From Rhodocyclaceae bacterium (GTDB taxonomy: Bacteria > Pseudomonadota > Gammaproteobacteria > Burkholderiales > Rhodocyclaceae), in the NCBI GenBank assembly GCA_008080565.1, contig VIKE01000001.1:1-64000 (forward strand): a stretch of 64,000 nucleotides of DNA, written 5' to 3'. Positions 1 through 64,000 of the stretch are shown in pieces. Every line of letters begins with the position of its first letter. Position 1 is the stretch's first letter. Position numbers and translations under genes: made by a program. A model generated the notes under the pieces. That model ran no database searches and was not told the DNA's origin. It worked only from the letters and a program-made list of their open reading frames with translations.

Positions 1-99
1 AAGGACTCATCGGGATGGGAAAGCACGTGGTCATGAACGGTATTTCAACGGCCTGCTAGTGCTGGATGGGCCGCAATCAATACAGGCACTGCAGCAACC
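1..99 (+). pseudogene. Upstream part of pglX with disrupted reading frame
   Basis: The methylase frame that is open from base 100 continues upstream only to a TGA at 34-36. Residues encoded just before base 100 (INTGTAATL) read like the segment that normally precedes the DPPF motif in DUF1156 methylases, so the protein should extend further left. The frame starting at base 2 is open from the window edge to a TAG at 110-112 and includes RYFNGLLV, which could be the preceding part of the same protein. I infer one frameshift between about 35 and 75, which may be a real mutation or an assembly error. The window edge prevents a firm call. Confidence 0.4.
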
Positions 100-1419
100 T
101 TGTCGGTATTAGATAACAGCATCGACTACGTTTTTACTGATCCGCCATTTGGCGAAAACATCTTTTACGCAGACTTAAATTTCCTTGTTGAGTCTTGGCA
201 CCGCGTGACTACTGACTCAAGTCCAGAAGCTATCGTCGATAAATTTAAGAAAAAGGCGCTACCGGAATATCAACATCTAATGCAGAGTTGCTTTGCAGAA
301 TACTATCGAGTTCTTAAGCCGGGGCGATGGATGACCGTAGTGTTTTCCAACAGCAAGGCGGCAGTCTGGAATGCGATCCAAGTGGCTCTGCAACAGGCTG
401 GTTTTGTGGTTGCTGAGGTGACTGCGCTAGACAAAGTACAAGGCAGTTATCGCCAAGTGACATCGACAACAGCCGTTAAGCAGGATCTGATCATCTCGGC
501 TTACAAGCCTAATGGCGGACTGGAAGATCGCTTTAATCGCACTGGTGCGACTGCTGACTCGGCATGGGACTTTGTACAGACACATCTTAAACAACTCCCT
601 GCGGTAAAAGTCACAAAGGGAGATTTTCCTGAGTTGTTGAATATTGTCGAGCGCGACCCTCGTCGTATTTACGATCGCATGGCGTCTTGGTTCATCCGTC
701 ACGGCACGATGGTGCCGATCTCAACGCCTGAGTTTCTGGCGGAGTTGCCTGCTCGCTTCCGTGAGACTGATGGCATGGTCTTCCTCCCAGAGCAACTGGT
801 AGAGTATGAGAGGGCGCGTTCACGTATTCCACAAGTCAAACAGGCCGAGCTCTTCGTCTCCGACGAGCGCAGTGCCATCGATTGGCTGACCAGCTTTTTA
901 CTCAAGCGCCCGTCGACCCGGTCGGAAATTCATCCGGAGTACATTCCGCAGATTGGTTCTGCCAAGAGGAAGGGTGAAATTATTCCAGAGCTGGCTCAGT
1001 TATTGGAAGACAACTTCATTCAGTACGACGGCACCGGTGAAGTACCCAGTCAGATACACGCCTATTTGTCATCGAACCACAAGGACCAGCGCAATTTGGA
1101 CAAGAGCGATCCTGCGCTGATCGCCAAGGCCACGGACCGCTGGTATGTGCCCGACCCGAACAAGGCACAAGACCTGGAGAAGAAGCGCGAGAAGGCGCTC
1201 CTGAAAGAGTTCGAGACCTACAAGGCCTTCACCGGGCGCAAGATTAAAGAGTCTCGCCTTGAAGTATTGCGAGCCGGGTTTCGGGCTGCCTGGGCGGCAA
1301 GAGATTATCAGACGATCACCAACATCGCCAACAAACTGCCGGACGAGACGCTGCAAGAGGATGAAAAACTGCTCACCCTCTATGACTTGGCGCTGACCCG
1401 TACCGAGGACGGGATCTGA
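100..1419 (+). CDS. pglX: BREX type 3-like PglX adenine methylase, C-terminal part
   Basis: This is the C-terminal part (439 residues) of a large DUF1156-type adenine-specific DNA methyltransferase. The catalytic motif IV, DPPFG, lies near residue 14, followed by YYRVLKPGRWMTVVFSNS and a typical methylase-fold tail. The SAM-binding half would lie upstream of the window. In BREX type 3 the methylase marks host DNA while the other components block phage DNA replication. The order methylase, SNF2 helicase, PglZ, BrxA-like matches that type. The TTG at 100 is only the first possible start in this frame and is probably not the true start, because coding similarity seems to continue upstream. The next gene starts 2 nt after the stop. 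A class 1 DISARM methylase is the main alternative, made unlikely by pglZ. Confidence 0.75.
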   Translation: MSVLDNSIDYVFTDPPFGENIFYADLNFLVESWHRVTTDSSPEAIVDKFKKKALPEYQHLMQSCFAEYYRVLKPGRWMTVVFSNSKAAVWNAIQVALQQAGFVVAEVTALDKVQGSYRQVTSTTAVKQDLIISAYKPNGGLEDRFNRTGATADSAWDFVQTHLKQLPAVKVTKGDFPELLNIVERDPRRIYDRMASWFIRHGTMVPISTPEFLAELPARFRETDGMVFLPEQLVEYERARSRIPQVKQAELFVSDERSAIDWLTSFLLKRPSTRSEIHPEYIPQIGSAKRKGEIIPELAQLLEDNFIQYDGTGEVPSQIHAYLSSNHKDQRNLDKSDPALIAKATDRWYVPDPNKAQDLEKKREKALLKEFETYKAFTGRKIKESRLEVLRAGFRAAWAARDYQTITNIANKLPDETLQEDEKLLTLYDLALTRTEDGI

Positions 1420-1421
1420 GC

Positions 1422-4265
1422 GTGGCGGGTAGCGGCTTCAAGGTTGGCGATTGGTGCTGGCTTACCCGGCAGGCGATGTCTTGCCGGGTGATCGAACGCA
1501 CGGATGCGTGGGGCGAGATCGCCTATCGGGTTTGGCTGCCAACCAAAGACGCTGTGGTGCGCGCCCGGGCATCCGACTTGGCATCCCTGGCCAGTATCCG
1601 GCCATCGGTTGATCAAATCCTGCATGCCACTGCCGCTGCGAAGTTGCTCGACGCACTCGAAGACAACCTTTTGCTGGCACCGATCCAGTCCAGCGTGGTG
1701 CCCTTGCCCCATCAGTTGTATGCGCTGAACCGAGCCATCAGCCGTGACCGCATTCGTTATCTGCTTGCTGATGAGGTGGGCTTAGGCAAGACCATCGAGG
1801 CCGGGCTGGTGCTGCGCGAGCTCAAGCTGCGGGGACGTGTAAAGCGGATTCTGGTGGTAGCACCCAAAGGGCTGGTGCGCCAGTGGCAGGCTGAAATGCG
1901 TCTGCACTTCGGCGAGAAATTTCAGTTCATCGAGCCTTCCGAACTGGCGGCTTTTCGTCAGTGGCGCAACGGGGGAGCTGGTGAGGAAGAAAACCTGTGG
2001 CGCATGCACGATCAGGTGATCTGCTCACTGGATTCGGTCAAACCACTGGAAGGTCGGCGCGGCTGGAGTCTCGAGCAACTGAATAATTACAACCGCGAGC
2101 GCTTTGAAGACCTGATCTCGGCATCGTGGGATCTGGTCATCATCGATGAAGCTCACCGCATGGGGGGCAGCACCGAGCAGGTGGCGCGATACAAGTTAGG
2201 TGCGGCGCTGGCCGAGGCTTCGCCCTATCTTCTGCTGCTGTCCGCGACGCCGCACCAAGGCAAGACAGACCAGTTCATGCGCTTGATGCAGTTGCTCGAT
2301 CGTGAGGCTTTCCCCGACGAGGGCAGCGTTAACCGTGACCGGGTGCGCCCGTTTGTGATTCGCACGGAGAAACGCCTGTCCATCAATGCCGAGGGGCAGC
2401 CCCTCTTCAAACCTCGTGTCACCCGTTTGCAGGCGGTGGCATGGCAAGCACGACATAACGCCCAGCAGCAGTTGTATGAGGCGGTAACAGACTACGTGCG
2501 ACATGGCTACAACCAAGCAATGGCGGCCAAGCAGCGCCACATCGGCTTCTTGATGATTCTGATGCAGCGCTTGGTGACCTCGAGCACCGCCGCCATCCGC
2601 ACCACGCTAGAAAAACGTCTGGCGCTGTTCGAGGAACCACAGCCCCAAGCCTCTCTGTTTGGAAGCACTAGCGAGGAGGACTGGGCAGATCTGGACGGCC
2701 AATCGCAGGTGGATTTGGCAATGCAGGCGACCGGCTGGGAGCTGGAGAAGTCAGAAGTTGAAACACTGCTGAAGCTGGCCCGAGAAACGGAAGCCTCGGG
2801 CACGGACGCCAAGGCCGAGGCTTTGCTGGAACTGATCTACAAGCTGCAACAGGAAGAAGGTGCCCCGGAGTTGAAGGTGCTGATCTTCACAGAGTTCGTT
2901 CCCACCCAAGCCATGCTGGCAAATTACCTGGAAAGCCGAGGTTTCTCGGTGGCCACGCTCAACGGCAGCATGGATCTGGACGCTAGAACCCGGGCGCAAA
3001 AGGTGTTCTCGCAAGAGGTGCGCGTCATGATTTCAACAGATGCAGGTGGAGAAGGCTTGAACCTGCAGTTCTGCCACGTGATCGTCAATTTCGACATGCC
3101 GTGGAACCCGATGCGAATCGAACAGCGCATTGGCCGTGTAGATCGTATTGGCCAGCGCCACGTGGTGCGCGCCATCAACTTCGTCCTCGAAGATACCGTG
3201 GAACATCGGGTGCGTCAGGTTCTGGAAGAGAAACTGGCGGTGATCGCACAGGAGTTCGGCGTCGACAAGGCCTCCGACGTAATGGATTCGGCCGAGGCCG
3301 AACCGCTGTTTGATGAGTTGTTCGTGCATGGCCTGCAAAACCCCGAGGCCATCGAGCAGGAATGCGAGGCCGTGGTGTCGCAGTTGCGGGAGACCTTGGC
3401 CGAGTCGAAGAAAAATAGCGATCTGCTATCGGATGCCCATGAGCTTGAGGCTGAGGATGCCCGCAAATGGCGTGATCACCCGGCACAGTTCTGGTTGGAA
3501 CGGGCCATCACCGCTGGCTTAACCGCACGCGGCGGCTCTGCCCTCAAAGACGGTAAGGCATGGCGAGTTAAATGGGCGGACGGTAGCGAATCGGCACAGG
3601 TGTGCTTCGATGCCCGAACTGCCGATGAGAATCCGGAAATTGAGTGGGTAACGATGGAGGATGCGCGTGCGCGTGCCGTCATCAGCGAGCTGCCGCGTTT
3701 TGTTGCTGGACAGCCGCTGCCGGTTATCCGTGTCACGGGCTTGCCGGACTCGGTACGGGGAATTTGGTCGCTGTGGGAGATCAGCCTGGCCGCCGAGGGC
3801 TTGAGCCGGAAGCGTTACCTGCCTGTGTTTACCAATGAGGAAGGCCGCGCTTTTGTGCCCACGGCGAAGCGTGTGTGGGACTTGTTGCTCACCGAAACCG
3901 TCGAAGTTAGCGCGGCGACAAGCGCCGAGGATGCGGCGAAATGGTTTGAGGCTGGCTTGATGGCAGCAAAGAACCAAGGGGAGCGGATCTTCACCGAACT
4001 GCTGGAGGCGCATCGAACCCGGCTGGAGGAAGAACGCGAACGTGCCAACTATGCCTTTGAAGCCCGGCAGCAAGCGATCGGTCGTATCGGTTTGCCGGCC
4101 GTGCGTGAGCATCGCCGCAAGCGTCTGCTGCAGGAGCATGAAGCAAGGTTAGCCGCGCTGGCGGATGCTGAGGCCAGCGTCCCGGATTTGAATGCCGTGA
4201 TGATGGTGCGGGTTTCTGACGAGGTGTCGTCCGCTGAAACCGTGAGGGAGGCACAAGCGGTATGA
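1422..4265 (+). CDS. brxHII: SNF2-family helicase, BREX type 3-like BrxHII
   Basis: A 947-residue superfamily 2 (SNF2/RapA-like) DNA translocase. Motif I DEVGLGKT is at about 117-124, the DEAH box near 242, motif III LLLSATPHQGK near 270, and motif VI RIGRVDRIGQ near 568-577. A long charged C-terminal part follows. Enzymes of this family move along duplex DNA using ATP; in BREX type 3 one such helicase sits between the methylase and pglZ, as here. It starts with GTG 2 nt after the methylase stop, and its stop overlaps the pglZ ATG (ATGA), so the genes are surely cotranscribed. DrmD of DISARM is similar, but the neighbours favour BREX. Confidence 0.8.
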   Translation: MAGSGFKVGDWCWLTRQAMSCRVIERTDAWGEIAYRVWLPTKDAVVRARASDLASLASIRPSVDQILHATAAAKLLDALEDNLLLAPIQSSVVPLPHQLYALNRAISRDRIRYLLADEVGLGKTIEAGLVLRELKLRGRVKRILVVAPKGLVRQWQAEMRLHFGEKFQFIEPSELAAFRQWRNGGAGEEENLWRMHDQVICSLDSVKPLEGRRGWSLEQLNNYNRERFEDLISASWDLVIIDEAHRMGGSTEQVARYKLGAALAEASPYLLLLSATPHQGKTDQFMRLMQLLDREAFPDEGSVNRDRVRPFVIRTEKRLSINAEGQPLFKPRVTRLQAVAWQARHNAQQQLYEAVTDYVRHGYNQAMAAKQRHIGFLMILMQRLVTSSTAAIRTTLEKRLALFEEPQPQASLFGSTSEEDWADLDGQSQVDLAMQATGWELEKSEVETLLKLARETEASGTDAKAEALLELIYKLQQEEGAPELKVLIFTEFVPTQAMLANYLESRGFSVATLNGSMDLDARTRAQKVFSQEVRVMISTDAGGEGLNLQFCHVIVNFDMPWNPMRIEQRIGRVDRIGQRHVVRAINFVLEDTVEHRVRQVLEEKLAVIAQEFGVDKASDVMDSAEAEPLFDELFVHGLQNPEAIEQECEAVVSQLRETLAESKKNSDLLSDAHELEAEDARKWRDHPAQFWLERAITAGLTARGGSALKDGKAWRVKWADGSESAQVCFDARTADENPEIEWVTMEDARARAVISELPRFVAGQPLPVIRVTGLPDSVRGIWSLWEISLAAEGLSRKRYLPVFTNEEGRAFVPTAKRVWDLLLTETVEVSAATSAEDAAKWFEAGLMAAKNQGERIFTELLEAHRTRLEEERERANYAFEARQQAIGRIGLPAVREHRRKRLLQEHEARLAALADAEASVPDLNAVMMVRVSDEVSSAETVREAQAV

Positions 4266-6283
4266 GTCAGTGGATCGAACGAATTCTCAGCCGTTTCACC
4301 GCTGACCTGGATCGGCTCTGGGTTGCTTGCGATCCGGATGATGTTTTGCTGGATGAAAAGCTGCTGGCGGAACTGCGTAGCCGTGGCTTCGAATTGATGC
4401 TGTACGAAGACCCTTTTGTGTTTCGTACAGAGTTTGAGGAGCGTTATCGCGTTGCCTGGGATCGAGGAGAGTCTGGCCCAACGCCCTCTCTGGTGGTCCA
4501 CTGGCGAGGATCGGATGCCAGTGAACTGCCCTGGGACATTGGGCACTACGGTCGTGTGGTCAGCCTGAGTCTGGCCCAGCTGTTCCCCCGCCTGGCCTAC
4601 AACGTCGTCAAACAGGTAGAGCCAGAACATCTGGCCGCTCTGTTGGACGCTCACGACACCGAATTGCAGGGCGTGCGCGGCGAAAACGAATCCAAGGACT
4701 TTATCTTGGAGCGTGTCTATCAACTCTCGCCGCGATCGAGCATTCGCACCGATGTCGATTTCTGGCGGGAAGTGCTTCGCATGCACTTTGCCAATCGATC
4801 GCTTCCATCCGTATTCGCTGAGCACGCGGCAGGCATCATCCAAGGTAAAGGCTTGTTTGTTGGCCAACCTGTCGCCACTTGGCTTGCCTCGAAGAGCGCC
4901 TTGCTGCGTGTGGTGCAGGATGCCTGGCAACATTATCTTGCGGATTTGGGGATGGATGGGGCACGTGTTGCTGAACCAACTCCACCAGATTATGTGGAAA
5001 AAGTCCGCATTCCTTTCGATCATACTGATGTGCAAGTTTTGGTCGATTCAATGTTCTTGAATGGATCGTTACACCCGCTAGCCGTTCATCTGGTACCGGC
5101 AGGTGCTCCAAGCTGGATTAAGGCCGGAATCGTTCAAGATCCGGCAGCGCGCACTTCTCTGGTCAAGAAGGGAATTGCGAAGCTGATTGAGGTAACTCCG
5201 ACTTCCGCCTCCACGCATAAGGAGTGGAGTGAGTTTGCCAAGCAGTATGGTGAGGTTCTGGCGCGCGTCCATGACCTGGGCAACACCAGTACCGGCGAAA
5301 TAATAGCTGAAGTTCATGGGCTCACTAAGGCGTTGCAGGCACAATCTGACCTAAACCTACAGGCGTGGGTTGCAGCCAAGCACTATGCGGACCTGAGTAC
5401 ACTCTCATTTCACAATGGCCCGGTGATGGTGCATCGGATTCCGGATTACTTGAGCTCACGACGGAAAGCGATTGGCGCCGACAAGATCGCTCTATTGGTT
5501 TTCGACGGGTTGTCCATTGATCAGTGGGTGCAGATTCGCGAGCGGTTGATCGAGAGCACCAAGCGCTTTGCCTTTGATGAGGGTACATCCTTTGCGTGGC
5601 TGCCCACGGTGACTTCGGTTTCCCGTCAGGCAGTGTTTTCTGGACGGAAGCCCCGTGAATTCGAAGACTCCATCGGGCATACCAACAAGGAAGAGTCCTT
5701 GTGGAAGGGGTATTGGCAGGAGCAGGGATTAAGGTCGAACGAGATCATGTATCAACGTTCGCTGCGCCAGATTGAGCAATTGGACGCGTTGGCAACTGAT
5801 CTCGATGATCGTCGACCAAAAATTCTTGGCCTTGTGATTGATGAGGTTGATGATCGCCTGCACAAAGAGCGATCGAAGCAGGATGTTGCACTATGGATTG
5901 CGAACTGGTTGAAAACCGGCTTTGTTGATCGTTTGTTTTCCATCCTCCTTGATAGAGGATTTCATATCTATCTGACAGCAGACCACGGCAATGTGGATGC
6001 GATAGGGGTAGGGCGGCCAACCCAGGGGGACATCCCCCTGACTCGCGGTGAGCGGGTGCGGGTGTATCCCAGCGAACACTTATTGGCCGATTCTGTAGTT
6101 GCCTACCCAAATACGGTGAAGTTGCATATTTCGGGGCTACCGGCAAACTTCATACCGTTATTCGCAGGCGGAAGAACGGCTTTTGTTACCGACGGTGAGC
6201 AGGTGGTTGTGCACGGTGGTATCTCGGTGGAAGAGCTGATCGTCCCGTTTGTGAAGGTTAATTATGTGATTGGTAAAGAATGA
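4262..6283 (+). CDS. pglZ: BREX phosphatase-like protein PglZ
   Basis: A 673-residue PglZ protein. The alkaline-phosphatase-fold signature is visible in the C-terminal half: ALLVFDGLS (metal-binding Asp, about residue 411), then WLPTVTSVSRQAVFSG, then LVIDEVDD and the TADHGN motif near 574. PglZ is the one protein common to BREX and Pgl systems and is essential for defence, though its exact substrate is not settled. The length fits the form found in BREX type 3. Both ends overlap neighbours by ATGA, indicating translational coupling from brxHII through to the BrxA-like gene. Confidence 0.88.
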   Translation: MSQWIERILSRFTADLDRLWVACDPDDVLLDEKLLAELRSRGFELMLYEDPFVFRTEFEERYRVAWDRGESGPTPSLVVHWRGSDASELPWDIGHYGRVVSLSLAQLFPRLAYNVVKQVEPEHLAALLDAHDTELQGVRGENESKDFILERVYQLSPRSSIRTDVDFWREVLRMHFANRSLPSVFAEHAAGIIQGKGLFVGQPVATWLASKSALLRVVQDAWQHYLADLGMDGARVAEPTPPDYVEKVRIPFDHTDVQVLVDSMFLNGSLHPLAVHLVPAGAPSWIKAGIVQDPAARTSLVKKGIAKLIEVTPTSASTHKEWSEFAKQYGEVLARVHDLGNTSTGEIIAEVHGLTKALQAQSDLNLQAWVAAKHYADLSTLSFHNGPVMVHRIPDYLSSRRKAIGADKIALLVFDGLSIDQWVQIRERLIESTKRFAFDEGTSFAWLPTVTSVSRQAVFSGRKPREFEDSIGHTNKEESLWKGYWQEQGLRSNEIMYQRSLRQIEQLDALATDLDDRRPKILGLVIDEVDDRLHKERSKQDVALWIANWLKTGFVDRLFSILLDRGFHIYLTADHGNVDAIGVGRPTQGDIPLTRGERVRVYPSEHLLADSVVAYPNTVKLHISGLPANFIPLFAGGRTAFVTDGEQVVVHGGISVEELIVPFVKVNYVIGKE

Positions 6284-7002
6284 AGACATCATCTCCTAAA
6301 ATTGGGTTTGATCGGTTCATTCAGCTTGATTGGGCAGCTGCGGCACTGAGAGTTCGTGCGGGAACGGCTGGGCTAGATGATCTGAATGAACTGCTCGATA
6401 CAGCCGAGCTTGGCGTTGAGGCCAGAAAAAAAACAAGAACCGTCCTGAATCGGCTGTGGCTAGAACCGCGCGCAGAATTGTCTGCCTTTGCTGAGCAGGG
6501 AATCAACCTATATAAGGCGCAACCTGATGTTCCGGTCGCAGCATTGTGTTGGGGAATGGCTGCTGCAACTTATCCGTTTTTTGGCAAGGTGGCGGAATTG
6601 ATCGGCCGTCTGTCTGCAATACAGGGGGATTGTGCAGCTGCAGAAATACATCGACGCATGTGTGAAACCTACGGTGAGCGCGAGGGTACCCGGCGCATGA
6701 CCAATATGGTTATCCAGAGTCAAGCAAGCTGGGGCACAGTCGAGCGTGTTGAGAAAGGCAGGCGAGTCATTCGTCTGGCGCCTATGACCGTAGACAGTGA
6801 CGAACTGACGGTTTGGCTGATCGAAGCCGCTGTGCGCTACGCGGGAAAACCTATCCCCGTCACCAGCCTGCAGTCGCTGCCCGTGCTCTTCCCGTTCACC
6901 CTGTCCCGACCGCTAACCTATGTGGTATCGAACAGCCAGAACCTATGCCTCCGGTCGGAAGGGCCGAGTAACCAGTTCGTTGCGCTGCGTGCCACCCTTT
7001 GA
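6280..7002 (+). CDS. brxA: BrxA-like (DUF1819-type) protein
   Basis: A 240-residue helical protein coupled to pglZ by an ATGA overlap. BREX type 3 loci end with brxA, a small DNA-binding DUF1819 protein, and this gene occupies that position. The central segment (ALCWGMAAATYPFFGKVAELIGRL, shown here as ALCWGMAAATYPFF then GKVAELIGRL) and the preceding helical part resemble that family. No catalytic motif is apparent. The assignment rests on position, size and a loose sequence resemblance, so a profile search would be decisive. It ends 8 nt before the mcrB start. Confidence 0.6.
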   Translation: MKTSSPKIGFDRFIQLDWAAAALRVRAGTAGLDDLNELLDTAELGVEARKKTRTVLNRLWLEPRAELSAFAEQGINLYKAQPDVPVAALCWGMAAATYPFFGKVAELIGRLSAIQGDCAAAEIHRRMCETYGEREGTRRMTNMVIQSQASWGTVERVEKGRRVIRLAPMTVDSDELTVWLIEAAVRYAGKPIPVTSLQSLPVLFPFTLSRPLTYVVSNSQNLCLRSEGPSNQFVALRATL

Positions 7003-7010
7003 GGACAGAC

Positions 7011-9233
7011 ATGAATACAAAAATTGACAGCACAGGTGCGCAAGCAAACTGGTTCGTCGGCGCGAGCTACGGCGGTACCGATGACCAGATGCCGCGATTT
7101 CTTGCAGAGGGGATTTGGGAGAACGGCTACGACGACAAGCTCCTCGACATGGTGCGTTCCATGCGACCTGGAGAGCGGATCGCCATCAAATCGTCGTACA
7201 CACGCAAGCACGGTCTGCCCTTCGATAGCCGAGGTAGAGCAGTCTCGGTCCTTGGCATCAAGGCGATCGGCACGATCACAGAGAACCTGAACGACGGAAA
7301 GCGTGTAAAGGTGGACTGGGCCAAGGTCGAACCGGTACGAGAGTGGTACTTCTACACTCACCGGGCAACGATTTGGCGTGTGCTGCCTGGCGAATGGATG
7401 AACGATGCTCTGATTGCGTTCGCGTTCGAAGGCAAGCAGCAGGATGTGGATCGTTTTCGCAACGAGCCCTTCTGGCGAGAGCGTTATGGTACGAATTCGC
7501 CAGATAAGCAACGCTTCCAGTGGACGGATTTCTATGAGGCAGTGGCTGAAAAACTGCTGACCTACGCAGATGACCGAACCAAACTCATCGAAGGTATCCA
7601 CGAGATTGCGTCGCGCGTGCCAGGGCTAAGCTACCTGCAGGACAAGTTTCCAGATGGATCCAGTGGTCCGCTGCGGGATATTTGCCCGTTCACCGCGATA
7701 GGGACGTTTAACCGGTCAATGACCGATGCCAACCGCAAAACTATCGCGAGTGAACTTGCCAAGTTGCTGGGGGTGACTGTACCGGTACCATCCTCTTTCG
7801 AAGGCATCCCAGTTCTCAACAACCAACGCTCCTGGTTTTTCGCTTATGCCGACAAGCGAGGAGCAGGCGACATCGATGCGTTATGGAAGGTATTCGTTGC
7901 CGCGAGCAGGATGGGCGATGACGACCAGGCGGACACTCGGGACACCTTCGTCCAGACTTATGACGAGGCAACCCAAGTATGGGGGGTTGCCTGGAATCTA
8001 TCGACAGGTCTCTACTGGACACATCCGTGGGAGTTTCTGACCCTTGATAGCCAGTCGCGCCATTACATCAACAAGCGGCTCGGCCTGAATGTCGCTATCA
8101 GTGGTCAGCAAGGTCCCTGTGATGCGCGAAGTTATCTGAAACTGCTAGACGATTTGCGTTCGCGCTTCGGTGAAGATGGCTATCCGGTTCACAGCTTTCC
8201 GGATCTGTCTCTCGCGTCATGGATGTACAAAGACCCGGTCGACGAGCCTGTTCCGGTCGGCAATGTTGGTGATAGCGCAGCAGAAGATCAGGCGACCGAA
8301 GGTGAGGTTCGCGAAGCCTTTCAAGTGGCGGCGCCTATTGTTCCGTACTCGGTCGAAGACATTCTCAAGGATGGATGTTTCCTTGAGCGGGCCGAAATTG
8401 ACCGCTTGCTCGATCGTCTTCGTAGCAAGAAGAACCTCATTCTTCAGGGACCTCCGGGGACGGGAAAGACCTGGTTGGCCAAGCGGCTCGCGTTCGCGCT
8501 TATGGGGCAGAAAGACGACAGCAAGGTCCGTGCAGTCCAGTTCCACCCCAACTTGTCCTACGAGGACTTTGTTCGAGGTTGGCGCCCGACTGGTGAAGGC
8601 AAATTGTCGCTGGCTGACGGCGTTTTTATGGAAGCCATCAAAGCCGCATCGAAGAACCCTTCATCGAAGTTTGTCGTGGTGATCGAGGAGATCAACCGCG
8701 GAAATCCCGCTCAGATCTTTGGGGAGTTATTGACGCTGTTGGAGGCCGGCAAACGAACACCTAACGAAGCGCTAGAGCTATGCTATCCGGATGCAGACGG
8801 CAAAAGGCGTCCCGTCCACATTCCAGAGAATCTCTATGTCGTCGGCACCATGAACATCGCCGACCGATCGCTTGCGCTGGTTGACCTGGCTCTACGCCGC
8901 CGCTTTGCCTTCGTTGGACTGGAGCCGAGGTTAGGTTCTGTTTGGCGAGACTGGGTGGCGAAGGAGTGCGCGGTCGATTCGGCGCTGGTGGCAGATATCG
9001 AGCGCCGAGTCGCCCAATTGAATGACCAGATTGAGGTGGATTCCCGTCTAGGGAAGCAGTTCAGGATTGGCCACAGCTATGTGACACCCGCGCATCGACT
9101 GGAGGCCGGAGACACGAAGAAATGGTTCCGGCAGGTCGTAGAGACTGAAATTGGTCCACTGCTGGAGGAATATTGGTTCGACGCGCCCGATGAAGCACAG
9201 AAGGCACTTGAACGACTGACTCAAGGTTGGTGA
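7011..9233 (+). CDS. mcrB: McrB-type AAA+ restriction GTPase/ATPase
   Basis: A 740-residue motor subunit of a McrBC-type modification-dependent restriction enzyme. The first roughly 150 residues (from NWFVGASYGG to the FWRERYG region) form an N-terminal sensor domain, presumably for modified DNA. The AAA+ module has Walker A GPPGTGKT at about 480-487, the McrB-type VVIEEINRGNPAQIFGE segment, and GTMNIADRSLALVDLALRRR near 612-632. I chose ATG 7011 because GAGG lies 6 nt upstream; an upstream TTG at 6999 overlaps brxA and has no clear ribosome site. The stop overlaps the mcrC ATG (TGATG). Its position directly behind BREX suggests one composite defence operon. Confidence 0.87.
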   Translation: MNTKIDSTGAQANWFVGASYGGTDDQMPRFLAEGIWENGYDDKLLDMVRSMRPGERIAIKSSYTRKHGLPFDSRGRAVSVLGIKAIGTITENLNDGKRVKVDWAKVEPVREWYFYTHRATIWRVLPGEWMNDALIAFAFEGKQQDVDRFRNEPFWRERYGTNSPDKQRFQWTDFYEAVAEKLLTYADDRTKLIEGIHEIASRVPGLSYLQDKFPDGSSGPLRDICPFTAIGTFNRSMTDANRKTIASELAKLLGVTVPVPSSFEGIPVLNNQRSWFFAYADKRGAGDIDALWKVFVAASRMGDDDQADTRDTFVQTYDEATQVWGVAWNLSTGLYWTHPWEFLTLDSQSRHYINKRLGLNVAISGQQGPCDARSYLKLLDDLRSRFGEDGYPVHSFPDLSLASWMYKDPVDEPVPVGNVGDSAAEDQATEGEVREAFQVAAPIVPYSVEDILKDGCFLERAEIDRLLDRLRSKKNLILQGPPGTGKTWLAKRLAFALMGQKDDSKVRAVQFHPNLSYEDFVRGWRPTGEGKLSLADGVFMEAIKAASKNPSSKFVVVIEEINRGNPAQIFGELLTLLEAGKRTPNEALELCYPDADGKRRPVHIPENLYVVGTMNIADRSLALVDLALRRRFAFVGLEPRLGSVWRDWVAKECAVDSALVADIERRVAQLNDQIEVDSRLGKQFRIGHSYVTPAHRLEAGDTKKWFRQVVETEIGPLLEEYWFDAPDEAQKALERLTQGW

Positions 9234-10366
9234 TGAGTGCCGTTGCAGTACAGGTAGCGACCGAATCCGCCAGCACTGAGGGGTTCATCGGGCGCATTCC
9301 GGTGCGCAACCTCTGGCTGCTGATGCTCTATGCCTCGGACCTGTTTCGCACACGTGGCATCGGAAATGTCGGCCTGGAAGACAACCCGGACGATCTGCCA
9401 GACCTGGTCGCTGAGATTCTTGCCCGTGCAGTTGAGGTGCGACAGCGTCGTCGCCTGAGTCTTGGCTATCAATCTCGTGACCAAGTGATCAATCGTGTGC
9501 GTGGCCGGATCGATGTATTGACCACGGAACGTCATCAATTGCTGGATCGGGGCTTGGTGGCGTGCCGGTTTGAGGAATTCACCACCGACACGCCACGTAA
9601 TCGCTTTGTTCGTGCAGCCCTGGAATCCGTTTCCAGGGTCGTACGGAGGAAAGACATTGCGCATAGGTGCCGTGCACTTGCGAGTGGAATGAAGGCGATG
9701 GGTGTATCCGGCGAGGCACCGACGCGTGCTCAAATGAGTACAGACCGTTTTGGCCGTAACGATTCAGACGACCGGTTCATGGTGGCAGCCGCGAAGCTGG
9801 CTTTCGATCTGGCACTGCCAACAGAGGCATCCGGCGCAAATGTGCTCTCTTTGCCGGATCGTGAGGCAACCTGGGTGCGACGACTGTTTGAGCGGGCAGT
9901 GGGCGGTTTTTACGATGTGGTGTTGAGCCTGCAAGGATGGCGGGTGCTGTGCGGCGGGACAATGAGCTGGCAGATTGAGCAGAAGTCGACTGGGATAGAA
10001 AAGATTCTGCCGACGATGCGAACCGATGTCGTGCTCGACCACCTGTCAACCGGGCGGAGGATCGTCATCGACACCAAATTCACTTCGATTCTGACAAGTG
10101 GTTGGTACCGCGAGGAAACCCTACGCAGCGGTTACCTGTACCAGATATATGCCTACCTGAGATCCCAGGTCGGGCGTGGCGATGCGCTTGCCGATTGCGC
10201 CAGTGGATTGTTACTCCATCCAGCGATCGGCGAGACGGTCGATGAGTCAGTCATAATTCAAGGGCACCACATCCGGTTCGCCACCGTGGACCTGACTGGT
10301 ACTTCAGCCGACATTCGCTCGCAGTTGTTACGGTTCTTTGACCTTACGCACCACAGCGGGTCATAG
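9233..10366 (+). CDS. mcrC: McrC-type restriction endonuclease subunit
   Basis: A 377-residue McrC partner of mcrB. The N-terminal RNLWLLMLYASDLF and the FEEFTTDTPRNRFVRAALE segments are typical of McrC proteins that contact the McrB ring. The C-terminal nuclease core has TDVVLD followed by IVIDTKF near 275-285, the PD-(D/E)XK arrangement that cuts DNA. The ATG at 9233 overlaps the mcrB stop by one base, which sets the start; TTG 9227 and GTG 9230 are weaker options. It is convergent with the stbB-like gene and overlaps its end by 6 bp, so the BREX-McrBC block abuts the partition genes with no spacer. Confidence 0.85.
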   Translation: MSAVAVQVATESASTEGFIGRIPVRNLWLLMLYASDLFRTRGIGNVGLEDNPDDLPDLVAEILARAVEVRQRRRLSLGYQSRDQVINRVRGRIDVLTTERHQLLDRGLVACRFEEFTTDTPRNRFVRAALESVSRVVRRKDIAHRCRALASGMKAMGVSGEAPTRAQMSTDRFGRNDSDDRFMVAAAKLAFDLALPTEASGANVLSLPDREATWVRRLFERAVGGFYDVVLSLQGWRVLCGGTMSWQIEQKSTGIEKILPTMRTDVVLDHLSTGRRIVIDTKFTSILTSGWYREETLRSGYLYQIYAYLRSQVGRGDALADCASGLLLHPAIGETVDESVIIQGHHIRFATVDLTGTSADIRSQLLRFFDLTHHSGS

Positions 10367-10615
10367 ACTTTGTGTCAGTCTTTTAATGAGACTGCATGCA
10401 GGGGTCTTTTGATCGGACGGTTTTTCATTAGTGGCATGTAATGGCTGGAATTGCTCCTGACTCCTCAGCCCGGTTTGACGCAAGTCCCGCAGTCCAATCA
10501 TTGCCAGCAATCGAAGCCGCTCCGCACGCTCTCGCGGAGCGACTTGATTGAGATCGGCAACCAACTCCGGGTAAGTGCCCAGCGGGATCTTCACAACGAT
10601 CCTGATTGAAGACAT
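10361..10615 (-). CDS. Small partition adaptor, StbB/ParR-like
   Basis: An 84-residue protein directly behind the parM-like gene (1 nt between stop and start), so it is in the same operon. The N-terminal half (IRIVVKIPLGTYPELVADL) followed by a basic helical stretch (RERAERLRLLAMIGLRDL) fits a small ribbon-helix-helix-like DNA-binding partner of a StbA/ParM filament. Such proteins bind centromere repeats and tie the DNA to the actin-like filament. The C-terminal 30 residues look unstructured. The family call comes from genomic position and general features, not from a diagnostic motif. Confidence 0.6.
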   Translation of the reverse strand: MSSIRIVVKIPLGTYPELVADLNQVAPRERAERLRLLAMIGLRDLRQTGLRSQEQFQPLHATNEKPSDQKTPACSLIKRLTQSL

Positions 10616-10616
10616 T

Positions 10617-11591
10617 TCATACCCCCATTCGCCAAAATCCTCTCACATTGGCAAAAACCGGCATATCTGGCGTCGATACTTTGAGCTGAGGGAAGGCATC
10701 CTTTATCGCCAACTCGAAGAAACCAGCGCCGCCGCCCACCAGCAGCACCATGTCTGCACTCGCGTTTTCCTTTCGTAGGGATTCTCTCAAACGCGTACTG
10801 ACGATAGGGCCGACCTTATCCGCAGCCTTTTTCAGGTAAGGCGCCACGTCGACGCGCTCACCAAAGAGTCGTACCTGATCATGCCCATTGCGAAGAGTAT
10901 GTTCGAGACGCTCTCTGCCAACGTTGCCCCCGAAGTCCTCAGCGATCAGACGAACGGCTTCATCGAGAATTACCGAAGAAGCCTCCAGGCTGGTGCCACA
11001 GGACTGGCGACGTAGCTCCCCATTGCTTATCAGTACCCAGTCGACCGAGAAGAATCCAGGGTCAACAACCAAAACGCGGCTGTCTTCAATTTCCGTCGCG
11101 TCCTGAAGGCTCCAGACGTGATCAACGAATCCGCCCACAGGTTGCGGGACAACTTTGACCTTGCTCACGGTGATCTTTCTCCGCGGAGTGATTTGGTGTT
11201 CGCCCTGCATCTGCGCGGCCAGCCTTTCCCGTAACTCGGGATTGAGGTACTGATTCACCGGGAGGCCGGTTACGACGAGATCAATCTGATCGAGTTCGGA
11301 CAACAGCAAGCCAGCGTGGAAGAGGGCGCGGTAGGAGTTCGTGGACGGGTAATCCTCATGAAGCTCCCGGCTCCAAAGCTCGGCACGATCCGGGGATAGA
11401 CCTGCCACAAACGGCTCTCCGTTTACCAGCACGCGCAGAAAGTCTTCCTCGCCATTGCCGCCGATTTTTTCGCCCAGCCTGTCTGCCGGCGCTGCGCCCG
11501 CCGGGCGCAACAATACTTTGGGTTCGGCGCCTTGCGGCCCATAGGCCAGCTTGAGGTTGGAATAGCCAATATCGATTCCGAGAACATTCAT
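10617..11591 (-). CDS. parM: ParM/StbA actin-like partition ATPase
   Basis: A 324-residue actin/Hsp70-fold ATPase. The phosphate-1 motif LGIDIGYSNLKLAYG is at about 3-18, a second phosphate loop VLVVDPGFFSVDW is in the middle (about 165), and the adenosine motif VLLVGGGAGFF lies near 287-297. These proteins polymerise to push plasmid copies apart. I chose the ATG at 11589-11591 because the actin motif follows immediately and GGAGA lies 9 nt upstream; longer readings add a non-homologous N-terminus. Presence of parM indicates that the element exists, at least part of the time, as a low-copy circle. A 9-bp-arm inverted repeat lies about 90 bp upstream. Confidence 0.85.
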   Translation of the reverse strand: MNVLGIDIGYSNLKLAYGPQGAEPKVLLRPAGAAPADRLGEKIGGNGEEDFLRVLVNGEPFVAGLSPDRAELWSRELHEDYPSTNSYRALFHAGLLLSELDQIDLVVTGLPVNQYLNPELRERLAAQMQGEHQITPRRKITVSKVKVVPQPVGGFVDHVWSLQDATEIEDSRVLVVDPGFFSVDWVLISNGELRRQSCGTSLEASSVILDEAVRLIAEDFGGNVGRERLEHTLRNGHDQVRLFGERVDVAPYLKKAADKVGPIVSTRLRESLRKENASADMVLLVGGGAGFFELAIKDAFPQLKVSTPDMPVFANVRGFWRMGV

Positions 11592-11683
11592 TTCAGGTTG
11601 TCTCCAGTTGCACTGCTCGACCATCGCGTCCGGGATTGGGCCGCGAGCTCTGGCAGGCATGCAGCAGAAAACCTGCAAGAACA

Positions 11684-11714
11684 CAACGTTAATTTGCAGC
11701 CCTTTTTAACGTTG
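11684..11714. repeat. Inverted repeat upstream of parM
   Basis: Perfect 9-bp arms CAACGTTAA (11684-11692) and TTAACGTTG (11706-11714) flank a 13-bp spacer. It lies 93 bp ahead of the parM start in the region between divergent genes. It could be an operator or centromere site for the StbB-like protein, or a hairpin in the transfer origin. No T-run follows, so I do not call it a terminator. Confidence 0.55.
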
Positions 11715-11767
11715 AGTGCACCGCCAGAGCACCCGATGCTATGGGGAGGCCGGATGGCGTGGCGTTT

Positions 11768-11833
11768 GAAATGTGACCAAAAAGGACGCATTTCGGCCGC
11801 ACGGTGAGGTTGGCCGAATTTACGATTTACCCC
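11768..11833 (+). promoter_or_regulatory. Transfer-regulon 27-bp palindrome (copy A) with -10
   Basis: Arms GAAATGTGACC (11768-11778) and GGACGCATTTC (11784-11794) surround AAAAA. A -10-like TACGAT starts at 11821, 27 nt after the last palindrome base, the same distance as in the five other copies. Predicted transcription would start near 11833, next to an ATG at 11834 that opens a nine-codon ORF. The transcript would reach the mobI-like gene after about 257 nt. Confidence 0.7.
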
Positions 11834-12089
11834 ATGAATCCTTATTGCAGAGGGCATCAATAGACGTCTGACCTATGGATGAAACATTTCGCCCCTGCCG
11901 TGGCGAGAAGCGGTGAAACCTTTCAGATTTGGACGTTGCGCCAGTTCTTCCCTAGTGTCGTCGTGTGTTCGTTGCCGCTCTCGGTGGGGAAGAGCCCGGC
12001 TCGTCGTTGGGCCCAGTCGGTTGGAGAGTTGCTCAGAAGGATTCAGTAGATGGCGAATCCTGATCTTTAAGAGGTGGTACGAACTACGT

Positions 12090-12575
12090 ATGGAACATTG
12101 GATTATGGAAGTCAGATCGCTGCTTCAGGGGCAGCTGAAAGAGGTATTCGAGAATGCCAAGGATCTCGGAAACCGCTACCTGCAGGAAGTTATGGATGCG
12201 AACAAGAGCAAGGACTGGAATCAGAAGAACACGCTCCAGTTCAGAGTTCGACAGCGCGGCAATGCAATCGCCCTTGAATGGTATGCCGTCAGTTGGTATG
12301 GCAAAAAAGACAAGGATCGCAAACTCCGTCGGAAGTACATCCAGAAGCGAAACAAGAGCCGGCGGCGGGATGCGCAGATTTTTTCCTACAGCATGAGTGA
12401 TCTTCATCGACACACTTCGGGCTGGGATGACGATCTGGTGACGGAGGTAGAGACCGAGGCTAGTCAGTATCGCCGTCAGGCTCATTACATTTCTGACATG
12501 CTTGTTACTCTGGGCCGATTGGAACGGTTTGCGACCGGCATCACGGAGCCGACTACAGCCGAGGAGGCCCAATGA
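12090..12575 (+). CDS. mobI: MobI-like auxiliary mobilisation protein
   Basis: A 161-residue basic protein. The N-terminal helical part is followed by LQFRVRQRGNAIALEWYAVSWYG (shown as LQFRVRQRGN and ALEWYAVSWYG) and a run of Lys/Arg. That layout and size match MobI of SXT and IncA/C elements, which is needed for transfer together with a MobH relaxase and is encoded beside oriT. I start at ATG 12090; an internal ATG at 12105 is possible. It overlaps the next gene by ATGA and lies downstream of palindrome copy A. The family call is from memory of general features, so moderate. Confidence 0.5.
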   Translation: MEHWIMEVRSLLQGQLKEVFENAKDLGNRYLQEVMDANKSKDWNQKNTLQFRVRQRGNAIALEWYAVSWYGKKDKDRKLRRKYIQKRNKSRRRDAQIFSYSMSDLHRHTSGWDDDLVTEVETEASQYRRQAHYISDMLVTLGRLERFATGITEPTTAEEAQ

Positions 12576-12862
12576 ACAAAGCGCCTCGCTATTTGCTGAC
12601 CGATCAGTTCGACCTCGGAATGCTTTCTTCACTGACCGCAGATATCACGCTGACTGAAATTTCCTTGGCTGATGTTTGCCAACTTATCGAGCAGGCAGAG
12701 TGCGACAAGAAACTCGGTCTTCATGGCGGGTGGGCAGACGCAGTCAAGAACAAGACGGTAGTCAGTCTTCAACCCGACGGTCCCATTCTCATCGTTGCTC
12801 GACCTGTTCAAACAGATGAGGGGGTTCTCATGAAATGGGTGCAAGTCGAAGTTGTAGATTGA
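12572..12862 (+). CDS. Hypothetical protein coupled to mobI
   Basis: A 96-residue acidic protein whose ATG overlaps the mobI-like stop (ATGA), so the two are translationally coupled. I do not recognise a family. The first half looks helical (ITLTEISLADVCQLIEQAE), and the second half contains alternating hydrophobic residues (PILIVARPV, MKWVQVEVV) typical of a small alpha/beta fold. No signal peptide or membrane segment is visible. Position suggests a role in DNA processing or its control. Confidence 0.65.
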   Translation: MNKAPRYLLTDQFDLGMLSSLTADITLTEISLADVCQLIEQAECDKKLGLHGGWADAVKNKTVVSLQPDGPILIVARPVQTDEGVLMKWVQVEVVD

Positions 12863-12868
12863 TTTTCA

Positions 12869-12907
12869 GGCTCGCCTGGTGAGCTACTGGTCAGCTAAAC
12901 TGTCGGC
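12869..12907 (+). promoter_or_regulatory. WYL-regulon box (copy a) and promoter of the SNase operon
   Basis: GGCTCGCCTGGTGAGCT at 12869-12885 is a one-mismatch variant of the 17-bp palindrome seen three more times. A -10-like TAAACT starts at 12896, 11 nt after the box, as in all other copies. The box occupies the place of a -35 element. Predicted transcription would start at about 12908, exactly at the ATG of the nuclease gene. Confidence 0.7.
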
Positions 12908-13453
12908 ATGCAAAATAGATCGAATCGCTCGTTGATCACTGTCGGCCGTTGGCTCGTCGTTATGGTCGTTGCGGCACTACTTCCGCTAGGTGCCTCTGCA
13001 GCTACGGGTAGTGTCACTGGAAAAGTGATTCATATCGTCGATGGCGATACCTTTGACGTACTTGATGCTGCCCATGTGACGCATCGGATTCGTGTTTCCT
13101 GCATGGATACACCCGAGAAGGGCCAGGCTTTCTACCGTCGCGCCAAGGATGCCTTGGCAGACCTGATCTCGGGACAGATGGTCATGGTCGAGTACTACAA
13201 GGACGATCGGTACCGCCGCCATATTGGCGAGGTCAATGGTCTCGATCTCTGCATGAAAATGATTGAATCTGGCATGGCTTGGCACAATCGGCCCTATGAG
13301 AGGGAGTTGAAGCCGGGTAGAGCAGATGAGCTTGCCGCAGCAGAGATATCGGCCAAGGCCAACCGGGCTGGGTTGTGGGCCGACCCCGATCCGTTGGCAC
13401 CTTGGCTATTGCGCAGGCAGCAGCGTGAAGGCAAACATCAGAGCCGCCCCTAG
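12908..13453 (+). CDS. Exported SNase-type thermonuclease
   Basis: A 181-residue staphylococcal-nuclease-fold protein. Residues 1-32 form a signal peptide (basic start, VVMVVAALLPLGASA, cleavage near ASA-ATG). The nuclease domain has VIHIVDGDTFDVLD (metal-binding Asp), HRIRVSCMDTPEKGQ (general-base Glu), and a DDRYRRHIGEV segment that supplies the second catalytic Arg. Such enzymes cut single- and double-stranded DNA and RNA, here probably in the periplasm. First gene behind WYL box a. It may degrade DNA entering through the envelope or recycle nucleotides. Confidence 0.82.
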   Translation: MQNRSNRSLITVGRWLVVMVVAALLPLGASAATGSVTGKVIHIVDGDTFDVLDAAHVTHRIRVSCMDTPEKGQAFYRRAKDALADLISGQMVMVEYYKDDRYRRHIGEVNGLDLCMKMIESGMAWHNRPYERELKPGRADELAAAEISAKANRAGLWADPDPLAPWLLRRQQREGKHQSRP

Positions 13454-13468
13454 AAGAGACCTTATTTC

Positions 13469-13987
13469 ATGGACATTCGTTACCCCAAAGCGCGCCTTTC
13501 CCCATCCAAACCTGAACTCGTAGTGATCGAGTTTTCCAGGGGGGATGTGGAAGCGGGCTATATCGATACTGCGCTGGCCAGGCTACAGATATTGGTCGAT
13601 GACAAGGTATCTGCTGAGCAGTGGGAGGGGTGCGTGACCTTTTTCTTCTCAGGGTGGGACGATGACATCCGCGAGACTGCGCAGATTCCAGAAATCCGCG
13701 ATTGGTTCGCCAAGTTGTCTTCAGCGTTTCCCTACTGGTTCCATGTCTGCGAGAAGGAAGGCGATACCGTCTTCCACGTGTTCCGGCTGCTTTGTCCCGG
13801 ACACGTTGAATGTGTGAAGGAAGGCATCGTCGGCTGGCAATTCGATGATCTGAGAAACGTGACGGTCATGATGCGCATCCTCTTCAACCATCAAAATGCC
13901 CTTTACGAGCGGCTCGAGCTTTCGGAGGAGATGAATGAACGTGTATCCGAAGAAATTGCTCAGCTATTGGAGTGCAGCTTGACTTGA
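13469..13987 (+). CDS. Hypothetical protein in the SNase operon
   Basis: A 172-residue acidic protein 15 nt after the nuclease stop, in the same operon. I do not recognise it with certainty. Aromatic-rich stretches (VTFFFSGWDDDI, AFPYWFHVCEKEG, VFHVFRLLCPGH) and a helical acidic C-terminus (SEEMNERVSEEIAQLLE) suggest a compact soluble domain. Three cysteines are present but do not form a zinc-binding pattern. No signal peptide, so cytoplasmic. Confidence 0.7.
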   Translation: MDIRYPKARLSPSKPELVVIEFSRGDVEAGYIDTALARLQILVDDKVSAEQWEGCVTFFFSGWDDDIRETAQIPEIRDWFAKLSSAFPYWFHVCEKEGDTVFHVFRLLCPGHVECVKEGIVGWQFDDLRNVTVMMRILFNHQNALYERLELSEEMNERVSEEIAQLLECSLT

Positions 13988-14018
13988 TTTGCCCGCCAGC
14001 CAACAGGAGATCCCCATC

Positions 14019-14306
14019 GTGAGTATTGCTGACGCCATTCGCACCAGGAAGTTGCTTCAGTTCTCGTATGACGGCCACCCCAGAACCGTCGAACCCCATA
14101 CATACGGTATTGACGGGAAGGGGCACCAGGCACTGCGGGCATATCAGGTGCGTGGCGGGAGTGAATCCGGCGAATATGTTGGCTGGAAGCTGTTCCATGT
14201 TGCCGAGATGAGAGGGACTGCAATCCTGAATCAGGGATTTACCGGTCCTAGAAATGGCTACAAGAAGGGGGACAAGGCGTTCGCCAGAATCATGGCAGAG
14301 CTCTGA
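14019..14306 (+). CDS. Stand-alone WYL-like ligand-binding domain
   Basis: A 95-residue protein consisting of little more than a WYL-like Sm-fold domain: VSIADAIRTRKLLQFSYDG, then RTVEPHTYGI, ALRAYQVRGGS and GWKLFHVAEM. WYL domains bind nucleic acid or nucleotides and usually sit behind a helix-turn-helix, which is absent here. I chose GTG 14019 because AGGAG lies about 8 nt upstream; a TTG at 13989 has no such site. Third gene of the operon behind WYL box a. It could sense the same ligand as the full WYL regulator at 26667 or modulate it. Confidence 0.65.
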   Translation: MSIADAIRTRKLLQFSYDGHPRTVEPHTYGIDGKGHQALRAYQVRGGSESGEYVGWKLFHVAEMRGTAILNQGFTGPRNGYKKGDKAFARIMAEL

Positions 14307-14341
14307 TAGCTGCCGAATTCTCAGGCAATTACTGGTTGAGT

Positions 14342-14380
14342 GGCTCATCTGGTGAGCTTTTTGTCCTGTAGGCTGTTCAG
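14342..14380 (+). promoter_or_regulatory. WYL-regulon box (copy b) and promoter of the AddB/AddA-like operon
   Basis: GGCTCATCTGGTGAGCT at 14342-14358, identical to copy d. A -10-like TAGGCT starts at 14369, 11 nt after the box. Predicted start of transcription is near 14381, giving a 29-nt leader with an AGGGAAA ribosome site before ATG 14410. Confidence 0.72.
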
Positions 14381-14409
14381 TACAGAAACAAAATAACAGG
14401 GAAATACCC

Positions 14410-17034
14410 ATGAAAATCCGTCTTGGGCTCCACCTCGATGGCCAGCGTGGCTGGCATCCAGCAAACCGACTTGGCTATGCGACCGTTGGCCCACTTGGTT
14501 TGCTGGGTATCCTGGAAACGCAGCTTGGTCTCCACAGTGATGGGGTGAGTCAGTCCGAGCGGATTGTTCACTATCGTGATTGCCTGAAGCGCTGCGACTC
14601 GTCGGACCGGTTTTATCACCGGACATTTGAAACGGACGAACTGGGTACCGCTGCGACCCTGCTTGCCTGGCGTGACCAATGGATTATCCATGGTTGGTCT
14701 GGTGCTCTTGAACACGCAACAAGCCAGCGTCTTCGCGACCTTGCGGATGTCGAGAAATTTGCGCGGGAGGCTGTCCCCCCAGGTTTGGGTGAACGACTTG
14801 GCTTCGTCTTGGTATCCATGGATCGCCGGAAACTCGCGATCGATGAAATCGAGCTGGTTGATCCCGTCGAATGGTTTCCAAAGCGCTGGCGAGACATTCT
14901 GTCGCGCTTACCGCTGAACATGGTGTCTTACAAGGCCGGGCTGGCGATTGGAACCGGTTTTCTTGGTGAGGTCCAGGAAGCCTTACTCAAGGCTGAAAAT
15001 GGCAATGCAGTATCAAAGCTTACCTGGAAGGATGACGGATCGCTGAAGGTAGTTCAGGCAGAAACTCGTTTTCTGGCGGGCCGGTGGTTAGCTCAGTCGG
15101 TCATTGGGTCTGATGGAGAAGGTCTTATCGTCTCTAGTTCTGACGGGGCTGTGCTGGATAGCATCCTTGTGGCAGCCGACGGTGCTCGGCAGGGTTTCCG
15201 CGATGCCAGCGCATTCAGGCCGACCCTGCAGGTGTTGCCCCTTGCACTGGAGATACTATGGGAGCCGCTGAACTTCTATGGCCTCCTTCAATTCCTTACC
15301 CATCCGATCTGCCCGGTCCCTGGCTATGCCCGTCGAAAATTGGCTGGGAAGTTGGCCGAAAAGCCGGGTATTGGGGGAACGAGCTGGGAGGATGCCCTTG
15401 GTGACGTCGACGAGCACTATCAGGATCGCGCCGATGAAGTCAGGGCGACGATCAAGTTCTGGATTGAACATCCGCGGCACTCTCAGGAGATGGGTGCCCC
15501 GGTCAAGGTTGTCCTCGACCGCGTTGCCCGTCTGACTGAATACTTCCGATCGCGCCTCGCAGATACGGACCGGACTGCACGAATTGCCTTTAACGCGGGA
15601 TTCGCGCAATGCACAGTTTGCAGGGATGCGCTGGACGCACTTATAAAACAGGGCGTCGAGACGATTAGGCCGCGACAGCTTCAAAAGCTCGTTGCTCAGG
15701 CCACGGCGCGTGGCAGCGAAAACCCAATGCTGGAACCGGAAGTCGGGGCTCTGATGGGGGTTTCCGATCCGGCAGCCGTCTGTGAGTCGTTTGATCGTGT
15801 GCTCTGGTGGCAATTGGGGTTGCCCTCGTTGCCATCGGGCTATCCGTGGTCATCGGCCGAACTGAAGGAGCTGGCGATGGTCGGTGTCGAGTTGCCGCCG
15901 ATATCCGATGTTCTGGACAGGACAGCCAAGGCCTGGCTGAAACCTATTCTTGCTGCACGCAAGGAATTAATCCTTGTGTTGCCGCCCAAGGGTGAGGAAG
16001 TTCATCCTATCTGGCTGATGATCGAGGCGTTCATCGAGAAAATCCCGGTAGCTGGGCTCGAATCCTTGCTTGCCAGGGATTTGCACGATATTCCGCCAGT
16101 TGTACATGTGCCATTACCGGCTCGCCGCCGCTGGTGGGCGTTGCCTGAAGGGCTTGTCGTCAAGCCATTACCGCAGGACTCATTTTCAAGCCTGGAAGTC
16201 TTGCTGTTCAATCCTTATCAGTGGTTGCTCAAGTACCCGGCGGCGCTCAGGCCATCCCGCATCCTGTCAGTCAGCACCGATTTTCGGTTGTTCGGCAACC
16301 TCGCTCACGCTCTGGTTGAACGTTTCTTTCACCAGGAAAAGCCACTGGCCTTGGCCGAGAGCGCGCTGATGGCCTGGTTTGACGCCACTTTCAACCAACT
16401 TATCGTCGAAGAGGGTGCCGTTCTGCTGATGCCGGGGCGCCGTTCCGATCTGGAGGGGTTTCGTATCAAGTTGCGGGAATCGATACGGCAGCTTCGCAAA
16501 CAGTTGATTGATGCCGGGATCGTCGAGGTGCTGCCTGAGCATGAGCTTTCCGGTCACTATGTGGGCGGAAAAATCCACGGTTATGCCGATCTTGCCTTGA
16601 GAAACGGGGCGGGCGTGCGCGCGATCGTGGACATGAAGTGGTCGGGCGCCAAGAAATACCCGGCCAAGCTCAAGGAAAACCGCCACCTGCAACTTGCGAT
16701 CTATGGCGAAATGCTGCGCCAAAGCGAAGGTGCTTGGCCCTCTGTGGCCTATTACATTCTTGACGTCGGGCAACTCTTTGCAACTGACACGGCTTTCTTT
16801 CCGTCGGCCCAAATGGTCCATCGCACCACGGATGAAGGTACGCCCCATCTCTGGCAGCGATTTGCCGAAACATGGAAGTGGCGCCAGCAGCAAATTGTGG
16901 CCGGAAGATTTGAGGTTGTTCTTGAAGGCGTACCGGAGGACGAAGACTCAGTGGTACCGGAGGAGGGTTTGCAGATAGAAATCCTGCCTCCCGAATACAA
17001 CGATTATCTGGCGCTTGCCGGATGGGAGGAGTGA
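14410..17034 (+). CDS. AddB-like PD-(D/E)XK nuclease protein
   Basis: An 874-residue protein resembling the AddB subunit of the AddAB helicase-nuclease. The N-terminal two thirds look like an inactive helicase fold; no intact Walker A motif is visible. The C-terminal part holds a RecB-type nuclease core: KIHGYADLALRNG, AIVDMKWSGAKKY and HLQLAIYGEML (about 715-765), matching the G-x-x-D, D-x-K and Q-x-x-x-Y motifs. The gene is followed 2 nt later by the AddA-like gene, with which it probably forms one enzyme that processes DNA ends. Housekeeping AddAB or RecBCD should be chromosomal, so this copy is an accessory one. Controlled from WYL box b. Confidence 0.78.
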   Translation: MKIRLGLHLDGQRGWHPANRLGYATVGPLGLLGILETQLGLHSDGVSQSERIVHYRDCLKRCDSSDRFYHRTFETDELGTAATLLAWRDQWIIHGWSGALEHATSQRLRDLADVEKFAREAVPPGLGERLGFVLVSMDRRKLAIDEIELVDPVEWFPKRWRDILSRLPLNMVSYKAGLAIGTGFLGEVQEALLKAENGNAVSKLTWKDDGSLKVVQAETRFLAGRWLAQSVIGSDGEGLIVSSSDGAVLDSILVAADGARQGFRDASAFRPTLQVLPLALEILWEPLNFYGLLQFLTHPICPVPGYARRKLAGKLAEKPGIGGTSWEDALGDVDEHYQDRADEVRATIKFWIEHPRHSQEMGAPVKVVLDRVARLTEYFRSRLADTDRTARIAFNAGFAQCTVCRDALDALIKQGVETIRPRQLQKLVAQATARGSENPMLEPEVGALMGVSDPAAVCESFDRVLWWQLGLPSLPSGYPWSSAELKELAMVGVELPPISDVLDRTAKAWLKPILAARKELILVLPPKGEEVHPIWLMIEAFIEKIPVAGLESLLARDLHDIPPVVHVPLPARRRWWALPEGLVVKPLPQDSFSSLEVLLFNPYQWLLKYPAALRPSRILSVSTDFRLFGNLAHALVERFFHQEKPLALAESALMAWFDATFNQLIVEEGAVLLMPGRRSDLEGFRIKLRESIRQLRKQLIDAGIVEVLPEHELSGHYVGGKIHGYADLALRNGAGVRAIVDMKWSGAKKYPAKLKENRHLQLAIYGEMLRQSEGAWPSVAYYILDVGQLFATDTAFFPSAQMVHRTTDEGTPHLWQRFAETWKWRQQQIVAGRFEVVLEGVPEDEDSVVPEEGLQIEILPPEYNDYLALAGWEE

Positions 17035-17036
17035 TC

Positions 17037-20000
17037 ATGACCGGAAAACTCACTTTCATCAGCGCGGGCGCCGGCAGCGGCAAAACCCATCGCTTGACCC
17101 AAATACTCCACGAGCAGCTTTCATCGGGTAGCGTTCGACCGTCAGGTGTGGTTGCAACGACATTCACGAAGAAGGCTGCGACCGAGCTTCGAGAACGTGT
17201 CCGCTCTCATCTACTCAAGCAAGGCGCCTACGGGCTGGCCAATGCAATGGGCCAAGCACGGATCGGTACGGTCAACAGTGTCTGTGGGGGCTTGTTGGAA
17301 CGGTTTGCATTCGAAGCCGGGCTGGCCACAGAGCAGCAAGTGCTGGAGGAGAATCAAGCAGCAGTACTCGTCAAACAGGCAATCGACGCGGTTCTCGACG
17401 GCCCTGGTGTGTCAGATCTGCTTAAAGTCGTTCAGCGTTTGGGTATTGAGGACTGGCAGAAGGAACTCAAGAGCCTGCTCGACAAAGCGCGGGCAAACGA
17501 TATCGATCCGGGCGTACTTGTCGATTTTGCCAGGGAGAATGCCGAGGATTTGCTGATCCATTTTCCAAAGCCGACTACGGAAGATCTGTCGGCTACGCTT
17601 CTCAAGGAGATACGAGCAGCCATACCCATACTGGCTGAAGCCGCTGAGGCGAAGAAGGTTCAGAAGACCATCAAGTATCTGACATTGGTGCGGTCAATTG
17701 AACGCGGTATCCAGGGAGGGTATGCCCCTTGGAGTGATTGGGTAAAGCTCTCCAAAGAACAGCCGGAAGCGGGTCTCAAGTCGATTGCGGAGTCGATCGG
17801 TTCAGTGGCGCAGCGATTTTCCGCCCATCCGATGCTTCATGCCGACATTTCAGAGTACCTCGAACGAATGTTCTCGCTCTGCGCGGAAGCTTTGAGGATT
17901 TATGATGCTTGCAAGCGGGAAATGGGCGTTCTGGATTTCACCGACCAGGAGCATTTGCTGCTCAAAGTCCTCGACGACGCATCGGTAGAGGTCACGCTCA
18001 AAGACGAGCTCGATCTATTGCTGGTGGATGAATTTCAAGACACGAGTCCAATCCAACTGGCACTGTTTCTGAAGCTCGCGAATTGTGCCAAGGCCATCTA
18101 CTGGGTGGGTGACATCAAGCAGGCCATCTACGGCTTCCGAGGAAGTGACACGGAGCTGATGGAGGCCATTTTGCAGGCGCTCGGCGGAATGGGGGGCTCC
18201 AAAGAGATACTTGGTTCCTCTTGGCGCTCGACGGAACCTCTCGTTCAGATCGTCAATGAAGTATTCAAGGACGCATTTGCTGGTTCTCTCAAGCCGGAAG
18301 AAATCGAACTCAAGCCAGAGCGAAAGGAGGCGTTGCCGGATCCTGCCTTTGCAAACTGGATATTGGGGGGCAAGAATAAGGGGCAGGAGGTCTCGGCGCT
18401 CGCAACCGGGATCAAGAAACTGGTGGAATCCGGCCATAAGGTGTTCGACAAGGAAGCCAAGATCACCAGGCCCGCATCCTTTGGGGATGTCGCTGTACTA
18501 TGCCGCGCCAACGATGGGGTCAAGGATACTGCTGCCGGTTTGCGTGCCTTTGGAGTTCCAACAGCGACCAGCCAACCGGGGCTGCTGGCGACACCAGAAG
18601 CGGTGTTTTCCCTCGCGTGCCTTCGGCGTCTCAATGATCCGTCCGACTCGATTTCGACAGCCGAAATCGTTTCATTGGCAGATTGCCAGGAACCCGAAAC
18701 GTGGGTGGTAAATCGCCTGCAACATCTCGAAGCCGGTGGTGATCCAGACAGGTGGATGGAGGAGGGCACTTCGCCCCATCCGCTGATCGTGAAACTGGCT
18801 GGCATGCGAAGCAGCTTGCCACTGCTGGCGCCCCGCGAAGCACTTCAGGCCGTCATTACCGACTGCGAGATTCCGGACCGCGCACTGCGCTGGAGTCAGA
18901 ATTCCTCGGTCGCACGAATTCGCCTTGCTAACTTGGAAGCCATTCTGGAAATGGCGGACAAGTACGAAGATATTTGCCGAAGCGCCCAGCATGCGGCCTC
19001 AATCTCCGGTTTGATTCTCTGGTTCAACGAGCAAGCAGGGGCAGAACAGGACAACCTGGCAGAACCGGCCATTGATGCGGTCAAGGTGATGACGCATCAC
19101 GGGGCGAAGGGGCTTGAGTGGCCTGTGGTGGTTTTGCTTGACATCCATACCGACGTAAAGGATAACGTCTGGTCGATTACGGCGGCTTCGCGCTCAGGCA
19201 TTCAAGTGACCGATCCGCTAAGAGATCGTTTCATACGCTACTGGCCGTGGCCGTTTGGCGCCCAGAAAACAGTTCCCCTGGCCGATGAGATCGCCCTGTC
19301 CGAAGTCGGCAAAGCATTTCGCGCGTCGGCAATTGAGGAATCGAGGCGTCTTCTCTATGTGAGCATGACAAGAGCACGCGATCTCCTTGTGCTGGCAAGA
19401 TCACAACGGAAGTTGTCGGGTGAGTGGCTGGATACGCTCGGTGCGCCGTGGCTACTTCCTGCTGATGAGCAATCCAATCTGGTCTTGCCCTCAGGCAACA
19501 CGATTGACGCCATCCGCTGGGGGCTAGACCCGGTCGAGATTGAGGGGGTACTCGGAAGCGGGCCCGAGGTTATCCATTGGTACCAAACGTCCGAACAGCG
19601 CACCAACCGCTTGCCGCTCGTGCTCAATCCCTCAACCGCGTTGCCGCCAGAATGCCTGGTGGCTGAGCAAGTCCGGGTCGGCGAACGCATCGGAGTGGCC
19701 AGCGGAACTGATATGGGGTCTCTCGGGAGTGCCATCCATGCCTGCATTGCGGCGAGCCTCACAGATCGAGCCGCTCCTCTGTCCCTAGAGGATGTGGACT
19801 TGCTGCTGAGAGGCTTTGACGTCGAGGGAAGTGTTTCCGCAAAGGCGATCCTCAGCCAGGTTCAGGCGTTGCACGACTGGATATCTGCACGCTGGGGGAA
19901 TGCGGCGGCTTTTGCCGAAATTCCGGTTGAGGCCGTGACGGATGCTTCACAGATCATTCAGGGACGGATCGATCTTCTCCTCGAACTTGCAGATGGTTGG

Positions 20001-20213
20001 ATATTGATTGATCATAAGTCAAATCCCAGAGGGGCAGAGCAATGGGAAAGCATCGCCAAGGATTATGCCGGTCAGCTCGCCACCTACAAAGGTGCTGTTG
20101 AACGCGCTACCGGGAAGACTGTTCTGGAGAGCTGGCTCTTCTTCCCCGTGGCAGCAGGAGCGGTGCGCGTTAAGCTTCTTGAAAGCGCTCCCGCGAGCGA
20201 GGATGTAACGTGA
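17037..20213 (+). CDS. AddA/RecB-like UvrD-family helicase-nuclease
   Basis: A 1058-residue superfamily 1A helicase with a C-terminal nuclease domain. Motif I is AGAGSGKT at residues 10-17, followed by VVATTFTKKAATELRER. Motif II is LLLVDEFQDTSP near 325, motif V THHGAKGLEW near 685, and motif VI LLYVSMTRARDLL near 778. The nuclease core is IIQGRIDLLLE and WILIDHKSN near 975-1000. This is the AddA layout. The ATG 17037 is preceded by GGAGGAG at ideal distance. Together with the AddB-like protein it should unwind and degrade double-stranded DNA ends. Whether it recognises Chi cannot be told. Its stop overlaps the nucleotidase start. Confidence 0.83.
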   Translation: MTGKLTFISAGAGSGKTHRLTQILHEQLSSGSVRPSGVVATTFTKKAATELRERVRSHLLKQGAYGLANAMGQARIGTVNSVCGGLLERFAFEAGLATEQQVLEENQAAVLVKQAIDAVLDGPGVSDLLKVVQRLGIEDWQKELKSLLDKARANDIDPGVLVDFARENAEDLLIHFPKPTTEDLSATLLKEIRAAIPILAEAAEAKKVQKTIKYLTLVRSIERGIQGGYAPWSDWVKLSKEQPEAGLKSIAESIGSVAQRFSAHPMLHADISEYLERMFSLCAEALRIYDACKREMGVLDFTDQEHLLLKVLDDASVEVTLKDELDLLLVDEFQDTSPIQLALFLKLANCAKAIYWVGDIKQAIYGFRGSDTELMEAILQALGGMGGSKEILGSSWRSTEPLVQIVNEVFKDAFAGSLKPEEIELKPERKEALPDPAFANWILGGKNKGQEVSALATGIKKLVESGHKVFDKEAKITRPASFGDVAVLCRANDGVKDTAAGLRAFGVPTATSQPGLLATPEAVFSLACLRRLNDPSDSISTAEIVSLADCQEPETWVVNRLQHLEAGGDPDRWMEEGTSPHPLIVKLAGMRSSLPLLAPREALQAVITDCEIPDRALRWSQNSSVARIRLANLEAILEMADKYEDICRSAQHAASISGLILWFNEQAGAEQDNLAEPAIDAVKVMTHHGAKGLEWPVVVLLDIHTDVKDNVWSITAASRSGIQVTDPLRDRFIRYWPWPFGAQKTVPLADEIALSEVGKAFRASAIEESRRLLYVSMTRARDLLVLARSQRKLSGEWLDTLGAPWLLPADEQSNLVLPSGNTIDAIRWGLDPVEIEGVLGSGPEVIHWYQTSEQRTNRLPLVLNPSTALPPECLVAEQVRVGERIGVASGTDMGSLGSAIHACIAASLTDRAAPLSLEDVDLLLRGFDVEGSVSAKAILSQVQALHDWISARWGNAAAFAEIPVEAVTDASQIIQGRIDLLLELADGWILIDHKSNPRGAEQWESIAKDYAGQLATYKGAVERATGKTVLESWLFFPVAAGAVRVKLLESAPASEDVT

Positions 20214-21136
20214 GCTTGGCATCTCCAAGGCCCGGGGAAAGGATGCTGGCTGAGGTCAAACTCGTTGTTGCGATTTCGTCGCGCGCCTTGTTCGACCTCG
20301 ATGAAAGTCACCAGGTCTTCGAGGCAAAAGGTGAGGAGGAATATTCCCGGTACCAGATATCCCAGGAAGGTGTTCCACTCCTACCGGGTGTGGCATTTTC
20401 GATGGTCAGGAAACTCCTGGCGCTCAGTACGGACCCAAGTCGCCCTAGAGTTGAAGTTGTCCTGGTCTCGCGGAACAGCGCCGATACGGGTCTTCGCGTA
20501 TTCAATTCGATCCGCCATCACGGACTGGATATCTCTCGAGCTGCATTTACACGGGGGGAGCCGCCCTATCGATACATTGCTTCCTTCGGAGCCCATCTGT
20601 TCCTGTCTGCAAATCCGGAGGATGTCCGGGGAGCACTGGATGCGGGAATCGCCGCGGCGACAATCCTTCCTTCGGGAAGTGAAGAATTTCGCTCGGGCCA
20701 ATTGAGAATTGCCTTCGATGGCGATGCCGTGATCTTTTCAGACGAGGCTGAACGAATCTACGTTGAAGGCGGTCTTGATGCGTTCAACCAGAACGAGACG
20801 GAGTCCAGTGAAAAGCCACTCCCTGGCGGACCGTTCAAGCCTTTTCTTGCAGCACTGCACGACATTCAATCAGATTTCCCGGTCAAGAGTTCCCCGATTC
20901 GAACTGCGCTGATCACTGCGCGGGGGGCGCCAGCGCACGAGCGTGTCATCAAGACACTCAGGAGCTGGGGTATACGCATCGATGAGGCACTGTTCCTTGG
21001 AGGAAAAGAAAAGGGGGCTTTCCTCAAGAGTTTTGGCGCCGACATCTTTTTCGATGACCAGATCCGGCATTGTGATTCCGCGGCCGAATATGTGGCGACT
21101 GGACATGTTCCATACGGCGTCAAGAACGCAGGTTGA
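20210..21136 (+). CDS. Cytosolic 5'-nucleotidase
   Basis: A 308-residue protein of the cytosolic 5'-nucleotidase (NT5C1-like) family: LVVAISSRALFDLDESHQVF, then VEVVLVSRNSADTGLRVFNSI, a FTRGEPPY segment, and ASFGAHLFLSANPEDVRGAL. The C-terminal third carries a second HAD-like segment (RTALITARGAPAHERVIKTL, FLGGKEKG, DIFFDD). These enzymes remove phosphate from nucleoside monophosphates, the product of nuclease digestion. GTG 20210 overlaps the helicase stop; ATG 20243 is an alternative start. A nucleotidase translationally coupled to a helicase-nuclease is suggestive of coupled DNA breakdown and nucleotide dephosphorylation. Confidence 0.75.
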   Translation: MSLASPRPGERMLAEVKLVVAISSRALFDLDESHQVFEAKGEEEYSRYQISQEGVPLLPGVAFSMVRKLLALSTDPSRPRVEVVLVSRNSADTGLRVFNSIRHHGLDISRAAFTRGEPPYRYIASFGAHLFLSANPEDVRGALDAGIAAATILPSGSEEFRSGQLRIAFDGDAVIFSDEAERIYVEGGLDAFNQNETESSEKPLPGGPFKPFLAALHDIQSDFPVKSSPIRTALITARGAPAHERVIKTLRSWGIRIDEALFLGGKEKGAFLKSFGADIFFDDQIRHCDSAAEYVATGHVPYGVKNAG

Positions 21137-21147
21137 GATCGGCGGTG

Positions 21148-22515
21148 ATGATGAATCTTCTGTCCAAGCACAACAGCCCTGAAAAGCCCTCCGTGCTTCC
21201 GAGAATGAGCGGCTTCGATCCAACGGCACCTGTCCTGGTCACGAAGCAAAATGCAGTTGCCTTGGTGACTCGTGTCACGGACCGAAAGACGTTAGATGTT
21301 GCGGCTTGGTTGCCGACCCTCACCATGGGCGAGTTGCATGCCCTTCGGCCTGCGATCAGGCAGGCAGGGGTAAGGCGAGAACACCCATTTGTTTGTGCCG
21401 CGTGTGGCGAACCTGTAATTCTGAAGGCACTCGCGGGACATGGCCACTATTTTTCTCACGTTGAGAAACATGTTGCTGAACTGGCTGGTTGCCCGTTCAG
21501 AGAGGGGCGTGCCCCGTCCTTGGAAGAGCTTGACCGCATGCGATATCACGGTCAGCGTGAGGGTGAGCGACATCGAAGAACGAAGGAGTTGATTGCTCGT
21601 ACGCTTCGGGCCGACGACCGGTTTGCCGAGCCGTTGGTCGAGAGTACTTGGCGCAGTTACCTCGAAGGCTGGCGGCGCCCTGATGTGAGAAGCGAATGGG
21701 TCGGCCTGCCGGTAGTTTTTGAGGCTCAAGTATCGAATACCTACCCTCAGGTCGTCGCCGAACGAACCGCTTTCTACCAGCAAGAGCAGATGCTGCTGGT
21801 TTGGATATTTGACCGTCTGCCGGGAGAGGCGTGGCGGACGCTGCACGCTGATACCTTCTGCGCCAACCAGCAACACCTTTTTGTGGTCGACGAGGAAAGC
21901 GCAGCGGAATCGGAGCGACGTGGGACCGCATTGTTTTGGACATACACACTATGTCCTGCTGTTCGGCCGGAACGATGTGAAAGCACTGGAAGGATATTGC
22001 TGGCCCCATTCCAGGAGGAACGGTTCGAAATGGTGGCGTTTCATGACCTAAGCCTTGATGTCGGTAGACAAACTGCGTGCCTTTTTGAATTGCCGCGTGA
22101 GGAGCATCGTAGTTGCCACAAGATTTTGTGTGCGATGGCGCAGGCAGAGTGCCAGTTGGATCCGGTGAGGAGTGATATTCAGGATATTCTCAAGACGGAT
22201 CACCCCATTTCGAATGAGCGCCTGTCGGCGTGGGCTGCTCTGGTTTGTGCGATTGAGAGCGCCCGGTTTGCCCGTGCTGTAGGAACGGCGCATGCCAATG
22301 CGGCTGGGCCACTGAATCTAGTCTATGACCATTATCCTACGGTTGTGGGGCTTCTCGTTCATGCCCTTCAGCGTCAAGGGCTCGATTCCGAAGCGATCCG
22401 GCGCAAGGCATGGGGTGAAAGGACTCGCGAGGTTCTGCAGGGACGGTACAAAGGTGCAGAGTTGCCAAAGCAGCACGCCGGGTCCGAGCGCATGCTGAGT
22501 TGGCTCTATGGCTAG
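21148..22515 (+). CDS. CoiA-like (DUF6035-type) putative nuclease
   Basis: A 455-residue protein. Near residue 80 it has a CAACGEPVILKALAGHGHYFSH segment (shown as CAACGEPV and HGHYFSH) and a following GCPF, suggesting a zinc-binding module with two Cys pairs and His. Then comes a restriction-fold core with WRRPDVRSEW and LPVVFEAQVSNTYP, matching the D...E-x-Q pattern of CoiA-like competence proteins, and HRRTKELIAR ahead of it. CoiA acts on incoming single-stranded DNA in transformation; a role in processing transferred DNA is possible. ATG 21148 is the chosen start; TTG 21133 overlaps the previous stop. Last gene of the operon behind WYL box b. Confidence 0.6.
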   Translation: MMNLLSKHNSPEKPSVLPRMSGFDPTAPVLVTKQNAVALVTRVTDRKTLDVAAWLPTLTMGELHALRPAIRQAGVRREHPFVCAACGEPVILKALAGHGHYFSHVEKHVAELAGCPFREGRAPSLEELDRMRYHGQREGERHRRTKELIARTLRADDRFAEPLVESTWRSYLEGWRRPDVRSEWVGLPVVFEAQVSNTYPQVVAERTAFYQQEQMLLVWIFDRLPGEAWRTLHADTFCANQQHLFVVDEESAAESERRGTALFWTYTLCPAVRPERCESTGRILLAPFQEERFEMVAFHDLSLDVGRQTACLFELPREEHRSCHKILCAMAQAECQLDPVRSDIQDILKTDHPISNERLSAWAALVCAIESARFARAVGTAHANAAGPLNLVYDHYPTVVGLLVHALQRQGLDSEAIRRKAWGERTREVLQGRYKGAELPKQHAGSERMLSWLYG

Positions 22516-22774
22516 GAAGCGCCATTGTTTCTTACCTTGGCTTTACAGAATCTGTCGCCTTTAACTAAATTCATCACCGCCGTCGAACGCCATCCTTGGT
22601 GACATTAATGCGCACGGTTTGATCACGATTCAAGTTACTACCGACCGCAACACTGGTTAGTTCATACTTGCATGACGATGGACTCGCCTTGGTTGCGCGC
22701 AATACAATTGGAAAGCTGCAATCGGGGTAAAGAACATTAGACAAGCCCCTGATGCCGATACACAAGGGAGCTGC

Positions 22775-24526
22775 ATGCAAATACGTCAGATTAAGGTCAG
22801 TCATTTCCGGGGTATCGCCGAACTCGACTGGACACCATCCCATTCGTTCTGCTGCCTGATCGGACCTGGAGACTCGGGAAAATCGACAGTGCTGGATTCT
22901 GTGGAGGCGCTGCTTTCCTCCCGCTGGTTCTCGTTCACCGAGCCTGACTTCCTTGGCTGCGATACTTCGATGCCCATCGTGATCGAGGCTACTATTGGTG
23001 AGCTATCGCGCGCCTTGAAATCTGATGATCGATTTGGCCTCTACATCAGAGGGTGGACCAGTGCCGAGGCCATTCGCGACGAGCCCGAAGATGACGATGA
23101 GCCCGTACTGACCTTAAGGCTGACCGTGGATGCGACCATGGAACCAGTTTGGGAACTGGTTTGCGACCGCATGGATGAACCACGAACCCTTTCCAACCGA
23201 GACCGGGCATTGTTCGGCCTCGTCCGTCTGGCTGGTGAGGATGCCCGTCACCTAGCTTGGGGCCAAGGATCGGTCTTGTCGCGACTGACTGGCGACACGG
23301 ATGAAGCGGCCGCACGGCTGGCCGATGCCTATCGCACTGCCCGAGCCAGCGCCAAACTAGACGAGATCGAGTCGCTTGCCAATGCGGCGGCGGCTGCTGA
23401 AGGATTCGCTAAGGGACTTGGCGCCTATGTCGAGGGTTCCTACGAACCAGGCCTCGAGCTTGGGCGATCAGGCCTGTCATCTGGCTCCATTGCCTTACAC
23501 GACAGCGGTGTGCCACTCAGGCTTGCTGGCTTAGGATCGCGCCGCTTGGCAACACTCGCTATCCAGAAATCTGCTATCTCCGAGGGTGCCATTGTCTTGG
23601 TAGATGAAATCGAGCATGGCTTGGAGCCCCACCGCATTATTGGAGCCATCGCCCAACTCAAAGGGGATCAGGCCAAGGCAGCAACAGACAAGAAGCCAGT
23701 AGGCCATGTGCTTATGACCACGCACTCAGATGTGGCCTTGAGCGAAGCCGGTGAAAAAAGCCTGCACGTGATCAAGACCACCCGGCCGGACCATACCACC
23801 AGCGTCACGACTCCAGCGACACCGCAATCGCTCCGCCCACTGCTTCGCTTTACGCCCAGAGCTCTTTTCGCCCGCCGAATTCTAGTCTGCGAAGGCTATA
23901 CGGAAGTAGGCCTCCTATTGGGGTTGAGGGAGCATTGGCCGACACGGCATGACAACAAGCCGATCGAGCAGCTCGGCGCCGCGATCGCCGACGGTAATGG
24001 CGGCGAGGCCTGCGCGATGGCTTTGGCGCTTGCCAAGCTTGGATATCTCACTGCACTTTACCGCGACAGCGACGATCCGCTATCGGCTGACCAGCAAGCT
24101 AAGCTGGCGGCTGCTGGAATTCCTGTTTTCGAATATGGTGGAGGACTCTACACGGAACTTGCAATTTTCAGCGCCGCAAGCGATGCCCGTGTCCAAGAGC
24201 TTCTGCAACATGCCCGCGAAGAGAGAGGTGACGATTTTATCGACAACAACCTCACCGCTAAGATCGACGATCTCAACATAGAGTGCATCCGTCTCGGCTT
24301 CGACTCCTGGGAGCTACTCTCTGCCAAGAACGGTGAAGAACTTCGAGCAGCCATTGCCGAAGTTGCAGCATCCAAGGGTAAGGAGAAGAAAGACAAGAAG
24401 CCTTGGTTCAAGGATCAACGCCTTGGGCGCGGTCTCGCTCCATTCGTTTGGAGCATCGTAACCGAGGCACCTGCCTCCCCATTAGCAGCGGCATTAACTG
24501 CCGCTGAGGCTTGGCTGTATGCCTGA
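22775..24526 (+). CDS. gajA: GajA-like OLD-family ATPase/TOPRIM nuclease
   Basis: A 583-residue OLD-family protein. The N-terminal ABC-type ATPase has Walker A GPGDSGKST at 30-38 and a split Walker B AIVLVDEIEHGLEPHR near 272-285, with a TTHSD switch after it. The C-terminal TOPRIM nuclease shows VCEGYTEVGLL near 370 and LYRDSDDPL near 430. Paired with a UvrD-like helicase this is the layout of Gabija (GajA about 580 residues, GajB about 490) or class 2 OLD systems. Gabija GajA nicks DNA when nucleotide levels fall. GGGAG sits just before the ATG. The pair has no WYL box and separates members of that regulon, so it looks like a later insertion. Confidence 0.78.
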   Translation: MQIRQIKVSHFRGIAELDWTPSHSFCCLIGPGDSGKSTVLDSVEALLSSRWFSFTEPDFLGCDTSMPIVIEATIGELSRALKSDDRFGLYIRGWTSAEAIRDEPEDDDEPVLTLRLTVDATMEPVWELVCDRMDEPRTLSNRDRALFGLVRLAGEDARHLAWGQGSVLSRLTGDTDEAAARLADAYRTARASAKLDEIESLANAAAAAEGFAKGLGAYVEGSYEPGLELGRSGLSSGSIALHDSGVPLRLAGLGSRRLATLAIQKSAISEGAIVLVDEIEHGLEPHRIIGAIAQLKGDQAKAATDKKPVGHVLMTTHSDVALSEAGEKSLHVIKTTRPDHTTSVTTPATPQSLRPLLRFTPRALFARRILVCEGYTEVGLLLGLREHWPTRHDNKPIEQLGAAIADGNGGEACAMALALAKLGYLTALYRDSDDPLSADQQAKLAAAGIPVFEYGGGLYTELAIFSAASDARVQELLQHAREERGDDFIDNNLTAKIDDLNIECIRLGFDSWELLSAKNGEELRAAIAEVAASKGKEKKDKKPWFKDQRLGRGLAPFVWSIVTEAPASPLAAALTAAEAWLYA

Positions 24527-25916
24527 GGCTGCTGACCTCATCGCTCTGGGCAACGCTGCGATCGTTGCCCCAGCCGGACACGGCAAGACCGAGATCATCG
24601 CCAACGTTGCAGCCTTGGGGCGGCGAGCGCTCATCTTGACGCACACCCACGCTGGGGTCCACGCTATTCGGTCTCGCATGAAACGATTGGGCGTCCCGCA
24701 TTCAGCAGTGGCGGTGGACACAATCGCCGGGTGGTGCATGCGGTATTCCCACGCATTCCCCGGAGTCGCCAAGCCGCCACCTGACATGCCTAAGACGGGA
24801 GCGGAGTGGGAACAGCTCTACCAAGGCGCAGCGTTAGCGCTGCAAGTTTCGGCCGTACGCGAGGTGGTCGCGGCCTCCTATGACCGCATCCTGATCGACG
24901 AATATCAAGACTGTGGGGGGAGCCAGCACGCGCTGGCCATTGCCATCTCCGGAATAGTGCCAACATTGATCTTTGGTGACCCCATGCAGGGCATCTTCGA
25001 GTTTGCAGGCGCGACTCTTAAATGGGACGGTGAAATTCACTCAAGCTTTCCGTTGGTGGGAACGCTCGATACGCCCCATCGCTGGAACGGCAAGAATCCA
25101 GCGCTTGGGGAGTGGATTGCCGAGACAAGGATCAAGCTCATGACGGGCGAAGCCATCGATCTGGCGGATCCTCGCATCACCTACCGGGAATCCAATAACG
25201 CATTCGACATGACCACCTTGTTCGACGGCATCGACGGCAAGGAAGGCAGCTTTGCCGCGATCCACTGCAACAAGCGCATATGCTACGGACTCGCCAAGGC
25301 GGCGAGTGGAGGCTACCAAGCTATTGAGGAAGTCGCGGCAGGCAGGCTCAATGAATTTGCAAATGCATGGGACCGCGCGTCAACTGCCAATTTGCGTCTT
25401 CGCGCCATCACTAACCTGCTGGCCGACTGTTTTCAACAGAAGGACCTCGCTGAAGGCGAGACTGTCGATCCCGACGAGGCCGAGATGAATGTGGCGTTGA
25501 ATGACATTGAGGCTGGACTCGGGGTTGGCAATGGCGTCGATGCCGCAGCTCAGTTCCTAAGGTTATTTCGCAAGCGTCCTCGTTGGAAACTCTACCGAAG
25601 CGAGCTATGGCGCGATGCAGAGCGCGCCGTGACGGAGGTCGCAGCTGGCAGGGCAGAAACGATGGTTGTCGCTGCCGGATGCATTCGTCAGCGCGTCAGC
25701 AATTCAGGCCGTAAGCTGCCTAAGAGAACCGTCTCGACACCGTTGCTACTCAAAGGATTGGAGTTCGATCACGTCGTCGTGCCAGATGCGACCCATTTCG
25801 CGAAAGAGAGCAAGGCCCAAGCCAAGCTTTTTTATGTCGCGATCTCGCGAGCCACGCGATCATTGACGATCAGCTCTTCGAGTCGCTGGATTTCGCTGCC
25901 TATCCCAAATTCTTAG
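24519..25916 (+). CDS. gajB: GajB-like UvrD-family helicase
   Basis: A 465-residue small superfamily 1 helicase, start overlapping the gajA stop. Walker A is APAGHGKT at 17-24, motif II IDEYQDCGGSQ near 125, the PHRWNG segment near 188 plays the motif IV role, and motif VI LFYVAISRATRSL is near 437-449. In Gabija, GajB senses DNA ends produced by GajA and hydrolyses nucleotides. The last 16 residues are low-complexity Ser-rich. PcrA-like partner of a class 2 OLD nuclease is essentially the same assignment. Confidence 0.75.
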   Translation: MPEAADLIALGNAAIVAPAGHGKTEIIANVAALGRRALILTHTHAGVHAIRSRMKRLGVPHSAVAVDTIAGWCMRYSHAFPGVAKPPPDMPKTGAEWEQLYQGAALALQVSAVREVVAASYDRILIDEYQDCGGSQHALAIAISGIVPTLIFGDPMQGIFEFAGATLKWDGEIHSSFPLVGTLDTPHRWNGKNPALGEWIAETRIKLMTGEAIDLADPRITYRESNNAFDMTTLFDGIDGKEGSFAAIHCNKRICYGLAKAASGGYQAIEEVAAGRLNEFANAWDRASTANLRLRAITNLLADCFQQKDLAEGETVDPDEAEMNVALNDIEAGLGVGNGVDAAAQFLRLFRKRPRWKLYRSELWRDAERAVTEVAAGRAETMVVAAGCIRQRVSNSGRKLPKRTVSTPLLLKGLEFDHVVVPDATHFAKESKAQAKLFYVAISRATRSLTISSSSRWISLPIPNS

Positions 25917-26004
25917 CAAATCGAAAAATGGCGTGCCTGATATTGCTGCGGCAGAACTCGCCAAAAAAATGTTGAACGGCGGGGATCGATGTATAACGCC
26001 GCTC

Positions 26005-26547
26005 CTAGCGGCTTTCGCACCTCATCACGATTCGCTGAAATTCACCAAGAAACCTTGCCTTGGCTTCTACGGGGCCGACTGGCTTGATCTTGTCAGGAAG
26101 CGGCGATACCCCATCAAGATAGTCCCAAGACTCGACAGAGTAGGGCATGAGGTCCCGTTTTTCCGTAGCAAGCGCCACAAGATCAGCTTTCTTGATGGCA
26201 ATGTAGTCGGAGAAATCCACCCCGAACGCTGCTGCAATAATTTCCGTGACTTGGTCCTCGATTCTGGCGAATTCGGGGAGTAGAACTTTCAATGGTTTCA
26301 CCATGTCGCCTAGGTAAGCCTCGGCAGAGTCATGGAGAAGGGCAGCCAGTTGCATCGGTGGCGGCACTATGGATGCGACGATCAGGCTGTGTTGAGCCAC
26401 TGAGTAAAAGTCGCACGTCTGCCCATTGAACCGGCACTGGTATGCAAGCCCATGCGCGATGTCTTCGATTGCAATCTGGTCAATTCGTGGTTCCAAAGGA
26501 TAGAACTTGTTGCCAAGAAATGTTGAAACGTAGGTGGTCGTTACCAT
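26005..26547 (-). CDS. HD-domain phosphohydrolase, YfbR-like 5'-nucleotidase
   Basis: A 180-residue HD-superfamily protein: SVAQHSLIVA (His near 53), LAALLHDSAEAYLGD (the His-Asp pair near 72-73) and a later Asp in KKADLVAL. The spacing resembles the YfbR family, which dephosphorylates deoxynucleoside monophosphates. It is transcribed divergently from the WYL regulator, with the perfect palindrome of box c between them; the reverse-strand -10-like CATGAT lies at the symmetric position. It is the second nucleotide phosphatase in this regulon. Antiviral dNTPases also belong to the HD superfamily, so a dNTP-depleting role is an alternative. Confidence 0.75.
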   Translation of the reverse strand: MVTTTYVSTFLGNKFYPLEPRIDQIAIEDIAHGLAYQCRFNGQTCDFYSVAQHSLIVASIVPPPMQLAALLHDSAEAYLGDMVKPLKVLLPEFARIEDQVTEIIAAAFGVDFSDYIAIKKADLVALATEKRDLMPYSVESWDYLDGVSPLPDKIKPVGPVEAKARFLGEFQRIVMRCESR

Positions 26548-26583
26548 TTTTTAGATCTATTCCCTTCGCATTTGAATCTGTCT

Positions 26584-26638
26584 ATCATGCAACCAATCTA
26601 GCTCACCTGGTGAGCTAGACGGCGGGTACAGTCGAGAA
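26584..26638. promoter_or_regulatory. WYL-regulon box (copy c), divergent operator
   Basis: A perfect palindrome with arms CTAGCTCACC (26598-26607) and GGTGAGCTAG (26609-26618) around a single T. It is the most symmetric of the four copies. Forward -10-like TACAGT starts at 26627, 11 nt after the 17-bp core; on the reverse strand CATGAT lies at the mirror position (26584-26589). It therefore serves the WYL regulator gene and the divergent HD gene, and suggests autoregulation. Confidence 0.75.
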
Positions 26639-26666
26639 ATTATCAACTCGAAATTGGCCCAGGGTA

Positions 26667-27671
26667 ATGAACACACTTGCTCTTGAATGGGTGAAATTGG
26701 ACCGTACAGAACGCTTTTACAAGATCGACCAGCTCCTCAATGACCGTATGCTGGTGCCGATCCAGGATTTTCTGGATGAACTCGGTGTCTCCTTGGCTAC
26801 ATTTAAGCGCGATCTTGAATACATGCGTGACCGCTTAAATGCGCCCATCGAATGGGACAGGGACGCAGGTGGGTACCGCTTTGTACAGCCGGATCCCAAT
26901 TCGCCCGCCTATTCATTACCGGGACTCTGGTTCAACGCCGGCGAAGTTCACGCGCTGCTGACGATGCAGCAGTTGCTATCGAACCTTGAACCCGGTCTTC
27001 TCGCCGGCCACATTCAGCCCCTTCAGACTCGTCTGAAGGCTTTGTTGGGCAGTGCGGATCATTCTGCCGACGAAGTCGAGAAACGTTTCCGAATCGTTCA
27101 TGCGGCCAAGCGGCATGTCGCTACCCAGTTCTTTGAGGTCGTAGCGACGGCGACATTGCGCCGGTTGCGGCTGAAGATTCGCCACTTCGGTCGGCAAACC
27201 GGGGAGGATTCTGAGCGAATTGTCTCACCGCAACAGCTCGTGTTTTATCGCGATAACTGGTACGTCGATACTTGGTGCCACCTGAGAAACGGTATCCGCA
27301 GTTTCTCTATCGATGCAATCCGTTATGCGGAGCTCGTTGATGAAAAGGCGAAGGACGTTCCGAAGTCACAACTCAAGGAAATCTTGGAGAGTGGGTATGG
27401 GATATTTTCAGGCTCGAAGGTCTCTTGGGCGAAGTTGAGATTTACGCCTGAACGTGCCCGATGGGTCTCCGCAGAACGCTGGCATCCAGATCAGAAGTCA
27501 AGCTTCGACAAAGACGGCTTCTACCTCCTGGAGATACCCTACAGTGATGATCGCGAGTTAATCATGGATATCTTGAAGTACGGTTCCTCGGTTCGAGTTC
27601 TGGCACCAGAAACGTTGCGAACGAAGGTTCAGCAGGAGATTGAACGGATGAGGAAAGAATACGATGCCTAG
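26667..27671 (+). CDS. WYL-domain transcriptional regulator
   Basis: A 334-residue regulator of the YafY/WYL family. Residues 12-72 form a winged helix-turn-helix (RFYKIDQLLNDR, LGVSLATFKRDLEYMRDRL). A WYL domain follows at about 150-225, with the diagnostic QLVFYRDNWYVDTWCHLRNG and FSIDAIRYAEL, and a C-terminal WCX-type domain (YGIFSGSKVSWAKLRFTPER) after it. Related regulators BrxR and CapW repress defence genes through perfect palindromes in their own promoters, and WYL domains sense nucleic-acid ligands. An extended perfect palindrome lies 49 bp upstream. I infer that this protein binds all four 17-bp boxes. It is followed by the deoxyribosyltransferase gene. Confidence 0.88.
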   Translation: MNTLALEWVKLDRTERFYKIDQLLNDRMLVPIQDFLDELGVSLATFKRDLEYMRDRLNAPIEWDRDAGGYRFVQPDPNSPAYSLPGLWFNAGEVHALLTMQQLLSNLEPGLLAGHIQPLQTRLKALLGSADHSADEVEKRFRIVHAAKRHVATQFFEVVATATLRRLRLKIRHFGRQTGEDSERIVSPQQLVFYRDNWYVDTWCHLRNGIRSFSIDAIRYAELVDEKAKDVPKSQLKEILESGYGIFSGSKVSWAKLRFTPERARWVSAERWHPDQKSSFDKDGFYLLEIPYSDDRELIMDILKYGSSVRVLAPETLRTKVQQEIERMRKEYDA

Positions 27672-27704
27672 CCTTCGATCGCTGCTATTGGTGCGTGGAA
27701 CACA

Positions 27705-28202
27705 ATGAAAATTTATTTTGCTGGACCGAATGTTTTTTATGCTGGATATGCTGGGTTCAAAGAGAGAGTGACCCTCCTGTGCAACTGTTCTGGTCATGTC
27801 CCGTTATTTCCTGGAGACGAAGTCACCGGTAGTGATCCCGCTGCGATCTTTCAGGATAACTTGGCTCTGATCGACGAGGCAGATGCCGTGGTGGCCAATC
27901 TCAACCCGTTCCGCGGTCCCGAGCCTGATTCGGGTACCGTCTTCGAAGTGGGGTATGCCCATGCCCGAGGGAAACTGATACTCGGTTACATCAATCAGTT
28001 CGAGAGCACGGTAGATAGGGTGGAGCGACTACAAGGCCATCTAACGCGCTACGGTAATGAGATCACTGATCGGGATGGGTATCGGGTCGAGGACTTCGGG
28101 TTGCCGCTCAACATCATGCTAGCGGTTCCGACCCGCTTGGTTGCCGGGAGCGTCGAGGATTGTTTGAACCAACTCCAGCAACCAGTGATGAGCAGCACCT
28201 GA
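27705..28202 (+). CDS. Nucleoside 2-deoxyribosyltransferase family protein
   Basis: A 165-residue protein with the family's opening KIYFAGPNVFY, then AIFQDNLALIDEADAVVANLNPFRG and the catalytic-region PEPDSGTVFEVGYAHARGK (Glu in the FEVGYA segment as nucleophile), and DGYRVEDFGLPLNIML at the end. These enzymes cleave or exchange the base of deoxynucleosides. It is 33 nt behind the WYL regulator and probably cotranscribed from box c. With two nucleotide phosphatases it completes a route from DNA fragments to free bases. It converges with the helicase gene, 15 bp apart. Confidence 0.8.
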   Translation: MKIYFAGPNVFYAGYAGFKERVTLLCNCSGHVPLFPGDEVTGSDPAAIFQDNLALIDEADAVVANLNPFRGPEPDSGTVFEVGYAHARGKLILGYINQFESTVDRVERLQGHLTRYGNEITDRDGYRVEDFGLPLNIMLAVPTRLVAGSVEDCLNQLQQPVMSST

Positions 28203-28217
28203 GCAGCCATATCAGTT

Positions 28218-30974
28218 TTATCGGGCAGCACTTACCTTCTTTTTCTGGGAGCAGGCCGGATAATTTGAGCAGGCCATAAATGGACCATACTGGCCGGTGA
28301 TCACCCGCAAGACCCCGGTTCCGCAGGTTGGGCATGCTTCGACATCGGGATGGTCTCCTTCCACCTTGCCGCTTCGGTAGATAACTGTTCCTCGGTGTTG
28401 TGGCTTTAGAAGCTCCTGTATGAAACGAGAAATCCTGGATTTCTTGGTGAGCACATAGGTCCTGCGCTTCGCCCGGGTCAGCCCGACGTAGAAGAGGCGA
28501 CGTTCTTCCGAATACTCGAAAGCCTCGGGAACCGGAAGAACAAGATCGAGCAGCGGGTCGTCAACGATCTCGCTGGGAAACGAATACGGCCCCGAATTTA
28601 CTCCCAGGAGAAAAACGAAATCTGCCTCAAGGCCCTTGGATCGGTGAAGCGAGAGGAACTGGATATCTAGCGCACCAGAATGCCGTTTCCTCCATGAGGC
28701 AAGGGAGCCTGGCCGAAGATGGTTATAGCGGCCCAAGAGGAAGACACGAAGGATCCGTTGCTCAGTCTTGGCGATACCGGCAAGTGCTTCGATCTCGGCA
28801 GCAAGCACTTCTTCGGAGTCCTCATCTTTTCCGTACTCGAGAATCTGAATTGTCGCGTCTTTGGTTTTGTCGACTGCCCGGACCGTTTTTTTCAATTGAG
28901 ACGGATTCGCTTGAACAAAGGTAGCTGCCACATCGGTGATTCCCTGGTTCGATCGGAACGTCCATGTCAGGTAATTCGTCGCGGTCACCCCAAAGTGACT
29001 CGCAAACTTGGCCATGATGCCAATGTCAGACCCCGTAAACCGATAGATTGACTGCCAGTCATCGCCAACGGCAAATAGTCGGCAGTCTGGATTTTGTTCG
29101 AGCATCGCCAGTACCAGGCGGGCACGGCCGTGAGCAATGTCCTGAAACTCATCAACAAGGATCAGCTGGTAGGGATGCACGAATTTCCGTTCCTCGACGT
29201 ATTTCGTGGCGGATCTGATCATGTCCTCGAAGTCAATGCAGCGCAGGGTGGTGAGTTTGGCTTCGTATGCTTGAAAGACAGGGACTACGACGTCCAGGAA
29301 TGCAAGCGCACGGTACCGGTCACGTTGGGAGTTGGCTTTTTCGGCCAAAGTTGCCGGGCTCTGCCCGCCTGACTTGCACAGGGTAATGAAGGTGCGAATG
29401 AACCCGCCGTAGGACGGTAGCTTTAACTCGGCGAGCTTGGCCAATACTTCCTGGGGCGATCTTGGCTTGAGTTGCTGACCACGTTTTCTGAGTTCCGATT
29501 CCAGGTGTCCGAAGAGTGATCCCGCGCGATACATGGCGCTGGTAGTCTCGATCAGGTCAGTTTCTTTCGTGGTGTGAAGCATTCTCTTCCAGCGAACGCC
29601 TTCTTCGTAATCGCCATTGAAAATCGCCGGCGCCTTGCCGTTGTCGTCGAGTGCAAAATGTTCGTGATAGCAGTTGATGTCGAGGAAATAGAAGTCCGGG
29701 TGATACTGCCGATGGTGCTGATCTGCGGTCTCGTACTCGTAAGATCTCTCGTATTCGTATGCGATCCCGTTCATGAAAAGCCAGTTGGCAATGGCCACTT
29801 CCTCCATGGACTTGACGAGATCTCCGTTCAGCGAGCGGATGCCTTTGTGTCCATCCCGCTCTTCGCCTACCTGGCGCAGGTAGGCGTCGTAGTCCTGCTG
29901 CGTCTGGAATCGCGGAAGCTCCTTGTTGGGCCTGAAGCAAACTGCCTGAAAGGTGACCCATTTTTCGAGGAAATTGCGATCCGATGTTGCAAGTGTCTGG
30001 ATGAGCTCCTCGATCGCAGCGCCTTCGTTATCCCTCGATTCGTTGGCCCAAGGTGCCAAGTCGGGCTTCTTGCCTTCGACTGTCGCGATAATGTCCAGAC
30101 CCAGCCGATGGAAGGTCCGGGAGGTAACGGAGCCCTGGCCCTTCAACTGCCCAGCCAGCCGTTCTGAAATGCGTATATCCAATTCCTCGGCTGCGGTCTT
30201 ATTGAAGGCCAAGGCGAGTATCTGACCCGGAGAACAAAACCCGGTTTCGAGTGCATAGCCGATCTTGGCGACAACCGTAGAGCTCTTGCCAGATCCAGCA
30301 GCCGCAATAAGAAGATTGCGGTCTTCAAAAACAATAGCTGCGCGCTGTTGTTCGTCTGTCAGTGGCCGGCTCTCAACCGCATCAAAAAACGGCTTGAGGC
30401 GTTTCATCTCGTTTGCCACAAATAGCTCGTTGCGACGGGACAGTTCCTGACGCTGGCCGGCAAGAACATCCTGAAGGCGTTGGATATCCCTCTCCAGATC
30501 GCGCTGGATGAGGGCTTTGTCGAAAAACGGGTGCTTAAGTATCTCGATGAGCTTACGAACATCGAGGTTGCCAGAAGCCTGCGCTTGAGACCAGATATGC
30601 ACATCGCGATTCGCCAAATACCGCGCCTGACCGTAAAACTTCTCCAGAGTCTCAATTACGGCCGCAAGTAGTTTTGCGGAGGGAGAGATCAGCCGGCCAA
30701 GCGACTGGGAGATTGCCTTACGCAAATGCTCCTGGAGCTGCGTCGAATCGTTCCGAGATATCCCGCGCAGTGCGACAGCGGTACCGCCAGTCTGAAGGTG
30801 TACTGTTGACCAAAAAATCCCGGTACGGACATCGACCACTCGGATGTCAGGCAATGCAACCTTGGAAGTGGTGGCGACGTCGGACTCCAGGATGAGATTG
30901 TCCCTGCTGATCGAGAGCTTCCAGTTGCCTGACCTCGTGAATAGCCTTCCAAAAAATCCCGGCTTGAATTCCAT
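28218..30974 (-). CDS. HelD/UvrD-type helicase with inserted nuclease-like domain and zinc finger
   Basis: A 918-residue superfamily 1 helicase. The N-terminal 200 residues form a helicase IV-type domain and coiled region. Motif I AAGSGKSS is at 225-232, motif II VDEFQDIAHGRAR near 606, motif V SLHRSKGLEADFV near 785 and motif VI FYVGLTRAKRR near 840. Between motifs I and II a segment with SMEEVAIANWLF and RQYHPDFYFLD then EHFALDD reads like a PD-(D/E)XK nuclease insertion. The last 45 residues form a topoisomerase-type C4 zinc finger (CPTCGTG ... CSNYPAC). It is larger than E. coli HelD (684 residues). A GGGAGAA ribosome site precedes the ATG. Likely cuts or remodels abnormal DNA. Confidence 0.8.
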   Translation of the reverse strand: MEFKPGFFGRLFTRSGNWKLSISRDNLILESDVATTSKVALPDIRVVDVRTGIFWSTVHLQTGGTAVALRGISRNDSTQLQEHLRKAISQSLGRLISPSAKLLAAVIETLEKFYGQARYLANRDVHIWSQAQASGNLDVRKLIEILKHPFFDKALIQRDLERDIQRLQDVLAGQRQELSRRNELFVANEMKRLKPFFDAVESRPLTDEQQRAAIVFEDRNLLIAAAGSGKSSTVVAKIGYALETGFCSPGQILALAFNKTAAEELDIRISERLAGQLKGQGSVTSRTFHRLGLDIIATVEGKKPDLAPWANESRDNEGAAIEELIQTLATSDRNFLEKWVTFQAVCFRPNKELPRFQTQQDYDAYLRQVGEERDGHKGIRSLNGDLVKSMEEVAIANWLFMNGIAYEYERSYEYETADQHHRQYHPDFYFLDINCYHEHFALDDNGKAPAIFNGDYEEGVRWKRMLHTTKETDLIETTSAMYRAGSLFGHLESELRKRGQQLKPRSPQEVLAKLAELKLPSYGGFIRTFITLCKSGGQSPATLAEKANSQRDRYRALAFLDVVVPVFQAYEAKLTTLRCIDFEDMIRSATKYVEERKFVHPYQLILVDEFQDIAHGRARLVLAMLEQNPDCRLFAVGDDWQSIYRFTGSDIGIMAKFASHFGVTATNYLTWTFRSNQGITDVAATFVQANPSQLKKTVRAVDKTKDATIQILEYGKDEDSEEVLAAEIEALAGIAKTEQRILRVFLLGRYNHLRPGSLASWRKRHSGALDIQFLSLHRSKGLEADFVFLLGVNSGPYSFPSEIVDDPLLDLVLPVPEAFEYSEERRLFYVGLTRAKRRTYVLTKKSRISRFIQELLKPQHRGTVIYRSGKVEGDHPDVEACPTCGTGVLRVITGQYGPFMACSNYPACSQKKKVSAAR

Positions 30975-31266
30975 GCTTTGTTATTTCTCCCTGGTAGGGT
31001 GAAATTCTAAAGGCATGACGACATTCAGGCTATTGTCGTGTGCTGTAGCGGATGACTGGGGGGATTCGGTTGTTAGCGTTGCAGGAGTGCAACCAGGCAG
31101 AAACCGCAGTGCAACTTTGGTTCCGGTGCTGATGTGCTTTGCGTACCGCGTGAGTATCTGCCGAGTACCTACAGAAATGCATGGCTCCACCGCTTTCGGA
31201 AACTCCACTCCACAGTCGGCGAATGTCGGAACAGGCACATTCTCAACGCTCGATCACCGCGCGCCC
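30975..31266. other. Intergenic region between helicase and repA
   Basis: About 290 bp between the divergent helicase gene and the repA control region. A frame open from 31015 to 31275 encodes a composition that does not look like protein. I see the helicase ribosome site at the left edge and no convincing repeats until palindrome copy B at 31267. Confidence 0.4.
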
Positions 31267-31332
31267 GAAACGTAACCTAAAAGTACGCATTTCAACCGCC
31301 GAAAGGATGTAGCCGCTGATAAAAGTTCTGGC
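31267..31332 (+). promoter_or_regulatory. Transfer-regulon 27-bp palindrome (copy B) with -10
   Basis: Arms GAAACGTAACC (31267-31277) and GTACGCATTTC (31283-31293) surround TAAAA. A -10-like TAAAAG starts at 31320, 27 nt after the palindrome. An ATG at 31333 follows 13 nt after the hexamer start and opens the repA leader ORF. This is the most diverged left arm of the six copies. Confidence 0.62.
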
Positions 31333-31422
31333 ATGTATACCAGCGCCACGAGCTCCATTTTTCTACTCCGATCCCGACGAGCCCCAGTTTGCCCGTATGA
31401 ACGCGGAGGAGCTTGGTTTTGA
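31333..31422 (+). CDS. Putative repA leader peptide
   Basis: A 29-codon ORF starting with ATG 31333, exactly where a leaderless transcript from copy B would begin. Its stop (TGA at 31420) overlaps the TTG at 31419 that I take as the repA start, giving a TTGA junction. AGGAG at 31406-31410 lies inside this ORF at good distance from that TTG. Leader peptides coupled to the initiator gene are known from IncFII-type plasmids (tap-repA). The peptide has no recognisable family; the claim rests on geometry alone. Confidence 0.4.
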   Translation: MYTSATSSIFLLRSRRAPVCPYERGGAWF

Positions 31423-32306
31423 ATGGCTTGTCGCGTGCCGGCAAGCTGATTGCACTCGCTTCCGAAATCAACGATGTCGAGGTCGATGCTGGATCGCTCG
31501 CCTTCATGGGTCAAGCACTTGTCCAGACAACATTGCCCCATAGCGATCCCGGGGTGCCATTCTTCGAACGGACGAACGGCGCCGTGTCACTGTCGATCAT
31601 CGCAAATCCCAGAATTGGTCTGCCGTTCGGCACCGTTCCAAGACTTCTCCTGGCATGGATATGCACGGAAGCCGTCAAAACCAAGTCGCCTATGCTTGGC
31701 CTCGGGAAAAGTCAAAACGAGTTCCTGCGCAAGCTCGGGATGAGAACTGACGGCCGCGATTGCCAGCGGCTTCGTGCCCAGTCTCTGAAGCTCTTCTCTT
31801 CAATGCTGTCCATTACCTATCAAAGTCATGGGCGGTTTGGGCTGAAAAACATGCCTATTGCCGATGAGGCATTTGTACTGTGGGATCCCCACCGGCCTGA
31901 TGACCGGATGCTGTGGGAAAGCACGCTCAAGCTGTCGAGCGAATTCTTTCGGAACGTGACGGAGTCGCCAGTGCCGATCGACATGCGTGTGTTGCACGCA
32001 CTCTCCAAGTCGCCCTTGGCGATGGATGTCTATTCCTGGCTGGTCTACCGGATATTTCTCCTGCGGGTCACCAACCGTCCGAGCGTCCTCATACCATGGA
32101 AGTCATTGAAGCTTCAGTTCGGTGCTGATTACAGCGATACGCCCCGCGGGCTGCTGGACTTCAAAAAGCGATTTCTCCAGAGACTCAAGGAGGCGTTGCT
32201 CTTCTATCCCGAGGCCAATGTTTCAGCGCAGGACACGGGGCTTCTTGTGGTTGCCAGCCGATTGCGTATCCGCCATACAGGTGGCGCACGGCTTTCTTCG
32301 TTGTAG
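31419..32306 (+). CDS. repA: Plasmid replication initiator RepA
   Basis: A 295-residue plasmid RepA (RepA_C-type). The core PFGTVPRLLLAWICTEAVKT, LGKSQNEFLRKLGM and FKKRFLQRLKEALLFYPEA segments match initiators of theta-replicating plasmids of Pseudomonadota. It binds iterons and recruits the host replisome; suitable repeats lie directly downstream at 32459-32601. Start is uncertain: TTG 31419 has AGGAG 8 nt upstream, TTG 31413 is too close to it. A weak start coupled to a leader ORF would keep initiator levels low. Its presence argues for autonomous replication of the element. Confidence 0.83.
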   Translation: MNGLSRAGKLIALASEINDVEVDAGSLAFMGQALVQTTLPHSDPGVPFFERTNGAVSLSIIANPRIGLPFGTVPRLLLAWICTEAVKTKSPMLGLGKSQNEFLRKLGMRTDGRDCQRLRAQSLKLFSSMLSITYQSHGRFGLKNMPIADEAFVLWDPHRPDDRMLWESTLKLSSEFFRNVTESPVPIDMRVLHALSKSPLAMDVYSWLVYRIFLLRVTNRPSVLIPWKSLKLQFGADYSDTPRGLLDFKKRFLQRLKEALLFYPEANVSAQDTGLLVVASRLRIRHTGGARLSSL

Positions 32307-32356
32307 CGCTGCCCGATCAACCCGGTCTCGCCTGGAAAAGACACGCGCGAATATCC

Positions 32357-32381
32357 ACAAGTAAATCGGCCCTTTACTTGT
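32357..32381. repeat. Inverted repeat after repA
   Basis: Arms ACAAGTAAA (32357-32365) and TTTACTTGT (32373-32381) around TCGGCCC. It lies 51 bp after the repA stop. There is no T-run behind it, so it is either a weak terminator or part of the origin region. Confidence 0.5.
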
Positions 32382-32458
32382 AAAGCTACATGCAAAATTA
32401 CCTGCACTACTTGGGGAAGGCCTGGATGCCTTGCCAATCAAGGCTTGCGGCGTGGTCC

Positions 32459-32601
32459 ATGAGGCAGATTTCACGTGATCATGAGACAGATTTCACATGC
32501 CCTTGAGACCGTTTTCACGTGGATAACTTTGCGCTTTCCGTGAAATGTACTGCCGGTCAGTGATTGCGAGAAATCGTCGTTGAGACAGTTATCACGTGGA
32601 T
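32459..32601 (+). repeat. Iteron-like 22-bp repeats of the replication origin
   Basis: Three tandem, directly abutting 22-bp repeats start at 32459, 32481 and 32503, sharing TGAG(A/G)C(A/C)GNTTTCAC(G/A)TG. A fourth starts at 32580 (TTGAGACAGTTATCACGTGG). An inverted, weaker copy may lie at about 32538-32556. Location just behind repA is typical of an iteron-controlled oriV. The region continues with DnaA boxes. Confidence 0.72.
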
Positions 32602-32632
32602 AACTCGGCTCAAGAATCGCTTCTGTGGATAA
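32518..32632 (-). other. DnaA boxes of oriV
   Basis: On the reverse strand there is a perfect DnaA box TTATCCACA at 32624-32632 and two one-mismatch boxes TTATCCACG at 32518-32526 and 32595-32603. Two of them overlap the ends of iteron-like repeats. Together with repA this marks the probable vegetative origin. Confidence 0.7.
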
Positions 32633-32640
32633 CTTTCGCC

Positions 32641-32706
32641 GAAATGTGACCTGCCAAGGCGGATTTCGAGAGTTGCATATTTTCAGGAATCCGTAAGATG
32701 AGTTGG
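32641..32706 (+). promoter_or_regulatory. Transfer-regulon 27-bp palindrome (copy F) with -10
   Basis: Arms GAAATGTGACC (32641-32651) and AGGCGGATTTC (32657-32667) surround TGCCA. A -10-like TAAGAT starts at 32694, 27 nt after the palindrome. Unlike the other copies, no long ORF starts at the predicted transcription start; the first convincing gene begins at 32892, so the transcript would have a leader of about 185 nt. It heads the traD operon. Confidence 0.68.
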
Positions 32707-32891
32707 GACAGAAGCCAAATCGACGTGAATTGACCGAGCTGGATGTCGCGGGGCCAGCCGGCGGTGCCCTAGGTTCAACACCGGCAATGCGAGGTCGTGT
32801 TAAGCCCAGAAATTGGTGCCTCCATCACGGCAGATCGCGTCGGCCGCCCCACGTGACGGGGCACTATCGAATTATGAGTAGGGGGACGAAC

Positions 32892-33308
32892 ATGCGAAAC
32901 GAACAATCTGGACTGATGGCATCAGTGGTTTGGCATTGCTGGAGACTCTTGAGTTTTCGGGGTGATTGGAAGTCGATGCCCGACTCGTCGGGGTTTGCCT
33001 GGATTGCCATGAGCGCTACGCTCGTCGGCGGGCTGACAGAGCAGCTCGTCAGGGGCCGAACCTTGGGGCTGGCAATTGTCAGTACCTTGGTGTGGCTTGG
33101 CTTTATTCTCGCCATGTCCAGAAAGGACGGTGGTTTCAATCGTCGTCTCGCCGCTGCTCTGGCCCTTCTGTCGATTGCAATTCAGGTACTGCTGATTCTC
33201 TCGACCTGGATTCCGGTTGTCGAATGGCCGGTCGCGATATGGTCCGGCGTAGCCGTCATGCACTTGCTCTCCCAGGCAAACAATAGTGGGGCGGGGGCAT
33301 GGCGCTAA
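32892..33308 (+). CDS. Small membrane protein ahead of traD
   Basis: A 138-residue protein with about four hydrophobic segments (FAWIAMSATLVGGL, LGLAIVSTLVWLGFILAM, LAAALALLSIAIQVLLIL, VAIWSGVAVMHLL) and so probably an inner-membrane protein. I do not recognise a family. I chose ATG 32892 with GGGGGA 6 nt upstream; a longer reading from 32703 adds a basic stretch that does not look coding. It overlaps the next gene and belongs to the traD operon. Confidence 0.62.
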   Translation: MRNEQSGLMASVVWHCWRLLSFRGDWKSMPDSSGFAWIAMSATLVGGLTEQLVRGRTLGLAIVSTLVWLGFILAMSRKDGGFNRRLAAALALLSIAIQVLLILSTWIPVVEWPVAIWSGVAVMHLLSQANNSGAGAWR

Positions 33309-33598
33309 CGCGGATCAGCATCGAGCGTGCCCATCGTGTTTGGCTGGAAACTCAGGTGATCGACCACGGACCGAGGAGCGGCGCGAAATTCCGTTTCAAG
33401 GTCATCGAGCGGCTGTTTGTCGAGGACGAGTTCGATGCAGAAGACAGACTCCGCGGGAAGAAATCAGTCGCCTTTCCAGTCTTGTTGATCGAGTACAACA
33501 ATGAGTCCGACTTTGCCAAACGGTCAATTACCCACTTCCAGAGAGCTCACAGGAAGGGGTGCAGCCATCTTTCCTGGCCATCATCGAGCATCGGGTGA
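33299..33598 (+). CDS. Hypothetical protein upstream of traD
   Basis: A 99-residue soluble protein, overlapping the membrane-protein gene by 10 bp and the traD start by one base (TGATG). The N-terminal half (VWLETQVIDHGPRSGAKFRF) is basic, the middle acidic (FVEDEFDAEDRL). No family recognised. The tight coupling implies that it is made together with the coupling protein. Confidence 0.6.
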   Translation: MALTRISIERAHRVWLETQVIDHGPRSGAKFRFKVIERLFVEDEFDAEDRLRGKKSVAFPVLLIEYNNESDFAKRSITHFQRAHRKGCSHLSWPSSSIG

Positions 33599-35415
33599 TG
33601 GCTGTATCTTCACCCTACGATTTTGAGGTCCCATGGCGCCCGAATTTCGAGGCGAAGATGGCGATGATCTGGGCCGTAGGGTCGTCGCTCATTATCCTGG
33701 TTTCCCTTGCCGTCCCAATGTTTTCCCAGTTTGCCGCCTTGCTTGCCATTGGGTGTGCGTTGGCAGCGGCCTACCGCGGATACCAGGCCTACAAAAGGCT
33801 GGTTGATGCCTCCCGTCTCAAGTTGTTCGGGAAAGAGTTCATCGATTTGGCCGAACTCGAGAGGAAAGCTGGTCTGTCAGCCAAGCAAAAGGCCTTCTGG
33901 CTTGGGAAGGGGTTTCCCTGGACAGACATCGAGGCGACCAAGCTTCATACCCTGATTTCGCTTGGTGTTGTCAGAACCATTGGCAAAGCTGCGCAGCATA
34001 CGGAAGGCGCTTACTGGATTCATGGCCTTGCCCCCGAAAGTGACTTGTATTCTGAACTCTCCCATCTGGTTGGACACACGCTGATCGTCGGCACGACCCG
34101 CGTCGGGAAAACGCGCTTGTTCGACTTGCTCATCGCTCAGGCGATCTTCCGTGGTGAGACGGTCATCATCATCGACCCGAAGGGGGATCATGGGCTCGCC
34201 CAAAATGCCCGCGCAGCTTGTGAAGCCAGCGGGGCAGGGGATCGGTTCGTCTACTTTCATCCGGCCCATCCCGATCGATCCGCCTGCATTGATCCGTTAC
34301 GCAACTGGAACCGGAAGACCGAGCTTGCCAGTCGCGTAGCGGCATTGATCCCCTCAGAAACCGGGGCGGATCCTTTCACGGCCTTTGGATGGAAAGTGCT
34401 CAACGACATTACGAACGGAATGATCGCCACGGGTCATCGGCCCAATCTGGTCCAGCTTCGACGGTATGTGGAAGGTGGTCCCGAAAGCCTTCTTCAGCGT
34501 GCCTTAAAAGTCCATTTCTCGGCTCATGTAAAGGACTGGGAAAGTCGGGCAGCCTCCTACATCAAGCGCTACAAGGACCGTCTGCTGGAGGCTTACATCA
34601 CCTTCTATCAGGAAATCGCTATCCACGAGGCGCAGTCGGTTGATCTTGACGGCCTGATTTCGACCTACGAGCACAACCGTGATCACTTTCAGAAGATGGT
34701 GGCTTCCTTGATCCCGATTCTTTCGATGCTGACCAGTGACCCGCTGCAGGAACTCCTGTCGCCAGATTTTGAGCCGGGTCACGAGAGGCTGGTAACCGAC
34801 ATGTCGAAAATCATTCGTGGCAACAAGGTGGTCTACATCGGCCTGGATTCCCTTGCCGATTCAACTGTAGGTAGCGCCATCGGATCCATCATGCTCGCCG
34901 ATCTTGCTGCCGTTGCGGGAGACCGCTACAACTACGGCATTGACTCGCTGACGCCCGTCAATCTGTTTATCGACGAAGCCGCCGAGGTGCTTAACCAGCC
35001 CGCTATCCAGCTCATGAACAAGGGGGGTGGTGCTGATTTCCGGGTCACTATCGCTACGCAGACCTTCGCCGATTTTGCCAGCCGACTCGGGGACGAAAAC
35101 AAGGCGCGGCAGGTTCTTGCCAACACCAACAACAAGATCGCCTTGCGCGTACTGGATTCCGAGACCCAGAAGTACATCGCGGAAGGGATGCCCGAAATCA
35201 AGGTTCGCTCAATGGCACTGAGGTATGGGCATAACGTCGATACCCACATTCACGACGAATACACCGCATCCTACCAAGAACAGATTCTGGAAGAGGATGC
35301 GGAGCTGTTCCCCGCTGCAATGCTGGGCGAGCTCCCCCCTCTCCATTTCATCGCGCGTCTGTCAGGCGGGCGGACACTGAAAGGCCGTATTCCCATCCTG
35401 CTGACGGAGCAATAA
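33598..35415 (+). CDS. traD: Type IV coupling protein TraD
   Basis: A 605-residue VirD4/TraD-family ATPase that brings the relaxase-DNA complex to the mating channel. Two membrane segments lie at about 21-62. Walker A is GTTRVGKT at 165-172, followed directly by TVIIIDPKGDHG near 190. Walker B-like NLFIDEAAEVLNQP is near 455-468, followed by ATQTFADFA. The form with KGDHG and GGGADF resembles TraD of SXT/R391-type elements. The ATG 33598 overlaps the previous stop; the DUF4400 gene starts with a single-base overlap at its end. Confidence 0.9.
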   Translation: MAVSSPYDFEVPWRPNFEAKMAMIWAVGSSLIILVSLAVPMFSQFAALLAIGCALAAAYRGYQAYKRLVDASRLKLFGKEFIDLAELERKAGLSAKQKAFWLGKGFPWTDIEATKLHTLISLGVVRTIGKAAQHTEGAYWIHGLAPESDLYSELSHLVGHTLIVGTTRVGKTRLFDLLIAQAIFRGETVIIIDPKGDHGLAQNARAACEASGAGDRFVYFHPAHPDRSACIDPLRNWNRKTELASRVAALIPSETGADPFTAFGWKVLNDITNGMIATGHRPNLVQLRRYVEGGPESLLQRALKVHFSAHVKDWESRAASYIKRYKDRLLEAYITFYQEIAIHEAQSVDLDGLISTYEHNRDHFQKMVASLIPILSMLTSDPLQELLSPDFEPGHERLVTDMSKIIRGNKVVYIGLDSLADSTVGSAIGSIMLADLAAVAGDRYNYGIDSLTPVNLFIDEAAEVLNQPAIQLMNKGGGADFRVTIATQTFADFASRLGDENKARQVLANTNNKIALRVLDSETQKYIAEGMPEIKVRSMALRYGHNVDTHIHDEYTASYQEQILEEDAELFPAAMLGELPPLHFIARLSGGRTLKGRIPILLTEQ

Positions 35416-36029
35416 TGGCTACGCGTACCGATTCCGGCTGGAGTACCTTCTTCATCATCACGATATTCATTGCTGTGGTGGCCACCTGGGCATTCATCCC
35501 ACCGGCGTTGATCCGGAGTGCCTGGGCCGCCGAGCGTGCGGAGGTCTACGCCATTGCAGGCAAAAGCGAAACCAACGTCTATGGCCGAACCATGGACGAC
35601 CTGCAAAAATCACTGGCATCGGATTTCAGAGGCTTCATTATCGAGGCTGAAGCAATCGGGCAGGGACCTCTGGGTAATACCGGTTTCAGCCGTTGGACTC
35701 AGGACCGCATTGTCGCCACTTGGTTGTGGATCGGTTTGATCGCCTATCGTCTGCAAGTACTAATGGGATGGCTGCTGCCCGGAATTCCATTGGTGTTGGC
35801 CGCCTACATGGACGGCCAGTTCGTGCGGGAAATCCGAAAATACTCTTTCGTCGCCCAAAGCCCCATACGGCACAAGCTCGGTGTTCGGGTGATGTGGATG
35901 GTGCTGGCCGGGCTTGCCGGATGGATAGTGCTTCCCGTGCCGATGCCTTCTCTCTTGGCTCCCGTGTTGATTGTTTCGATCTCCTATTCTCTTTGGCTAT
36001 GGGTCAGTAATCTGCAAAAGCGGTTATAA
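35415..36029 (+). CDS. DUF4400 integrating-element membrane protein
   Basis: A 204-residue inner-membrane protein with an N-terminal segment (FFIITIFIAVVATWAFI), a pair around 110-130 (ATWLWIGLIAYRLQVLMGWLL) and two near the C-terminus. It matches the DUF4400/TraJ-like proteins that follow traD in SXT-type and related elements. It probably assists the coupling protein at the membrane. Its start overlaps the traD stop, and it ends 2 bp before WYL box copy d. Confidence 0.75.
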   Translation: MATRTDSGWSTFFIITIFIAVVATWAFIPPALIRSAWAAERAEVYAIAGKSETNVYGRTMDDLQKSLASDFRGFIIEAEAIGQGPLGNTGFSRWTQDRIVATWLWIGLIAYRLQVLMGWLLPGIPLVLAAYMDGQFVREIRKYSFVAQSPIRHKLGVRVMWMVLAGLAGWIVLPVPMPSLLAPVLIVSISYSLWLWVSNLQKRL

Positions 36030-36031
36030 CA

Positions 36032-36070
36032 GGCTCATCTGGTGAGCTTGGAATGCAGTATCGTTGCATT
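36032..36070 (+). promoter_or_regulatory. WYL-regulon box (copy d)
   Basis: GGCTCATCTGGTGAGCT at 36032-36048, identical to copy b although more than 21 kb away. A -10-like TATCGT starts at 36059, 11 nt after the box. Predicted transcription start is near 36071, 10 nt ahead of ATG 36081 of the metallopeptidase-like gene. Confidence 0.72.
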
Positions 36071-36080
36071 CAACTCCGGG

Positions 36081-36554
36081 ATGTCCCTGGCCATGAGAGC
36101 GATCATGAATCTACGAGCTGCACTTCCTGTCCTGGTCCCCAAAGCGGTTCAATGGGCCGAGACGCATTCGCGCTTGATACTCGGGAGCGGTCGACCGTTA
36201 TCCGAACAAGAGAGCCAAGTGGCAAGAGCCGTTGGCGTTACTTCCCCTGAACTGATCAGGGTGCTGGATGTATCGAAGTTGCCAATGCCCGAGGATCCGA
36301 TTCTCTATCAGGCAGCGGTCGCCACCGGCATGCTTGGGCCAAACATGGTTGGTCTGACTCTGGGTCACGGGATATATATCTGCCATGGGCATTGCACTCT
36401 CCGGTTGATTTCGCATGAGTTGCGGCATGTGTACCAGTACGAACAGGCCGGTTCGATCACCGCCTTCTTGGGTGTATATCTTGAGCAAATTGTCACCTCT
36501 GGATATCAGAACGCACCGCTGGAAATAGATGCCAGAAATCACGAGGCGCGCTAG
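36081..36554 (+). CDS. HExxH metallopeptidase-like protein
   Basis: A 157-residue protein with a zinc-protease signature LISHELRHVYQYEQ (HELRH near 112-116) preceded by GHGIYICHGHC. The rest is helical and the family is not one I can name; short zincins of the DUF4157 or M78 type have a similar core. I chose ATG 36081 because the predicted promoter lies just upstream; ATG 36093 is possible. It is a member of the WYL-box regulon, placed inside the transfer region. Cleavage of a regulator or of cell-wall or surface proteins are both conceivable. Confidence 0.6.
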   Translation: MSLAMRAIMNLRAALPVLVPKAVQWAETHSRLILGSGRPLSEQESQVARAVGVTSPELIRVLDVSKLPMPEDPILYQAAVATGMLGPNMVGLTLGHGIYICHGHCTLRLISHELRHVYQYEQAGSITAFLGVYLEQIVTSGYQNAPLEIDARNHEAR

Positions 36555-36746
36555 CCGACGGTGTCTAGACATTGAAAATGTTGGTCGTTCCAGAACGGAA
36601 GAGTAAAATGCCATCAGGCTGTGTCGAAGCCTGCTGCTCACCATTGGCCAACCCGGATGGGACGACTTTGCTTTACCGAGGCCCGGTCACTATGCGGTCC
36701 TTGGCAGTGAGCACCAAGCATGCCGCCCATGTGAAGGGGCAATAAG
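36555..36746. other. Intergenic region, nothing recognised
   Basis: About 190 bp between the zincin and the following gene. I see no repeat of either regulatory family and no credible ORF, only the ribosome site at its right end. Confidence 0.4.
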
Positions 36747-37292
36747 ATGCGTTTCATCCTGACGACCGACTTTCAGGTCGAAAAATTCAAGCAATCCGCG
36801 AAGAAACTACGCCGCAGCAATACGCTACCCCATCGGGAAGCTCTTGATAAGGTAGCGAAGGCCAATGGCTACAATCATTGGCACCACGTAACGATCTGTC
36901 ATCAAGAAACCGTCAGCCGATTCGGTGATGGAGTGAAGGCAGGCACCATCGACCCAATAAGCTACGTCGAGAAGGAAGTTGCCTTCATTCTGGGGTGCGC
37001 CGAGAAAGGTGATGCTAGGCTCGTCAAGATCGGCTCGCTTGTGTTCTTCTCAACAGAAGATGGCGATGCATGGATGCTCGACCCGGCAGATAGCCTGGCG
37101 CTTTGCTTGCGTTGGCGCGGGGAACGGCAGGAATTCTCCATCCACGAGAGTCCCGAACGTTTTGAAATCCAGTGGGACGGGCGCTTTGATATCAGGGATG
37201 GAGCTTTCTTTGTCGAGAGTGCCAATCCACGAATTGGGGTTCGCACGATCCTCGGTTATCCATCAACGGATATCAAGGATGTTTTGGCATAA
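36747..37292 (+). CDS. Hypothetical protein with glyoxalase-like N-terminal motif
   Basis: A 181-residue protein preceded by AGGGGC. Residues 12-48 (FKQSAKKLRRSN, LPHREALDKVAKANGYNHWHHV) resemble the small helical motif found at the start of some plasmid-borne glyoxalase-superfamily proteins. The remainder (SLVFFSTEDGDAWMLDPAD, EIQWDGRFDI) looks like a beta-rich domain. No catalytic residues can be assigned. It may be read through from WYL box d, 190 bp beyond the zincin, or have its own promoter. Confidence 0.5.
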   Translation: MRFILTTDFQVEKFKQSAKKLRRSNTLPHREALDKVAKANGYNHWHHVTICHQETVSRFGDGVKAGTIDPISYVEKEVAFILGCAEKGDARLVKIGSLVFFSTEDGDAWMLDPADSLALCLRWRGERQEFSIHESPERFEIQWDGRFDIRDGAFFVESANPRIGVRTILGYPSTDIKDVLA

Positions 37293-37357
37293 GGACGGGC
37301 GTGTAGGACAGCGACAACTCACGCGGCACAAGTCCAAATAGCAAGCCACCGGTAACC

Positions 37358-37423
37358 GAAATCCGTCCTTAAAGGTCACATTTCGGCGACGCAGCATTGG
37401 TCTGACTTCCTACCATGGCAGTC
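37358..37423 (+). promoter_or_regulatory. Transfer-regulon 27-bp palindrome (copy C) with -10
   Basis: Arms GAAATCCGTCC (37358-37368) and GGTCACATTTC (37374-37384) surround TTAAA. A -10-like TACCAT starts at 37411, 27 nt after the palindrome. Predicted transcription would begin at about 37423, next to ATG 37424. It heads the main pilus-assembly operon (slt to traG). Confidence 0.7.
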
Positions 37424-37843
37424 ATGACTCGTACCCTGTTTGCTGTCCTCTTATTGCCAATGGCATTCTCATGCCAGGCTACCTGCTTTGAACAAGCAGG
37501 TAGCCGATATGGCATTGCTCCGACCCTGCTCAAGGCTATCTCGGCGGTCGAGTCGGGCTTCGATCCTGTGGCACGCAATCGCAACCGCGATGGCTCGGAA
37601 GACCTGGGGCACATGCAAGTCAACAGCCGCTGGTTGGGCGCGCTGTCGTCCTATGGCATAGGCCGGGAACAGCTATTAGACCCCTGCATCAACACCTATA
37701 TCGGCGCCTGGATCCTCGCGCAAAACATCAGTCGTCTCGGGTACGGCTGGGATGCGATTGGAGCCTATAACGCCCGCTCACCGGAAAAGCGCGCGGCCTA
37801 TGCCCGCCGGATCGCCGCGAAGGTCAAGGCATGGCGATCCTGA
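37424..37843 (+). CDS. Lytic transglycosylase of the transfer apparatus
   Basis: A 139-residue SLT-type peptidoglycan hydrolase. A signal peptide (TLFAVLLLPMAFSCQA) precedes CFEQAGSRYGI, then the catalytic SAVESGFDP, GHMQVNSRW, and YIGAWILAQ segments. It opens local gaps in the wall for pilus passage, like VirB1 or F orf169. I prefer ATG 37424 because it lies at the predicted transcription start; ATG 37415 would overlap the -10 hexamer. No ribosome site is visible, which fits a leaderless message. Its end overlaps the OmpA-like gene. Confidence 0.82.
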   Translation: MTRTLFAVLLLPMAFSCQATCFEQAGSRYGIAPTLLKAISAVESGFDPVARNRNRDGSEDLGHMQVNSRWLGALSSYGIGREQLLDPCINTYIGAWILAQNISRLGYGWDAIGAYNARSPEKRAAYARRIAAKVKAWRS

Positions 37844-38460
37844 AGCATCTCGTCGTTCTTCTGCTCGTGACCTCGATTTTTCCGGGTTGTACAAGCCTGC
37901 CCGAGACAAATCCGACGCCACAGGTACGAGAAGGCATCGCCTGGATCGAACGCCAGTTCAAGACCTGTAGTGGCAAAGACTGTCTGCCGCCTACGCGCAA
38001 GACGCTGGCGATCATTGAACCTCCCGTTGCGCGGAAGGAAACAACGCCTGTCGTGGCCGTAGTTCCTCCGACCGTATCGTCAGTCGTCCGTAGCGATGAG
38101 CCGGTAACGGCAACCGTCCTCTTTGCATTTGGAAAAGACTCCCCCTCCGCCGATGGACAACAAGCGCTCAAGCGTATCGCGAAGATCGCGGCGAACTTTC
38201 AACGCATCGAGCTTGAAGGCAGAACCGACGACATAGGCAGCAAAGCCTACAACGACCACCTTGCCCAGAGGCGCGCCGATTTCGTCCATTCATGGCTCCT
38301 GAAGCATGGAGTCAACGCAGAAATTGTGGTCCGTGCCGAGGGGTTGTGCTGTTACCTCGATACGGCACCCACCGAAACGTCACGCCGAAACAACCGGCGG
38401 GTCGAGGTGCGCCTTGTCAATCGGCAAGACGCGGTCAGCAACAGCAAGGGAGCGCAATGA
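37831..38460 (+). CDS. OmpA-domain outer-membrane lipoprotein
   Basis: A 209-residue lipoprotein: signal peptide with lipobox FPGC (Cys 20) and a C-terminal OmpA-like peptidoglycan-binding domain (TVLFAFGKDSPSADGQQALKR region, GRTDDIGSKAYNDHLAQRRAD, RRNNRRVEVRL). It probably anchors the mating channel to the cell wall. The ATG overlaps the transglycosylase stop by 13 bp. Similar OmpA-type proteins are found in tra operons of SXT-like elements. Confidence 0.8.
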   Translation: MAILKHLVVLLLVTSIFPGCTSLPETNPTPQVREGIAWIERQFKTCSGKDCLPPTRKTLAIIEPPVARKETTPVVAVVPPTVSSVVRSDEPVTATVLFAFGKDSPSADGQQALKRIAKIAANFQRIELEGRTDDIGSKAYNDHLAQRRADFVHSWLLKHGVNAEIVVRAEGLCCYLDTAPTETSRRNNRRVEVRLVNRQDAVSNSKGAQ

Positions 38461-38461
38461 A

Positions 38462-38665
38462 GTGAAGTTACCTCACACCAGCGGCTTCATCCGTGACGTG
38501 GCCATCGCTGGCGGATTCATCGCCATCGGCATCCTCGCCCCGGGGTCGCCCATCGAAAACGGATTCGAAGCCCATCTGGGCGGCATCTCGGTCGGCCTCG
38601 GCCTGGGATGGCTCATCAAGTGTTTTGTCGATCTCAAAGGGAGCAGTCATGCAAAGCAGTCGTAA
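38462..38665 (+). CDS. Small membrane protein next to the pilin gene
   Basis: A 67-residue protein starting at GTG 38462, one base after the lipoprotein stop, with two hydrophobic stretches (VAIAGGFIAIGILAPG and GGISVGLGLGWLIKCFV). No named family. Its position directly before, and 17-bp overlap with, the pilin gene suggests a role in pilin insertion, comparable in place to TraQ of F, but there is no sequence evidence for that. Confidence 0.55.
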   Translation: MKLPHTSGFIRDVAIAGGFIAIGILAPGSPIENGFEAHLGGISVGLGLGWLIKCFVDLKGSSHAKQS

Positions 38666-38942
38666 ATGGATTCAGGGCGCACTGGCGCTCGTCCTGCTGG
38701 CCACCGCCACCGGCGCGCTGGCAGGGACCACCGGTACTGAATTTCAGAGTCTCTACACCTGGTTGACGGGTTTGGTCCAAGGCTACTTTGGTAAAGCCGC
38801 AGCGGTGGCCGCCATTGGTCTCGGTGCGCTGTTCTCGCTGGCGCGGTTGAATCCCATCGCCATTCTGTCTGGCATCGGCTTCGCCGTGTTCCTGCAGTAC
38901 GCCCCAACCATCGCGTCCGGCATCCTGACCGCGACGATCTGA
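38649..38942 (+). CDS. traA: F-type pilin TraA
   Basis: A 97-residue propilin. The leader of about 25 residues ends ATGALA, giving a mature protein of about 72 residues, close to F pilin (70). Two hydrophobic helices (AAAVAAIGLGALFSLA and PIAILSGIGFAVFLQYAP) are separated by a short basic loop, the TraA/VirB2 plan. Mature subunits are stored in the inner membrane and polymerised into the pilus. GGAG precedes the ATG. Located ahead of traL as in F. Confidence 0.75.
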   Translation: MQSSRKWIQGALALVLLATATGALAGTTGTEFQSLYTWLTGLVQGYFGKAAAVAAIGLGALFSLARLNPIAILSGIGFAVFLQYAPTIASGILTATI

Positions 38943-38958
38943 GGCCAAGGAACGCTGC

Positions 38959-39249
38959 GTGGACGAGATCGGCTACATCCCGAAATCCCTGGAGGCGCAG
39001 GAGCGCTTCCTGTGGTGGGACTTCGATCAGGCCATTCTGTTCATTTTGGTCATGGGGATGGGGGTGGTCTCCGGCGCCATGGTGGCCGGAATGGTTTTCG
39101 GGGGGTTGGTTGCCTGGCAATACGGCCGGCTCAAGACCGGGAAGCACCCGAAGTTCGCACTGCATGCGCTCTATTGGTGGCTACCGAGCTGGATCGTGAT
39201 TCGCGCTCGCGCGACTCCTCCATCCCATCATCGATTTTTCCTGGGCTGA
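38959..39249 (+). CDS. traL: Pilus assembly protein TraL
   Basis: A 96-residue inner-membrane protein of the TraL/VirB3 family: YIPKSLEAQERFLWWDFDQA, then a long hydrophobic hairpin (ILFILVMGMGVVSGAMVAG) and HALYWWLPSW near the end. The start is a GTG. It acts with the TraC ATPase in pilin handling. It is followed after 3 nt by traE. Confidence 0.82.
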   Translation: MDEIGYIPKSLEAQERFLWWDFDQAILFILVMGMGVVSGAMVAGMVFGGLVAWQYGRLKTGKHPKFALHALYWWLPSWIVIRARATPPSHHRFFLG

Positions 39250-39252
39250 CCA

Positions 39253-39855
39253 ATGAAGTTCAGCAAATTCACCGCCGAGCGGGACAACCAACGCGCAGAA
39301 ATCCTGTTCATGCGCATCGCCGTCGGTGGTCTCGTGCTGGCCTTGCTCGCCAACGCCGGCGCATCGCTCAGCGTGGCGGGTTCGGAGAGAACCATTCTAG
39401 TGCCCCCGGAAGTGCACCAAACCTTCTGGGTCAGCGGCCAGAAAGTCTCTACGGAGTACCTCCAGGAAATGGCCTACTGGTATTCAGGGCTTGCCCTCAA
39501 TGTGACGCCGCATGTGGCGGACTACCAGAAGAATCTCTTTCTGAAATATGCCGCTCCGAGTGAATACGGGCGCCTTCAGGCCGAGTTTGGTGCAAGGACA
39601 GAATTTATCCGCAAGAACAACGCCTCGACCCAGTTCTCGCCGCAATCGGTGATGCCGGACGAGGCTGCCATGAAAGTGGCACTTACCGGCGTTCTCCTGA
39701 CTTGGGTCGGGGACAAGAAAGCCTCCGAGAAGCAGACCACCTATGTCGTCGGCTTTCGATATCTAAATGGGAGACTCCATGTATCCGAGTTCAAGGAAAC
39801 CAGCGATCAGGATCCGTTTGGTGCCGGCAATGGCACTGGCGCTGCTCCTCGGTAG
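39253..39855 (+). CDS. traE: Mating-channel protein TraE
   Basis: A 200-residue TraE/VirB8-family protein: a short cytoplasmic start, one membrane anchor (IAVGGLVLALLANAGASLSV, about 23-43) and a periplasmic domain (FWVSGQKVSTEYLQEMAYWY). It forms part of the inner-membrane platform of the F-type secretion system. The last 77 bp overlap the start of traK in another frame, an unusually long overlap. Confidence 0.85.
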   Translation: MKFSKFTAERDNQRAEILFMRIAVGGLVLALLANAGASLSVAGSERTILVPPEVHQTFWVSGQKVSTEYLQEMAYWYSGLALNVTPHVADYQKNLFLKYAAPSEYGRLQAEFGARTEFIRKNNASTQFSPQSVMPDEAAMKVALTGVLLTWVGDKKASEKQTTYVVGFRYLNGRLHVSEFKETSDQDPFGAGNGTGAAPR

Positions 39856-40513
39856 CGTTTCGCCACCGTCCTTCGCCGGACAATACCTTGAGGGCAGCCC
39901 GGATGACGGTTTGACCGCCACCGTGTCGCGCAGCGAGCCCAATCTGATTCGGGTCGAAGGTCGCAAGATTCGCCGCATCCAGGGCGTCGAGGGCGAGTTC
40001 CTCGTAACGCCGGACAAAGAAACCGGCGCCGCCTATCTCAAGCCGAATACGGACAAACCGATCCTCAGCGTTTTTGTCGCCGACGATGCCGGTCGTCACT
40101 GGAAGCTGATGCTCAAGGTCGCAGACGTGCCGGCCGAGACGCTTGTCATCCGAGACCGCAGTCGTTCGCGCGTCGAGGGGAGAGCATTTCTTGCCGACGA
40201 GTCGCGCAATGCCGCTATCCGTCGTGTGTTGCTGGCTTTGGCGCGGGACACCGAACCCGAGGACATGACCGCCAGAGATACGCTGGTGATTGTTCCGCTC
40301 TGGAACGAAGCCCGCTTTGTTCTTGTAAGGACACTGGAAGGCGCTTTGCTCGGGGAAAAGTACCAGCTGACCAACGTCTCTTCGTCGCGGATGGTCATCG
40401 ACGAGCGCGAACTTTACCGACGCGGTGTCCTGGCGGTCATGGTGGACTCGCTCGAACTGGAGCCGGGTGAAGCGACCAATGTCATGGTGGTACTGGTGGG
40501 GCGCGATGGCTGA
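39779..40513 (+). CDS. traK: Outer-membrane core protein TraK
   Basis: A 244-residue exported protein of the TraK/VirB9-like family. Signal peptide MYPSSRKPAIRIRLVPAMAL continuing into ALLLGSVSPPSFA, then beta-rich periplasmic domain (VSRSEPNLIRVEGRKIRRI). TraK forms the outer-membrane ring with TraV and TraB. I chose ATG 39779 because GGGAG lies 5 nt upstream; ATG 39767 and ATG 39830 are alternatives, and only the last would shorten the overlap with traE to 26 bp. The stop overlaps the traB start. Confidence 0.78.
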   Translation: MYPSSRKPAIRIRLVPAMALALLLGSVSPPSFAGQYLEGSPDDGLTATVSRSEPNLIRVEGRKIRRIQGVEGEFLVTPDKETGAAYLKPNTDKPILSVFVADDAGRHWKLMLKVADVPAETLVIRDRSRSRVEGRAFLADESRNAAIRRVLLALARDTEPEDMTARDTLVIVPLWNEARFVLVRTLEGALLGEKYQLTNVSSSRMVIDERELYRRGVLAVMVDSLELEPGEATNVMVVLVGRDG

Positions 40514-41768
40514 GGCGCCCAAGAACCGCATTGCGACCGCGGTTTCCAACCTGTCGCCCAAGCGTCGCCAGTATCTGATACTGGGGCTCGGTGCGTCGGC
40601 TTTCGTGCTGCTCGTTTTCGGTGGCGTGGCGATCTGGGACAAGCCAGTTCAACTCCCCCAGGGAGCGCCGCAGGCCCGTCCGCAGCCCATGCCCATCAAT
40701 GCCCCTGGTGCACAAGCCGATCCGCGTGACATCTGGATGAGCAAGTCTTCGGAACAGATGCGGCAGATGGAGGACATGATCCAGGGATTGCGCCAGCAGG
40801 TCGATATCATCGAGAAAAAGCCGCCGGTCGCGAACGATGCCCAATTTCCGGCAATTCCGTTGCCCCCGGCACCGGCGCCGATGCCTCCAGAGGCACGGAC
40901 CATGGCTTTGCCGCCACCTCCCGTGGTTCCGGAAACGGTGAACAAAGCCAGCGAGCCGCTACCTCCGCCCAAGCCTCCGGGGATTGCCTCCTTTGAGGTG
41001 AGCGAGGGCAAGGTGATCGTCCCGGAAGTAGTTCAGAAAGCTGCCGAAAAGAAGGACAGCCGCAGCTACGTTCCATCAGGTTCTTTTTTTCGGGCGGCGC
41101 TGCTAGGCGGGTTGGATGCCCCTACTGGCGGCCAGGCACAGAGCAATCCACACCCCGTCCTGATGCGGGCGCAGGACAACGCCTTTCTGCCCAACCGCTA
41201 TCGATTCAAGGTCAAGGAATGCTTCGCCTTGGGTGCGAGCTACGGAGACATTAGTGCCGAGCGGGCCTACATCCGGCTCGAATCGATGTCGTGTGTGCGT
41301 CATGACGGCAAGGCCATCGATGTTCCCGTCAAAGGTTACGTCGTGGGCGAAGACGGCAAGGCCGGCATGCGTGGGCGGCTCGTCAGTAAGCAGGGTCAAG
41401 TTCTGGCTAATGCCTTGCTGGCCGGGATTGGCGCCGGTATCGGGCAAGCCTTCCAACAGAGCGCCACTACCGTGTCGACCAACCCGCTAGGGTCGATCGG
41501 CACGGTGGATCCAGGCAAGCAATTCCAGGCGGGGGTCGGGACCGGTGTTGGCAAGGCGCTCGACCGTCTCTCCCAGTACTACATCACGCTCGCCGAAAAA
41601 ATGTTCCCGATCATCGAGGTCGATGCCGGCCGCACGGTCGACGTGGTGTTCACCAAAGGCTTTTCGCTCGATACGGACAGCGCGGGAGGCGAGCCTGATA
41701 CCTACACCGATATTTGGCGTCGGGGCCGCGAAGTTCAGAAGAAATCCATAGAACCCTACAAGGAGTGA
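40506..41768 (+). CDS. traB: Envelope-spanning scaffold protein TraB
   Basis: A 420-residue TraB/VirB10-family protein: cytoplasmic start, one membrane segment (YLILGLGASAFVLLVFGGVAIW), a coiled coil near 80-105, a proline-rich arm (LPPAPAPMPPEA, PLPPPKPPG) and a C-terminal beta-barrel domain (SYVPSGSFFRAALLGGLDAP, ISAERAYIRLESMSC). It links the inner and outer membranes. ATG 40506 overlaps the traK stop, which decides the start. Confidence 0.88.
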   Translation: MAEAPKNRIATAVSNLSPKRRQYLILGLGASAFVLLVFGGVAIWDKPVQLPQGAPQARPQPMPINAPGAQADPRDIWMSKSSEQMRQMEDMIQGLRQQVDIIEKKPPVANDAQFPAIPLPPAPAPMPPEARTMALPPPPVVPETVNKASEPLPPPKPPGIASFEVSEGKVIVPEVVQKAAEKKDSRSYVPSGSFFRAALLGGLDAPTGGQAQSNPHPVLMRAQDNAFLPNRYRFKVKECFALGASYGDISAERAYIRLESMSCVRHDGKAIDVPVKGYVVGEDGKAGMRGRLVSKQGQVLANALLAGIGAGIGQAFQQSATTVSTNPLGSIGTVDPGKQFQAGVGTGVGKALDRLSQYYITLAEKMFPIIEVDAGRTVDVVFTKGFSLDTDSAGGEPDTYTDIWRRGREVQKKSIEPYKE

Positions 41769-41771
41769 CCC

Positions 41772-42500
41772 ATGCAAATAAATCGACCACCTCTTCAATG
41801 GCTGTCCGTATTGATGGCATTGATGCTGTCGATGATGGCGCAGGCCGATGACGGACTTGATAGCCTGGAAAAACGTCTCAAGGACATGTATCCGGCAACT
41901 CGGATCGAGCGCGTCCAGACCTCGGAGATTCCGGCCCTCTTTGAGGTGACGATGGGCAAAAACACGGCCTATACGGACGTGACCGGGCGCTATTTCATCT
42001 TTGGCCATCTCTTCGACATGAAGACACAGCGCGACCTGACAGCTGATCGCATGGAAAAGCAACAACGCATCGATTTCGGCCAATTGCCGCTGGGGGATGC
42101 CATCAAGACCGTGCGTGGAAAGGGTGAACGTGTGCTGGCGGTGTTCTCCGATCCGGACTGCCCTTATTGCAAGCGTCTCGAAGCCGAAATCGACAAGCTG
42201 AGCAATGTCACCATCTATACCTTTCCCTATCCCCTTGAAGGCTTGCACCCCGAAGCCGTGGACAAATCCATCGCTGTTTGGTGCGCCCCGGACCGCGCTC
42301 GCGCCTGGTCCGATCTCTTGAGGTCTGGCAAGGCCCCGGCGAGCCGGAAATGTGAGAACCCGATTCAACGGAACATCCAGCTGGCTCAGCGGCTGGGGAT
42401 CCAGGGAACTCCGACCTTGGTTTCCGCCGACGGACGCATGTTGCCCGGTGCTGCCCCCGGAGATCGCATTGAGCAATGGCTTGCCGAGAGTCGGCCATGA
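41772..42500 (+). CDS. dsbC: DsbC-type periplasmic disulfide isomerase
   Basis: A 242-residue DsbC-family protein with a signal peptide (LSVLMALMLSMMAQA), the DsbC dimerisation domain, and a thioredoxin fold with CPYC at about 130-133 in FSDPDCPYCKRLE, and the cis-proline segment GIQGTPTLV. It corrects disulfides, needed here because TraU, TraH, TraN and others in the element are cysteine-rich. In SXT-type elements dsbC lies in the same stretch of the tra operon. Overlaps traV. Confidence 0.86.
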   Translation: MQINRPPLQWLSVLMALMLSMMAQADDGLDSLEKRLKDMYPATRIERVQTSEIPALFEVTMGKNTAYTDVTGRYFIFGHLFDMKTQRDLTADRMEKQQRIDFGQLPLGDAIKTVRGKGERVLAVFSDPDCPYCKRLEAEIDKLSNVTIYTFPYPLEGLHPEAVDKSIAVWCAPDRARAWSDLLRSGKAPASRKCENPIQRNIQLAQRLGIQGTPTLVSADGRMLPGAAPGDRIEQWLAESRP

Positions 42501-43057
42501 GAATCAATTGGCTTGTGAGCCTGTTGTTGCTTGCGCTGGCCGGTTGCGCAGGCACGATGTCGGGACTGGATGGGCAGGGAAAGTTTTCCTGCAAGGCGCC
42601 GGATGGCATTTCCTGCGCATCGCTCTCCGGGGTCTATGCGAACGCCGTACAGAATAATCTACCCGGCCAGCGTCCGTCCACGGAAGCCGCCAAGGGCGAG
42701 TCGGCAGCACCAAAGATTACGCATCAGGCACCGATTTCAGGCGAGCCAATCCGCAGCACCCAGAAAGTTCGGCGCGTGTGGCTTGCGCCCTGGGAGGATG
42801 ACGAGGAGGTGCTGCACGACCAGTCGTACTTCTATCTCGTCGTCGATCCTGGGCGCTGGCAGGTCGAGTATTCGCGGCGCAAGGCCAGCGAAGGTTACCG
42901 GCCCGTCGTACCGCCGAAAGTCTTTACGCCTGCGGCACCCAATGCCAGCGAACGGCCAGCGTTGCGGATGGAGCGGAGCAATCCTGCCGTATCGCCCAAT
43001 GAAATGTTTCCCCAGCAGGGGGGTGAGAGTCCACCTGCTGGCGGGGAGGGGGGCTGA
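42497..43057 (+). CDS. traV: Outer-membrane lipoprotein TraV
   Basis: A 186-residue TraV lipoprotein with lipobox LAGC (Cys 17), followed by FSCKAPDGISCASLSGVYAN, the conserved cysteine segment of the family. It joins TraK and TraB in the outer-membrane complex. ATG 42497 overlaps the dsbC stop, and the traC ATG overlaps its own stop (TGATG). Confidence 0.82.
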   Translation: MRINWLVSLLLLALAGCAGTMSGLDGQGKFSCKAPDGISCASLSGVYANAVQNNLPGQRPSTEAAKGESAAPKITHQAPISGEPIRSTQKVRRVWLAPWEDDEEVLHDQSYFYLVVDPGRWQVEYSRRKASEGYRPVVPPKVFTPAAPNASERPALRMERSNPAVSPNEMFPQQGGESPPAGGEGG

Positions 43058-45630
43058 TGGGGTGGTTCGATGCACTTCGCGCTGCTTTCCTGCCTGAACG
43101 AACGGCAGAGGCCGATCATTTACCTCGGCAACTATTGCGGGAAATTTCGCAGATGCCGCGCCTCACCGGGATTCTTCCCTACCTGGCGTGGCAGGAGGAT
43201 GCCCGGCTGTTTGTCCTGGATCAGGGCGGCTTTGGCGAGAGGGAAGAGCACGCCATTGGCTTTTGTATCGAGACCCTGCCTCAGACCGGCGCCAGCGATG
43301 AAATGGAAAAAGTTCTTGCCAGCCTCTTCGTCTCCTGCCCGCCGGGGACGGGGATACAGATTTCCCTTTATGGCAGTCCCCATATCCTCCCATTGCTCCG
43401 GGCCCAGGCCAACCTCTTGCCCTCTTCAGCGTCGATCGATGAAGCAGATTCTGATGAACGTCGTCATGGGAACATCTTCCGACTCCTCGCACGTCGCCGC
43501 ATCGACCACTACCTGAAGGGTATTGGCCAGTCCATCTTCGGCCACCAGACCTATCTGCTGCGGGATTTTCGTTCGGTCATCGCGATTACCTTGCCTCTCG
43601 ATCCCGAATCGCCGGCAGATGTCGACGAGGCACTACGTATCCGAGAAAGCGTTCACGCGACGCTCAAGTCTGCTCATCTGCCGGGACACGATTGGGGTCC
43701 CGGCGATCTCATGAACTTCACGGCTGATTTTTTTGATCACAACCGCCTGTTTGCAGGCGGCACCTCGCGTCCCATTGAATGGAACGAGAATCTGCCACTG
43801 CGCGACCAACTCTCTGATCTGGAGGTTGCTTCCCGCGTGGGAGACGGGGATATCCGCTTCCGCAAGGCCGGTGGCGATGAGTCCGTCCTTCAACTGTTCT
43901 CGGTGCGCCAGTATCCGCGTTTCTTCCGTCTTTCCGGCATGAACTACATGATCGGAGATCCCTATCAGCTCGCCTTGTCCATGCCGTGTCCCTTCCTGAT
44001 CACCATGGGGGCAGTCTCGCTCGACTACGAGTCAGCGCGAACCAAGGCTCAGATGAAGGCGGCGCGGGCAACGCAGAGCGCCGGTTCCTACATGGCGCAC
44101 TTCCAGCCTGACCTTCAGGAGCGCAAGCGCGATTGGGACATGGTGCTCAAGACCTTCGACAGTGGCAGGACGGTGGTCGGCATGTACCACCAGATAGCTC
44201 TTGTCTCGAAAGTCGAGGATGCCTCTCGTTGCGAGCACGCCGTACGCGCCGTGTGGCGGGCGCGTGGCTTCGATCTAACCAAGGACTTCTATCTACAGCA
44301 CCAGGCCCTGTCGGCGGCGCTACCCATGACCCTGACGCCAGGCCTGCAAGCCGATCTTCGTCAGTTCGGGAGAATCAACACGAAGACGGCGGACAACGCG
44401 GTTATGACATCGCCGCTGATCGCCGAGTGGAAGGGAACACAAACCCCGGTGATGACCCTATTTGGCCGACGCGGGCAGATCGTCGGTTTCGATCTTTTCG
44501 ATAACACCGGTGGCAATTTCAATTTCGCCGTGGCGGCACTGTCGGGATCCGGCAAGTCTGTGTTCGTCAATGAGATGACCTATCGCTACCTTGGTGCCGG
44601 TGCCAAAGTGTGGATCATCGACGTCGGCCGCTCCTACAAGAACCTGTGCGAGTTGCTGGATGGCGAATTCATCGAGTTTTCGGATGAGCGCCAGAACACC
44701 ATCTGCCTCAATCCATTCTCCATGATCATCGATATCAGCGCCGATATGGAAATGATCTTGCCCCTGATTGCCCAAATGGCGAGTCCACGGGAGCCGCTCG
44801 ATAACTACGGATACACCGCGCTTGGTTCGGCCATCAAGCGGGTTTGGGATGCCAAAGGACGCGCAGCAACCATTACCGACATCTATGAGCTGCTCCAGAC
44901 CGGGCGACTGTCTCTGGAGGGCGAGTACGAGCGCGACCTCAGTCGCCTGGCTACAGCCTTGGAGCCCTATACCCGTCATGGCGTTTACGCGAGCTACTTC
45001 GAGGGCGATGCCAATATCCAGTTCGACAAGGATTTTGTCGTCCTTGAGCTTGAGGAGCTGAAGTCCAAGAAGGATCTCCAGTCGGTAGTGATGCAACTCA
45101 TCATGTATCGCATCACCCAGGAGATGTACCGTGATCGCTCCCGGCGCAAGCTCGTCATTATCGACGAAAGCTGGGATCTCATGGGGTCCGGCGCCAGCGG
45201 CAGCTTCATCGAGGCCGGCTATCGCCGCGCCCGAAAGTATGGCGGCGCGTTCGGGACGATCACCCAGTCCGTCGACGACTACTACAAGAACGAGGCGACC
45301 AAGGCCGCCATCAACAACGCCGACTGGCTGTTCCTGCTGCGCCAGAAACCCGAAAACATCGAGCGCTTGGGCAAGGAGGGCAAGCTGTCCCTGGATGAAT
45401 GGCTGAAGCGTCAGCTCGCTTCGGTCAGTACCGAGCACGGGCATTTCTCGGAAATCTACATCCACTCGCCGATGGGGTCGGGCCTGGGGAGGCTTCTACT
45501 CGATCCCTTTTCGATGCTGGTTTATTCCACCCGTGCCGAGGACTACGAGGCCATCAAACGCCTGCGTGACCAAGGGCTGTCGGTATCGGATGCCATTGAA
45601 CGTCTAGTCATCGAACGCGCATCACAGTAA
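43057..45630 (+). CDS. traC: Pilus assembly ATPase TraC
   Basis: An 857-residue TraC/VirB4-family ATPase. The N-terminal domain (FLPERTAEADHLPRQLLREI onward) is the family's assembly part. Walker A SGSGKS lies near 494-499 with VWIIDVGRSYKNL after it, and Walker B KLVIIDESWDLMGSG is near 700. It energises pilus extension and DNA transfer. It is the largest protein of the operon's first half and is directly coupled to traV. Confidence 0.9.
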   Translation: MGWFDALRAAFLPERTAEADHLPRQLLREISQMPRLTGILPYLAWQEDARLFVLDQGGFGEREEHAIGFCIETLPQTGASDEMEKVLASLFVSCPPGTGIQISLYGSPHILPLLRAQANLLPSSASIDEADSDERRHGNIFRLLARRRIDHYLKGIGQSIFGHQTYLLRDFRSVIAITLPLDPESPADVDEALRIRESVHATLKSAHLPGHDWGPGDLMNFTADFFDHNRLFAGGTSRPIEWNENLPLRDQLSDLEVASRVGDGDIRFRKAGGDESVLQLFSVRQYPRFFRLSGMNYMIGDPYQLALSMPCPFLITMGAVSLDYESARTKAQMKAARATQSAGSYMAHFQPDLQERKRDWDMVLKTFDSGRTVVGMYHQIALVSKVEDASRCEHAVRAVWRARGFDLTKDFYLQHQALSAALPMTLTPGLQADLRQFGRINTKTADNAVMTSPLIAEWKGTQTPVMTLFGRRGQIVGFDLFDNTGGNFNFAVAALSGSGKSVFVNEMTYRYLGAGAKVWIIDVGRSYKNLCELLDGEFIEFSDERQNTICLNPFSMIIDISADMEMILPLIAQMASPREPLDNYGYTALGSAIKRVWDAKGRAATITDIYELLQTGRLSLEGEYERDLSRLATALEPYTRHGVYASYFEGDANIQFDKDFVVLELEELKSKKDLQSVVMQLIMYRITQEMYRDRSRRKLVIIDESWDLMGSGASGSFIEAGYRRARKYGGAFGTITQSVDDYYKNEATKAAINNADWLFLLRQKPENIERLGKEGKLSLDEWLKRQLASVSTEHGHFSEIYIHSPMGSGLGRLLLDPFSMLVYSTRAEDYEAIKRLRDQGLSVSDAIERLVIERASQ

Positions 45631-45642
45631 GGTGGATTAGTC

Positions 45643-46035
45643 ATGAATCTTTTGAAAACACAGATGATCACCGGGGTCGTCACGCTAATGTTGGGGGCGT
45701 GTATCGCTGCGTCATGGCTACACTTTCGGCCGCTGGAAATTCCTCGATTCGCTCGCGTCGATATCGGCGCCATTGTTGCTCAACAGCAGCAATCCCTGGT
45801 GCAGCGGGTTAAGCCGGGAATGGATGCCGCTGAGCAGGGCAAGCTGTTCGAAGAGGCAAAGGCTTTCGGCCTGCGTCTGGATACAGCCCTTGAGCAGGTT
45901 GGCAGGGAATGCCAGTGTGCCCTGATCAATACTGCGGCGCTGCTAAAGGCGACTTCTGCCGAGGCAATCCCGGACTTGTCCTCGCGAGTGGTGGACATTC
46001 TGAAGCAACCGGCTATCGGCGCACCCGCGCAATGA
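45643..46035 (+). CDS. trbI: TrbI-like protein
   Basis: A 130-residue protein with one N-terminal membrane segment (MITGVVTLMLGACIAASWL) and a periplasmic helical part (FARVDIGAIVAQQQQSLVQR ... FEEAKAFGLRLDTALEQVG). Size, topology and position right after traC match F TrbI (128 residues), which influences pilus retraction. Two cysteines (QCAL and ECQ) near 88-91 are unusual for TrbI. Confidence 0.65.
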   Translation: MNLLKTQMITGVVTLMLGACIAASWLHFRPLEIPRFARVDIGAIVAQQQQSLVQRVKPGMDAAEQGKLFEEAKAFGLRLDTALEQVGRECQCALINTAALLKATSAEAIPDLSSRVVDILKQPAIGAPAQ

Positions 46036-46038
46036 CCA

Positions 46039-46830
46039 ATGCGTATCGCCATCCTGTTCTCACTTCTCGTGTTCGTCAATTCTGCGTCAGCCGAAAGCGG
46101 TTTGGAGTATGACTCTATCTGGCGCTGCGACGAGAGCCGGTTCAACTGGTATTGCGATATCCCGCGTGATAGTGATCAGGTCGACAACGCCGTCGAAAAG
46201 CCCAAACCCAAGGCGGCCAGCGAGGAGGATGAAGCCGTCGCGGCCCTGAAGAAGTTGAGAGAGGACGCGGAGAAGAAGAGGGCGCTCGCCATCGTCAAGC
46301 CGACGCCGGAGAATCTCAAGAGCTACATCGTGGCCCAGGAAGCACTGATGGACAGGGCTTCTGTGTTTTCGGACGTTTGGCGCCGTGTCATCTGGGCCAA
46401 TCCGGAACTCAATTATCAGTTGCGGAACCCGTCCAACAACTCGGCCATCCAGGTGCGCGATGTCCAGCGGACGCGCAAGGAAGCGGAAACCCTCGCGAGT
46501 CTGGTGCGGGACTGGGGCCTGTTTTTCTTCTTCCGGTCGGATTGCCCGTATTGCCATCGCATGGCGCCAACGCTGAAATTCCTGTCCGAGCATTACGGAA
46601 TTGCCGTTTTCCCTGTCTCTCTGGATGGCGGCGGATTGCCTGAGTTTCCAAAACCGTCACGGGACAACGGGATGGCCGCTTCCCTAGGCGTCAGCGTTGT
46701 GCCGCTCGTGGTGTTGGGGAATATCAAGGATCGCCGGCTTCTTCCGATCGGGTCAGGGGTGCTTTCCGCCCAAGAGATTGTCGAACGAATTTACATCCTG
46801 ACCCAAACACGTCCCGGCGAACTTTATTGA
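46039..46830 (+). CDS. traF: Pilus assembly protein TraF, thioredoxin-like
   Basis: A 263-residue periplasmic TraF with signal peptide (AILFSLLVFVNSASA), WRCDESRFNWYCD, a charged coiled coil near 55-85 and a thioredoxin-fold domain with FRSDCPYCHRM (CPYC at about 169-172). F TraF lacks the CXXC pair while several relatives keep it, so this form may be redox-active alongside DsbC. Starts 3 nt after trbI. Confidence 0.83.
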   Translation: MRIAILFSLLVFVNSASAESGLEYDSIWRCDESRFNWYCDIPRDSDQVDNAVEKPKPKAASEEDEAVAALKKLREDAEKKRALAIVKPTPENLKSYIVAQEALMDRASVFSDVWRRVIWANPELNYQLRNPSNNSAIQVRDVQRTRKEAETLASLVRDWGLFFFFRSDCPYCHRMAPTLKFLSEHYGIAVFPVSLDGGGLPEFPKPSRDNGMAASLGVSVVPLVVLGNIKDRRLLPIGSGVLSAQEIVERIYILTQTRPGELY

Positions 46831-46838
46831 GGTTGCCC

Positions 46839-48263
46839 ATGAATCGTTCATGTCTCCGTCGAACCATTGCCGCCACGCTCGTCCTTTCGACGCTGGCCAG
46901 TCCTGCAACTGCCAACGTCTCCCAGTCAATGCAGGACTGGTTCAATGACATCGGTGCCTACGGCAACGTGACCGGTGCGAACGCCTACCGCGGGCAGACG
47001 ATGAATTTCTATTCCGGCGGCAGTCTCTATATGCGCACCCCGGTGCGTAATTACCAGCTGGCAAGCATTTCGCCGCCTTCATTTCGGGCTGGTTGCGGCG
47101 GAATCGACCTGTTCGCAGGCTCGTTTTCTTTCATCAATAAGGAACAGTTTGTCGCACTGCTGCGGAACATCGGCAACAACGCCATCGGCGCCGCCTTCAA
47201 TATGGCTTTGTGCTCGATGTCGCCTGATCTCTGTGATCTTCTGAAGTACCTGCAGGATCAGGCGTCGAAGATGAACAATCTCAACATCAATTCCTGCCAG
47301 GCGGCGGAAGGAATTGTCACTGCGGCCGGCAGCATGTTGACGGATAAGACCCAGGAGAAGGAGGGCAAAACCGCTGGTGCGAGTCTCAACATCTTTGGGG
47401 ATGTGTTCGAGTCCTGGGATGAGTGGAAAAAAAGCAGCGCGACGGCCAAAAGCATCCGAACAGCGGCCAAGAACTCGTCACAGGGGTATCGGGAGCTTTT
47501 TGAACCAGGCAATGTCGTCTGGCGATCGTTATCCCGTGTCGCCGGCGTTACCGAAGAGACCAAGGAGCTCTTGATGAGCTTGACCGGCACCATCATCGTG
47601 ACGCCGCCCGGTGAAAGCTCCGACGAGAAAGCCAAGTGGGCCTATCTGCCCGGCGGAAAGCTTACATTCCGGCAGTTCGTCGGGGATGGTGGTTCAACGA
47701 CAGTCAATCTGCCTGGCCTCAAGTGCGGCGCCGACACGGCGGAGTGCATGACGCCAACCTTCTCGGAAAGCGCCTTTACCGTGACGCCATTCTCCCGGCA
47801 AGTCAGAACCCGGATCGCAGCGATGCGGGACAAGATCATCAGTCGGGATGCCACGGGGCAAACCAGTCTGGATACGGCCCTGATCGGCAATTCTTCCCTG
47901 CCAGTCTGGAAGATGCTCGCGGTATCCAGCAGTATCCCTGGCGGTGACCGGATCACCGAAGACTACGCACAGTTGATTGCCGTGGATGTGGCCTACGCCT
48001 ACTTCACGAATCTCTCAAAGACGCTTCGCAGTGCTCTGCAGAACGAGACAGGGAAGGGCGGTCCCGATGCAGTCGCTGCTTCGGAAAAGATTCTCGTCCG
48101 CCTCAACGAAGTCGAGCAGGAGGCGCGGGACATGCTGCGCGCCGAGTACCAAAAGGGCATGCAGGTCGCAGAAATGAGCCGTTCGCTCCAGCTTCTGCAT
48201 CAAAGCCTCAATTCAGGGATGCCGACCAACATCTTCCAGTCCATGATGGTCTTTAACCGGTAG
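46839..48263 (+). CDS. traH: Pilus assembly protein TraH
   Basis: A 474-residue periplasmic TraH: signal peptide (TIAATLVLSTLASPATA), MQDWFNDIGAYGNVTGANAY, the conserved GGSLYMRTPVRNYQL, and RAGCGGIDLFAGSFSFINKE. It has the C-terminal coiled segments of the family and acts with TraF and TraW in pilus assembly. ATG 46839 has GAGG upstream; the TTG 46827 alternative overlaps traF. Confidence 0.88.
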   Translation: MNRSCLRRTIAATLVLSTLASPATANVSQSMQDWFNDIGAYGNVTGANAYRGQTMNFYSGGSLYMRTPVRNYQLASISPPSFRAGCGGIDLFAGSFSFINKEQFVALLRNIGNNAIGAAFNMALCSMSPDLCDLLKYLQDQASKMNNLNINSCQAAEGIVTAAGSMLTDKTQEKEGKTAGASLNIFGDVFESWDEWKKSSATAKSIRTAAKNSSQGYRELFEPGNVVWRSLSRVAGVTEETKELLMSLTGTIIVTPPGESSDEKAKWAYLPGGKLTFRQFVGDGGSTTVNLPGLKCGADTAECMTPTFSESAFTVTPFSRQVRTRIAAMRDKIISRDATGQTSLDTALIGNSSLPVWKMLAVSSSIPGGDRITEDYAQLIAVDVAYAYFTNLSKTLRSALQNETGKGGPDAVAASEKILVRLNEVEQEARDMLRAEYQKGMQVAEMSRSLQLLHQSLNSGMPTNIFQSMMVFNR

Positions 48264-48279
48264 ATCGGGCAGAACCAGA

Positions 48280-51102
48280 ATGTACGAGGTCTATGCCTAT
48301 TGGAACGTCGCGGAGCTGGAAGCGATGTTCAATGCCGTCGCTTCCATCATGGGTAGCGGCGATTACCTCGGTTTGCTGCGCACCATGGCGATCGTGGGAA
48401 TCATCGTCGTCGTCATCGCCACCCTGACCGGGCGAGAGCGACTGGATGGGATGTGGAAGTGGCTCTTCTTCCTGGCCATCTTCCAATCCATGCTGCTGAT
48501 TCCCAAGGTGACGGTGACCATCGTCGATCGCACCGGGAATGAGCCACCGCGAGCTGTCGCCAATGTACCCATTGGTCTGGGCGCCTTTGCACACAGCATG
48601 AGCAAGGTAGGGGACTGGCTGACCGGGGCCTTCGAAACCGTATTCTCTCTACCCGATGATGTGAAGTTCCGACGGAACGGCACCTTGTTCGGCCACCGGG
48701 TGCTCTCCGAGCGTCTTGCCGTTAAGAGCGGCAATCCCATTCTGACCAGCAACTTGCTGGAGTTTTACCGTGAGTGCGTCGCGCCGGATCTGGCCACCGG
48801 CTACATCCGCATGAAAGAGGACATTCTGGAGGTCAACAACGTCTGGGTCAGCCTGAACGGGAAGACAAATCCTGCGCGACTGGTGACTTTGCGCGATACG
48901 ACGGACCCGACCATCATGAGTACGGTAGGCTGCGATGTGGCGTATCAGAGTCTCACTACCCAGATCAATGCGGAATCAAGCCGCCAGATCACTTTGCTGG
49001 GTTCACGCCTCTACCCGAAAATGAGTCAGGCAGATGCCGGGACGGCGATTGTCGGCTCCCTGGCTACCTCGACCAACTATCTCCTGGGGGTTTCGGCCTC
49101 GGCACAGGATGCCGTCAAGCAGGCCATCGTCGCCAACTTCATGATCGATGCACAGTACATGCTGCCCGCGCAATTAGGGGATGCCGCCAGCGCCCAGACC
49201 AACCTTGCGATGGCACAGTCACTTCGATCAACGAGCGACTCCTATAAGCTGATGGCGCGGGTTGCCGAATCCACGATGCCCAAGGTTCGCAATGCCATCG
49301 AACTGGTCCAGTACGCTATCTTTCCGGTTTTCCTGCTCTTTGTGGTGCTCAGTGGGCATCAGGCCGGCACCATCATCAAGTCCTACGCGGCCAGCTTGTT
49401 CTGGATTCAGCTTTGGGCACCGCTCTATGCCGTGATGAACTTCATCATCACGATGTATTCGAGAAGCCAATACACGAATGGAAGCGCTGGAAGTGGCTTG
49501 TCCATTGAACAGATGAGCTTCCTCAATACCGCGATTGTCAGCGACCAGGCAATTGCGGGGATGCTGGTCATTTCAATCCCGGCCATCGCTGCCGCTATCG
49601 TGAAAGGTGGCGAGGTCGGACTGCAGTCGGTCGCCGGTCTGGTGGCGCCGCCACGCGACCCGGAAAAGATCGCCAGCGCCTTGGCCATGGGCAACATGCA
49701 GATGGGTAACGCCTCCCTCAACAATGTCAGTCACGACACGATGAAGGGTTTGGCGGTCGATATGAACCCCAGCTTACGTCAGGGTATGACCAATTACCAG
49801 GCACGAGGAGGATTCGATTACAGCCATTTTTCCGGAGGTGGCTTCGTCGTCAAGCAGGCGAAAAGCGATGTACGTGCCGATATGGCGATCAACGATTCCT
49901 TGGGGGCTGCAGCGAAGGAGAATTACGAACGCTCCCAGCAGGCGACGCAGCAGCAATCTGCGGAGTACGCTGAAAGTGCTCTCGCGGCACTCAAGCAGGA
50001 GGCTGGCTTTGAGAGAAGCCACACCAAGGGCGCTAATGACACGACAGGGTACCGCCATGGTATGGGGTCAAGCCGGAATCAAGAAGCCAATGAAACCCTA
50101 CGCCAGGTCGATCAGTGGGCCAGAAAACTCGGTGTCAGCGAGAAGGTCGCGATGGAACTCATGGTTGGCGCATCGATGGGCATGAGTACTCCGAAGCTTT
50201 TGGAGATTGCAGGGCTTCGCGGAGGTGTGGAAGTGTCGGCCAAGATGCGCAATTCCGCGGACTCCATGCGATCTCTTGAGGAGATGGCTCAATTCGCTAA
50301 AGAATCGAGCTTCGGAAAGAAGGTTGGCACTGTACTCGACAACGGCTGGGAACGGAACTACCGGACCAGCGATGAAGGAAAGACCGCCGGCAGCGATGGT
50401 ATGCGTGCGTCCTTGGACCACGCACGGCAATCGCGTGATGCCTTCACAGCATCACTACAGGAAACGGAAGGGCACCGGCAGATGTGGGAGCTCTCTCATA
50501 GTGGTCAGCTTGGGTCGAATCTTCAGCTACAGGATCACTTCATCAAGGATTTTCTGCTGCCCAAGCTCGAATACAACTATGAAAAGTTTCAGGGGGTCAT
50601 GGGCGATCCGCATAAGCTCAGGCCATACATCGAGGAATACACCGCGCAGAACTATGACCGGATGCTGGGAGAGATGGGCGGGCAGGTGCAGGGGACTGAG
50701 GCAATCCAGGCAAGGCATGATGCTAACCGGGCAGGCATGCCAGGCCGTGAATCGGTTGAATCAGCAGGTGGCGGATATATGGGGCAGGTGAAGGGGAGAG
50801 CGGGACGTGCAGGGGTTATCCCGCAGGGGCGACCAAGCGACCAGGTCATGCACACAGCAATGCGGGAGTTTTCCAGGAATGCGTTCGAGGTTAATGACCG
50901 GAAGGAAGGGGCAGGACAAATTTATCAGGAAAATGCAACACCGTCAGATTTCCGCAAGCTGAAACCAGCCTCTGCTGTGGGTAAGGGAATGGAGATCGCC
51001 GAAGATGTGGCTGATGCGGCAAGTCGTGTCGTAAATGGAGTAACGGGGCCGAATCCTGGTAACTACATTCAGGAGACTATTGGAGGAAAAAATAGCCAGT
51101 AG
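48280..51102 (+). CDS. traG: Mating-pair stabilisation and entry-exclusion protein TraG
   Basis: A 940-residue TraG-type protein. The N-terminal half is membrane-embedded: several hydrophobic segments near 30-70 (IVGIIVVVIATL, WLFFLAIFQSMLLI) and 345-445 (YAIFPVFLLFVVLSG, AIAGMLVISIPAIAAAIV). The C-terminal 450 residues are a hydrophilic, glutamine- and serine-rich helical region that in F projects into the periplasm or recipient. In F it stabilises mating pairs and recognises TraS. It ends the slt-traG operon. Confidence 0.87.
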   Translation: MYEVYAYWNVAELEAMFNAVASIMGSGDYLGLLRTMAIVGIIVVVIATLTGRERLDGMWKWLFFLAIFQSMLLIPKVTVTIVDRTGNEPPRAVANVPIGLGAFAHSMSKVGDWLTGAFETVFSLPDDVKFRRNGTLFGHRVLSERLAVKSGNPILTSNLLEFYRECVAPDLATGYIRMKEDILEVNNVWVSLNGKTNPARLVTLRDTTDPTIMSTVGCDVAYQSLTTQINAESSRQITLLGSRLYPKMSQADAGTAIVGSLATSTNYLLGVSASAQDAVKQAIVANFMIDAQYMLPAQLGDAASAQTNLAMAQSLRSTSDSYKLMARVAESTMPKVRNAIELVQYAIFPVFLLFVVLSGHQAGTIIKSYAASLFWIQLWAPLYAVMNFIITMYSRSQYTNGSAGSGLSIEQMSFLNTAIVSDQAIAGMLVISIPAIAAAIVKGGEVGLQSVAGLVAPPRDPEKIASALAMGNMQMGNASLNNVSHDTMKGLAVDMNPSLRQGMTNYQARGGFDYSHFSGGGFVVKQAKSDVRADMAINDSLGAAAKENYERSQQATQQQSAEYAESALAALKQEAGFERSHTKGANDTTGYRHGMGSSRNQEANETLRQVDQWARKLGVSEKVAMELMVGASMGMSTPKLLEIAGLRGGVEVSAKMRNSADSMRSLEEMAQFAKESSFGKKVGTVLDNGWERNYRTSDEGKTAGSDGMRASLDHARQSRDAFTASLQETEGHRQMWELSHSGQLGSNLQLQDHFIKDFLLPKLEYNYEKFQGVMGDPHKLRPYIEEYTAQNYDRMLGEMGGQVQGTEAIQARHDANRAGMPGRESVESAGGGYMGQVKGRAGRAGVIPQGRPSDQVMHTAMREFSRNAFEVNDRKEGAGQIYQENATPSDFRKLKPASAVGKGMEIAEDVADAASRVVNGVTGPNPGNYIQETIGGKNSQ

Positions 51103-51179
51103 CGGGCATGTCCCATCAAATTGGTTAGGTGCATTTGGGGTGCGGAGATTTCCGGTTGTCCTGTCACCTGTACATCGTC

Positions 51180-51267
51180 TTGTATCCTATATCCGGACGG
51201 GTATAATAGATGACTGAAAAGCATGGGTTCCGATATATAGCGGGATGTCGAGCAGATTATCTGCTCG
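51180..51267 (+). promoter_or_regulatory. Promoters and palindromic operator of the HTH/ABC-3C operon
   Basis: A good promoter has TTGTAT at 51180-51185 and TATAAT at 51202-51207 (16-bp spacer). A second possible one has TGACTG at 51211-51216 and TATATA at 51234-51239 (17-bp spacer). Just behind lies a perfect palindrome CGAGCAGATTATCTGCTCG at 51249-51267, 15 bp before the HTH start codon. A regulator bound there would block both, so autorepression by the HTH protein is likely. Confidence 0.65.
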
Positions 51268-51282
51268 GTTAAAGGGGGGGGC

Positions 51283-51603
51283 ATGATGTCGCGCATGGAC
51301 AAACATCAAGGCACATCGTTGGCAGCTGATCGCGGCTTTGATGACGCGGAAGATCTGTCGGCGAAGGCGATCCTCGCGGTCAAGCTAAACGATCTGATCG
51401 ACAAGCGTTGCCTTAGCCAAAACGAGGTCGCAGACATCACCGGTATGACACAGCCCAAGGTGTCGCAGGTGCGCCGCCACAAGCTCCAGAACATCTCGCT
51501 CGAACGCCTGATGCAGGCACTGGTGTCGCTTGATCAGCATGTGGAAATCATAGTGCGGCCGGCCCGCCGTGCGCACACCGCTGGCATTACGGTCGCCGTG
51601 TGA
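51283..51603 (+). CDS. XRE-type HTH regulator, antitoxin-like
   Basis: A 106-residue protein with a Cro/C1-type helix-turn-helix (LIDKRCLSQNEVADITGMTQPKVSQVRR, written as LIDKRCLSQNEVADITG then MTQPKVSQVRR), followed by LERLMQALVSLDQHVEII, as in HigA-like antitoxins. No toxin ORF lies immediately upstream, so it is probably a stand-alone regulator of the three genes behind it. A perfect palindrome 15 bp upstream is its likely operator. Confidence 0.75.
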   Translation: MMSRMDKHQGTSLAADRGFDDAEDLSAKAILAVKLNDLIDKRCLSQNEVADITGMTQPKVSQVRRHKLQNISLERLMQALVSLDQHVEIIVRPARRAHTAGITVAV

Positions 51604-51637
51604 TGTGCTGGAAACAGATAATCGGTTCGGGGGCGCG

Positions 51638-52594
51638 ATGAAGTTCGCCTATGAAGACTTGAGCGACGGTCAGTTCGAGAACTTGATTGTCTTCTTGTGC
51701 CAGCCCCTGCTCGGTTTCTCCGTGCAGGGTTTTGCCAAAGGGCCTGACGGCGGACGCGATGCGAAGTTCGTGGGAACCGCAGAGCTGCATCCAAGCAAGG
51801 CTGCTCCTTGGGTCGGTACGACCATCATTCAAGCCAAACACACTAACGGTTACAACCGCAATTTTTCTGAGGCTGACTTCTTCAGCACGACGGCATCGAA
51901 CACGGTGCTCGGAAAGGAGATCCCGCGCATCAAGAAATTGCGTGAGAACAAGCAGCTCGACCACTACATGCTTTTTGCAAACAGGCGCTTGGCCGGCAAC
52001 GCCGAAAGCGATATACGCGAGTACATCGCGGCGCAGTGTGGTATTCCCGCGTCGTCAATTTACTTATGCGGCTTGGAACAGTTAGAAGTTTGGCTGAAGA
52101 CGTTCCCGGACGTTGCGGCGAAGGCCGACCTAGATCCGGTCGATTCACCTTTAATCGTCAGTCCCGACGATCTTGCCGAGGTCGTGCAGGCGCTGGCGCG
52201 ACAGAAGGATGGTGTGTCAGCTCTGCTCGATGATCCTCCGACTTTGCGCGTGACGTATGAGAAGAAGAACGCGCTCAACAACATGAGTGCGGAGTACGCC
52301 AAGGCGCAGCGCAAGAAATACCTAAAGGAGACCGTTCAGATTCGGGGGTTCCTGGCCGCGCCGGAAAATTTGGAACTGCTGCGCATGTATGAATCGGTGG
52401 TCGATGAGTTTCAGCTCAAGATCATCGCTAAGCGCAAGGACTACCAGACCTTCGACGACGTGATGGAGTACCTGGTGGACCTGCTGTTCAGCCGTGACCC
52501 CGTCTTACGGCAGCATGCGCACAAGCGTTTGACTCGCGCCGTACTGTTCTACATGTACTGGAACTGCGATATCGGGGAGGTGGGCGATGCTTAG
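51638..52594 (+). CDS. ABC three-component system effector with Mrr-like nuclease core
   Basis: A 318-residue protein. Near the N-terminus GPDGGRDAKF (Asp 41) and TTIIQAKHT (Gln 65, Lys 67) give a D...Q-x-K core like Mrr-type restriction nucleases. The middle reads FANRRLAGNAESDIREYIA, and a helical C-terminal domain (from about 215) probably contacts the partner proteins. ABC-3C systems described computationally combine such an effector with a small middle component and a DUF2326-type ABC ATPase; all three are here, overlapping. ATG 51638 is chosen for its GGGGGC ribosome site. Function as anti-phage or plasmid-conflict system is inferred. Confidence 0.72.
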   Translation: MKFAYEDLSDGQFENLIVFLCQPLLGFSVQGFAKGPDGGRDAKFVGTAELHPSKAAPWVGTTIIQAKHTNGYNRNFSEADFFSTTASNTVLGKEIPRIKKLRENKQLDHYMLFANRRLAGNAESDIREYIAAQCGIPASSIYLCGLEQLEVWLKTFPDVAAKADLDPVDSPLIVSPDDLAEVVQALARQKDGVSALLDDPPTLRVTYEKKNALNNMSAEYAKAQRKKYLKETVQIRGFLAAPENLELLRMYESVVDEFQLKIIAKRKDYQTFDDVMEYLVDLLFSRDPVLRQHAHKRLTRAVLFYMYWNCDIGEVGDA

Positions 52595-52835
52595 ACCGAC
52601 TAAGCACTCGCATCCGGATCGCACGGTGATCAACGTATCGCTTCTGCTGTTGGCGCGCCTCAAGACGCGCCGCGTGGATGACTACGATGTCTTGCGCAAG
52701 TATGCGAAGAAGTCCGTCATCGGCGGTGACGTGCTGTTTCTTCCGGCACTAAATTTTCTTTATCTGATGGGACTGATCGACTACCGCCCCAAAACCGACG
52801 CTGTGGAATACGTGGGGCCCAATGAAGCTGTCTAG
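52587..52835 (+). CDS. ABC three-component system middle component
   Basis: An 82-residue protein overlapping both neighbours. It opens MLRPTKHSHPDRTVINVSLLLLARL, written as MLRPTKHSHPDRTV then INVSLLLLARL, the typical start of the small ABC-3C middle components (MC6-type), with a winged-helix-like rest (DVLRKYAKKS, FLYLMGLIDYRPKT). It presumably bridges the nuclease and the ATPase. Confidence 0.75.
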   Translation: MLRPTKHSHPDRTVINVSLLLLARLKTRRVDDYDVLRKYAKKSVIGGDVLFLPALNFLYLMGLIDYRPKTDAVEYVGPNEAV

Positions 52836-54615
52836 ACTCTATTCGAACAAGCCTGACCTGTTTGAGCCCATGGAGTTTGTCCATGGTTTGAATGTCGTCA
52901 TGGCAGAAATCCGCCTGCCAGAGAACCGTAACAAGGACACGCACAACCTCGGTAAGACCACGCTAGGGCGCCTACTTGACTTCGGTTTCTTGGCAAAACG
53001 CGACGCCAAATTTTTTCTATTCAAGCATCTCGACATCTTTAAGGACTTCGTCTTTTTTCTCGAAATAGAATTGCAGGATGCCTCGTTCGTGACGGTGCGA
53101 CGTGGCGTGGAGGATGCGACTAAGATTAGCTTCAAGAAGCATGAGGCTAGGCATCAGGACTTGTCGGCGCTGCCAATGGCTGAATGGGACCATCAAGACG
53201 TGCCGTTTGATCGCGCTCGCGACCTATTGGATGGGCTGCTCGATTGGCGTACGATCAAGCCTTGGTCGTTCCGAAAGGGCTTGGGCTATCTCCTACGCTC
53301 GCAAGATGATTTCCGAGACGTTTTCCATCTGCGCAAGTTTGCATCCGCGCATGCCGACTGGAAGCCGTTCCTTGCGCACGTGCTGGGCTTCGATGCGCAA
53401 CTGATCGCGCAGCACTACGAGAAGGAAGATGCACTCACGCTGAAGCAGGCGACCACGCAGACCATCAAGAACGAGTTGGGTGGATCCATTGAGGACATTA
53501 GTAAGATCGAAGGCATTTTGTTGCTCAAGCAGAAGGATGCCGAGAGGAAACAGAAGCTGCTCGACGCATTCGATTTCCGCGCCCAAGACAAGGACCGGAC
53601 CAAGCAGTTGGTCGATGATATCGACGAGCGCATCGCGGCGCTTAATGCCGAGCGCTACTCGCTCAATCAGAATAAGAAGAAGATCTTCGCGGCGCTAGAA
53701 GAAGACCAGATACTGTTTGATCCGGATGATGCACAGCGATTGTTCGAGGAAGCGGGCGTTCTCTTCAAGGGGCAGATCAAGAAGGACTTCCAGCAGTTGA
53801 TCGCCTTCAACAGGGCGATCACAGACGAGCGTCGCGGCTACCTGCAGGAAGAGCGCCAAGAGGTCGAGTCGGAATTGAAACGCGTAAATGCGGAGCTGAA
53901 CGCGTTGGGCAAGAAGCGATCAGACACTCTGTCATTTCTGAGCGGCACAGACGTTTTCGGGAAGTACAAGCAAGTTTCCGATGATATGGTGACGCTACGC
54001 GCCGACATCACGTCGCTGGAGCGCCAGCGTGGTTTCCTACATCGACTTCAGGAGTTGCGCACCGATATCCGGGCACTGACCGAAGAGCGCGGCCATCTGC
54101 AGACCCAGATCGAAGTCGATGTAGAGAAACAGAACTCGGATAAGAACAGCCTGTTCTCGGCGATTCGACTGTTCTTCAGCGAGATTGTCGAAGAAGTGAT
54201 CAACCGCAAGGCCTTGCTGAGTGTGTCTCCTAATCAAGCAGGTCATATTGAGTTCAAGGCGGAAATTCTGGACGAGTCAGGCAACGCCACCAGCGCTGAC
54301 CTCGGCCATACATATCGCAAGCTGTTGTGCGTTGCCTTCGATATGGCAGTGCTGCGTGCGCACGTTGACGACAGATTTCCGCGCTTCGTCTATCACGATG
54401 GCGTGTTTGAGTCGCTGGATGATCGAAAGAAAGAAAACCTGTTGGGGGTCATTCGCCGATACGCGGAACTCGGGTTGCAGCCCATCATTACCCTGATCGA
54501 TTCGGACCTGCCTGTTCGGACCGATGACGAACAGGTGTTCACCGAGGATGAAATCGTCTTGATCCTGCATGACGAGAATGAGCGGGGGCGCTTATTCAAG
54601 ATGAGGGCATGGTAA
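52822..54615 (+). CDS. DUF2326-type ABC/SMC-like ATPase
   Basis: A 597-residue SMC/Rad50-like ATPase. Walker A region NLGKTTLGRLLDF near 37-50 (a divergent loop ending GKTT), a long coiled coil from about 205 to 450, then SADLGHTYRKLLCVAFDMAV and Walker B-like RFVYHDGVFESLDDRKK near 520. DUF2326 proteins are the ATPase arm of ABC three-component systems. They may sense DNA structures and switch on the nuclease. No trace of transfer function, so this operon is cargo inside the tra region. Confidence 0.78.
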   Translation: MKLSRLYSNKPDLFEPMEFVHGLNVVMAEIRLPENRNKDTHNLGKTTLGRLLDFGFLAKRDAKFFLFKHLDIFKDFVFFLEIELQDASFVTVRRGVEDATKISFKKHEARHQDLSALPMAEWDHQDVPFDRARDLLDGLLDWRTIKPWSFRKGLGYLLRSQDDFRDVFHLRKFASAHADWKPFLAHVLGFDAQLIAQHYEKEDALTLKQATTQTIKNELGGSIEDISKIEGILLLKQKDAERKQKLLDAFDFRAQDKDRTKQLVDDIDERIAALNAERYSLNQNKKKIFAALEEDQILFDPDDAQRLFEEAGVLFKGQIKKDFQQLIAFNRAITDERRGYLQEERQEVESELKRVNAELNALGKKRSDTLSFLSGTDVFGKYKQVSDDMVTLRADITSLERQRGFLHRLQELRTDIRALTEERGHLQTQIEVDVEKQNSDKNSLFSAIRLFFSEIVEEVINRKALLSVSPNQAGHIEFKAEILDESGNATSADLGHTYRKLLCVAFDMAVLRAHVDDRFPRFVYHDGVFESLDDRKKENLLGVIRRYAELGLQPIITLIDSDLPVRTDDEQVFTEDEIVLILHDENERGRLFKMRAW

Positions 54616-54776
54616 GGCAGGGACCCTGTGGCCTATAGGTGGTTGCGGAACTGTCTGCCACTCAACATGGTTACAAAGAACACATCGTCTACCTGCAGGG
54701 ATGTTATATCGAAGTCGGTATTGGCGGGCAGGCGTATGTTTGCTGTGGCCAAGCCTCCAATTGAATGCAATGGTAC
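54616..54776. other. Intergenic region after the ABC-3C operon, nothing recognised
   Basis: About 160 bp between the convergent ATPase and YbjQ-like genes. I see no clear terminator hairpin with a T-run, no repeat of the regulatory families and no credible ORF. Confidence 0.4.
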
Positions 54777-55220
54777 TCATTTCGCGCTGACGACAGCCGT
54801 CCCGCAATATGCCACACGTGATACGCGCCACTGCGATCCTGCCTGATCATAGTGGGCGTTGATTTTTCTGACACCTACTACAGAATTGGCACCAATACCC
54901 AACGCCTTCTGTGCCAGCCCGAGCAATGCTTCCTTTTCTGCGATGCGGTACTCCCTGTCGGATGCCGCCTCTGTCTCTGAAAGGGACTCGACGTAGCCAA
55001 TCGTCTTGACAACCCTACAGCCGGGCAAGATATCCGTTGTGACAAGCAATATCTGGGTCTTGATCAAATCGAGGTCATGCTCGAGTTGATCGAGCTGTGG
55101 TTCTACGCTGGCTTTGGATCTTCGATTCCAGCGTAACAAGGCCGCACCAGCTAGCAGTAAAGCGAATAGCGGTAACACGCCAAACAGGCCGTTCGTATGT
55201 GTTGCAGCAGCGATGGTCAT
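54777..55220 (-). CDS. YbjQ-like domain protein with membrane anchor
   Basis: A 147-residue protein: N-terminal membrane segment (LFGVLPLFALLLAGAALL), short coiled coil, then a YbjQ/DUF74-type domain (LLVTTDILPGCRVVKTIGYVE, ALGIGANSVVGVRKI). YbjQ family function is unknown; metal binding has been suggested. GGAGG before the ATG at 55218-55220 decides the start. It is transcribed against the tra genes and stands outside the transfer regulon. Confidence 0.65.
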   Translation of the reverse strand: MTIAAATHTNGLFGVLPLFALLLAGAALLRWNRRSKASVEPQLDQLEHDLDLIKTQILLVTTDILPGCRVVKTIGYVESLSETEAASDREYRIAEKEALLGLAQKALGIGANSVVGVRKINAHYDQAGSQWRVSRVAYCGTAVVSAK

Positions 55221-55331
55221 GAGTGCCTCCAATCAGTTCTAACCAAGCTTCCCACAGATCCTAAAAACTGCAAGAACGTGGCGTCACCACTTCTGCTTGC
55301 AGCATGCCCATGGCTCAGGTCTCGTGCGATC

Positions 55332-55396
55332 GAAATGTGTCTTTGCCGGGCGCATTTCGAGAATTGCTCGGCAGGTCGCGCCGATACAGTGGCACC
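55332..55396 (+). promoter_or_regulatory. Transfer-regulon 27-bp palindrome (copy E) with -10
   Basis: Arms GAAATGTGTCT (55332-55342) and GGGCGCATTTC (55348-55358) surround TTGCC. A -10-like TACAGT starts at 55385, 27 nt after the palindrome, and ATG 55397 follows 12 nt after the hexamer start. It heads the signal-peptidase/traI operon. Confidence 0.7.
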
Positions 55397-55879
55397 ATGC
55401 ATATTCGTCTTTTCAATCTGTCTGGGCGCTGGTTTCCGGTTGTCCTTTGGGTCATGGCAGCCAATTTGGCATTTGGCCGCGCTTATCTCGTCGCCCTGAA
55501 TCTCACCGAAAGTCTTCCTGGCACCATTTTTCTTGTCGAGAAAGGCGTCACGCCAGCACGCGGAGAGTTGGTTGCCTTCCGATGGGAAGCAAACTGGCCT
55601 TATCCCCACGGAAGCATCTTCGTCAAAAAATTGATCGGACTGCCCGGTTCAGTCGTTACGGCGAATGGCCGAGACTTTTTCGTAGACGGCAATTCAGTCG
55701 GCCGTGCGAAGGAAAGAGCCCGAACCGGAGAGCCACTGGATATTGGCCTCATCGGCACAATTCCGGAAGGGCACTACTACGTTGCCGGATCTCATCCCGA
55801 CAGCCTCGATTCACGATACCGGCTTACCGGCTGGGTTGGTCGGAATCAAATCATCGGGAAAGCGCATCGGATTTTCTGA
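55397..55879 (+). CDS. TraF-type S26 signal peptidase (pilin processing)
   Basis: A 160-residue S26C peptidase related to RP4 TraF. One membrane segment (WFPVVLWVMAANLAFG), the serine motif TESLPGTIF (Ser 39), and the lysine motif FVKKLIGLPGS (Lys 77 or 78), with GHYYVAGSHPDSLDSRY as the third box. It probably removes the propilin leader or matures another tra protein. No ribosome site precedes ATG 55397, which coincides with the predicted transcription start. The name traF is avoided because the element has a different F-type traF. Confidence 0.82.
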   Translation: MHIRLFNLSGRWFPVVLWVMAANLAFGRAYLVALNLTESLPGTIFLVEKGVTPARGELVAFRWEANWPYPHGSIFVKKLIGLPGSVVTANGRDFFVDGNSVGRAKERARTGEPLDIGLIGTIPEGHYYVAGSHPDSLDSRYRLTGWVGRNQIIGKAHRIF

Positions 55880-55904
55880 CGTGGGACACATTGGGTTTTT
55901 CGGA

Positions 55905-56222
55905 ATGGAATCGGATCGCGCTACATCGGAGGTCATCCAAAGATCAAAGCACCTTTGGATAGCGGTCCTTCACCAAGCGATCGAAGATGCGAAAGGCAAC
56001 GTGAGGTCAATCGAGAAGTCGGAGAGAAGTATTGGCGGTATACAGCGCGAAGCCTTGATATGGATATTCCATGGCATTTCCAATGCCGCCAATTCCTTCA
56101 ACTCGATCTGTGGTCTTCTGGATATTGATCCTGATCGGGCACGGCAGCGTCTTCGTGTTGTGCCTGGGATTCGACGCGGCTTGGACAGAACACAGCAAGG
56201 TGTTGGCGAAGGGGAGGGCTGA
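55905..56222 (+). CDS. Hypothetical protein upstream of traI
   Basis: A 105-residue helical protein with a conserved-looking core HQAIEDAKGN, GGIQREALIWIFHG and NSFNSICGLLDIDPDRARQRL. I do not recognise a named family; the C-terminal segment resembles a small nucleic-acid-binding helical module seen in phage and ICE proteins. The start is uncertain: ATG 55905 or GTG 55881, the latter 1 nt after the peptidase stop. It ends 3 nt before traI. Confidence 0.6.
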   Translation: MESDRATSEVIQRSKHLWIAVLHQAIEDAKGNVRSIEKSERSIGGIQREALIWIFHGISNAANSFNSICGLLDIDPDRARQRLRVVPGIRRGLDRTQQGVGEGEG

Positions 56223-56225
56223 CCT

Positions 56226-58259
56226 TTGCTAAGTTTCATCAGGAAGGCAGTCCGCTTTGATAGTCAAAGTCAGGAGCTTGTCGGCAAACCCGCTGAGAAT
56301 GACGCTGCGCAAATGGCAATCGACGAGGAGATTCCTCGGTACCCGCCGTTTATGAGGGGTCTGCCGGCCACGGACCCACACAAACTTATCGAGACTCAGC
56401 GGGAGTTGATTGGTCAGATTCGCGAGGCCGGACTCGCTTCTCCCGATATATTCGAGCAGTACTACCTGGAGTCTCTCCGTCGATTTGCCTCCTACGCGCA
56501 TCTCTTGCCGGCAAGCCAAACTCATCACCACAGGGGGGCAGGCGGGTTGCTTCGTCATGCTGCCGAGGTCGCCCTGTGGTCGCTTCAATCTGGGGATCGA
56601 GTGCTACTGCCTGGAGAGCAGGCGCCCCGGAGACGACGTGAGCTAGAACCACGGTGGCACCTTGCCGTGTTTCTAGCGGCACTTTGCCACGATGTGGGTA
56701 AGCCGGTGACAGATCTTGTCGTTACTAGCAGAGATGGAGCGAAAGTCTGGAACCCATTCGTGGAAGATCTTTATTCCTGGGCCAGCAGGCACGGCGTAGA
56801 TCGGTACTTCCTGCATTGGCGTGAGAATCGTGCGAAAAAGCATACGGCAATTTCTTCTCTGATTGCTGAGCGCATCATCAGTCCAAAGGGGCTTGCTTGG
56901 ATTGCGGAGGGAGACACAGAGCTCGTACTCTGGATGATGGAAACAATTAACGGACACCCCAGTGCTGAGAATCTGATACACGATCTCGTGATCCGCTCAG
57001 ACCAGGTCAGTGTCGAACGAGACCTGCGAAATCTTGGCGTTGCGTTTACCGGCTATGAGATCGGTCTTCCGGTGGAACGGTTCCTAGTGGACATCATGCG
57101 CAGACTTGTCCGGGATGGAACCTGGGGAATCAATGAACCTGGCTCACGCCTCTGGCTCATTGACGGGCATCTCTTTTTAATCTGGCCTGCGGCAGGCGAA
57201 GAAATGGCGGCTATCATCAATCAGGAAAAAATTCCGGGCTTGCCACGAACCCCGAACAGCATTCTGGACATGCTCGTTGATCGGAAGCTGGCGAATATTC
57301 GCGGGGATCGGACTGACGGGAATCGCTACTGGGTGATTGCCCCCGATGTGCTAGCCGAGAAGATACCCAATATCCGACTGACTGCCATCAGGTTGCGTGA
57401 TACTGCTCTGGTCATCGATCCAGCCCCATTATCAGTCCCAGGAAAAATTCTCGACCTGGAGGAAATTCCCAAAGAGATGCCACGTATCTCTACTCCAAAA
57501 TTGCCTGTCGATGCAGAGCCCGCAGTGTCACCAGCGCTCATTAGGGCGCCGGTTCAATCCGAAAAGGTGAATGCCAAGCCACCGGAAGAAGTTGTCGATC
57601 GGCTCGACGGACCTGTCGGCGAAGCACTGAAGGCACTTGCCGAAGACATTCAAACCGGCGAAAAATCATTCGAGACATTGACTCACATCGACTCCTCCGG
57701 TGTGCTGTGCCTCAAGTGGCCAGACGCGCTTAATGGCTATGGGTTGGAGAACAAATCGATTCTCGATGAACTGTCGCGCCGAAACTGGCTGGTTCTTGAT
57801 CCATTGTCGCCGTTTCGCAAGGTGGTGGAGATCGAGATCGACGGTGGCAAGACGTGGAAGGTTGTTCGGCTTCAGCCGGTGGTGAAACAGCTCATGGCGG
57901 TCGGGAAAACGCCGCCAGAACCATCAACCGTATCGATATCATCCGCTGATCCTGTTCAGCTACCCAAGCCAGTTCAGGGCGAGATTGAGGGAATAGGCGA
58001 AGACACGCGACTTGCATTGATACAAAGTATCGTCACCACCTTGCGGGAAGGGGTGAGAGAAGGCATCCTAACGGCAGATGCGGATGGAGCCTTCGTCTGG
58101 ATCCAATCTAGGAAAGCCGAGCCTTTCTTGGTGGCGCGACTCCAGGTAAATCGAATGTCAATAATGCGTTTGGGCAGCGTCGTTCCTGACGTGTTTATGT
58201 GCCAGACGCGAAAAAAGGCACATTCCTATCGAATACCGGCTATGCCGTCAGTAGGGTAA
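56226..58259 (+). CDS. traI: MobH-family relaxase TraI
   Basis: A 677-residue TraI_2 (MobH) relaxase. The HD-like catalytic domain shows THHHRGAGGLLRHA at about 99-112 and LAALCHDVGKPVTD at about 150-164, followed by KHTAISSLIAERI. The C-terminal TraI_2_C domain (SVVPDVFMCQT region) closes the protein after a proline-rich linker near 430-460. MobH relaxases initiate transfer in SXT/R391, IncA/C and IncHI elements and work with MobI in some of them. The start is TTG 56226 with GGAGGG upstream. Confidence 0.88.
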   Translation: MLSFIRKAVRFDSQSQELVGKPAENDAAQMAIDEEIPRYPPFMRGLPATDPHKLIETQRELIGQIREAGLASPDIFEQYYLESLRRFASYAHLLPASQTHHHRGAGGLLRHAAEVALWSLQSGDRVLLPGEQAPRRRRELEPRWHLAVFLAALCHDVGKPVTDLVVTSRDGAKVWNPFVEDLYSWASRHGVDRYFLHWRENRAKKHTAISSLIAERIISPKGLAWIAEGDTELVLWMMETINGHPSAENLIHDLVIRSDQVSVERDLRNLGVAFTGYEIGLPVERFLVDIMRRLVRDGTWGINEPGSRLWLIDGHLFLIWPAAGEEMAAIINQEKIPGLPRTPNSILDMLVDRKLANIRGDRTDGNRYWVIAPDVLAEKIPNIRLTAIRLRDTALVIDPAPLSVPGKILDLEEIPKEMPRISTPKLPVDAEPAVSPALIRAPVQSEKVNAKPPEEVVDRLDGPVGEALKALAEDIQTGEKSFETLTHIDSSGVLCLKWPDALNGYGLENKSILDELSRRNWLVLDPLSPFRKVVEIEIDGGKTWKVVRLQPVVKQLMAVGKTPPEPSTVSISSADPVQLPKPVQGEIEGIGEDTRLALIQSIVTTLREGVREGILTADADGAFVWIQSRKAEPFLVARLQVNRMSIMRLGSVVPDVFMCQTRKKAHSYRIPAMPSVG

Positions 58260-58271
58260 ATTATTCAGAGA

Positions 58272-59144
58272 ATGCACACGCTCCAGCGAACAGAAGTTGA
58301 TCGCTTTCTTGCCAGCGGCCACTACGACAACGGCTTTGAGACTTGGCCAGGCGATACGTTCGTGGAGCGTGCGACGTGCGGAAGTGCTGCACTGCGTTGC
58401 GCACTCATTTCAGAGGTACTGCAGCGGACCGGGTGTGCAGCCGTCCCCGCATTCCTCGAAAATGCCGACTTGAAGGTGTTCGCCCACGCGAAACTTGCGC
58501 CCATGGTGCAAGGGCTGTTCCCGCAGCGAGAACGCATGATCATCCTCGAAAGGCTTGAGCGGTCTATTGTCTTTCTCACGCCGGCGACGATAGCAAGTAC
58601 TCTCGAAAAAACGCCGTGGCTCAAGACAGCGTGGAATCTGGCAAATCTTTACCTCACAAGCTTTGATGCAAAACGGCTCTCCGTCGATGCGCCAAATATT
58701 GTTGGCCTGAGCGAAGAGACGACCTGCTACGTTTCCGTCGAGTATTTTGATGCCAACAACCGCTTCGACGATTATGTGGTTCACGAGGCTGCCCACATTT
58801 TTCACAACTGCAAGCGAGAAACGCTCGGGCTGAACGCGACTCGTCATCGGGAGTGGCTGCTCGAGATTGATTTCGCCAAACGAGAAACGTTTGCCTATGC
58901 CTGCGAGGCTTACAGCCGAATTCTTGAGCTTGGCAAAACTCGTTCAACTCGAAACCGGCTTCTGTCAGAGCTTGCGGACGGGGCGATGCCGCCGGACGAG
59001 CGGGTACATGGTGCCGAGTATGTGGATATTCTGCGGGAGGCGGTTGCCGCCGGGAACGGCTGGAAATCCATCCGCGAGCGATGCTCTCCCTCCAGGTCAC
59101 CCCGCGGCGAACAAGCGACCGAGAGTCGATCTACCCCGACTTAG
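58272..59144 (+). CDS. HEXXH zinc metallopeptidase-like protein
   Basis: A 290-residue protein with VVHEAAHIFHNCKRETLG (HEAAH near 171-175) and a later acidic helix RETFAYACEAYSRIL that could provide a third zinc ligand, together a zincin-like fold. The N-terminal 160 residues are unassigned. It follows traI after 12 nt and is likely cotranscribed with it. Similar ORFs occur beside relaxase genes of integrative elements, but a function is not established. It is the second short zincin in the window. Confidence 0.6.
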   Translation: MHTLQRTEVDRFLASGHYDNGFETWPGDTFVERATCGSAALRCALISEVLQRTGCAAVPAFLENADLKVFAHAKLAPMVQGLFPQRERMIILERLERSIVFLTPATIASTLEKTPWLKTAWNLANLYLTSFDAKRLSVDAPNIVGLSEETTCYVSVEYFDANNRFDDYVVHEAAHIFHNCKRETLGLNATRHREWLLEIDFAKRETFAYACEAYSRILELGKTRSTRNRLLSELADGAMPPDERVHGAEYVDILREAVAAGNGWKSIRERCSPSRSPRGEQATESRSTPT

Positions 59145-59482
59145 CCCCAGAAAATTCCTGTCTGATCGGCATCCAGGGCCGCAAGCAGAGTGTCGAGGTC
59201 ACGAGACGGCTTTGCTTGGTGATATCGATGCCACTTCGAGTTTCTGTCCGAGCAGAAAAGACCCCAGCTGCCATTATCTTCATACCGAAATTGAGCGATA
59301 GGAACGGTCACCCACGTCCCCGGCTGTGAAAACGCAATACGTTCTTCATTGAGCGTCACGCTGTTTCCGCGAATGACGTAACTCAACCTCACCTGATCCC
59401 GTGCATGGTGCGGAATTCTCTTCTCGCAGTAAGCTCCGAGTTTGATTTCAACCAACCGTTTGGTCAGTACTGGCAACGCCAC
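59141..59482 (-). CDS. DUF3024 protein
   Basis: A 113-residue DUF3024 protein, recognisable by YCEKRIPHHARDQVRLSYVI, PIAQFRYEDNGSW and the ending DADQTGIFWG. The family is of unknown function and is often found on mobile elements. It faces the transfer genes and overlaps the end of the zincin gene by 4 bp. It seems to be independent of the palindrome-controlled operons. Confidence 0.8.
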   Translation of the reverse strand: MALPVLTKRLVEIKLGAYCEKRIPHHARDQVRLSYVIRGNSVTLNEERIAFSQPGTWVTVPIAQFRYEDNGSWGLFCSDRNSKWHRYHQAKPSRDLDTLLAALDADQTGIFWG

Positions 59483-59571
59483 CGATTGCTCCCTCCAAGG
59501 TCAGATGCGATGCTACCGCAGCATGTCCTGATTATTGAAGACGCATTGAAGCTGATGTGACTTGCGGTGCC

Positions 59572-59638
59572 GAAATGCGCCCGAAAAAGGCGCATTTCAA
59601 AAGCCATCGTCGCGACCGTGCGACCAGAATCGATCCTC
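59572..59638 (+). promoter_or_regulatory. Transfer-regulon 27-bp palindrome (copy D) with -10
   Basis: The most symmetric copy: perfect arms GAAATGCGCC (59572-59581) and GGCGCATTTC (59589-59598). A -10-like CAGAAT starts at 59625, 27 nt after the palindrome; ATG 59639 follows 14 nt after the hexamer start. It heads the traW-traU-trbC-traN operon. Confidence 0.72.
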
Positions 59639-60262
59639 ATGTCGATTCATGCCCAACTCCTCGCCATGCTGCTTTTCAGCTTGATGCCTATCGCACACGC
59701 TGAAGAACTCGGTGTCGTCGGGCCGACCTACGATATTGCCGAAGCGGATCTGCTGGAAGTCATCCAGTCACGACTCGGTCGGATGGAAAAATCCGGCGAT
59801 CTTGCCCGGAAGCAAGGCGAATATCGCGATCGCGTAGTCGGAGCTATCGAGAAGCCAAAGCCTGTCCCCGGTATTAAGGCGACAGCGGCCAAACGCACTT
59901 ATTTCATCGACCCGACATGGACGCTGGATCGGGACATCCGTGGTGCCGATGGCGCGCTTCTGTTCGCGCGCGGACTGAAGGTGAATCCACTAGATCATGT
60001 ATCTCTTCGCGAAAAGCTCGTCTTCTTTGATGGCAGGGATAGACGGCAGGTCTCCTTCGCCCGGCAGCTGTTGCGGAATCAAGATCGAGCAGTAAAGCCG
60101 ATTTTGGTCGCCGGCGAGCCATTGAATCTCATGCGTGACTGGAAACGCCGGGTTTTCTATGACCAGGGCGGGACACTGGTTCGCCGCCTGGGCATTCATC
60201 AGGTGCCAGCCGTCGTGACTCAAGACGGGAAGAGGTTAAGGGTCGATGAAGTCCTTCCGTGA
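59639..60262 (+). CDS. traW: Pilus assembly protein TraW
   Basis: A 207-residue periplasmic TraW: signal peptide (LLAMLLFSLMPIAHA), GVVGPTYDIAEADLLEVI, a YFIDPTWTLDRDI segment, and the C-terminal GTLVRRLGIHQVPAVVTQDG. It acts with TraU, TrbC and others in pilus assembly. No ribosome site precedes ATG 59639, which fits the leaderless promoter of copy D. The end overlaps traU by 17 bp. Confidence 0.86.
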   Translation: MSIHAQLLAMLLFSLMPIAHAEELGVVGPTYDIAEADLLEVIQSRLGRMEKSGDLARKQGEYRDRVVGAIEKPKPVPGIKATAAKRTYFIDPTWTLDRDIRGADGALLFARGLKVNPLDHVSLREKLVFFDGRDRRQVSFARQLLRNQDRAVKPILVAGEPLNLMRDWKRRVFYDQGGTLVRRLGIHQVPAVVTQDGKRLRVDEVLP

Positions 60263-61262
60263 ATTCGCGCGCATCCTCGTACTCGCCATTGCCGCTGGAG
60301 GGTCATCGCTGCCAGCGTATGCAACGGCGACCTGTAGCGGCCGGTTTGCGAACCCGATCACGGATATCTGCTGGAGTTGCATGCTCCCCATCCGGTTCGG
60401 TGGCCATGACCTGGTATCCATGGGGCAGGAAGACACACCCAACCCTGGCGGCTCCCCAGTTTGCATGTGCCCGTCGCAATTGCGGGTGGGGTTCAAGGTC
60501 AGCTTCTGGGAACCGGTTCGTCGCGTGGATGTCGTGCGTCGGCCGTTTTGCATGACCAGTCTCGGCGGCGTTGAACTGAACCCCGGGTTTGATGCGCCGC
60601 GAGGTTCGCGCTTCAGCCAGGACAGCACCTCGACCTCGTCCTTCTATCAGGTGCATTGGTATGTCGACCCAATCATCTTCTGGCTGGAAGCCATCTTCGA
60701 CAATGCCTGTCTGGAGCAGAGTTCCTTCGATGTGGCCTACCTCACCGAACTCGATCCAATGTGGCACGACGATGAACTGACGTTCATTTTTAATCCAGAT
60801 GTCGCTCTGTTCGGCAATCTGCCGGCCCGTGCTGCCTGTGCTGCGGATTGTGTTGCGGCAACAGTGGGGTTCCCACTGAACACCTTGTTCTGGTGCGCGG
60901 GATGCCAAGGAAGCCTCTATCCACTTAACGGAAACGTGCAAGCACATATTGGCGGTGTCCAGGCATCTAGTCTGGAGATGACCCGCCTGATTGCGAAGAT
61001 GCATCGCGAGGGGCTGATGTGGGCGGCATCCGGCGAGGACGGGCTCTGTGGCTATTACCCGCAGCCGATCATGGACAAGACCGGCTACAAGTACCAGATG
61101 CTGTACCCGATCCCGCAGACGGCGAAGATCGCTGGCAAATGTTGCCAGCCTCTGGGGCGATCGACGGTCCTTTGGGGGGCAGGCAAGGAATACCCTTTTG
61201 AAGGCGAGGACTTCGCCTACATGGTTTTTCGAAAACGCAACTGCTGCCAAGGGGCCTTTTGA
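60246..61262 (+). CDS. traU: Mating-pair protein TraU
   Basis: A 338-residue TraU: signal peptide ending in LPAYATA, then the family's cysteine-rich body (CSGRFANPITDICWSCMLPI, CMCPSQLRVGFKVSFWEPVR, FWCAGCQGSLYPLNG). Around 16 cysteines probably form disulfides with help from the element's DsbC. TraU is required for DNA transfer. Followed after 4 nt by trbC. Confidence 0.9.
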   Translation: MKSFREFARILVLAIAAGGSSLPAYATATCSGRFANPITDICWSCMLPIRFGGHDLVSMGQEDTPNPGGSPVCMCPSQLRVGFKVSFWEPVRRVDVVRRPFCMTSLGGVELNPGFDAPRGSRFSQDSTSTSSFYQVHWYVDPIIFWLEAIFDNACLEQSSFDVAYLTELDPMWHDDELTFIFNPDVALFGNLPARAACAADCVAATVGFPLNTLFWCAGCQGSLYPLNGNVQAHIGGVQASSLEMTRLIAKMHREGLMWAASGEDGLCGYYPQPIMDKTGYKYQMLYPIPQTAKIAGKCCQPLGRSTVLWGAGKEYPFEGEDFAYMVFRKRNCCQGAF

Positions 61263-61266
61263 AACC

Positions 61267-61968
61267 ATGAATCAATATCCATGCGGCGTACTCATCGCAG
61301 CTTCAATTGCGTGTTCAGTGTCGAGCATTGCATGGGCGCAGGCTGTGCTGCCAAGCGATGGCGACATGCGCGTGGCGCGGCAACGCATGGAGGAGGCTCT
61401 TAAGGGGATGGGGCCGGCAAGAATAGCGAATCCGTTGTCTGTGCCGAAAACTGACGCATTACCGAAGCCAGTAGCTAAGAGTCCGGACATTTCCCAGATC
61501 GCAGAGTCCTATCGCCATGCGTCTTCGCCCAGGTCAGAAATCCCATCTGACATCCCTGAGCTGATGGTCTTCGTCTCGTTCTCGATGCCGAAGGAAGCGC
61601 TTGAGCGAATCGTCGCCCAGTCGGAAAAGTCGGGCGCCGTCCTCGTCCTTCGCGGTCTCAAAGGCAACTCCCTGAGCCGAATGGGGGAGGAACTGGCCGC
61701 CTTGGTCGGGAAGAGAAATGTCACAGCCATTATTCATCCCCCAGCCTTCAAACAGTTCAAGGTGGCTCAAGTACCGGCGTTGGTAATCGCCCGGTCCGGG
61801 CAAGCGACCAAGATTGGTGAGGACGGATGCGCTGCTCCGGCAAGCTATATCAAGGTTGATGGCGACGTTGGTCAAGACTACGCCCTTGATCTCATTGAAC
61901 GCCAAGCACCGAACTGGGCAGAAGCGGCAAGGCGCTATGCCGCAAGATTGGCTGGGCCTCGTCCGTGA
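61267..61968 (+). CDS. trbC: Pilus assembly protein TrbC
   Basis: A 233-residue F-type TrbC: signal peptide (LIAASIACSVSSIAWAQA) and a thioredoxin-like fold without the active-site cysteines (LMVFVSFSMPKEALERIV, VLRGLKGNS, QVPALVIA). It acts with TraW in pilus assembly. The start ATG 61267 lies 4 nt behind traU. The traN GTG overlaps its stop. Confidence 0.85.
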   Translation: MNQYPCGVLIAASIACSVSSIAWAQAVLPSDGDMRVARQRMEEALKGMGPARIANPLSVPKTDALPKPVAKSPDISQIAESYRHASSPRSEIPSDIPELMVFVSFSMPKEALERIVAQSEKSGAVLVLRGLKGNSLSRMGEELAALVGKRNVTAIIHPPAFKQFKVAQVPALVIARSGQATKIGEDGCAAPASYIKVDGDVGQDYALDLIERQAPNWAEAARRYAARLAGPRP

Positions 61969-63164
61969 GGTACCTATTTGTCTGGTGCATGGTTTTCATG
62001 GCGACCGCGACCAACGCGGTAGCACAGGGCTACGACGCAGGTACGGCATTCACTGATGGCAGGGCGCTTGGATCAGGCTCGATCAATGGTGCCTTTCAGG
62101 GAATCGGTAGCGGGAATGCCGCGTCCATGGTTCCAGGTTACGGGCAGAGCGCCACGCAAACTCAGTTGTTCCAAGGCGGGCAGGGGCAGCTATCTGGACC
62201 CGGTGTCACAAAGGTTACGGACTGCGCTAGCCAAGTGCCGGATGCCGACGCCTATCGGCGGCAGGAGTGTGATGCAGTGAATTTTGTGGCGCGCAACCCG
62301 AGCGTGAGGCCAGCCTTCTCGATTGATCGTGCCACCGATCCTCTGATCGGTCGTGCCAATTCCATCGCCAGCAACCCAACCCTGCAGGTCACTGGCGTCA
62401 ATATCGGGGCAACTACGGAGCAGTGCCGTGTGGTGACGGAGACCACGCCGGCGACGTTTTCGACAGAGGTCTGTACCGAGTACCGGCCCGTGAGCAGTAA
62501 TTTCTGTTCGACTGCCCGCCAGATCGCCGTCGATCAACATCATCTGTACCAATGTGTCGAGCAGATGCAAACGCTCAGCAATGCCACCTGCTACATCGGT
62601 CGGCAGATTGCGGTGAACACCAGCTACAACTATCAATGCAACCAGACGGTGCAGGGATATGAAACGTTGAGCTGTCGGCGCGGAGTCTCGGCCACAGTCG
62701 GGTTTGGCCAATGCACGCCCGGCGCCTGGCTGGGAAGGGCCGCGTTCATGGATTGCAGCTGGTGCGTAGACCCGTACATGGCCATGAACATCTTCTGCGG
62801 AAGCGATGGCCGGTCGTATGTGGTGGAACCTTACCGATCCTACGATGGTGTGAATCGCTACGATTACAACTGGATCGGCTATCCATGGGACGGGAGTTAC
62901 GGCCGGTTCCCGGTTGCGGTGGCTCCAGGGCAGTCGGTTACCGACTATTACGTCAGCAACCTCGGGTTCGGCTGCAATCTCTATGTGTATTTCAGCGTCA
63001 GCTGCAGCTCAACGACCTGCACGCCTTCAATGCGTAATGTCAGCTCTGGGTGCAATTCCTCAGGAGGAACTGGCACTGGGGCGCCACTCCAATTGCCGAT
63101 GTCAAAAACCGTCAGCAGTTGGACATCCAATGAGTGCGCCACTCTGCAGCAGCGGGCACGGTAA
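61965..63164 (+). CDS. traN: TraN-like adhesin, first part
   Basis: A 399-residue secreted cysteine-rich protein from a GTG that overlaps the trbC stop. After a signal peptide (FVWCMVFMATATNAVA) come a glycine-rich stretch and the TraN core with regularly spaced cysteines (CRVVTETTPATFSTEVCTEY, CVEQMQTLSNATC, QCNQTVQGYETLSC). TraN of F has 602 residues and that of SXT about 900; this protein stops early and a second cysteine-rich ORF with its own signal peptide follows at once. I infer that the TraN function is split over two genes. Confidence 0.72.
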   Translation: MRYLFVWCMVFMATATNAVAQGYDAGTAFTDGRALGSGSINGAFQGIGSGNAASMVPGYGQSATQTQLFQGGQGQLSGPGVTKVTDCASQVPDADAYRRQECDAVNFVARNPSVRPAFSIDRATDPLIGRANSIASNPTLQVTGVNIGATTEQCRVVTETTPATFSTEVCTEYRPVSSNFCSTARQIAVDQHHLYQCVEQMQTLSNATCYIGRQIAVNTSYNYQCNQTVQGYETLSCRRGVSATVGFGQCTPGAWLGRAAFMDCSWCVDPYMAMNIFCGSDGRSYVVEPYRSYDGVNRYDYNWIGYPWDGSYGRFPVAVAPGQSVTDYYVSNLGFGCNLYVYFSVSCSSTTCTPSMRNVSSGCNSSGGTGTGAPLQLPMSKTVSSWTSNECATLQQRAR

Positions 63165-64000
63165 TGAGGACACTGACGTTTTTGGCTCTTCTTCTCATGG
63201 CTTTCGTGAGCCAGGCGGTTGCCGGCGATTGTCGACTGGAAAGTTCGACCTGCGTTGATAGCACCCCAAGCAAGACGATATCCGGTGTTGTCGTGACATT
63301 GGCCGACGTAGGCGGCTGTTGGGAGCTCCAGGATAACTACACCTGCATCAAACCCGATTCGATTGATTACTGTTCGGCACTGACAGCAGCTGGCTGCGGA
63401 CAAACCAGCTCGACCTGTAGCGATACCGCTTTCAATGGGACCTGCAATACGTACACGAAGACATTTAGGTGTGGCTCCAGCCAGGGAACCCCCACCAACA
63501 CGGTCCGCTTGGATAACACCTACACGCTGGCGACGGATACCGCGAATACGAGCCAGTGCAGCAGCTATGCTCAAAATTCCCGCTGTCGCCTGGCGGCGCA
63601 TACCTGTGTCGATTCGACGTCATGCAAGGCCGATCCCAGCGGGGCGACGGTGTGTCTGGCCGGTGTGACGCCGCCAGCGGGTGGACTCAACTCTACGGCT
63701 ACATGCTGGCGCTATCAGGATGACTATTCCTGCATTGCCGAGAATCACATCGACTATTGCGCGGCCATCAAAGCAACCGAAGGGTGTGCGCTGGTCAGTT
63801 CGACCTGCGACAGCACGGCATTCGACGGGTCATGCAACCAATATACCCGACGGTATCAATGCACCAACGTTACGGCCTCGACGAGCACCCCGACGGTGGT
63901 TGAACTGAATACATCCTACACCATCACGTCGAACACACTGGATACCAGTCAGTGCTCCTCATTCGCGCAAAGCACCAATTGCGTCCACGCAGCGACGACC
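63164..64000 (+). CDS. Cysteine-rich repeat protein, TraN-like second part (runs off the window)
   Basis: At least 279 residues, with no stop before the window edge. ATG 63164 overlaps the preceding TAA by one base. A signal peptide (TLTFLALLLMAFVSQAVA) is followed by two near-complete tandem cysteine-rich repeats of roughly 120-130 residues; compare CWELQDNYTCIKPDSIDYC with CWRYQDDYSCIAENHIDYC, FNGTCNTYTKTFRC with FDGSCNQYTRRYQC, and SQCSSYAQNSRC with SQCSSFAQSTNC. A third repeat begins at the edge. The pattern is that of TraN-type surface proteins that bind recipient outer-membrane porins. The full repeat number is not visible. Confidence 0.72.
   Translation, partial: MRTLTFLALLLMAFVSQAVAGDCRLESSTCVDSTPSKTISGVVVTLADVGGCWELQDNYTCIKPDSIDYCSALTAAGCGQTSSTCSDTAFNGTCNTYTKTFRCGSSQGTPTNTVRLDNTYTLATDTANTSQCSSYAQNSRCRLAAHTCVDSTSCKADPSGATVCLAGVTPPAGGLNSTATCWRYQDDYSCIAENHIDYCAAIKATEGCALVSSTCDSTAFDGSCNQYTRRYQCTNVTASTSTPTVVELNTSYTITSNTLDTSQCSSFAQSTNCVHAATT

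Follow-up and report, generated by a model that had tools for sequence, protein, structure and literature searches.

SXT/R391 integrative and conjugative elements (ICEs) and IncA/C plasmids are controlled by two activators of the FlhDC kind, SetCD and AcaCD respectively, for both of which class II activation has been reported (PMC4605294, PMC4344509). The SetCD site is described as 19 bp long and drastically different from the AcaCD and FlhDC sites (PMC4344509), and a 2015 review of SXT/R391 and IncA/C elements states that there are other FlhCD-like regulators, whose motifs are probably unrelated and would, once known, aid the discovery of new mobilizable islands (PMC4542580). Replication is placed differently in the systems described: repA of IncA/C is reported to be AcaCD-independent (PMC4542580, PMC4207636), and SGI1 is reported to have an AcaCD-driven leader-repA operon, S004-repA (PMC7826253). 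Here we analyse a 64,000-nucleotide stretch of a Rhodocyclaceae genome (the window), for which an earlier note had proposed that a six-copy palindrome ahead of transfer and replication operons is the target of such an activator.

Palindromes and promoter geometry in the window

The six 27-bp palindromes are present exactly where the earlier note had placed them (Table 1). A scan of both strands allowing up to three mismatches gave 11 strand-wise matches, where 0.07 were expected, at these six places and nowhere else in the window, and none of 100 shuffles attained that number; a symmetrical version of the pattern gave 6 matches against 0.05 expected. The copy at 31267 has three mismatches and is the least palindromic of the six, and a weak matrix match at 26693 lies within a reading frame, without a -10 on its + side. 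The sites carry GAAA/TTTC arms around a GNCC-N5-GGNC core, which is separated from the -10 by 33 nt.

The six hexamers read earlier as -10 elements all begin on base 27 past the palindrome, leaving 26 nt between. When 80 offsets were compared over the six sites, the mean -10 score was positive at 27 alone (4.22; next best -1.34), a value attained in 0 of 2000 base shuffles. Predicted transcription starts, counted as 12 nt from the first base of the -10, fall at 31332, 37423, 55397 and 59637 on the + strand. The absence of a -35 element also held up: in ten promoters, the best match to TTGACA shared 2-4 of its 6 letters. The description of all sites as lying on the + strand is incomplete, since on the - strand the palindrome at 11768 is directed at parM, where TAGCAT occupies the offset of 27 as well. 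Two divergent pairs overlooked by the earlier note, parM/mobI and acaB/ssb, have one palindrome each with a -10 on both sides, and the two-sided parM/mobI arrangement recurs in five relatives (G373, G381, G371, G380, G382). At the slt site, identity among the sequences of seven relatives is 91.7% in the palindrome, 63.2% in the linker and 41.7% in the 40-nt 5' flank.

Table 1. Features of the window and the repressor gene on contig C126; positions are those of the window unless a contig is given
Feature	Position	Strand	Evidence or remark
parM, ParM/actin-like partition gene, start provisional	10617..11684	-	Pfam ALP_N 1.3e-33
-10-like hexamer TAGCAT, predicted parM promoter	11736..11741	-	TAGCAT or TAGGAT in 7/7 parM-side sites counted
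Palindrome (predicted operator) between parM (-) and mobI (+)	11768..11794	.	-10 at same offset on both sides
-10-like hexamer TACGAT, predicted mobI promoter	11821..11826	+	TACGAT in 5/5 mobI-side sites counted
mobI, start provisional	11913..12575	+	Pfam MobI 6.1e-29
Palindrome (predicted operator) before leader ORF and repA	31267..31293	+	Kept before repA in relatives
-10-like hexamer TAAAAG, repA leader	31320..31325	+	Fixed offset
Predicted leader ORF, 29 codons	31333..31422	+	Begins at predicted transcription start; TGA overlaps TTG in repA frame (31419)
repA, likely start TTG 31419	31413..32306	+	Pfam RepA_C 1.3e-22
Predicted oriV	32351..32632	+	Four 22-nt direct repeats and four DnaA-box-like sites
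oriV 22-nt direct repeats	32458-32479, 32480-32501, 32502-32523, 32579-32600	+	Predicted iteron origin
Palindrome (predicted operator), traD operon	32641..32667	+	Borders predicted oriV
-10-like hexamer TAAGAT, traD operon	32694..32699	+	Fixed offset
traD coupling protein	33559..35415	+	NCBIfam SXT_TraD 4.3e-184
Palindrome (predicted operator), slt-tra operon	37358..37384	+	Pattern scan; conservation in seven sequences
-10-like hexamer TACCAT, slt	37411..37416	+	7 nt before ATG 37424; identical in seven sequences compared
slt lytic transglycosylase, predicted nearly leaderless	37424..37843	+	Pfam SLT 2.4e-20 for frame from 37415
Palindrome (predicted operator), peptidase-mobH operon	55332..55358	+	Pattern scan
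-10-like hexamer TACAGT, peptidase-mobH operon	55385..55390	+	Fixed offset
S26 signal peptidase, predicted leaderless start	55397..55879	+	Pfam Peptidase_S26 3.5e-20
mobH (TraI_2) relaxase	56226..58259	+	NCBIfam MobH 6.4e-116
Palindrome (predicted operator), traW operon	59572..59598	+	Pattern scan; CAGAAT in 8/9, CAAAAT in 1/9 traW sites
-10-like hexamer CAGAAT, traW operon	59625..59630	+	Fixed offset
traW, predicted start 2 nt past predicted transcription start	59639..60262	+	NCBIfam TraW 1.1e-65
SetR-like repressor, 215 aa	C126:20278-20925	-	HTH_3 and Peptidase_S24

Conservation in related elements

Random scatter in relatives, named beforehand as an outcome that would speak against a regulatory role, was not what we found. 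In nine genomes (the window genome and eight relatives) 68 of 75 counted sites face an element gene within 420 bp, at orthologous genes, and 7 are without a listed gene. Over 82 gene-side flanks the mean -10 score is 2.83 at offset 27 (next best offset -2.77), and over the 68 opposite-side flanks it is -4.23 at the same offset. The -10 is shifted by 1-2 bases or poor at the traD-operon site in G371, G372 and G384, and at the peptidase and alpA sites in G372 and G384. A search of viral contigs for the exact operator pattern returned 0 stretches. On contig G382:C558 there are two palindromes as well as HTH-like genes and one that is H-NS-like; we do not claim this contig as a hijacking island, as it also encodes a protein resembling, by eye, the HipA of the window's element and may simply be the end of that element.

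A second set of elements, in pSTJ2 (Sulfuricystis multivorans), Sulfuritalea, Delftia and Simplicispira, has an FlhDC-like pair and the same layout (GAAA-N19-TTTC, 26 nt, TANNAT) with different core letters. The layout was recognised by eye in pSTJ2 and then tested against other gap lengths; scanned with the window-type matrix, pSTJ2 gave no site (best 12.3, one weak match), and one weak match to the general layout precedes its flhD. Sulfuritalea has 5 layout matches, the two examined facing slt and peptidase genes, and Simplicispira has 3, of which only the acaB one is upstream of an annotated gene and two are inside annotated genes. In the Delftia stretch a gap of 23 gives 2 matches, equal to the gap of 26.

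These comparisons bear on whether the palindromes might lack a regulatory role and be terminators, dispersed repeats or parts of an origin. They are inverted repeats and one adjoins the predicted oriV, as such a view would have it, but they are not followed by a T-run, their position relative to the -10 and to genes is fixed across genomes, and from one element group to another the letters change but the layout does not. We regard such a non-regulatory explanation as having a negligible chance of being correct.

The host element

The window lies in an ICE inserted in guaA, which extends across contigs C110, C126 and C99, the C126-C99 join being putative. C110 carries the 3' end of guaA and an integrase, unlike SXT, which integrates in prfC. 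The sequence GAGTGGGARTAA occurs once each on C110 (5957) and C99 (69793), on the same strand. An integrase, a relaxase, a coupling protein and a T4SS are all encoded, in the window genome on a unit of three contigs with one putative junction. In a relative the order can be followed on one contig (G381:C7): integrase relative, alpA-side site, acaB/ssb, toprim, flhC, parM/mobI, repA, traD-operon and slt sites. Judging from the titles of their sequence records, these elements are carried by betaproteobacteria, Accumulibacter and Sulfuritalea among them, in part of groundwater origin. The HipA mentioned above is encoded at the right end of the element in the window genome.

All 10 places of the window genome with up to three mismatches lie on C99, C110 and C126, 9 of them before element genes; a matrix scan of contig C143 found no site. 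Outside the window, further sites are found ahead of the ssb, acaB, toprim and exonuclease genes and of the excisionase-like alpA. The alpA site (C110:29237) has more than three mismatches, at the exonuclease site (C99:68388) the -10 is displaced by one base, and one palindrome within recT (C126:2212) is among those without a listed gene. The earlier note had not recognised excision, partition, recombination or acaB as targets, nor the leader-repA-origin layout.

Candidate activator and repressor

The activator gene that the earlier note had predicted without seeing it in the window has a candidate outside it, an FlhDC-like pair at C126:21007-21309 and 21287-21778. The FlhC product matches PF05280 at 6.7e-12, above the curated cut-off and as the only FlhC-family match in the draft genome, and a two-row profile matches PDB FlhC chains (best 1.1e-8). 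An FlhD-like gene is directly upstream of FlhC in 17 of the 17 loci given. Its product scores under the cut-off with Pfam FlhD (2.1e-4) and 0.0025 with a nine-row profile against a PDB FlhD chain; a whole-genome Pfam FlhD search did not list it, and the one place it gave, on C69, is below threshold (E 0.145). Together with sites facing element genes, the pair supports an FlhDC-like activator of the SetCD/AcaCD kind. The FlhC is not a close AcaC homologue (31% identity over only 45 aa with pRA1 AcaC). In 369 genomes of the class, a scan at E 1e-12 found 2 such FlhCs, one of them in the window genome, and they are therefore rare in that sample; FlhC was not found in two of nine relatives with a window-type TraC (G369 and G370, both metagenome bins).

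A SetR-like repressor gene adjoins the activator genes, as in SXT/R391, and is divergent from flhDC. With this gene at hand, and given that palindromes suit dimeric repressors, the palindrome could be imagined as the operator through which the repressor silences all operons until SOS induction. Against this, the sites do not overlie the -10 but stand 26 nt ahead of it, a -35 is absent, and the matrix scan found no palindrome between the repressor gene and flhD, the expected place of a SetR-type operator. We consider this very improbable.

Another protein to be weighed is the AcaB-like one encoded at C110:31430-32134, which might bind the palindrome while FlhDC acts at other sites. Its gene is on the element with a site at its own promoter, and the flhDC promoter itself is without a palindrome in the window's element. 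In the available accounts of IncC plasmids, though, AcaB activates acaDC and the acaB promoter is AcaCD-inducible (PMC9927553, PMC11493245); here it is the acaB promoter that has the palindrome, none being found before flhD, and both the geometry and the core resemble published AcaCD sites (PMC4605294). In an FlhC tree, one branch (support 90/100, present in 100% of 200 bootstrap trees) separates the seven proteins of genomes with window-type sites from nine proteins of the pSTJ2/Sulfuritalea type, the other operator type having been read for six of those nine. Operator type appears to go with FlhC type, which may also speak against AcaB as the binder, and we judge that reading improbable.

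repA, leader and origin

All 9 relatives that have repA carry an operator-like site ahead of it, although one of the nine does not differ from the window at this place; a RepA relative is absent from pSTJ2 and six Sulfuritalea-type genomes. Of 8 relatives examined, 7 have a predicted leader ORF of 28-29 codons that begins 7 nt past the hexamer and whose stop overlaps the repA-frame start (NTGA). The matrix scores of the repA site are weak (20.7-25.6) in G372, G380, G381, G384, G382 and G373. As a background, 600-bp stretches were drawn at random from element contigs, which themselves contain real sites; 22 of 400 attain 20.7 (the median being -2.8), and the lowest repA scores (G372, G380, G381) therefore lean also on position and -10.

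We infer that repA is under the control of the palindrome. The sites could instead drive transfer genes, the repA site being a side effect, with repA expressed otherwise and replication uncoupled from transfer; the AcaCD-independence reported for IncA/C repA, the weak matches in six relatives and a -10 that is shifted 1-2 bases or poor in four (G370, G373, G372, G384) would agree with this. The retention of the site in every relative with repA, the leader with its TGA overlapping the repA-frame start codon, and the SGI1 precedent argue the other way, and we hold uncoupled replication to be unlikely, with somewhat more in its favour than the alternatives above.

Proposed mechanism

The palindrome is, very probably, the operator of the element-borne FlhD/FlhC-like activator (C126:21007-21778), which would work like SetCD and AcaCD. 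The S24-peptidase repressor would be relieved first; FlhDC would then be made and bind the palindromes, whose centres near -52 fit the class II activation position, as for AcaCD and SetCD. Because the promoters lack a -35, FlhDC would recruit RNA polymerase to the fixed -10. Activation would reach alpA for excision, ssb and the recT region for recombination, toprim for DNA metabolism, parM for partition and mobI and mobH for mobilization, as well as the traD, slt-tra and traW operons for coupling, pore and pilus, and repA together with its origin. This target list agrees with AcaCD/SetCD biology as reported (PMC4542580, PMC11493245), and the acaB site suggests a feedback like that from AcaCD to AcaB in IncC plasmids. 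With repA and the origin switched on together with transfer, the excised circle could replicate during transfer.

A wider reading, to which we give even chances, is that of a self-transmissible ICE turning plasmid on command, in which one FlhDC-like activator and a nearly symmetrical operator start excision, iteron replication, partition, recombination and conjugation at once, with the same layout and different core letters across a betaproteobacterial family. Each element group might, under this reading, have its own operator dialect, insulated from the others. A motif of the kind discussed in the 2015 review has now been read from sequence; its layout is described for several related elements, and its predicted regulon is named. 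Plasmid-like ICE replication during transfer, one FlhDC-type site driving two divergent promoters, and the joint change of operator and FlhC specificity have become testable.

Comparison with known systems

The element resembles SXT/R391 ICEs in the FlhDC-like pair, excision and tra targets and the class II position of SetCD, in a SetR-like repressor (HTH_3 and Peptidase_S24, 215 aa in both), and in the SXT_TraD, MobH and MobI families, all present here. It differs in its insertion site and in having a predicted plasmid-type repA-oriV, which the SXT/R391 descriptions at hand do not report. BisDC of ICEclc, which occurs in Beta- and Gammaproteobacteria, is likewise an ICE activator with an FlhC-like component. 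The assignment of BisC drew on DUF2857 and Phyre2, BisD has a ParB domain, and the account, as far as we have it, describes no operator (PMC7423338). SGI1 shares with this element an FlhDC-family-driven leader ORF overlapping repA, and plasmid-like replication after excision (PMC7826253), both of which are predicted here. SGI1, however, is mobilizable and needs an IncC helper, whereas the element here has its own activator and transfer genes, and the SGI1 RepA is described as IncN2-related and ours is RepA_C.

The AcaCD regulon of IncA/C and SGI1 is alike in its FlhDC-family activator, its ParM-like, acaB and tra targets and in needing no -35. The sites of the IncA plasmid pRA1 are GCCC-N5-GGGC, 34 nt from the -10 at 3 of 5 promoters found, which resembles the core here and comes within 1 nt of its distance to the -10, and they are armless, whereas the operator here is stretched to 27 bp by its arms and is nearly symmetrical; the layout GAAA-N19-TTTC, 26 nt, TANNAT at 11 of 12 letters gave 0 matches in pRA1 against 1.0 expected. 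Further differences are the site at repA, the guaA integration and the betaproteobacterial hosts, and the AcaCD and SetCD papers give a separate motif per direction, whereas one site here faces two divergent promoters. Judged from its sequence, the system is a variant of the SetCD/AcaCD kind with an operator of its own.

Putative operator sites and promoter geometry

A mismatch scan of the window recovered all six 27-bp palindromes claimed in the earlier note, at the positions in the table below. With up to 3 mismatches there were 11 strand-wise matches at six places (0.07 expected from shuffling), and the symmetrical version of the pattern gave 6 matches against 0.05 expected. The fixed -10-like hexamer also claimed there was found exactly 26 bases after the palindrome at 6/6 sites (offset 27, its first base being the 27th). 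Using -10 weights that are approximate published frequencies, the mean score of the six sites is 4.22 at offset 27 and at most -1.34 at any other (80 offsets), and the offset-27 score was attained by 0/2000 shuffles. The mean at this offset is 3.98 for ten promoters, later-found ones included, and 2.99 for all twelve, that is, with the two weakest (alpA and exonuclease). The non-gene flanks of six one-sided sites show no -10 at offset 27 (mean -4.57). The best -35 resemblance reaches only 2-4 of 6 letters in the ten promoters, in agreement with the lack of a -35 element reported before. The description of all sites as lying on the + strand is incomplete for the first site, which also faces parM with a -10 at equal offset. 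Given a -10 at equal offset on both sides, single palindromes face acaB and ssb on contig C110, and parM and mobI in the window.

Start codons lie 0-2 nt past the predicted transcription starts for the repA leader (31333), slt (37424), peptidase (55397) and traW (59639), and the same spacing is seen for slt in relatives and for slt, peptidase and traW in pSTJ2 of Sulfuricystis multivorans (read by eye). The four mRNAs are predicted to be leaderless or nearly so.

Positions of operator sites, genes and other features (unprefixed coordinates refer to the window; C99, C110 and C126 are contigs of its genome)
Feature	Position	Context	Remarks
Six window palindromes	11768, 31267, 32641, 37358, 55332, 59572	C99	among the genome's 10 places
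Operator site	C99:68388	before exonuclease gene	-10 one base off
Operator site	C110:32146	between acaB and ssb	-10 on both sides, same offset
Operator site	C126:16850	before toprim gene	
Weaker eleventh site	C110:29237	faces alpA on - strand	alpA: PF05930, 2.8e-13
FlhC-family gene	C126:21311-21757	outside the window	
FlhD-like protein, 100 aa	C126	directly upstream of flhC, overlapping	Pfam FlhD 2.1e-4, below cut-off
SetR-like repressor, 215 aa	C126:20278-20925 (L028)	divergent from flhDC	HTH_3 and Peptidase_S24
Four 22-nt direct repeats and four DnaA-box-like sites	32351-32632	between repA and traD operator	
GAGTGGGAGTAA	C99:69793		
GAGTGGGAATAA	C110:5957	end of guaA	
C110 gene order	C110	guaA, then integrase, later AlpA-like gene	contig end falls inside ssb

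The predicted regulon and its host element

Genome-wide, matches with up to 3 mismatches occupy 10 places, exclusively on C99, C110 and C126. The place at C126:2212, inside recT and without a -10, was regarded as chance. The alpA site has counterparts before alpA in three related genomes (G381, G371 and G380).

The draft genome comprises 5.2 Mb in 152 contigs, and C99, whose bases 1-64,000 form the window, has 147,504 bases. C126 starts inside the same ssb in which C110 ends, and the two contigs share an exact 59-base overlap. The sequence at the end of guaA and its counterpart on C99 are each single-copy on their contig and lie on the same strand. We conclude that the window belongs to an ICE in guaA, which would measure about 133 kb provided that C126 adjoins C99. 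A contig-end comparison found no overlap at the C126-C99 junction. Related sequence is present at the end of C126 and the start of C99 (CTAGCAGGCTGTTGAAA and a similar stretch in reverse complement); the assembly may thus have broken at a repeat, for example an insertion sequence. In G381 a single contig carries, in order, an integrase relative, the alpA-side site, acaB/ssb, toprim, flhC, parM/mobI, repA, the traD-operon site and slt.

The guaA gene at the integration site (C110:4455-5970, L025) is broken into frames in the draft assembly. Between traG and the peptidase operon, 51334-54497 shows 75.8% DNA identity to a plasmid segment of Citrobacter freundii whose annotation reads ABC-three-component system with DUF2326 protein.

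Candidate regulators

A candidate for the activator gene, which the earlier note did not see in the window, is an FlhC-family gene on C126. It is the single PF05280 match in the whole draft genome, above the curated cut-off, and its translated protein matches the family at 6.7e-12. The genome-wide Pfam FlhD search did not return the FlhD-like gene preceding it, giving instead one sub-threshold place elsewhere. An FlhD-like gene lies upstream of FlhC in 17/17 loci examined, one of them cut by a contig end; these comprise 14 of 25 FlhC matches, this genome and two plasmids, 10 weak FlhC matches and one partial match being omitted. A nine-row profile matched an FlhD chain in the PDB at 0.0025 and an unrelated nuclease at 0.019. 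The neighboring SetR-like repressor has the same two domains and the same length as SetR, as given in an excerpt of PMC4542580. A repressor of this kind, divergent from flhDC, suggests SOS induction of the ICE.

C110 also encodes a relative (55%) of the AcaB of pSTJ2, without a match to any Pfam family at E 0.01. The main rival for the operator is that AcaB, rather than the FlhDC-like complex, binds the palindrome.

Conservation in relatives

A TraC search of genome contigs returned 23 loci, 13/23 labelled Rhodocyclaceae, Accumulibacter or Sulfuritalea, the others including Rhodocyclales, Sideroxydans, Methyloprofundus and Anaerolineaceae (G373), the last label probably due to misbinning. Identities to the window's TraC form two groups, 82-100% and 71-73%, with one Methyloprofundus locus at 45%. 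Among 16 genomes searched, 13 have an FlhC match at 1e-5, the sole match of G379 being weak (8e-8), and no match was found in G369, whose TraC is identical to that of the window, or in G370 and G383.

The operator count took in every match with at most 3 mismatches in stretches from this genome, G370, G371, G372, G373, G380, G381, G382 and G384, omitting L166 (which repeats a counted site), L173 (one further gene-less site) and G369 (identical to the window where compared). Random scatter in relatives, which the earlier note had named as a refutation, was not observed: in these nine genomes 68/75 sites have a listed element gene no more than 420 bp away on the transcribed side. Two of the seven without a listed gene, on contig C558 of G382, have good -10s and face HTH-like genes. 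Across the nine genomes, the mean offset-27 score is 2.83 for 82 gene-side flanks, whose next best offset reaches -2.77, and -4.23 for 68 opposite flanks. The hexamers are gene-specific and conserved (mobI TACGAT 5/5, slt TACCAT 7/7, traW CAGAAT 8/9). Shifted or poor hexamers occur in the Accumulibacter genomes G372 and G384 (peptidase, traD-operon, alpA and repA sites), in G371 (traD-operon site) and in G370 and G373 (repA site). Across seven slt promoters the -10 is 100% identical, the palindrome 91.7%, the linker 63.2% and the 5' flank 41.7%.

The palindromes at G382:C558:3623 and 3755 (L160) are 105 bases apart, with -10s pointing away from each other; their genes give weak HTH_17 or PrtN matches, adjoin an H-NS-like gene and are perhaps further element regulators. 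In G372 (Accumulibacter regalis; L148-L157, L174) the slt, traW, peptidase, acaB/ssb and repA operator-gene pairs occur in two copies, and therefore it probably holds two related elements.

A shared layout with two operator types

pSTJ2 has a gene of the FlhC family and another of the AcaB family, but a matrix scan found no window-type operator in it (best score 12.3). Read by eye, the promoters of its slt, peptidase, acaB, parM and traW genes carry GAAA-N19-TTTC or a close variant, followed by 26 nt and a -10. Searching for GAAA-N19-TTTC, 26 nt and TANNAT with at least 11/12 letters gave 11 matches in the window's element. There were 5 each in pSTJ2 and an 80-kb stretch of a Sulfuritalea bin, and 2 in a Delftia and 3 in a Simplicispira plasmid (40 kb searched in each), against Markov expectations of 0.05-0.5; among the matches that were checked, some do not face a gene. 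Other gap lengths gave 0-4 matches in the window's element and 0-2 elsewhere, one tying in Delftia. The IncA plasmid pRA1 gave 0 matches vs 1.0 expected.

In the FlhC tree one branch (90/100; 100% of 200 bootstrap trees) splits seven window-type from nine other-type proteins; the other operator type was read in pSTJ2 and the Sulfuritalea-type genomes G374-G377, the source of six of these nine, the remaining three being the FlhC of G378 and a second FlhC each from G371 and G382. Support is weak for many of the inner branches, and AcaC is too divergent to be placed. The FlhC of the window's element shares 60-85% identity with members of its own group and 41-45% with the other group. The bins G371 and G382 each hold FlhC genes of both types, making them a natural setting for testing operator insulation.

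In pSTJ2 the FlhD-like (L029:46678-46950) and FlhC (L030:2524-2979) genes are about 5.6 kb apart. The DNA between them includes genes annotated as a RAMP CRISPR protein and a helicase and, ahead of flhC, a repeat, which looks like the insertion of a CRISPR locus.

The repA region

RepA matches RepA_C at 1.3e-22. Among 16 genomes or records searched, relatives occur in the nine with window-type TraC and are absent from six Sulfuritalea-type genomes and pSTJ2. An operator-like site is present roughly 200 bp upstream of the matching repA segment in 9/9 (best matrix score 20.7-34.6), not all distinct, G369 equaling the window there and G380 and G381 being alike. In 7/8 relatives (G380 dropped as a copy of G381) an ATG 7 nt past the hexamer opens a 28-29-codon ORF out of the repA frame, and the TGA stop of this ORF overlaps a repA-frame start codon (ATGA, GTGA or TTGA). 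G372, the eighth, has its ATG in the repA frame. The window's overlap is TTGA at 31419-31422. The repeat region downstream, whose last DnaA-box-like site is 8 bases before the traD-operon palindrome, is predicted to be a plasmid-type origin inside the ICE.

Together these parts have the arrangement of a leader-repA-oriV replicon, putatively under the activator, and we infer that the ICE would replicate through it. The main rival for the coupling is a repA independent of the activator, as excerpts of two papers report for IncA/C plasmids (PMC4542580, PMC4207636); a similar leader-repA operon in SGI1 is driven by its helper's AcaCD, according to part of PMC7826253.

Proposed mechanism and comparison with known systems

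Most likely, repressor relief would be the trigger, the FlhDC-like complex would exert class II activation at all these promoters and an acaB loop would act as amplifier.

Among 27 pRA1 genes with upstream regions listed by hand, GCCC-N5-GGGC precedes five (traL, traN, traF, parM and one small gene). Counted by eye, 34 nt separate the core from a -10-like hexamer at traN, traF and parM, with no clear hexamer at that distance for traL and the small gene. The inner part of the window sites is GNCC-N5-GGNC, from which several deviate, and 33 nt separate it from the -10. Excerpts of PMC4605294 describe an AcaCD footprint at SGI1 xis that covers about 40 bp around GCCCTAAAAGGGC, 31 bp upstream of the start, and activation without need for a -35. 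By this comparison, the window operator looks like an AcaCD-type core enlarged into a nearly symmetrical 27-mer.

Among the matches listed in a literature search by title or abstract start, with few subscription papers, neither the operator nor the FlhDC-like ICEs of this group appear. The activator class has been described before. What appears new is the operator, its use on two sides, a repA site within a self-transmissible ICE, and the layout common to these elements. For SetCD and AcaCD, divergent promoters are described in PMC4344509 and PMC4207636 with a separate motif per direction, whereas in the window's element one palindrome faces both promoters.
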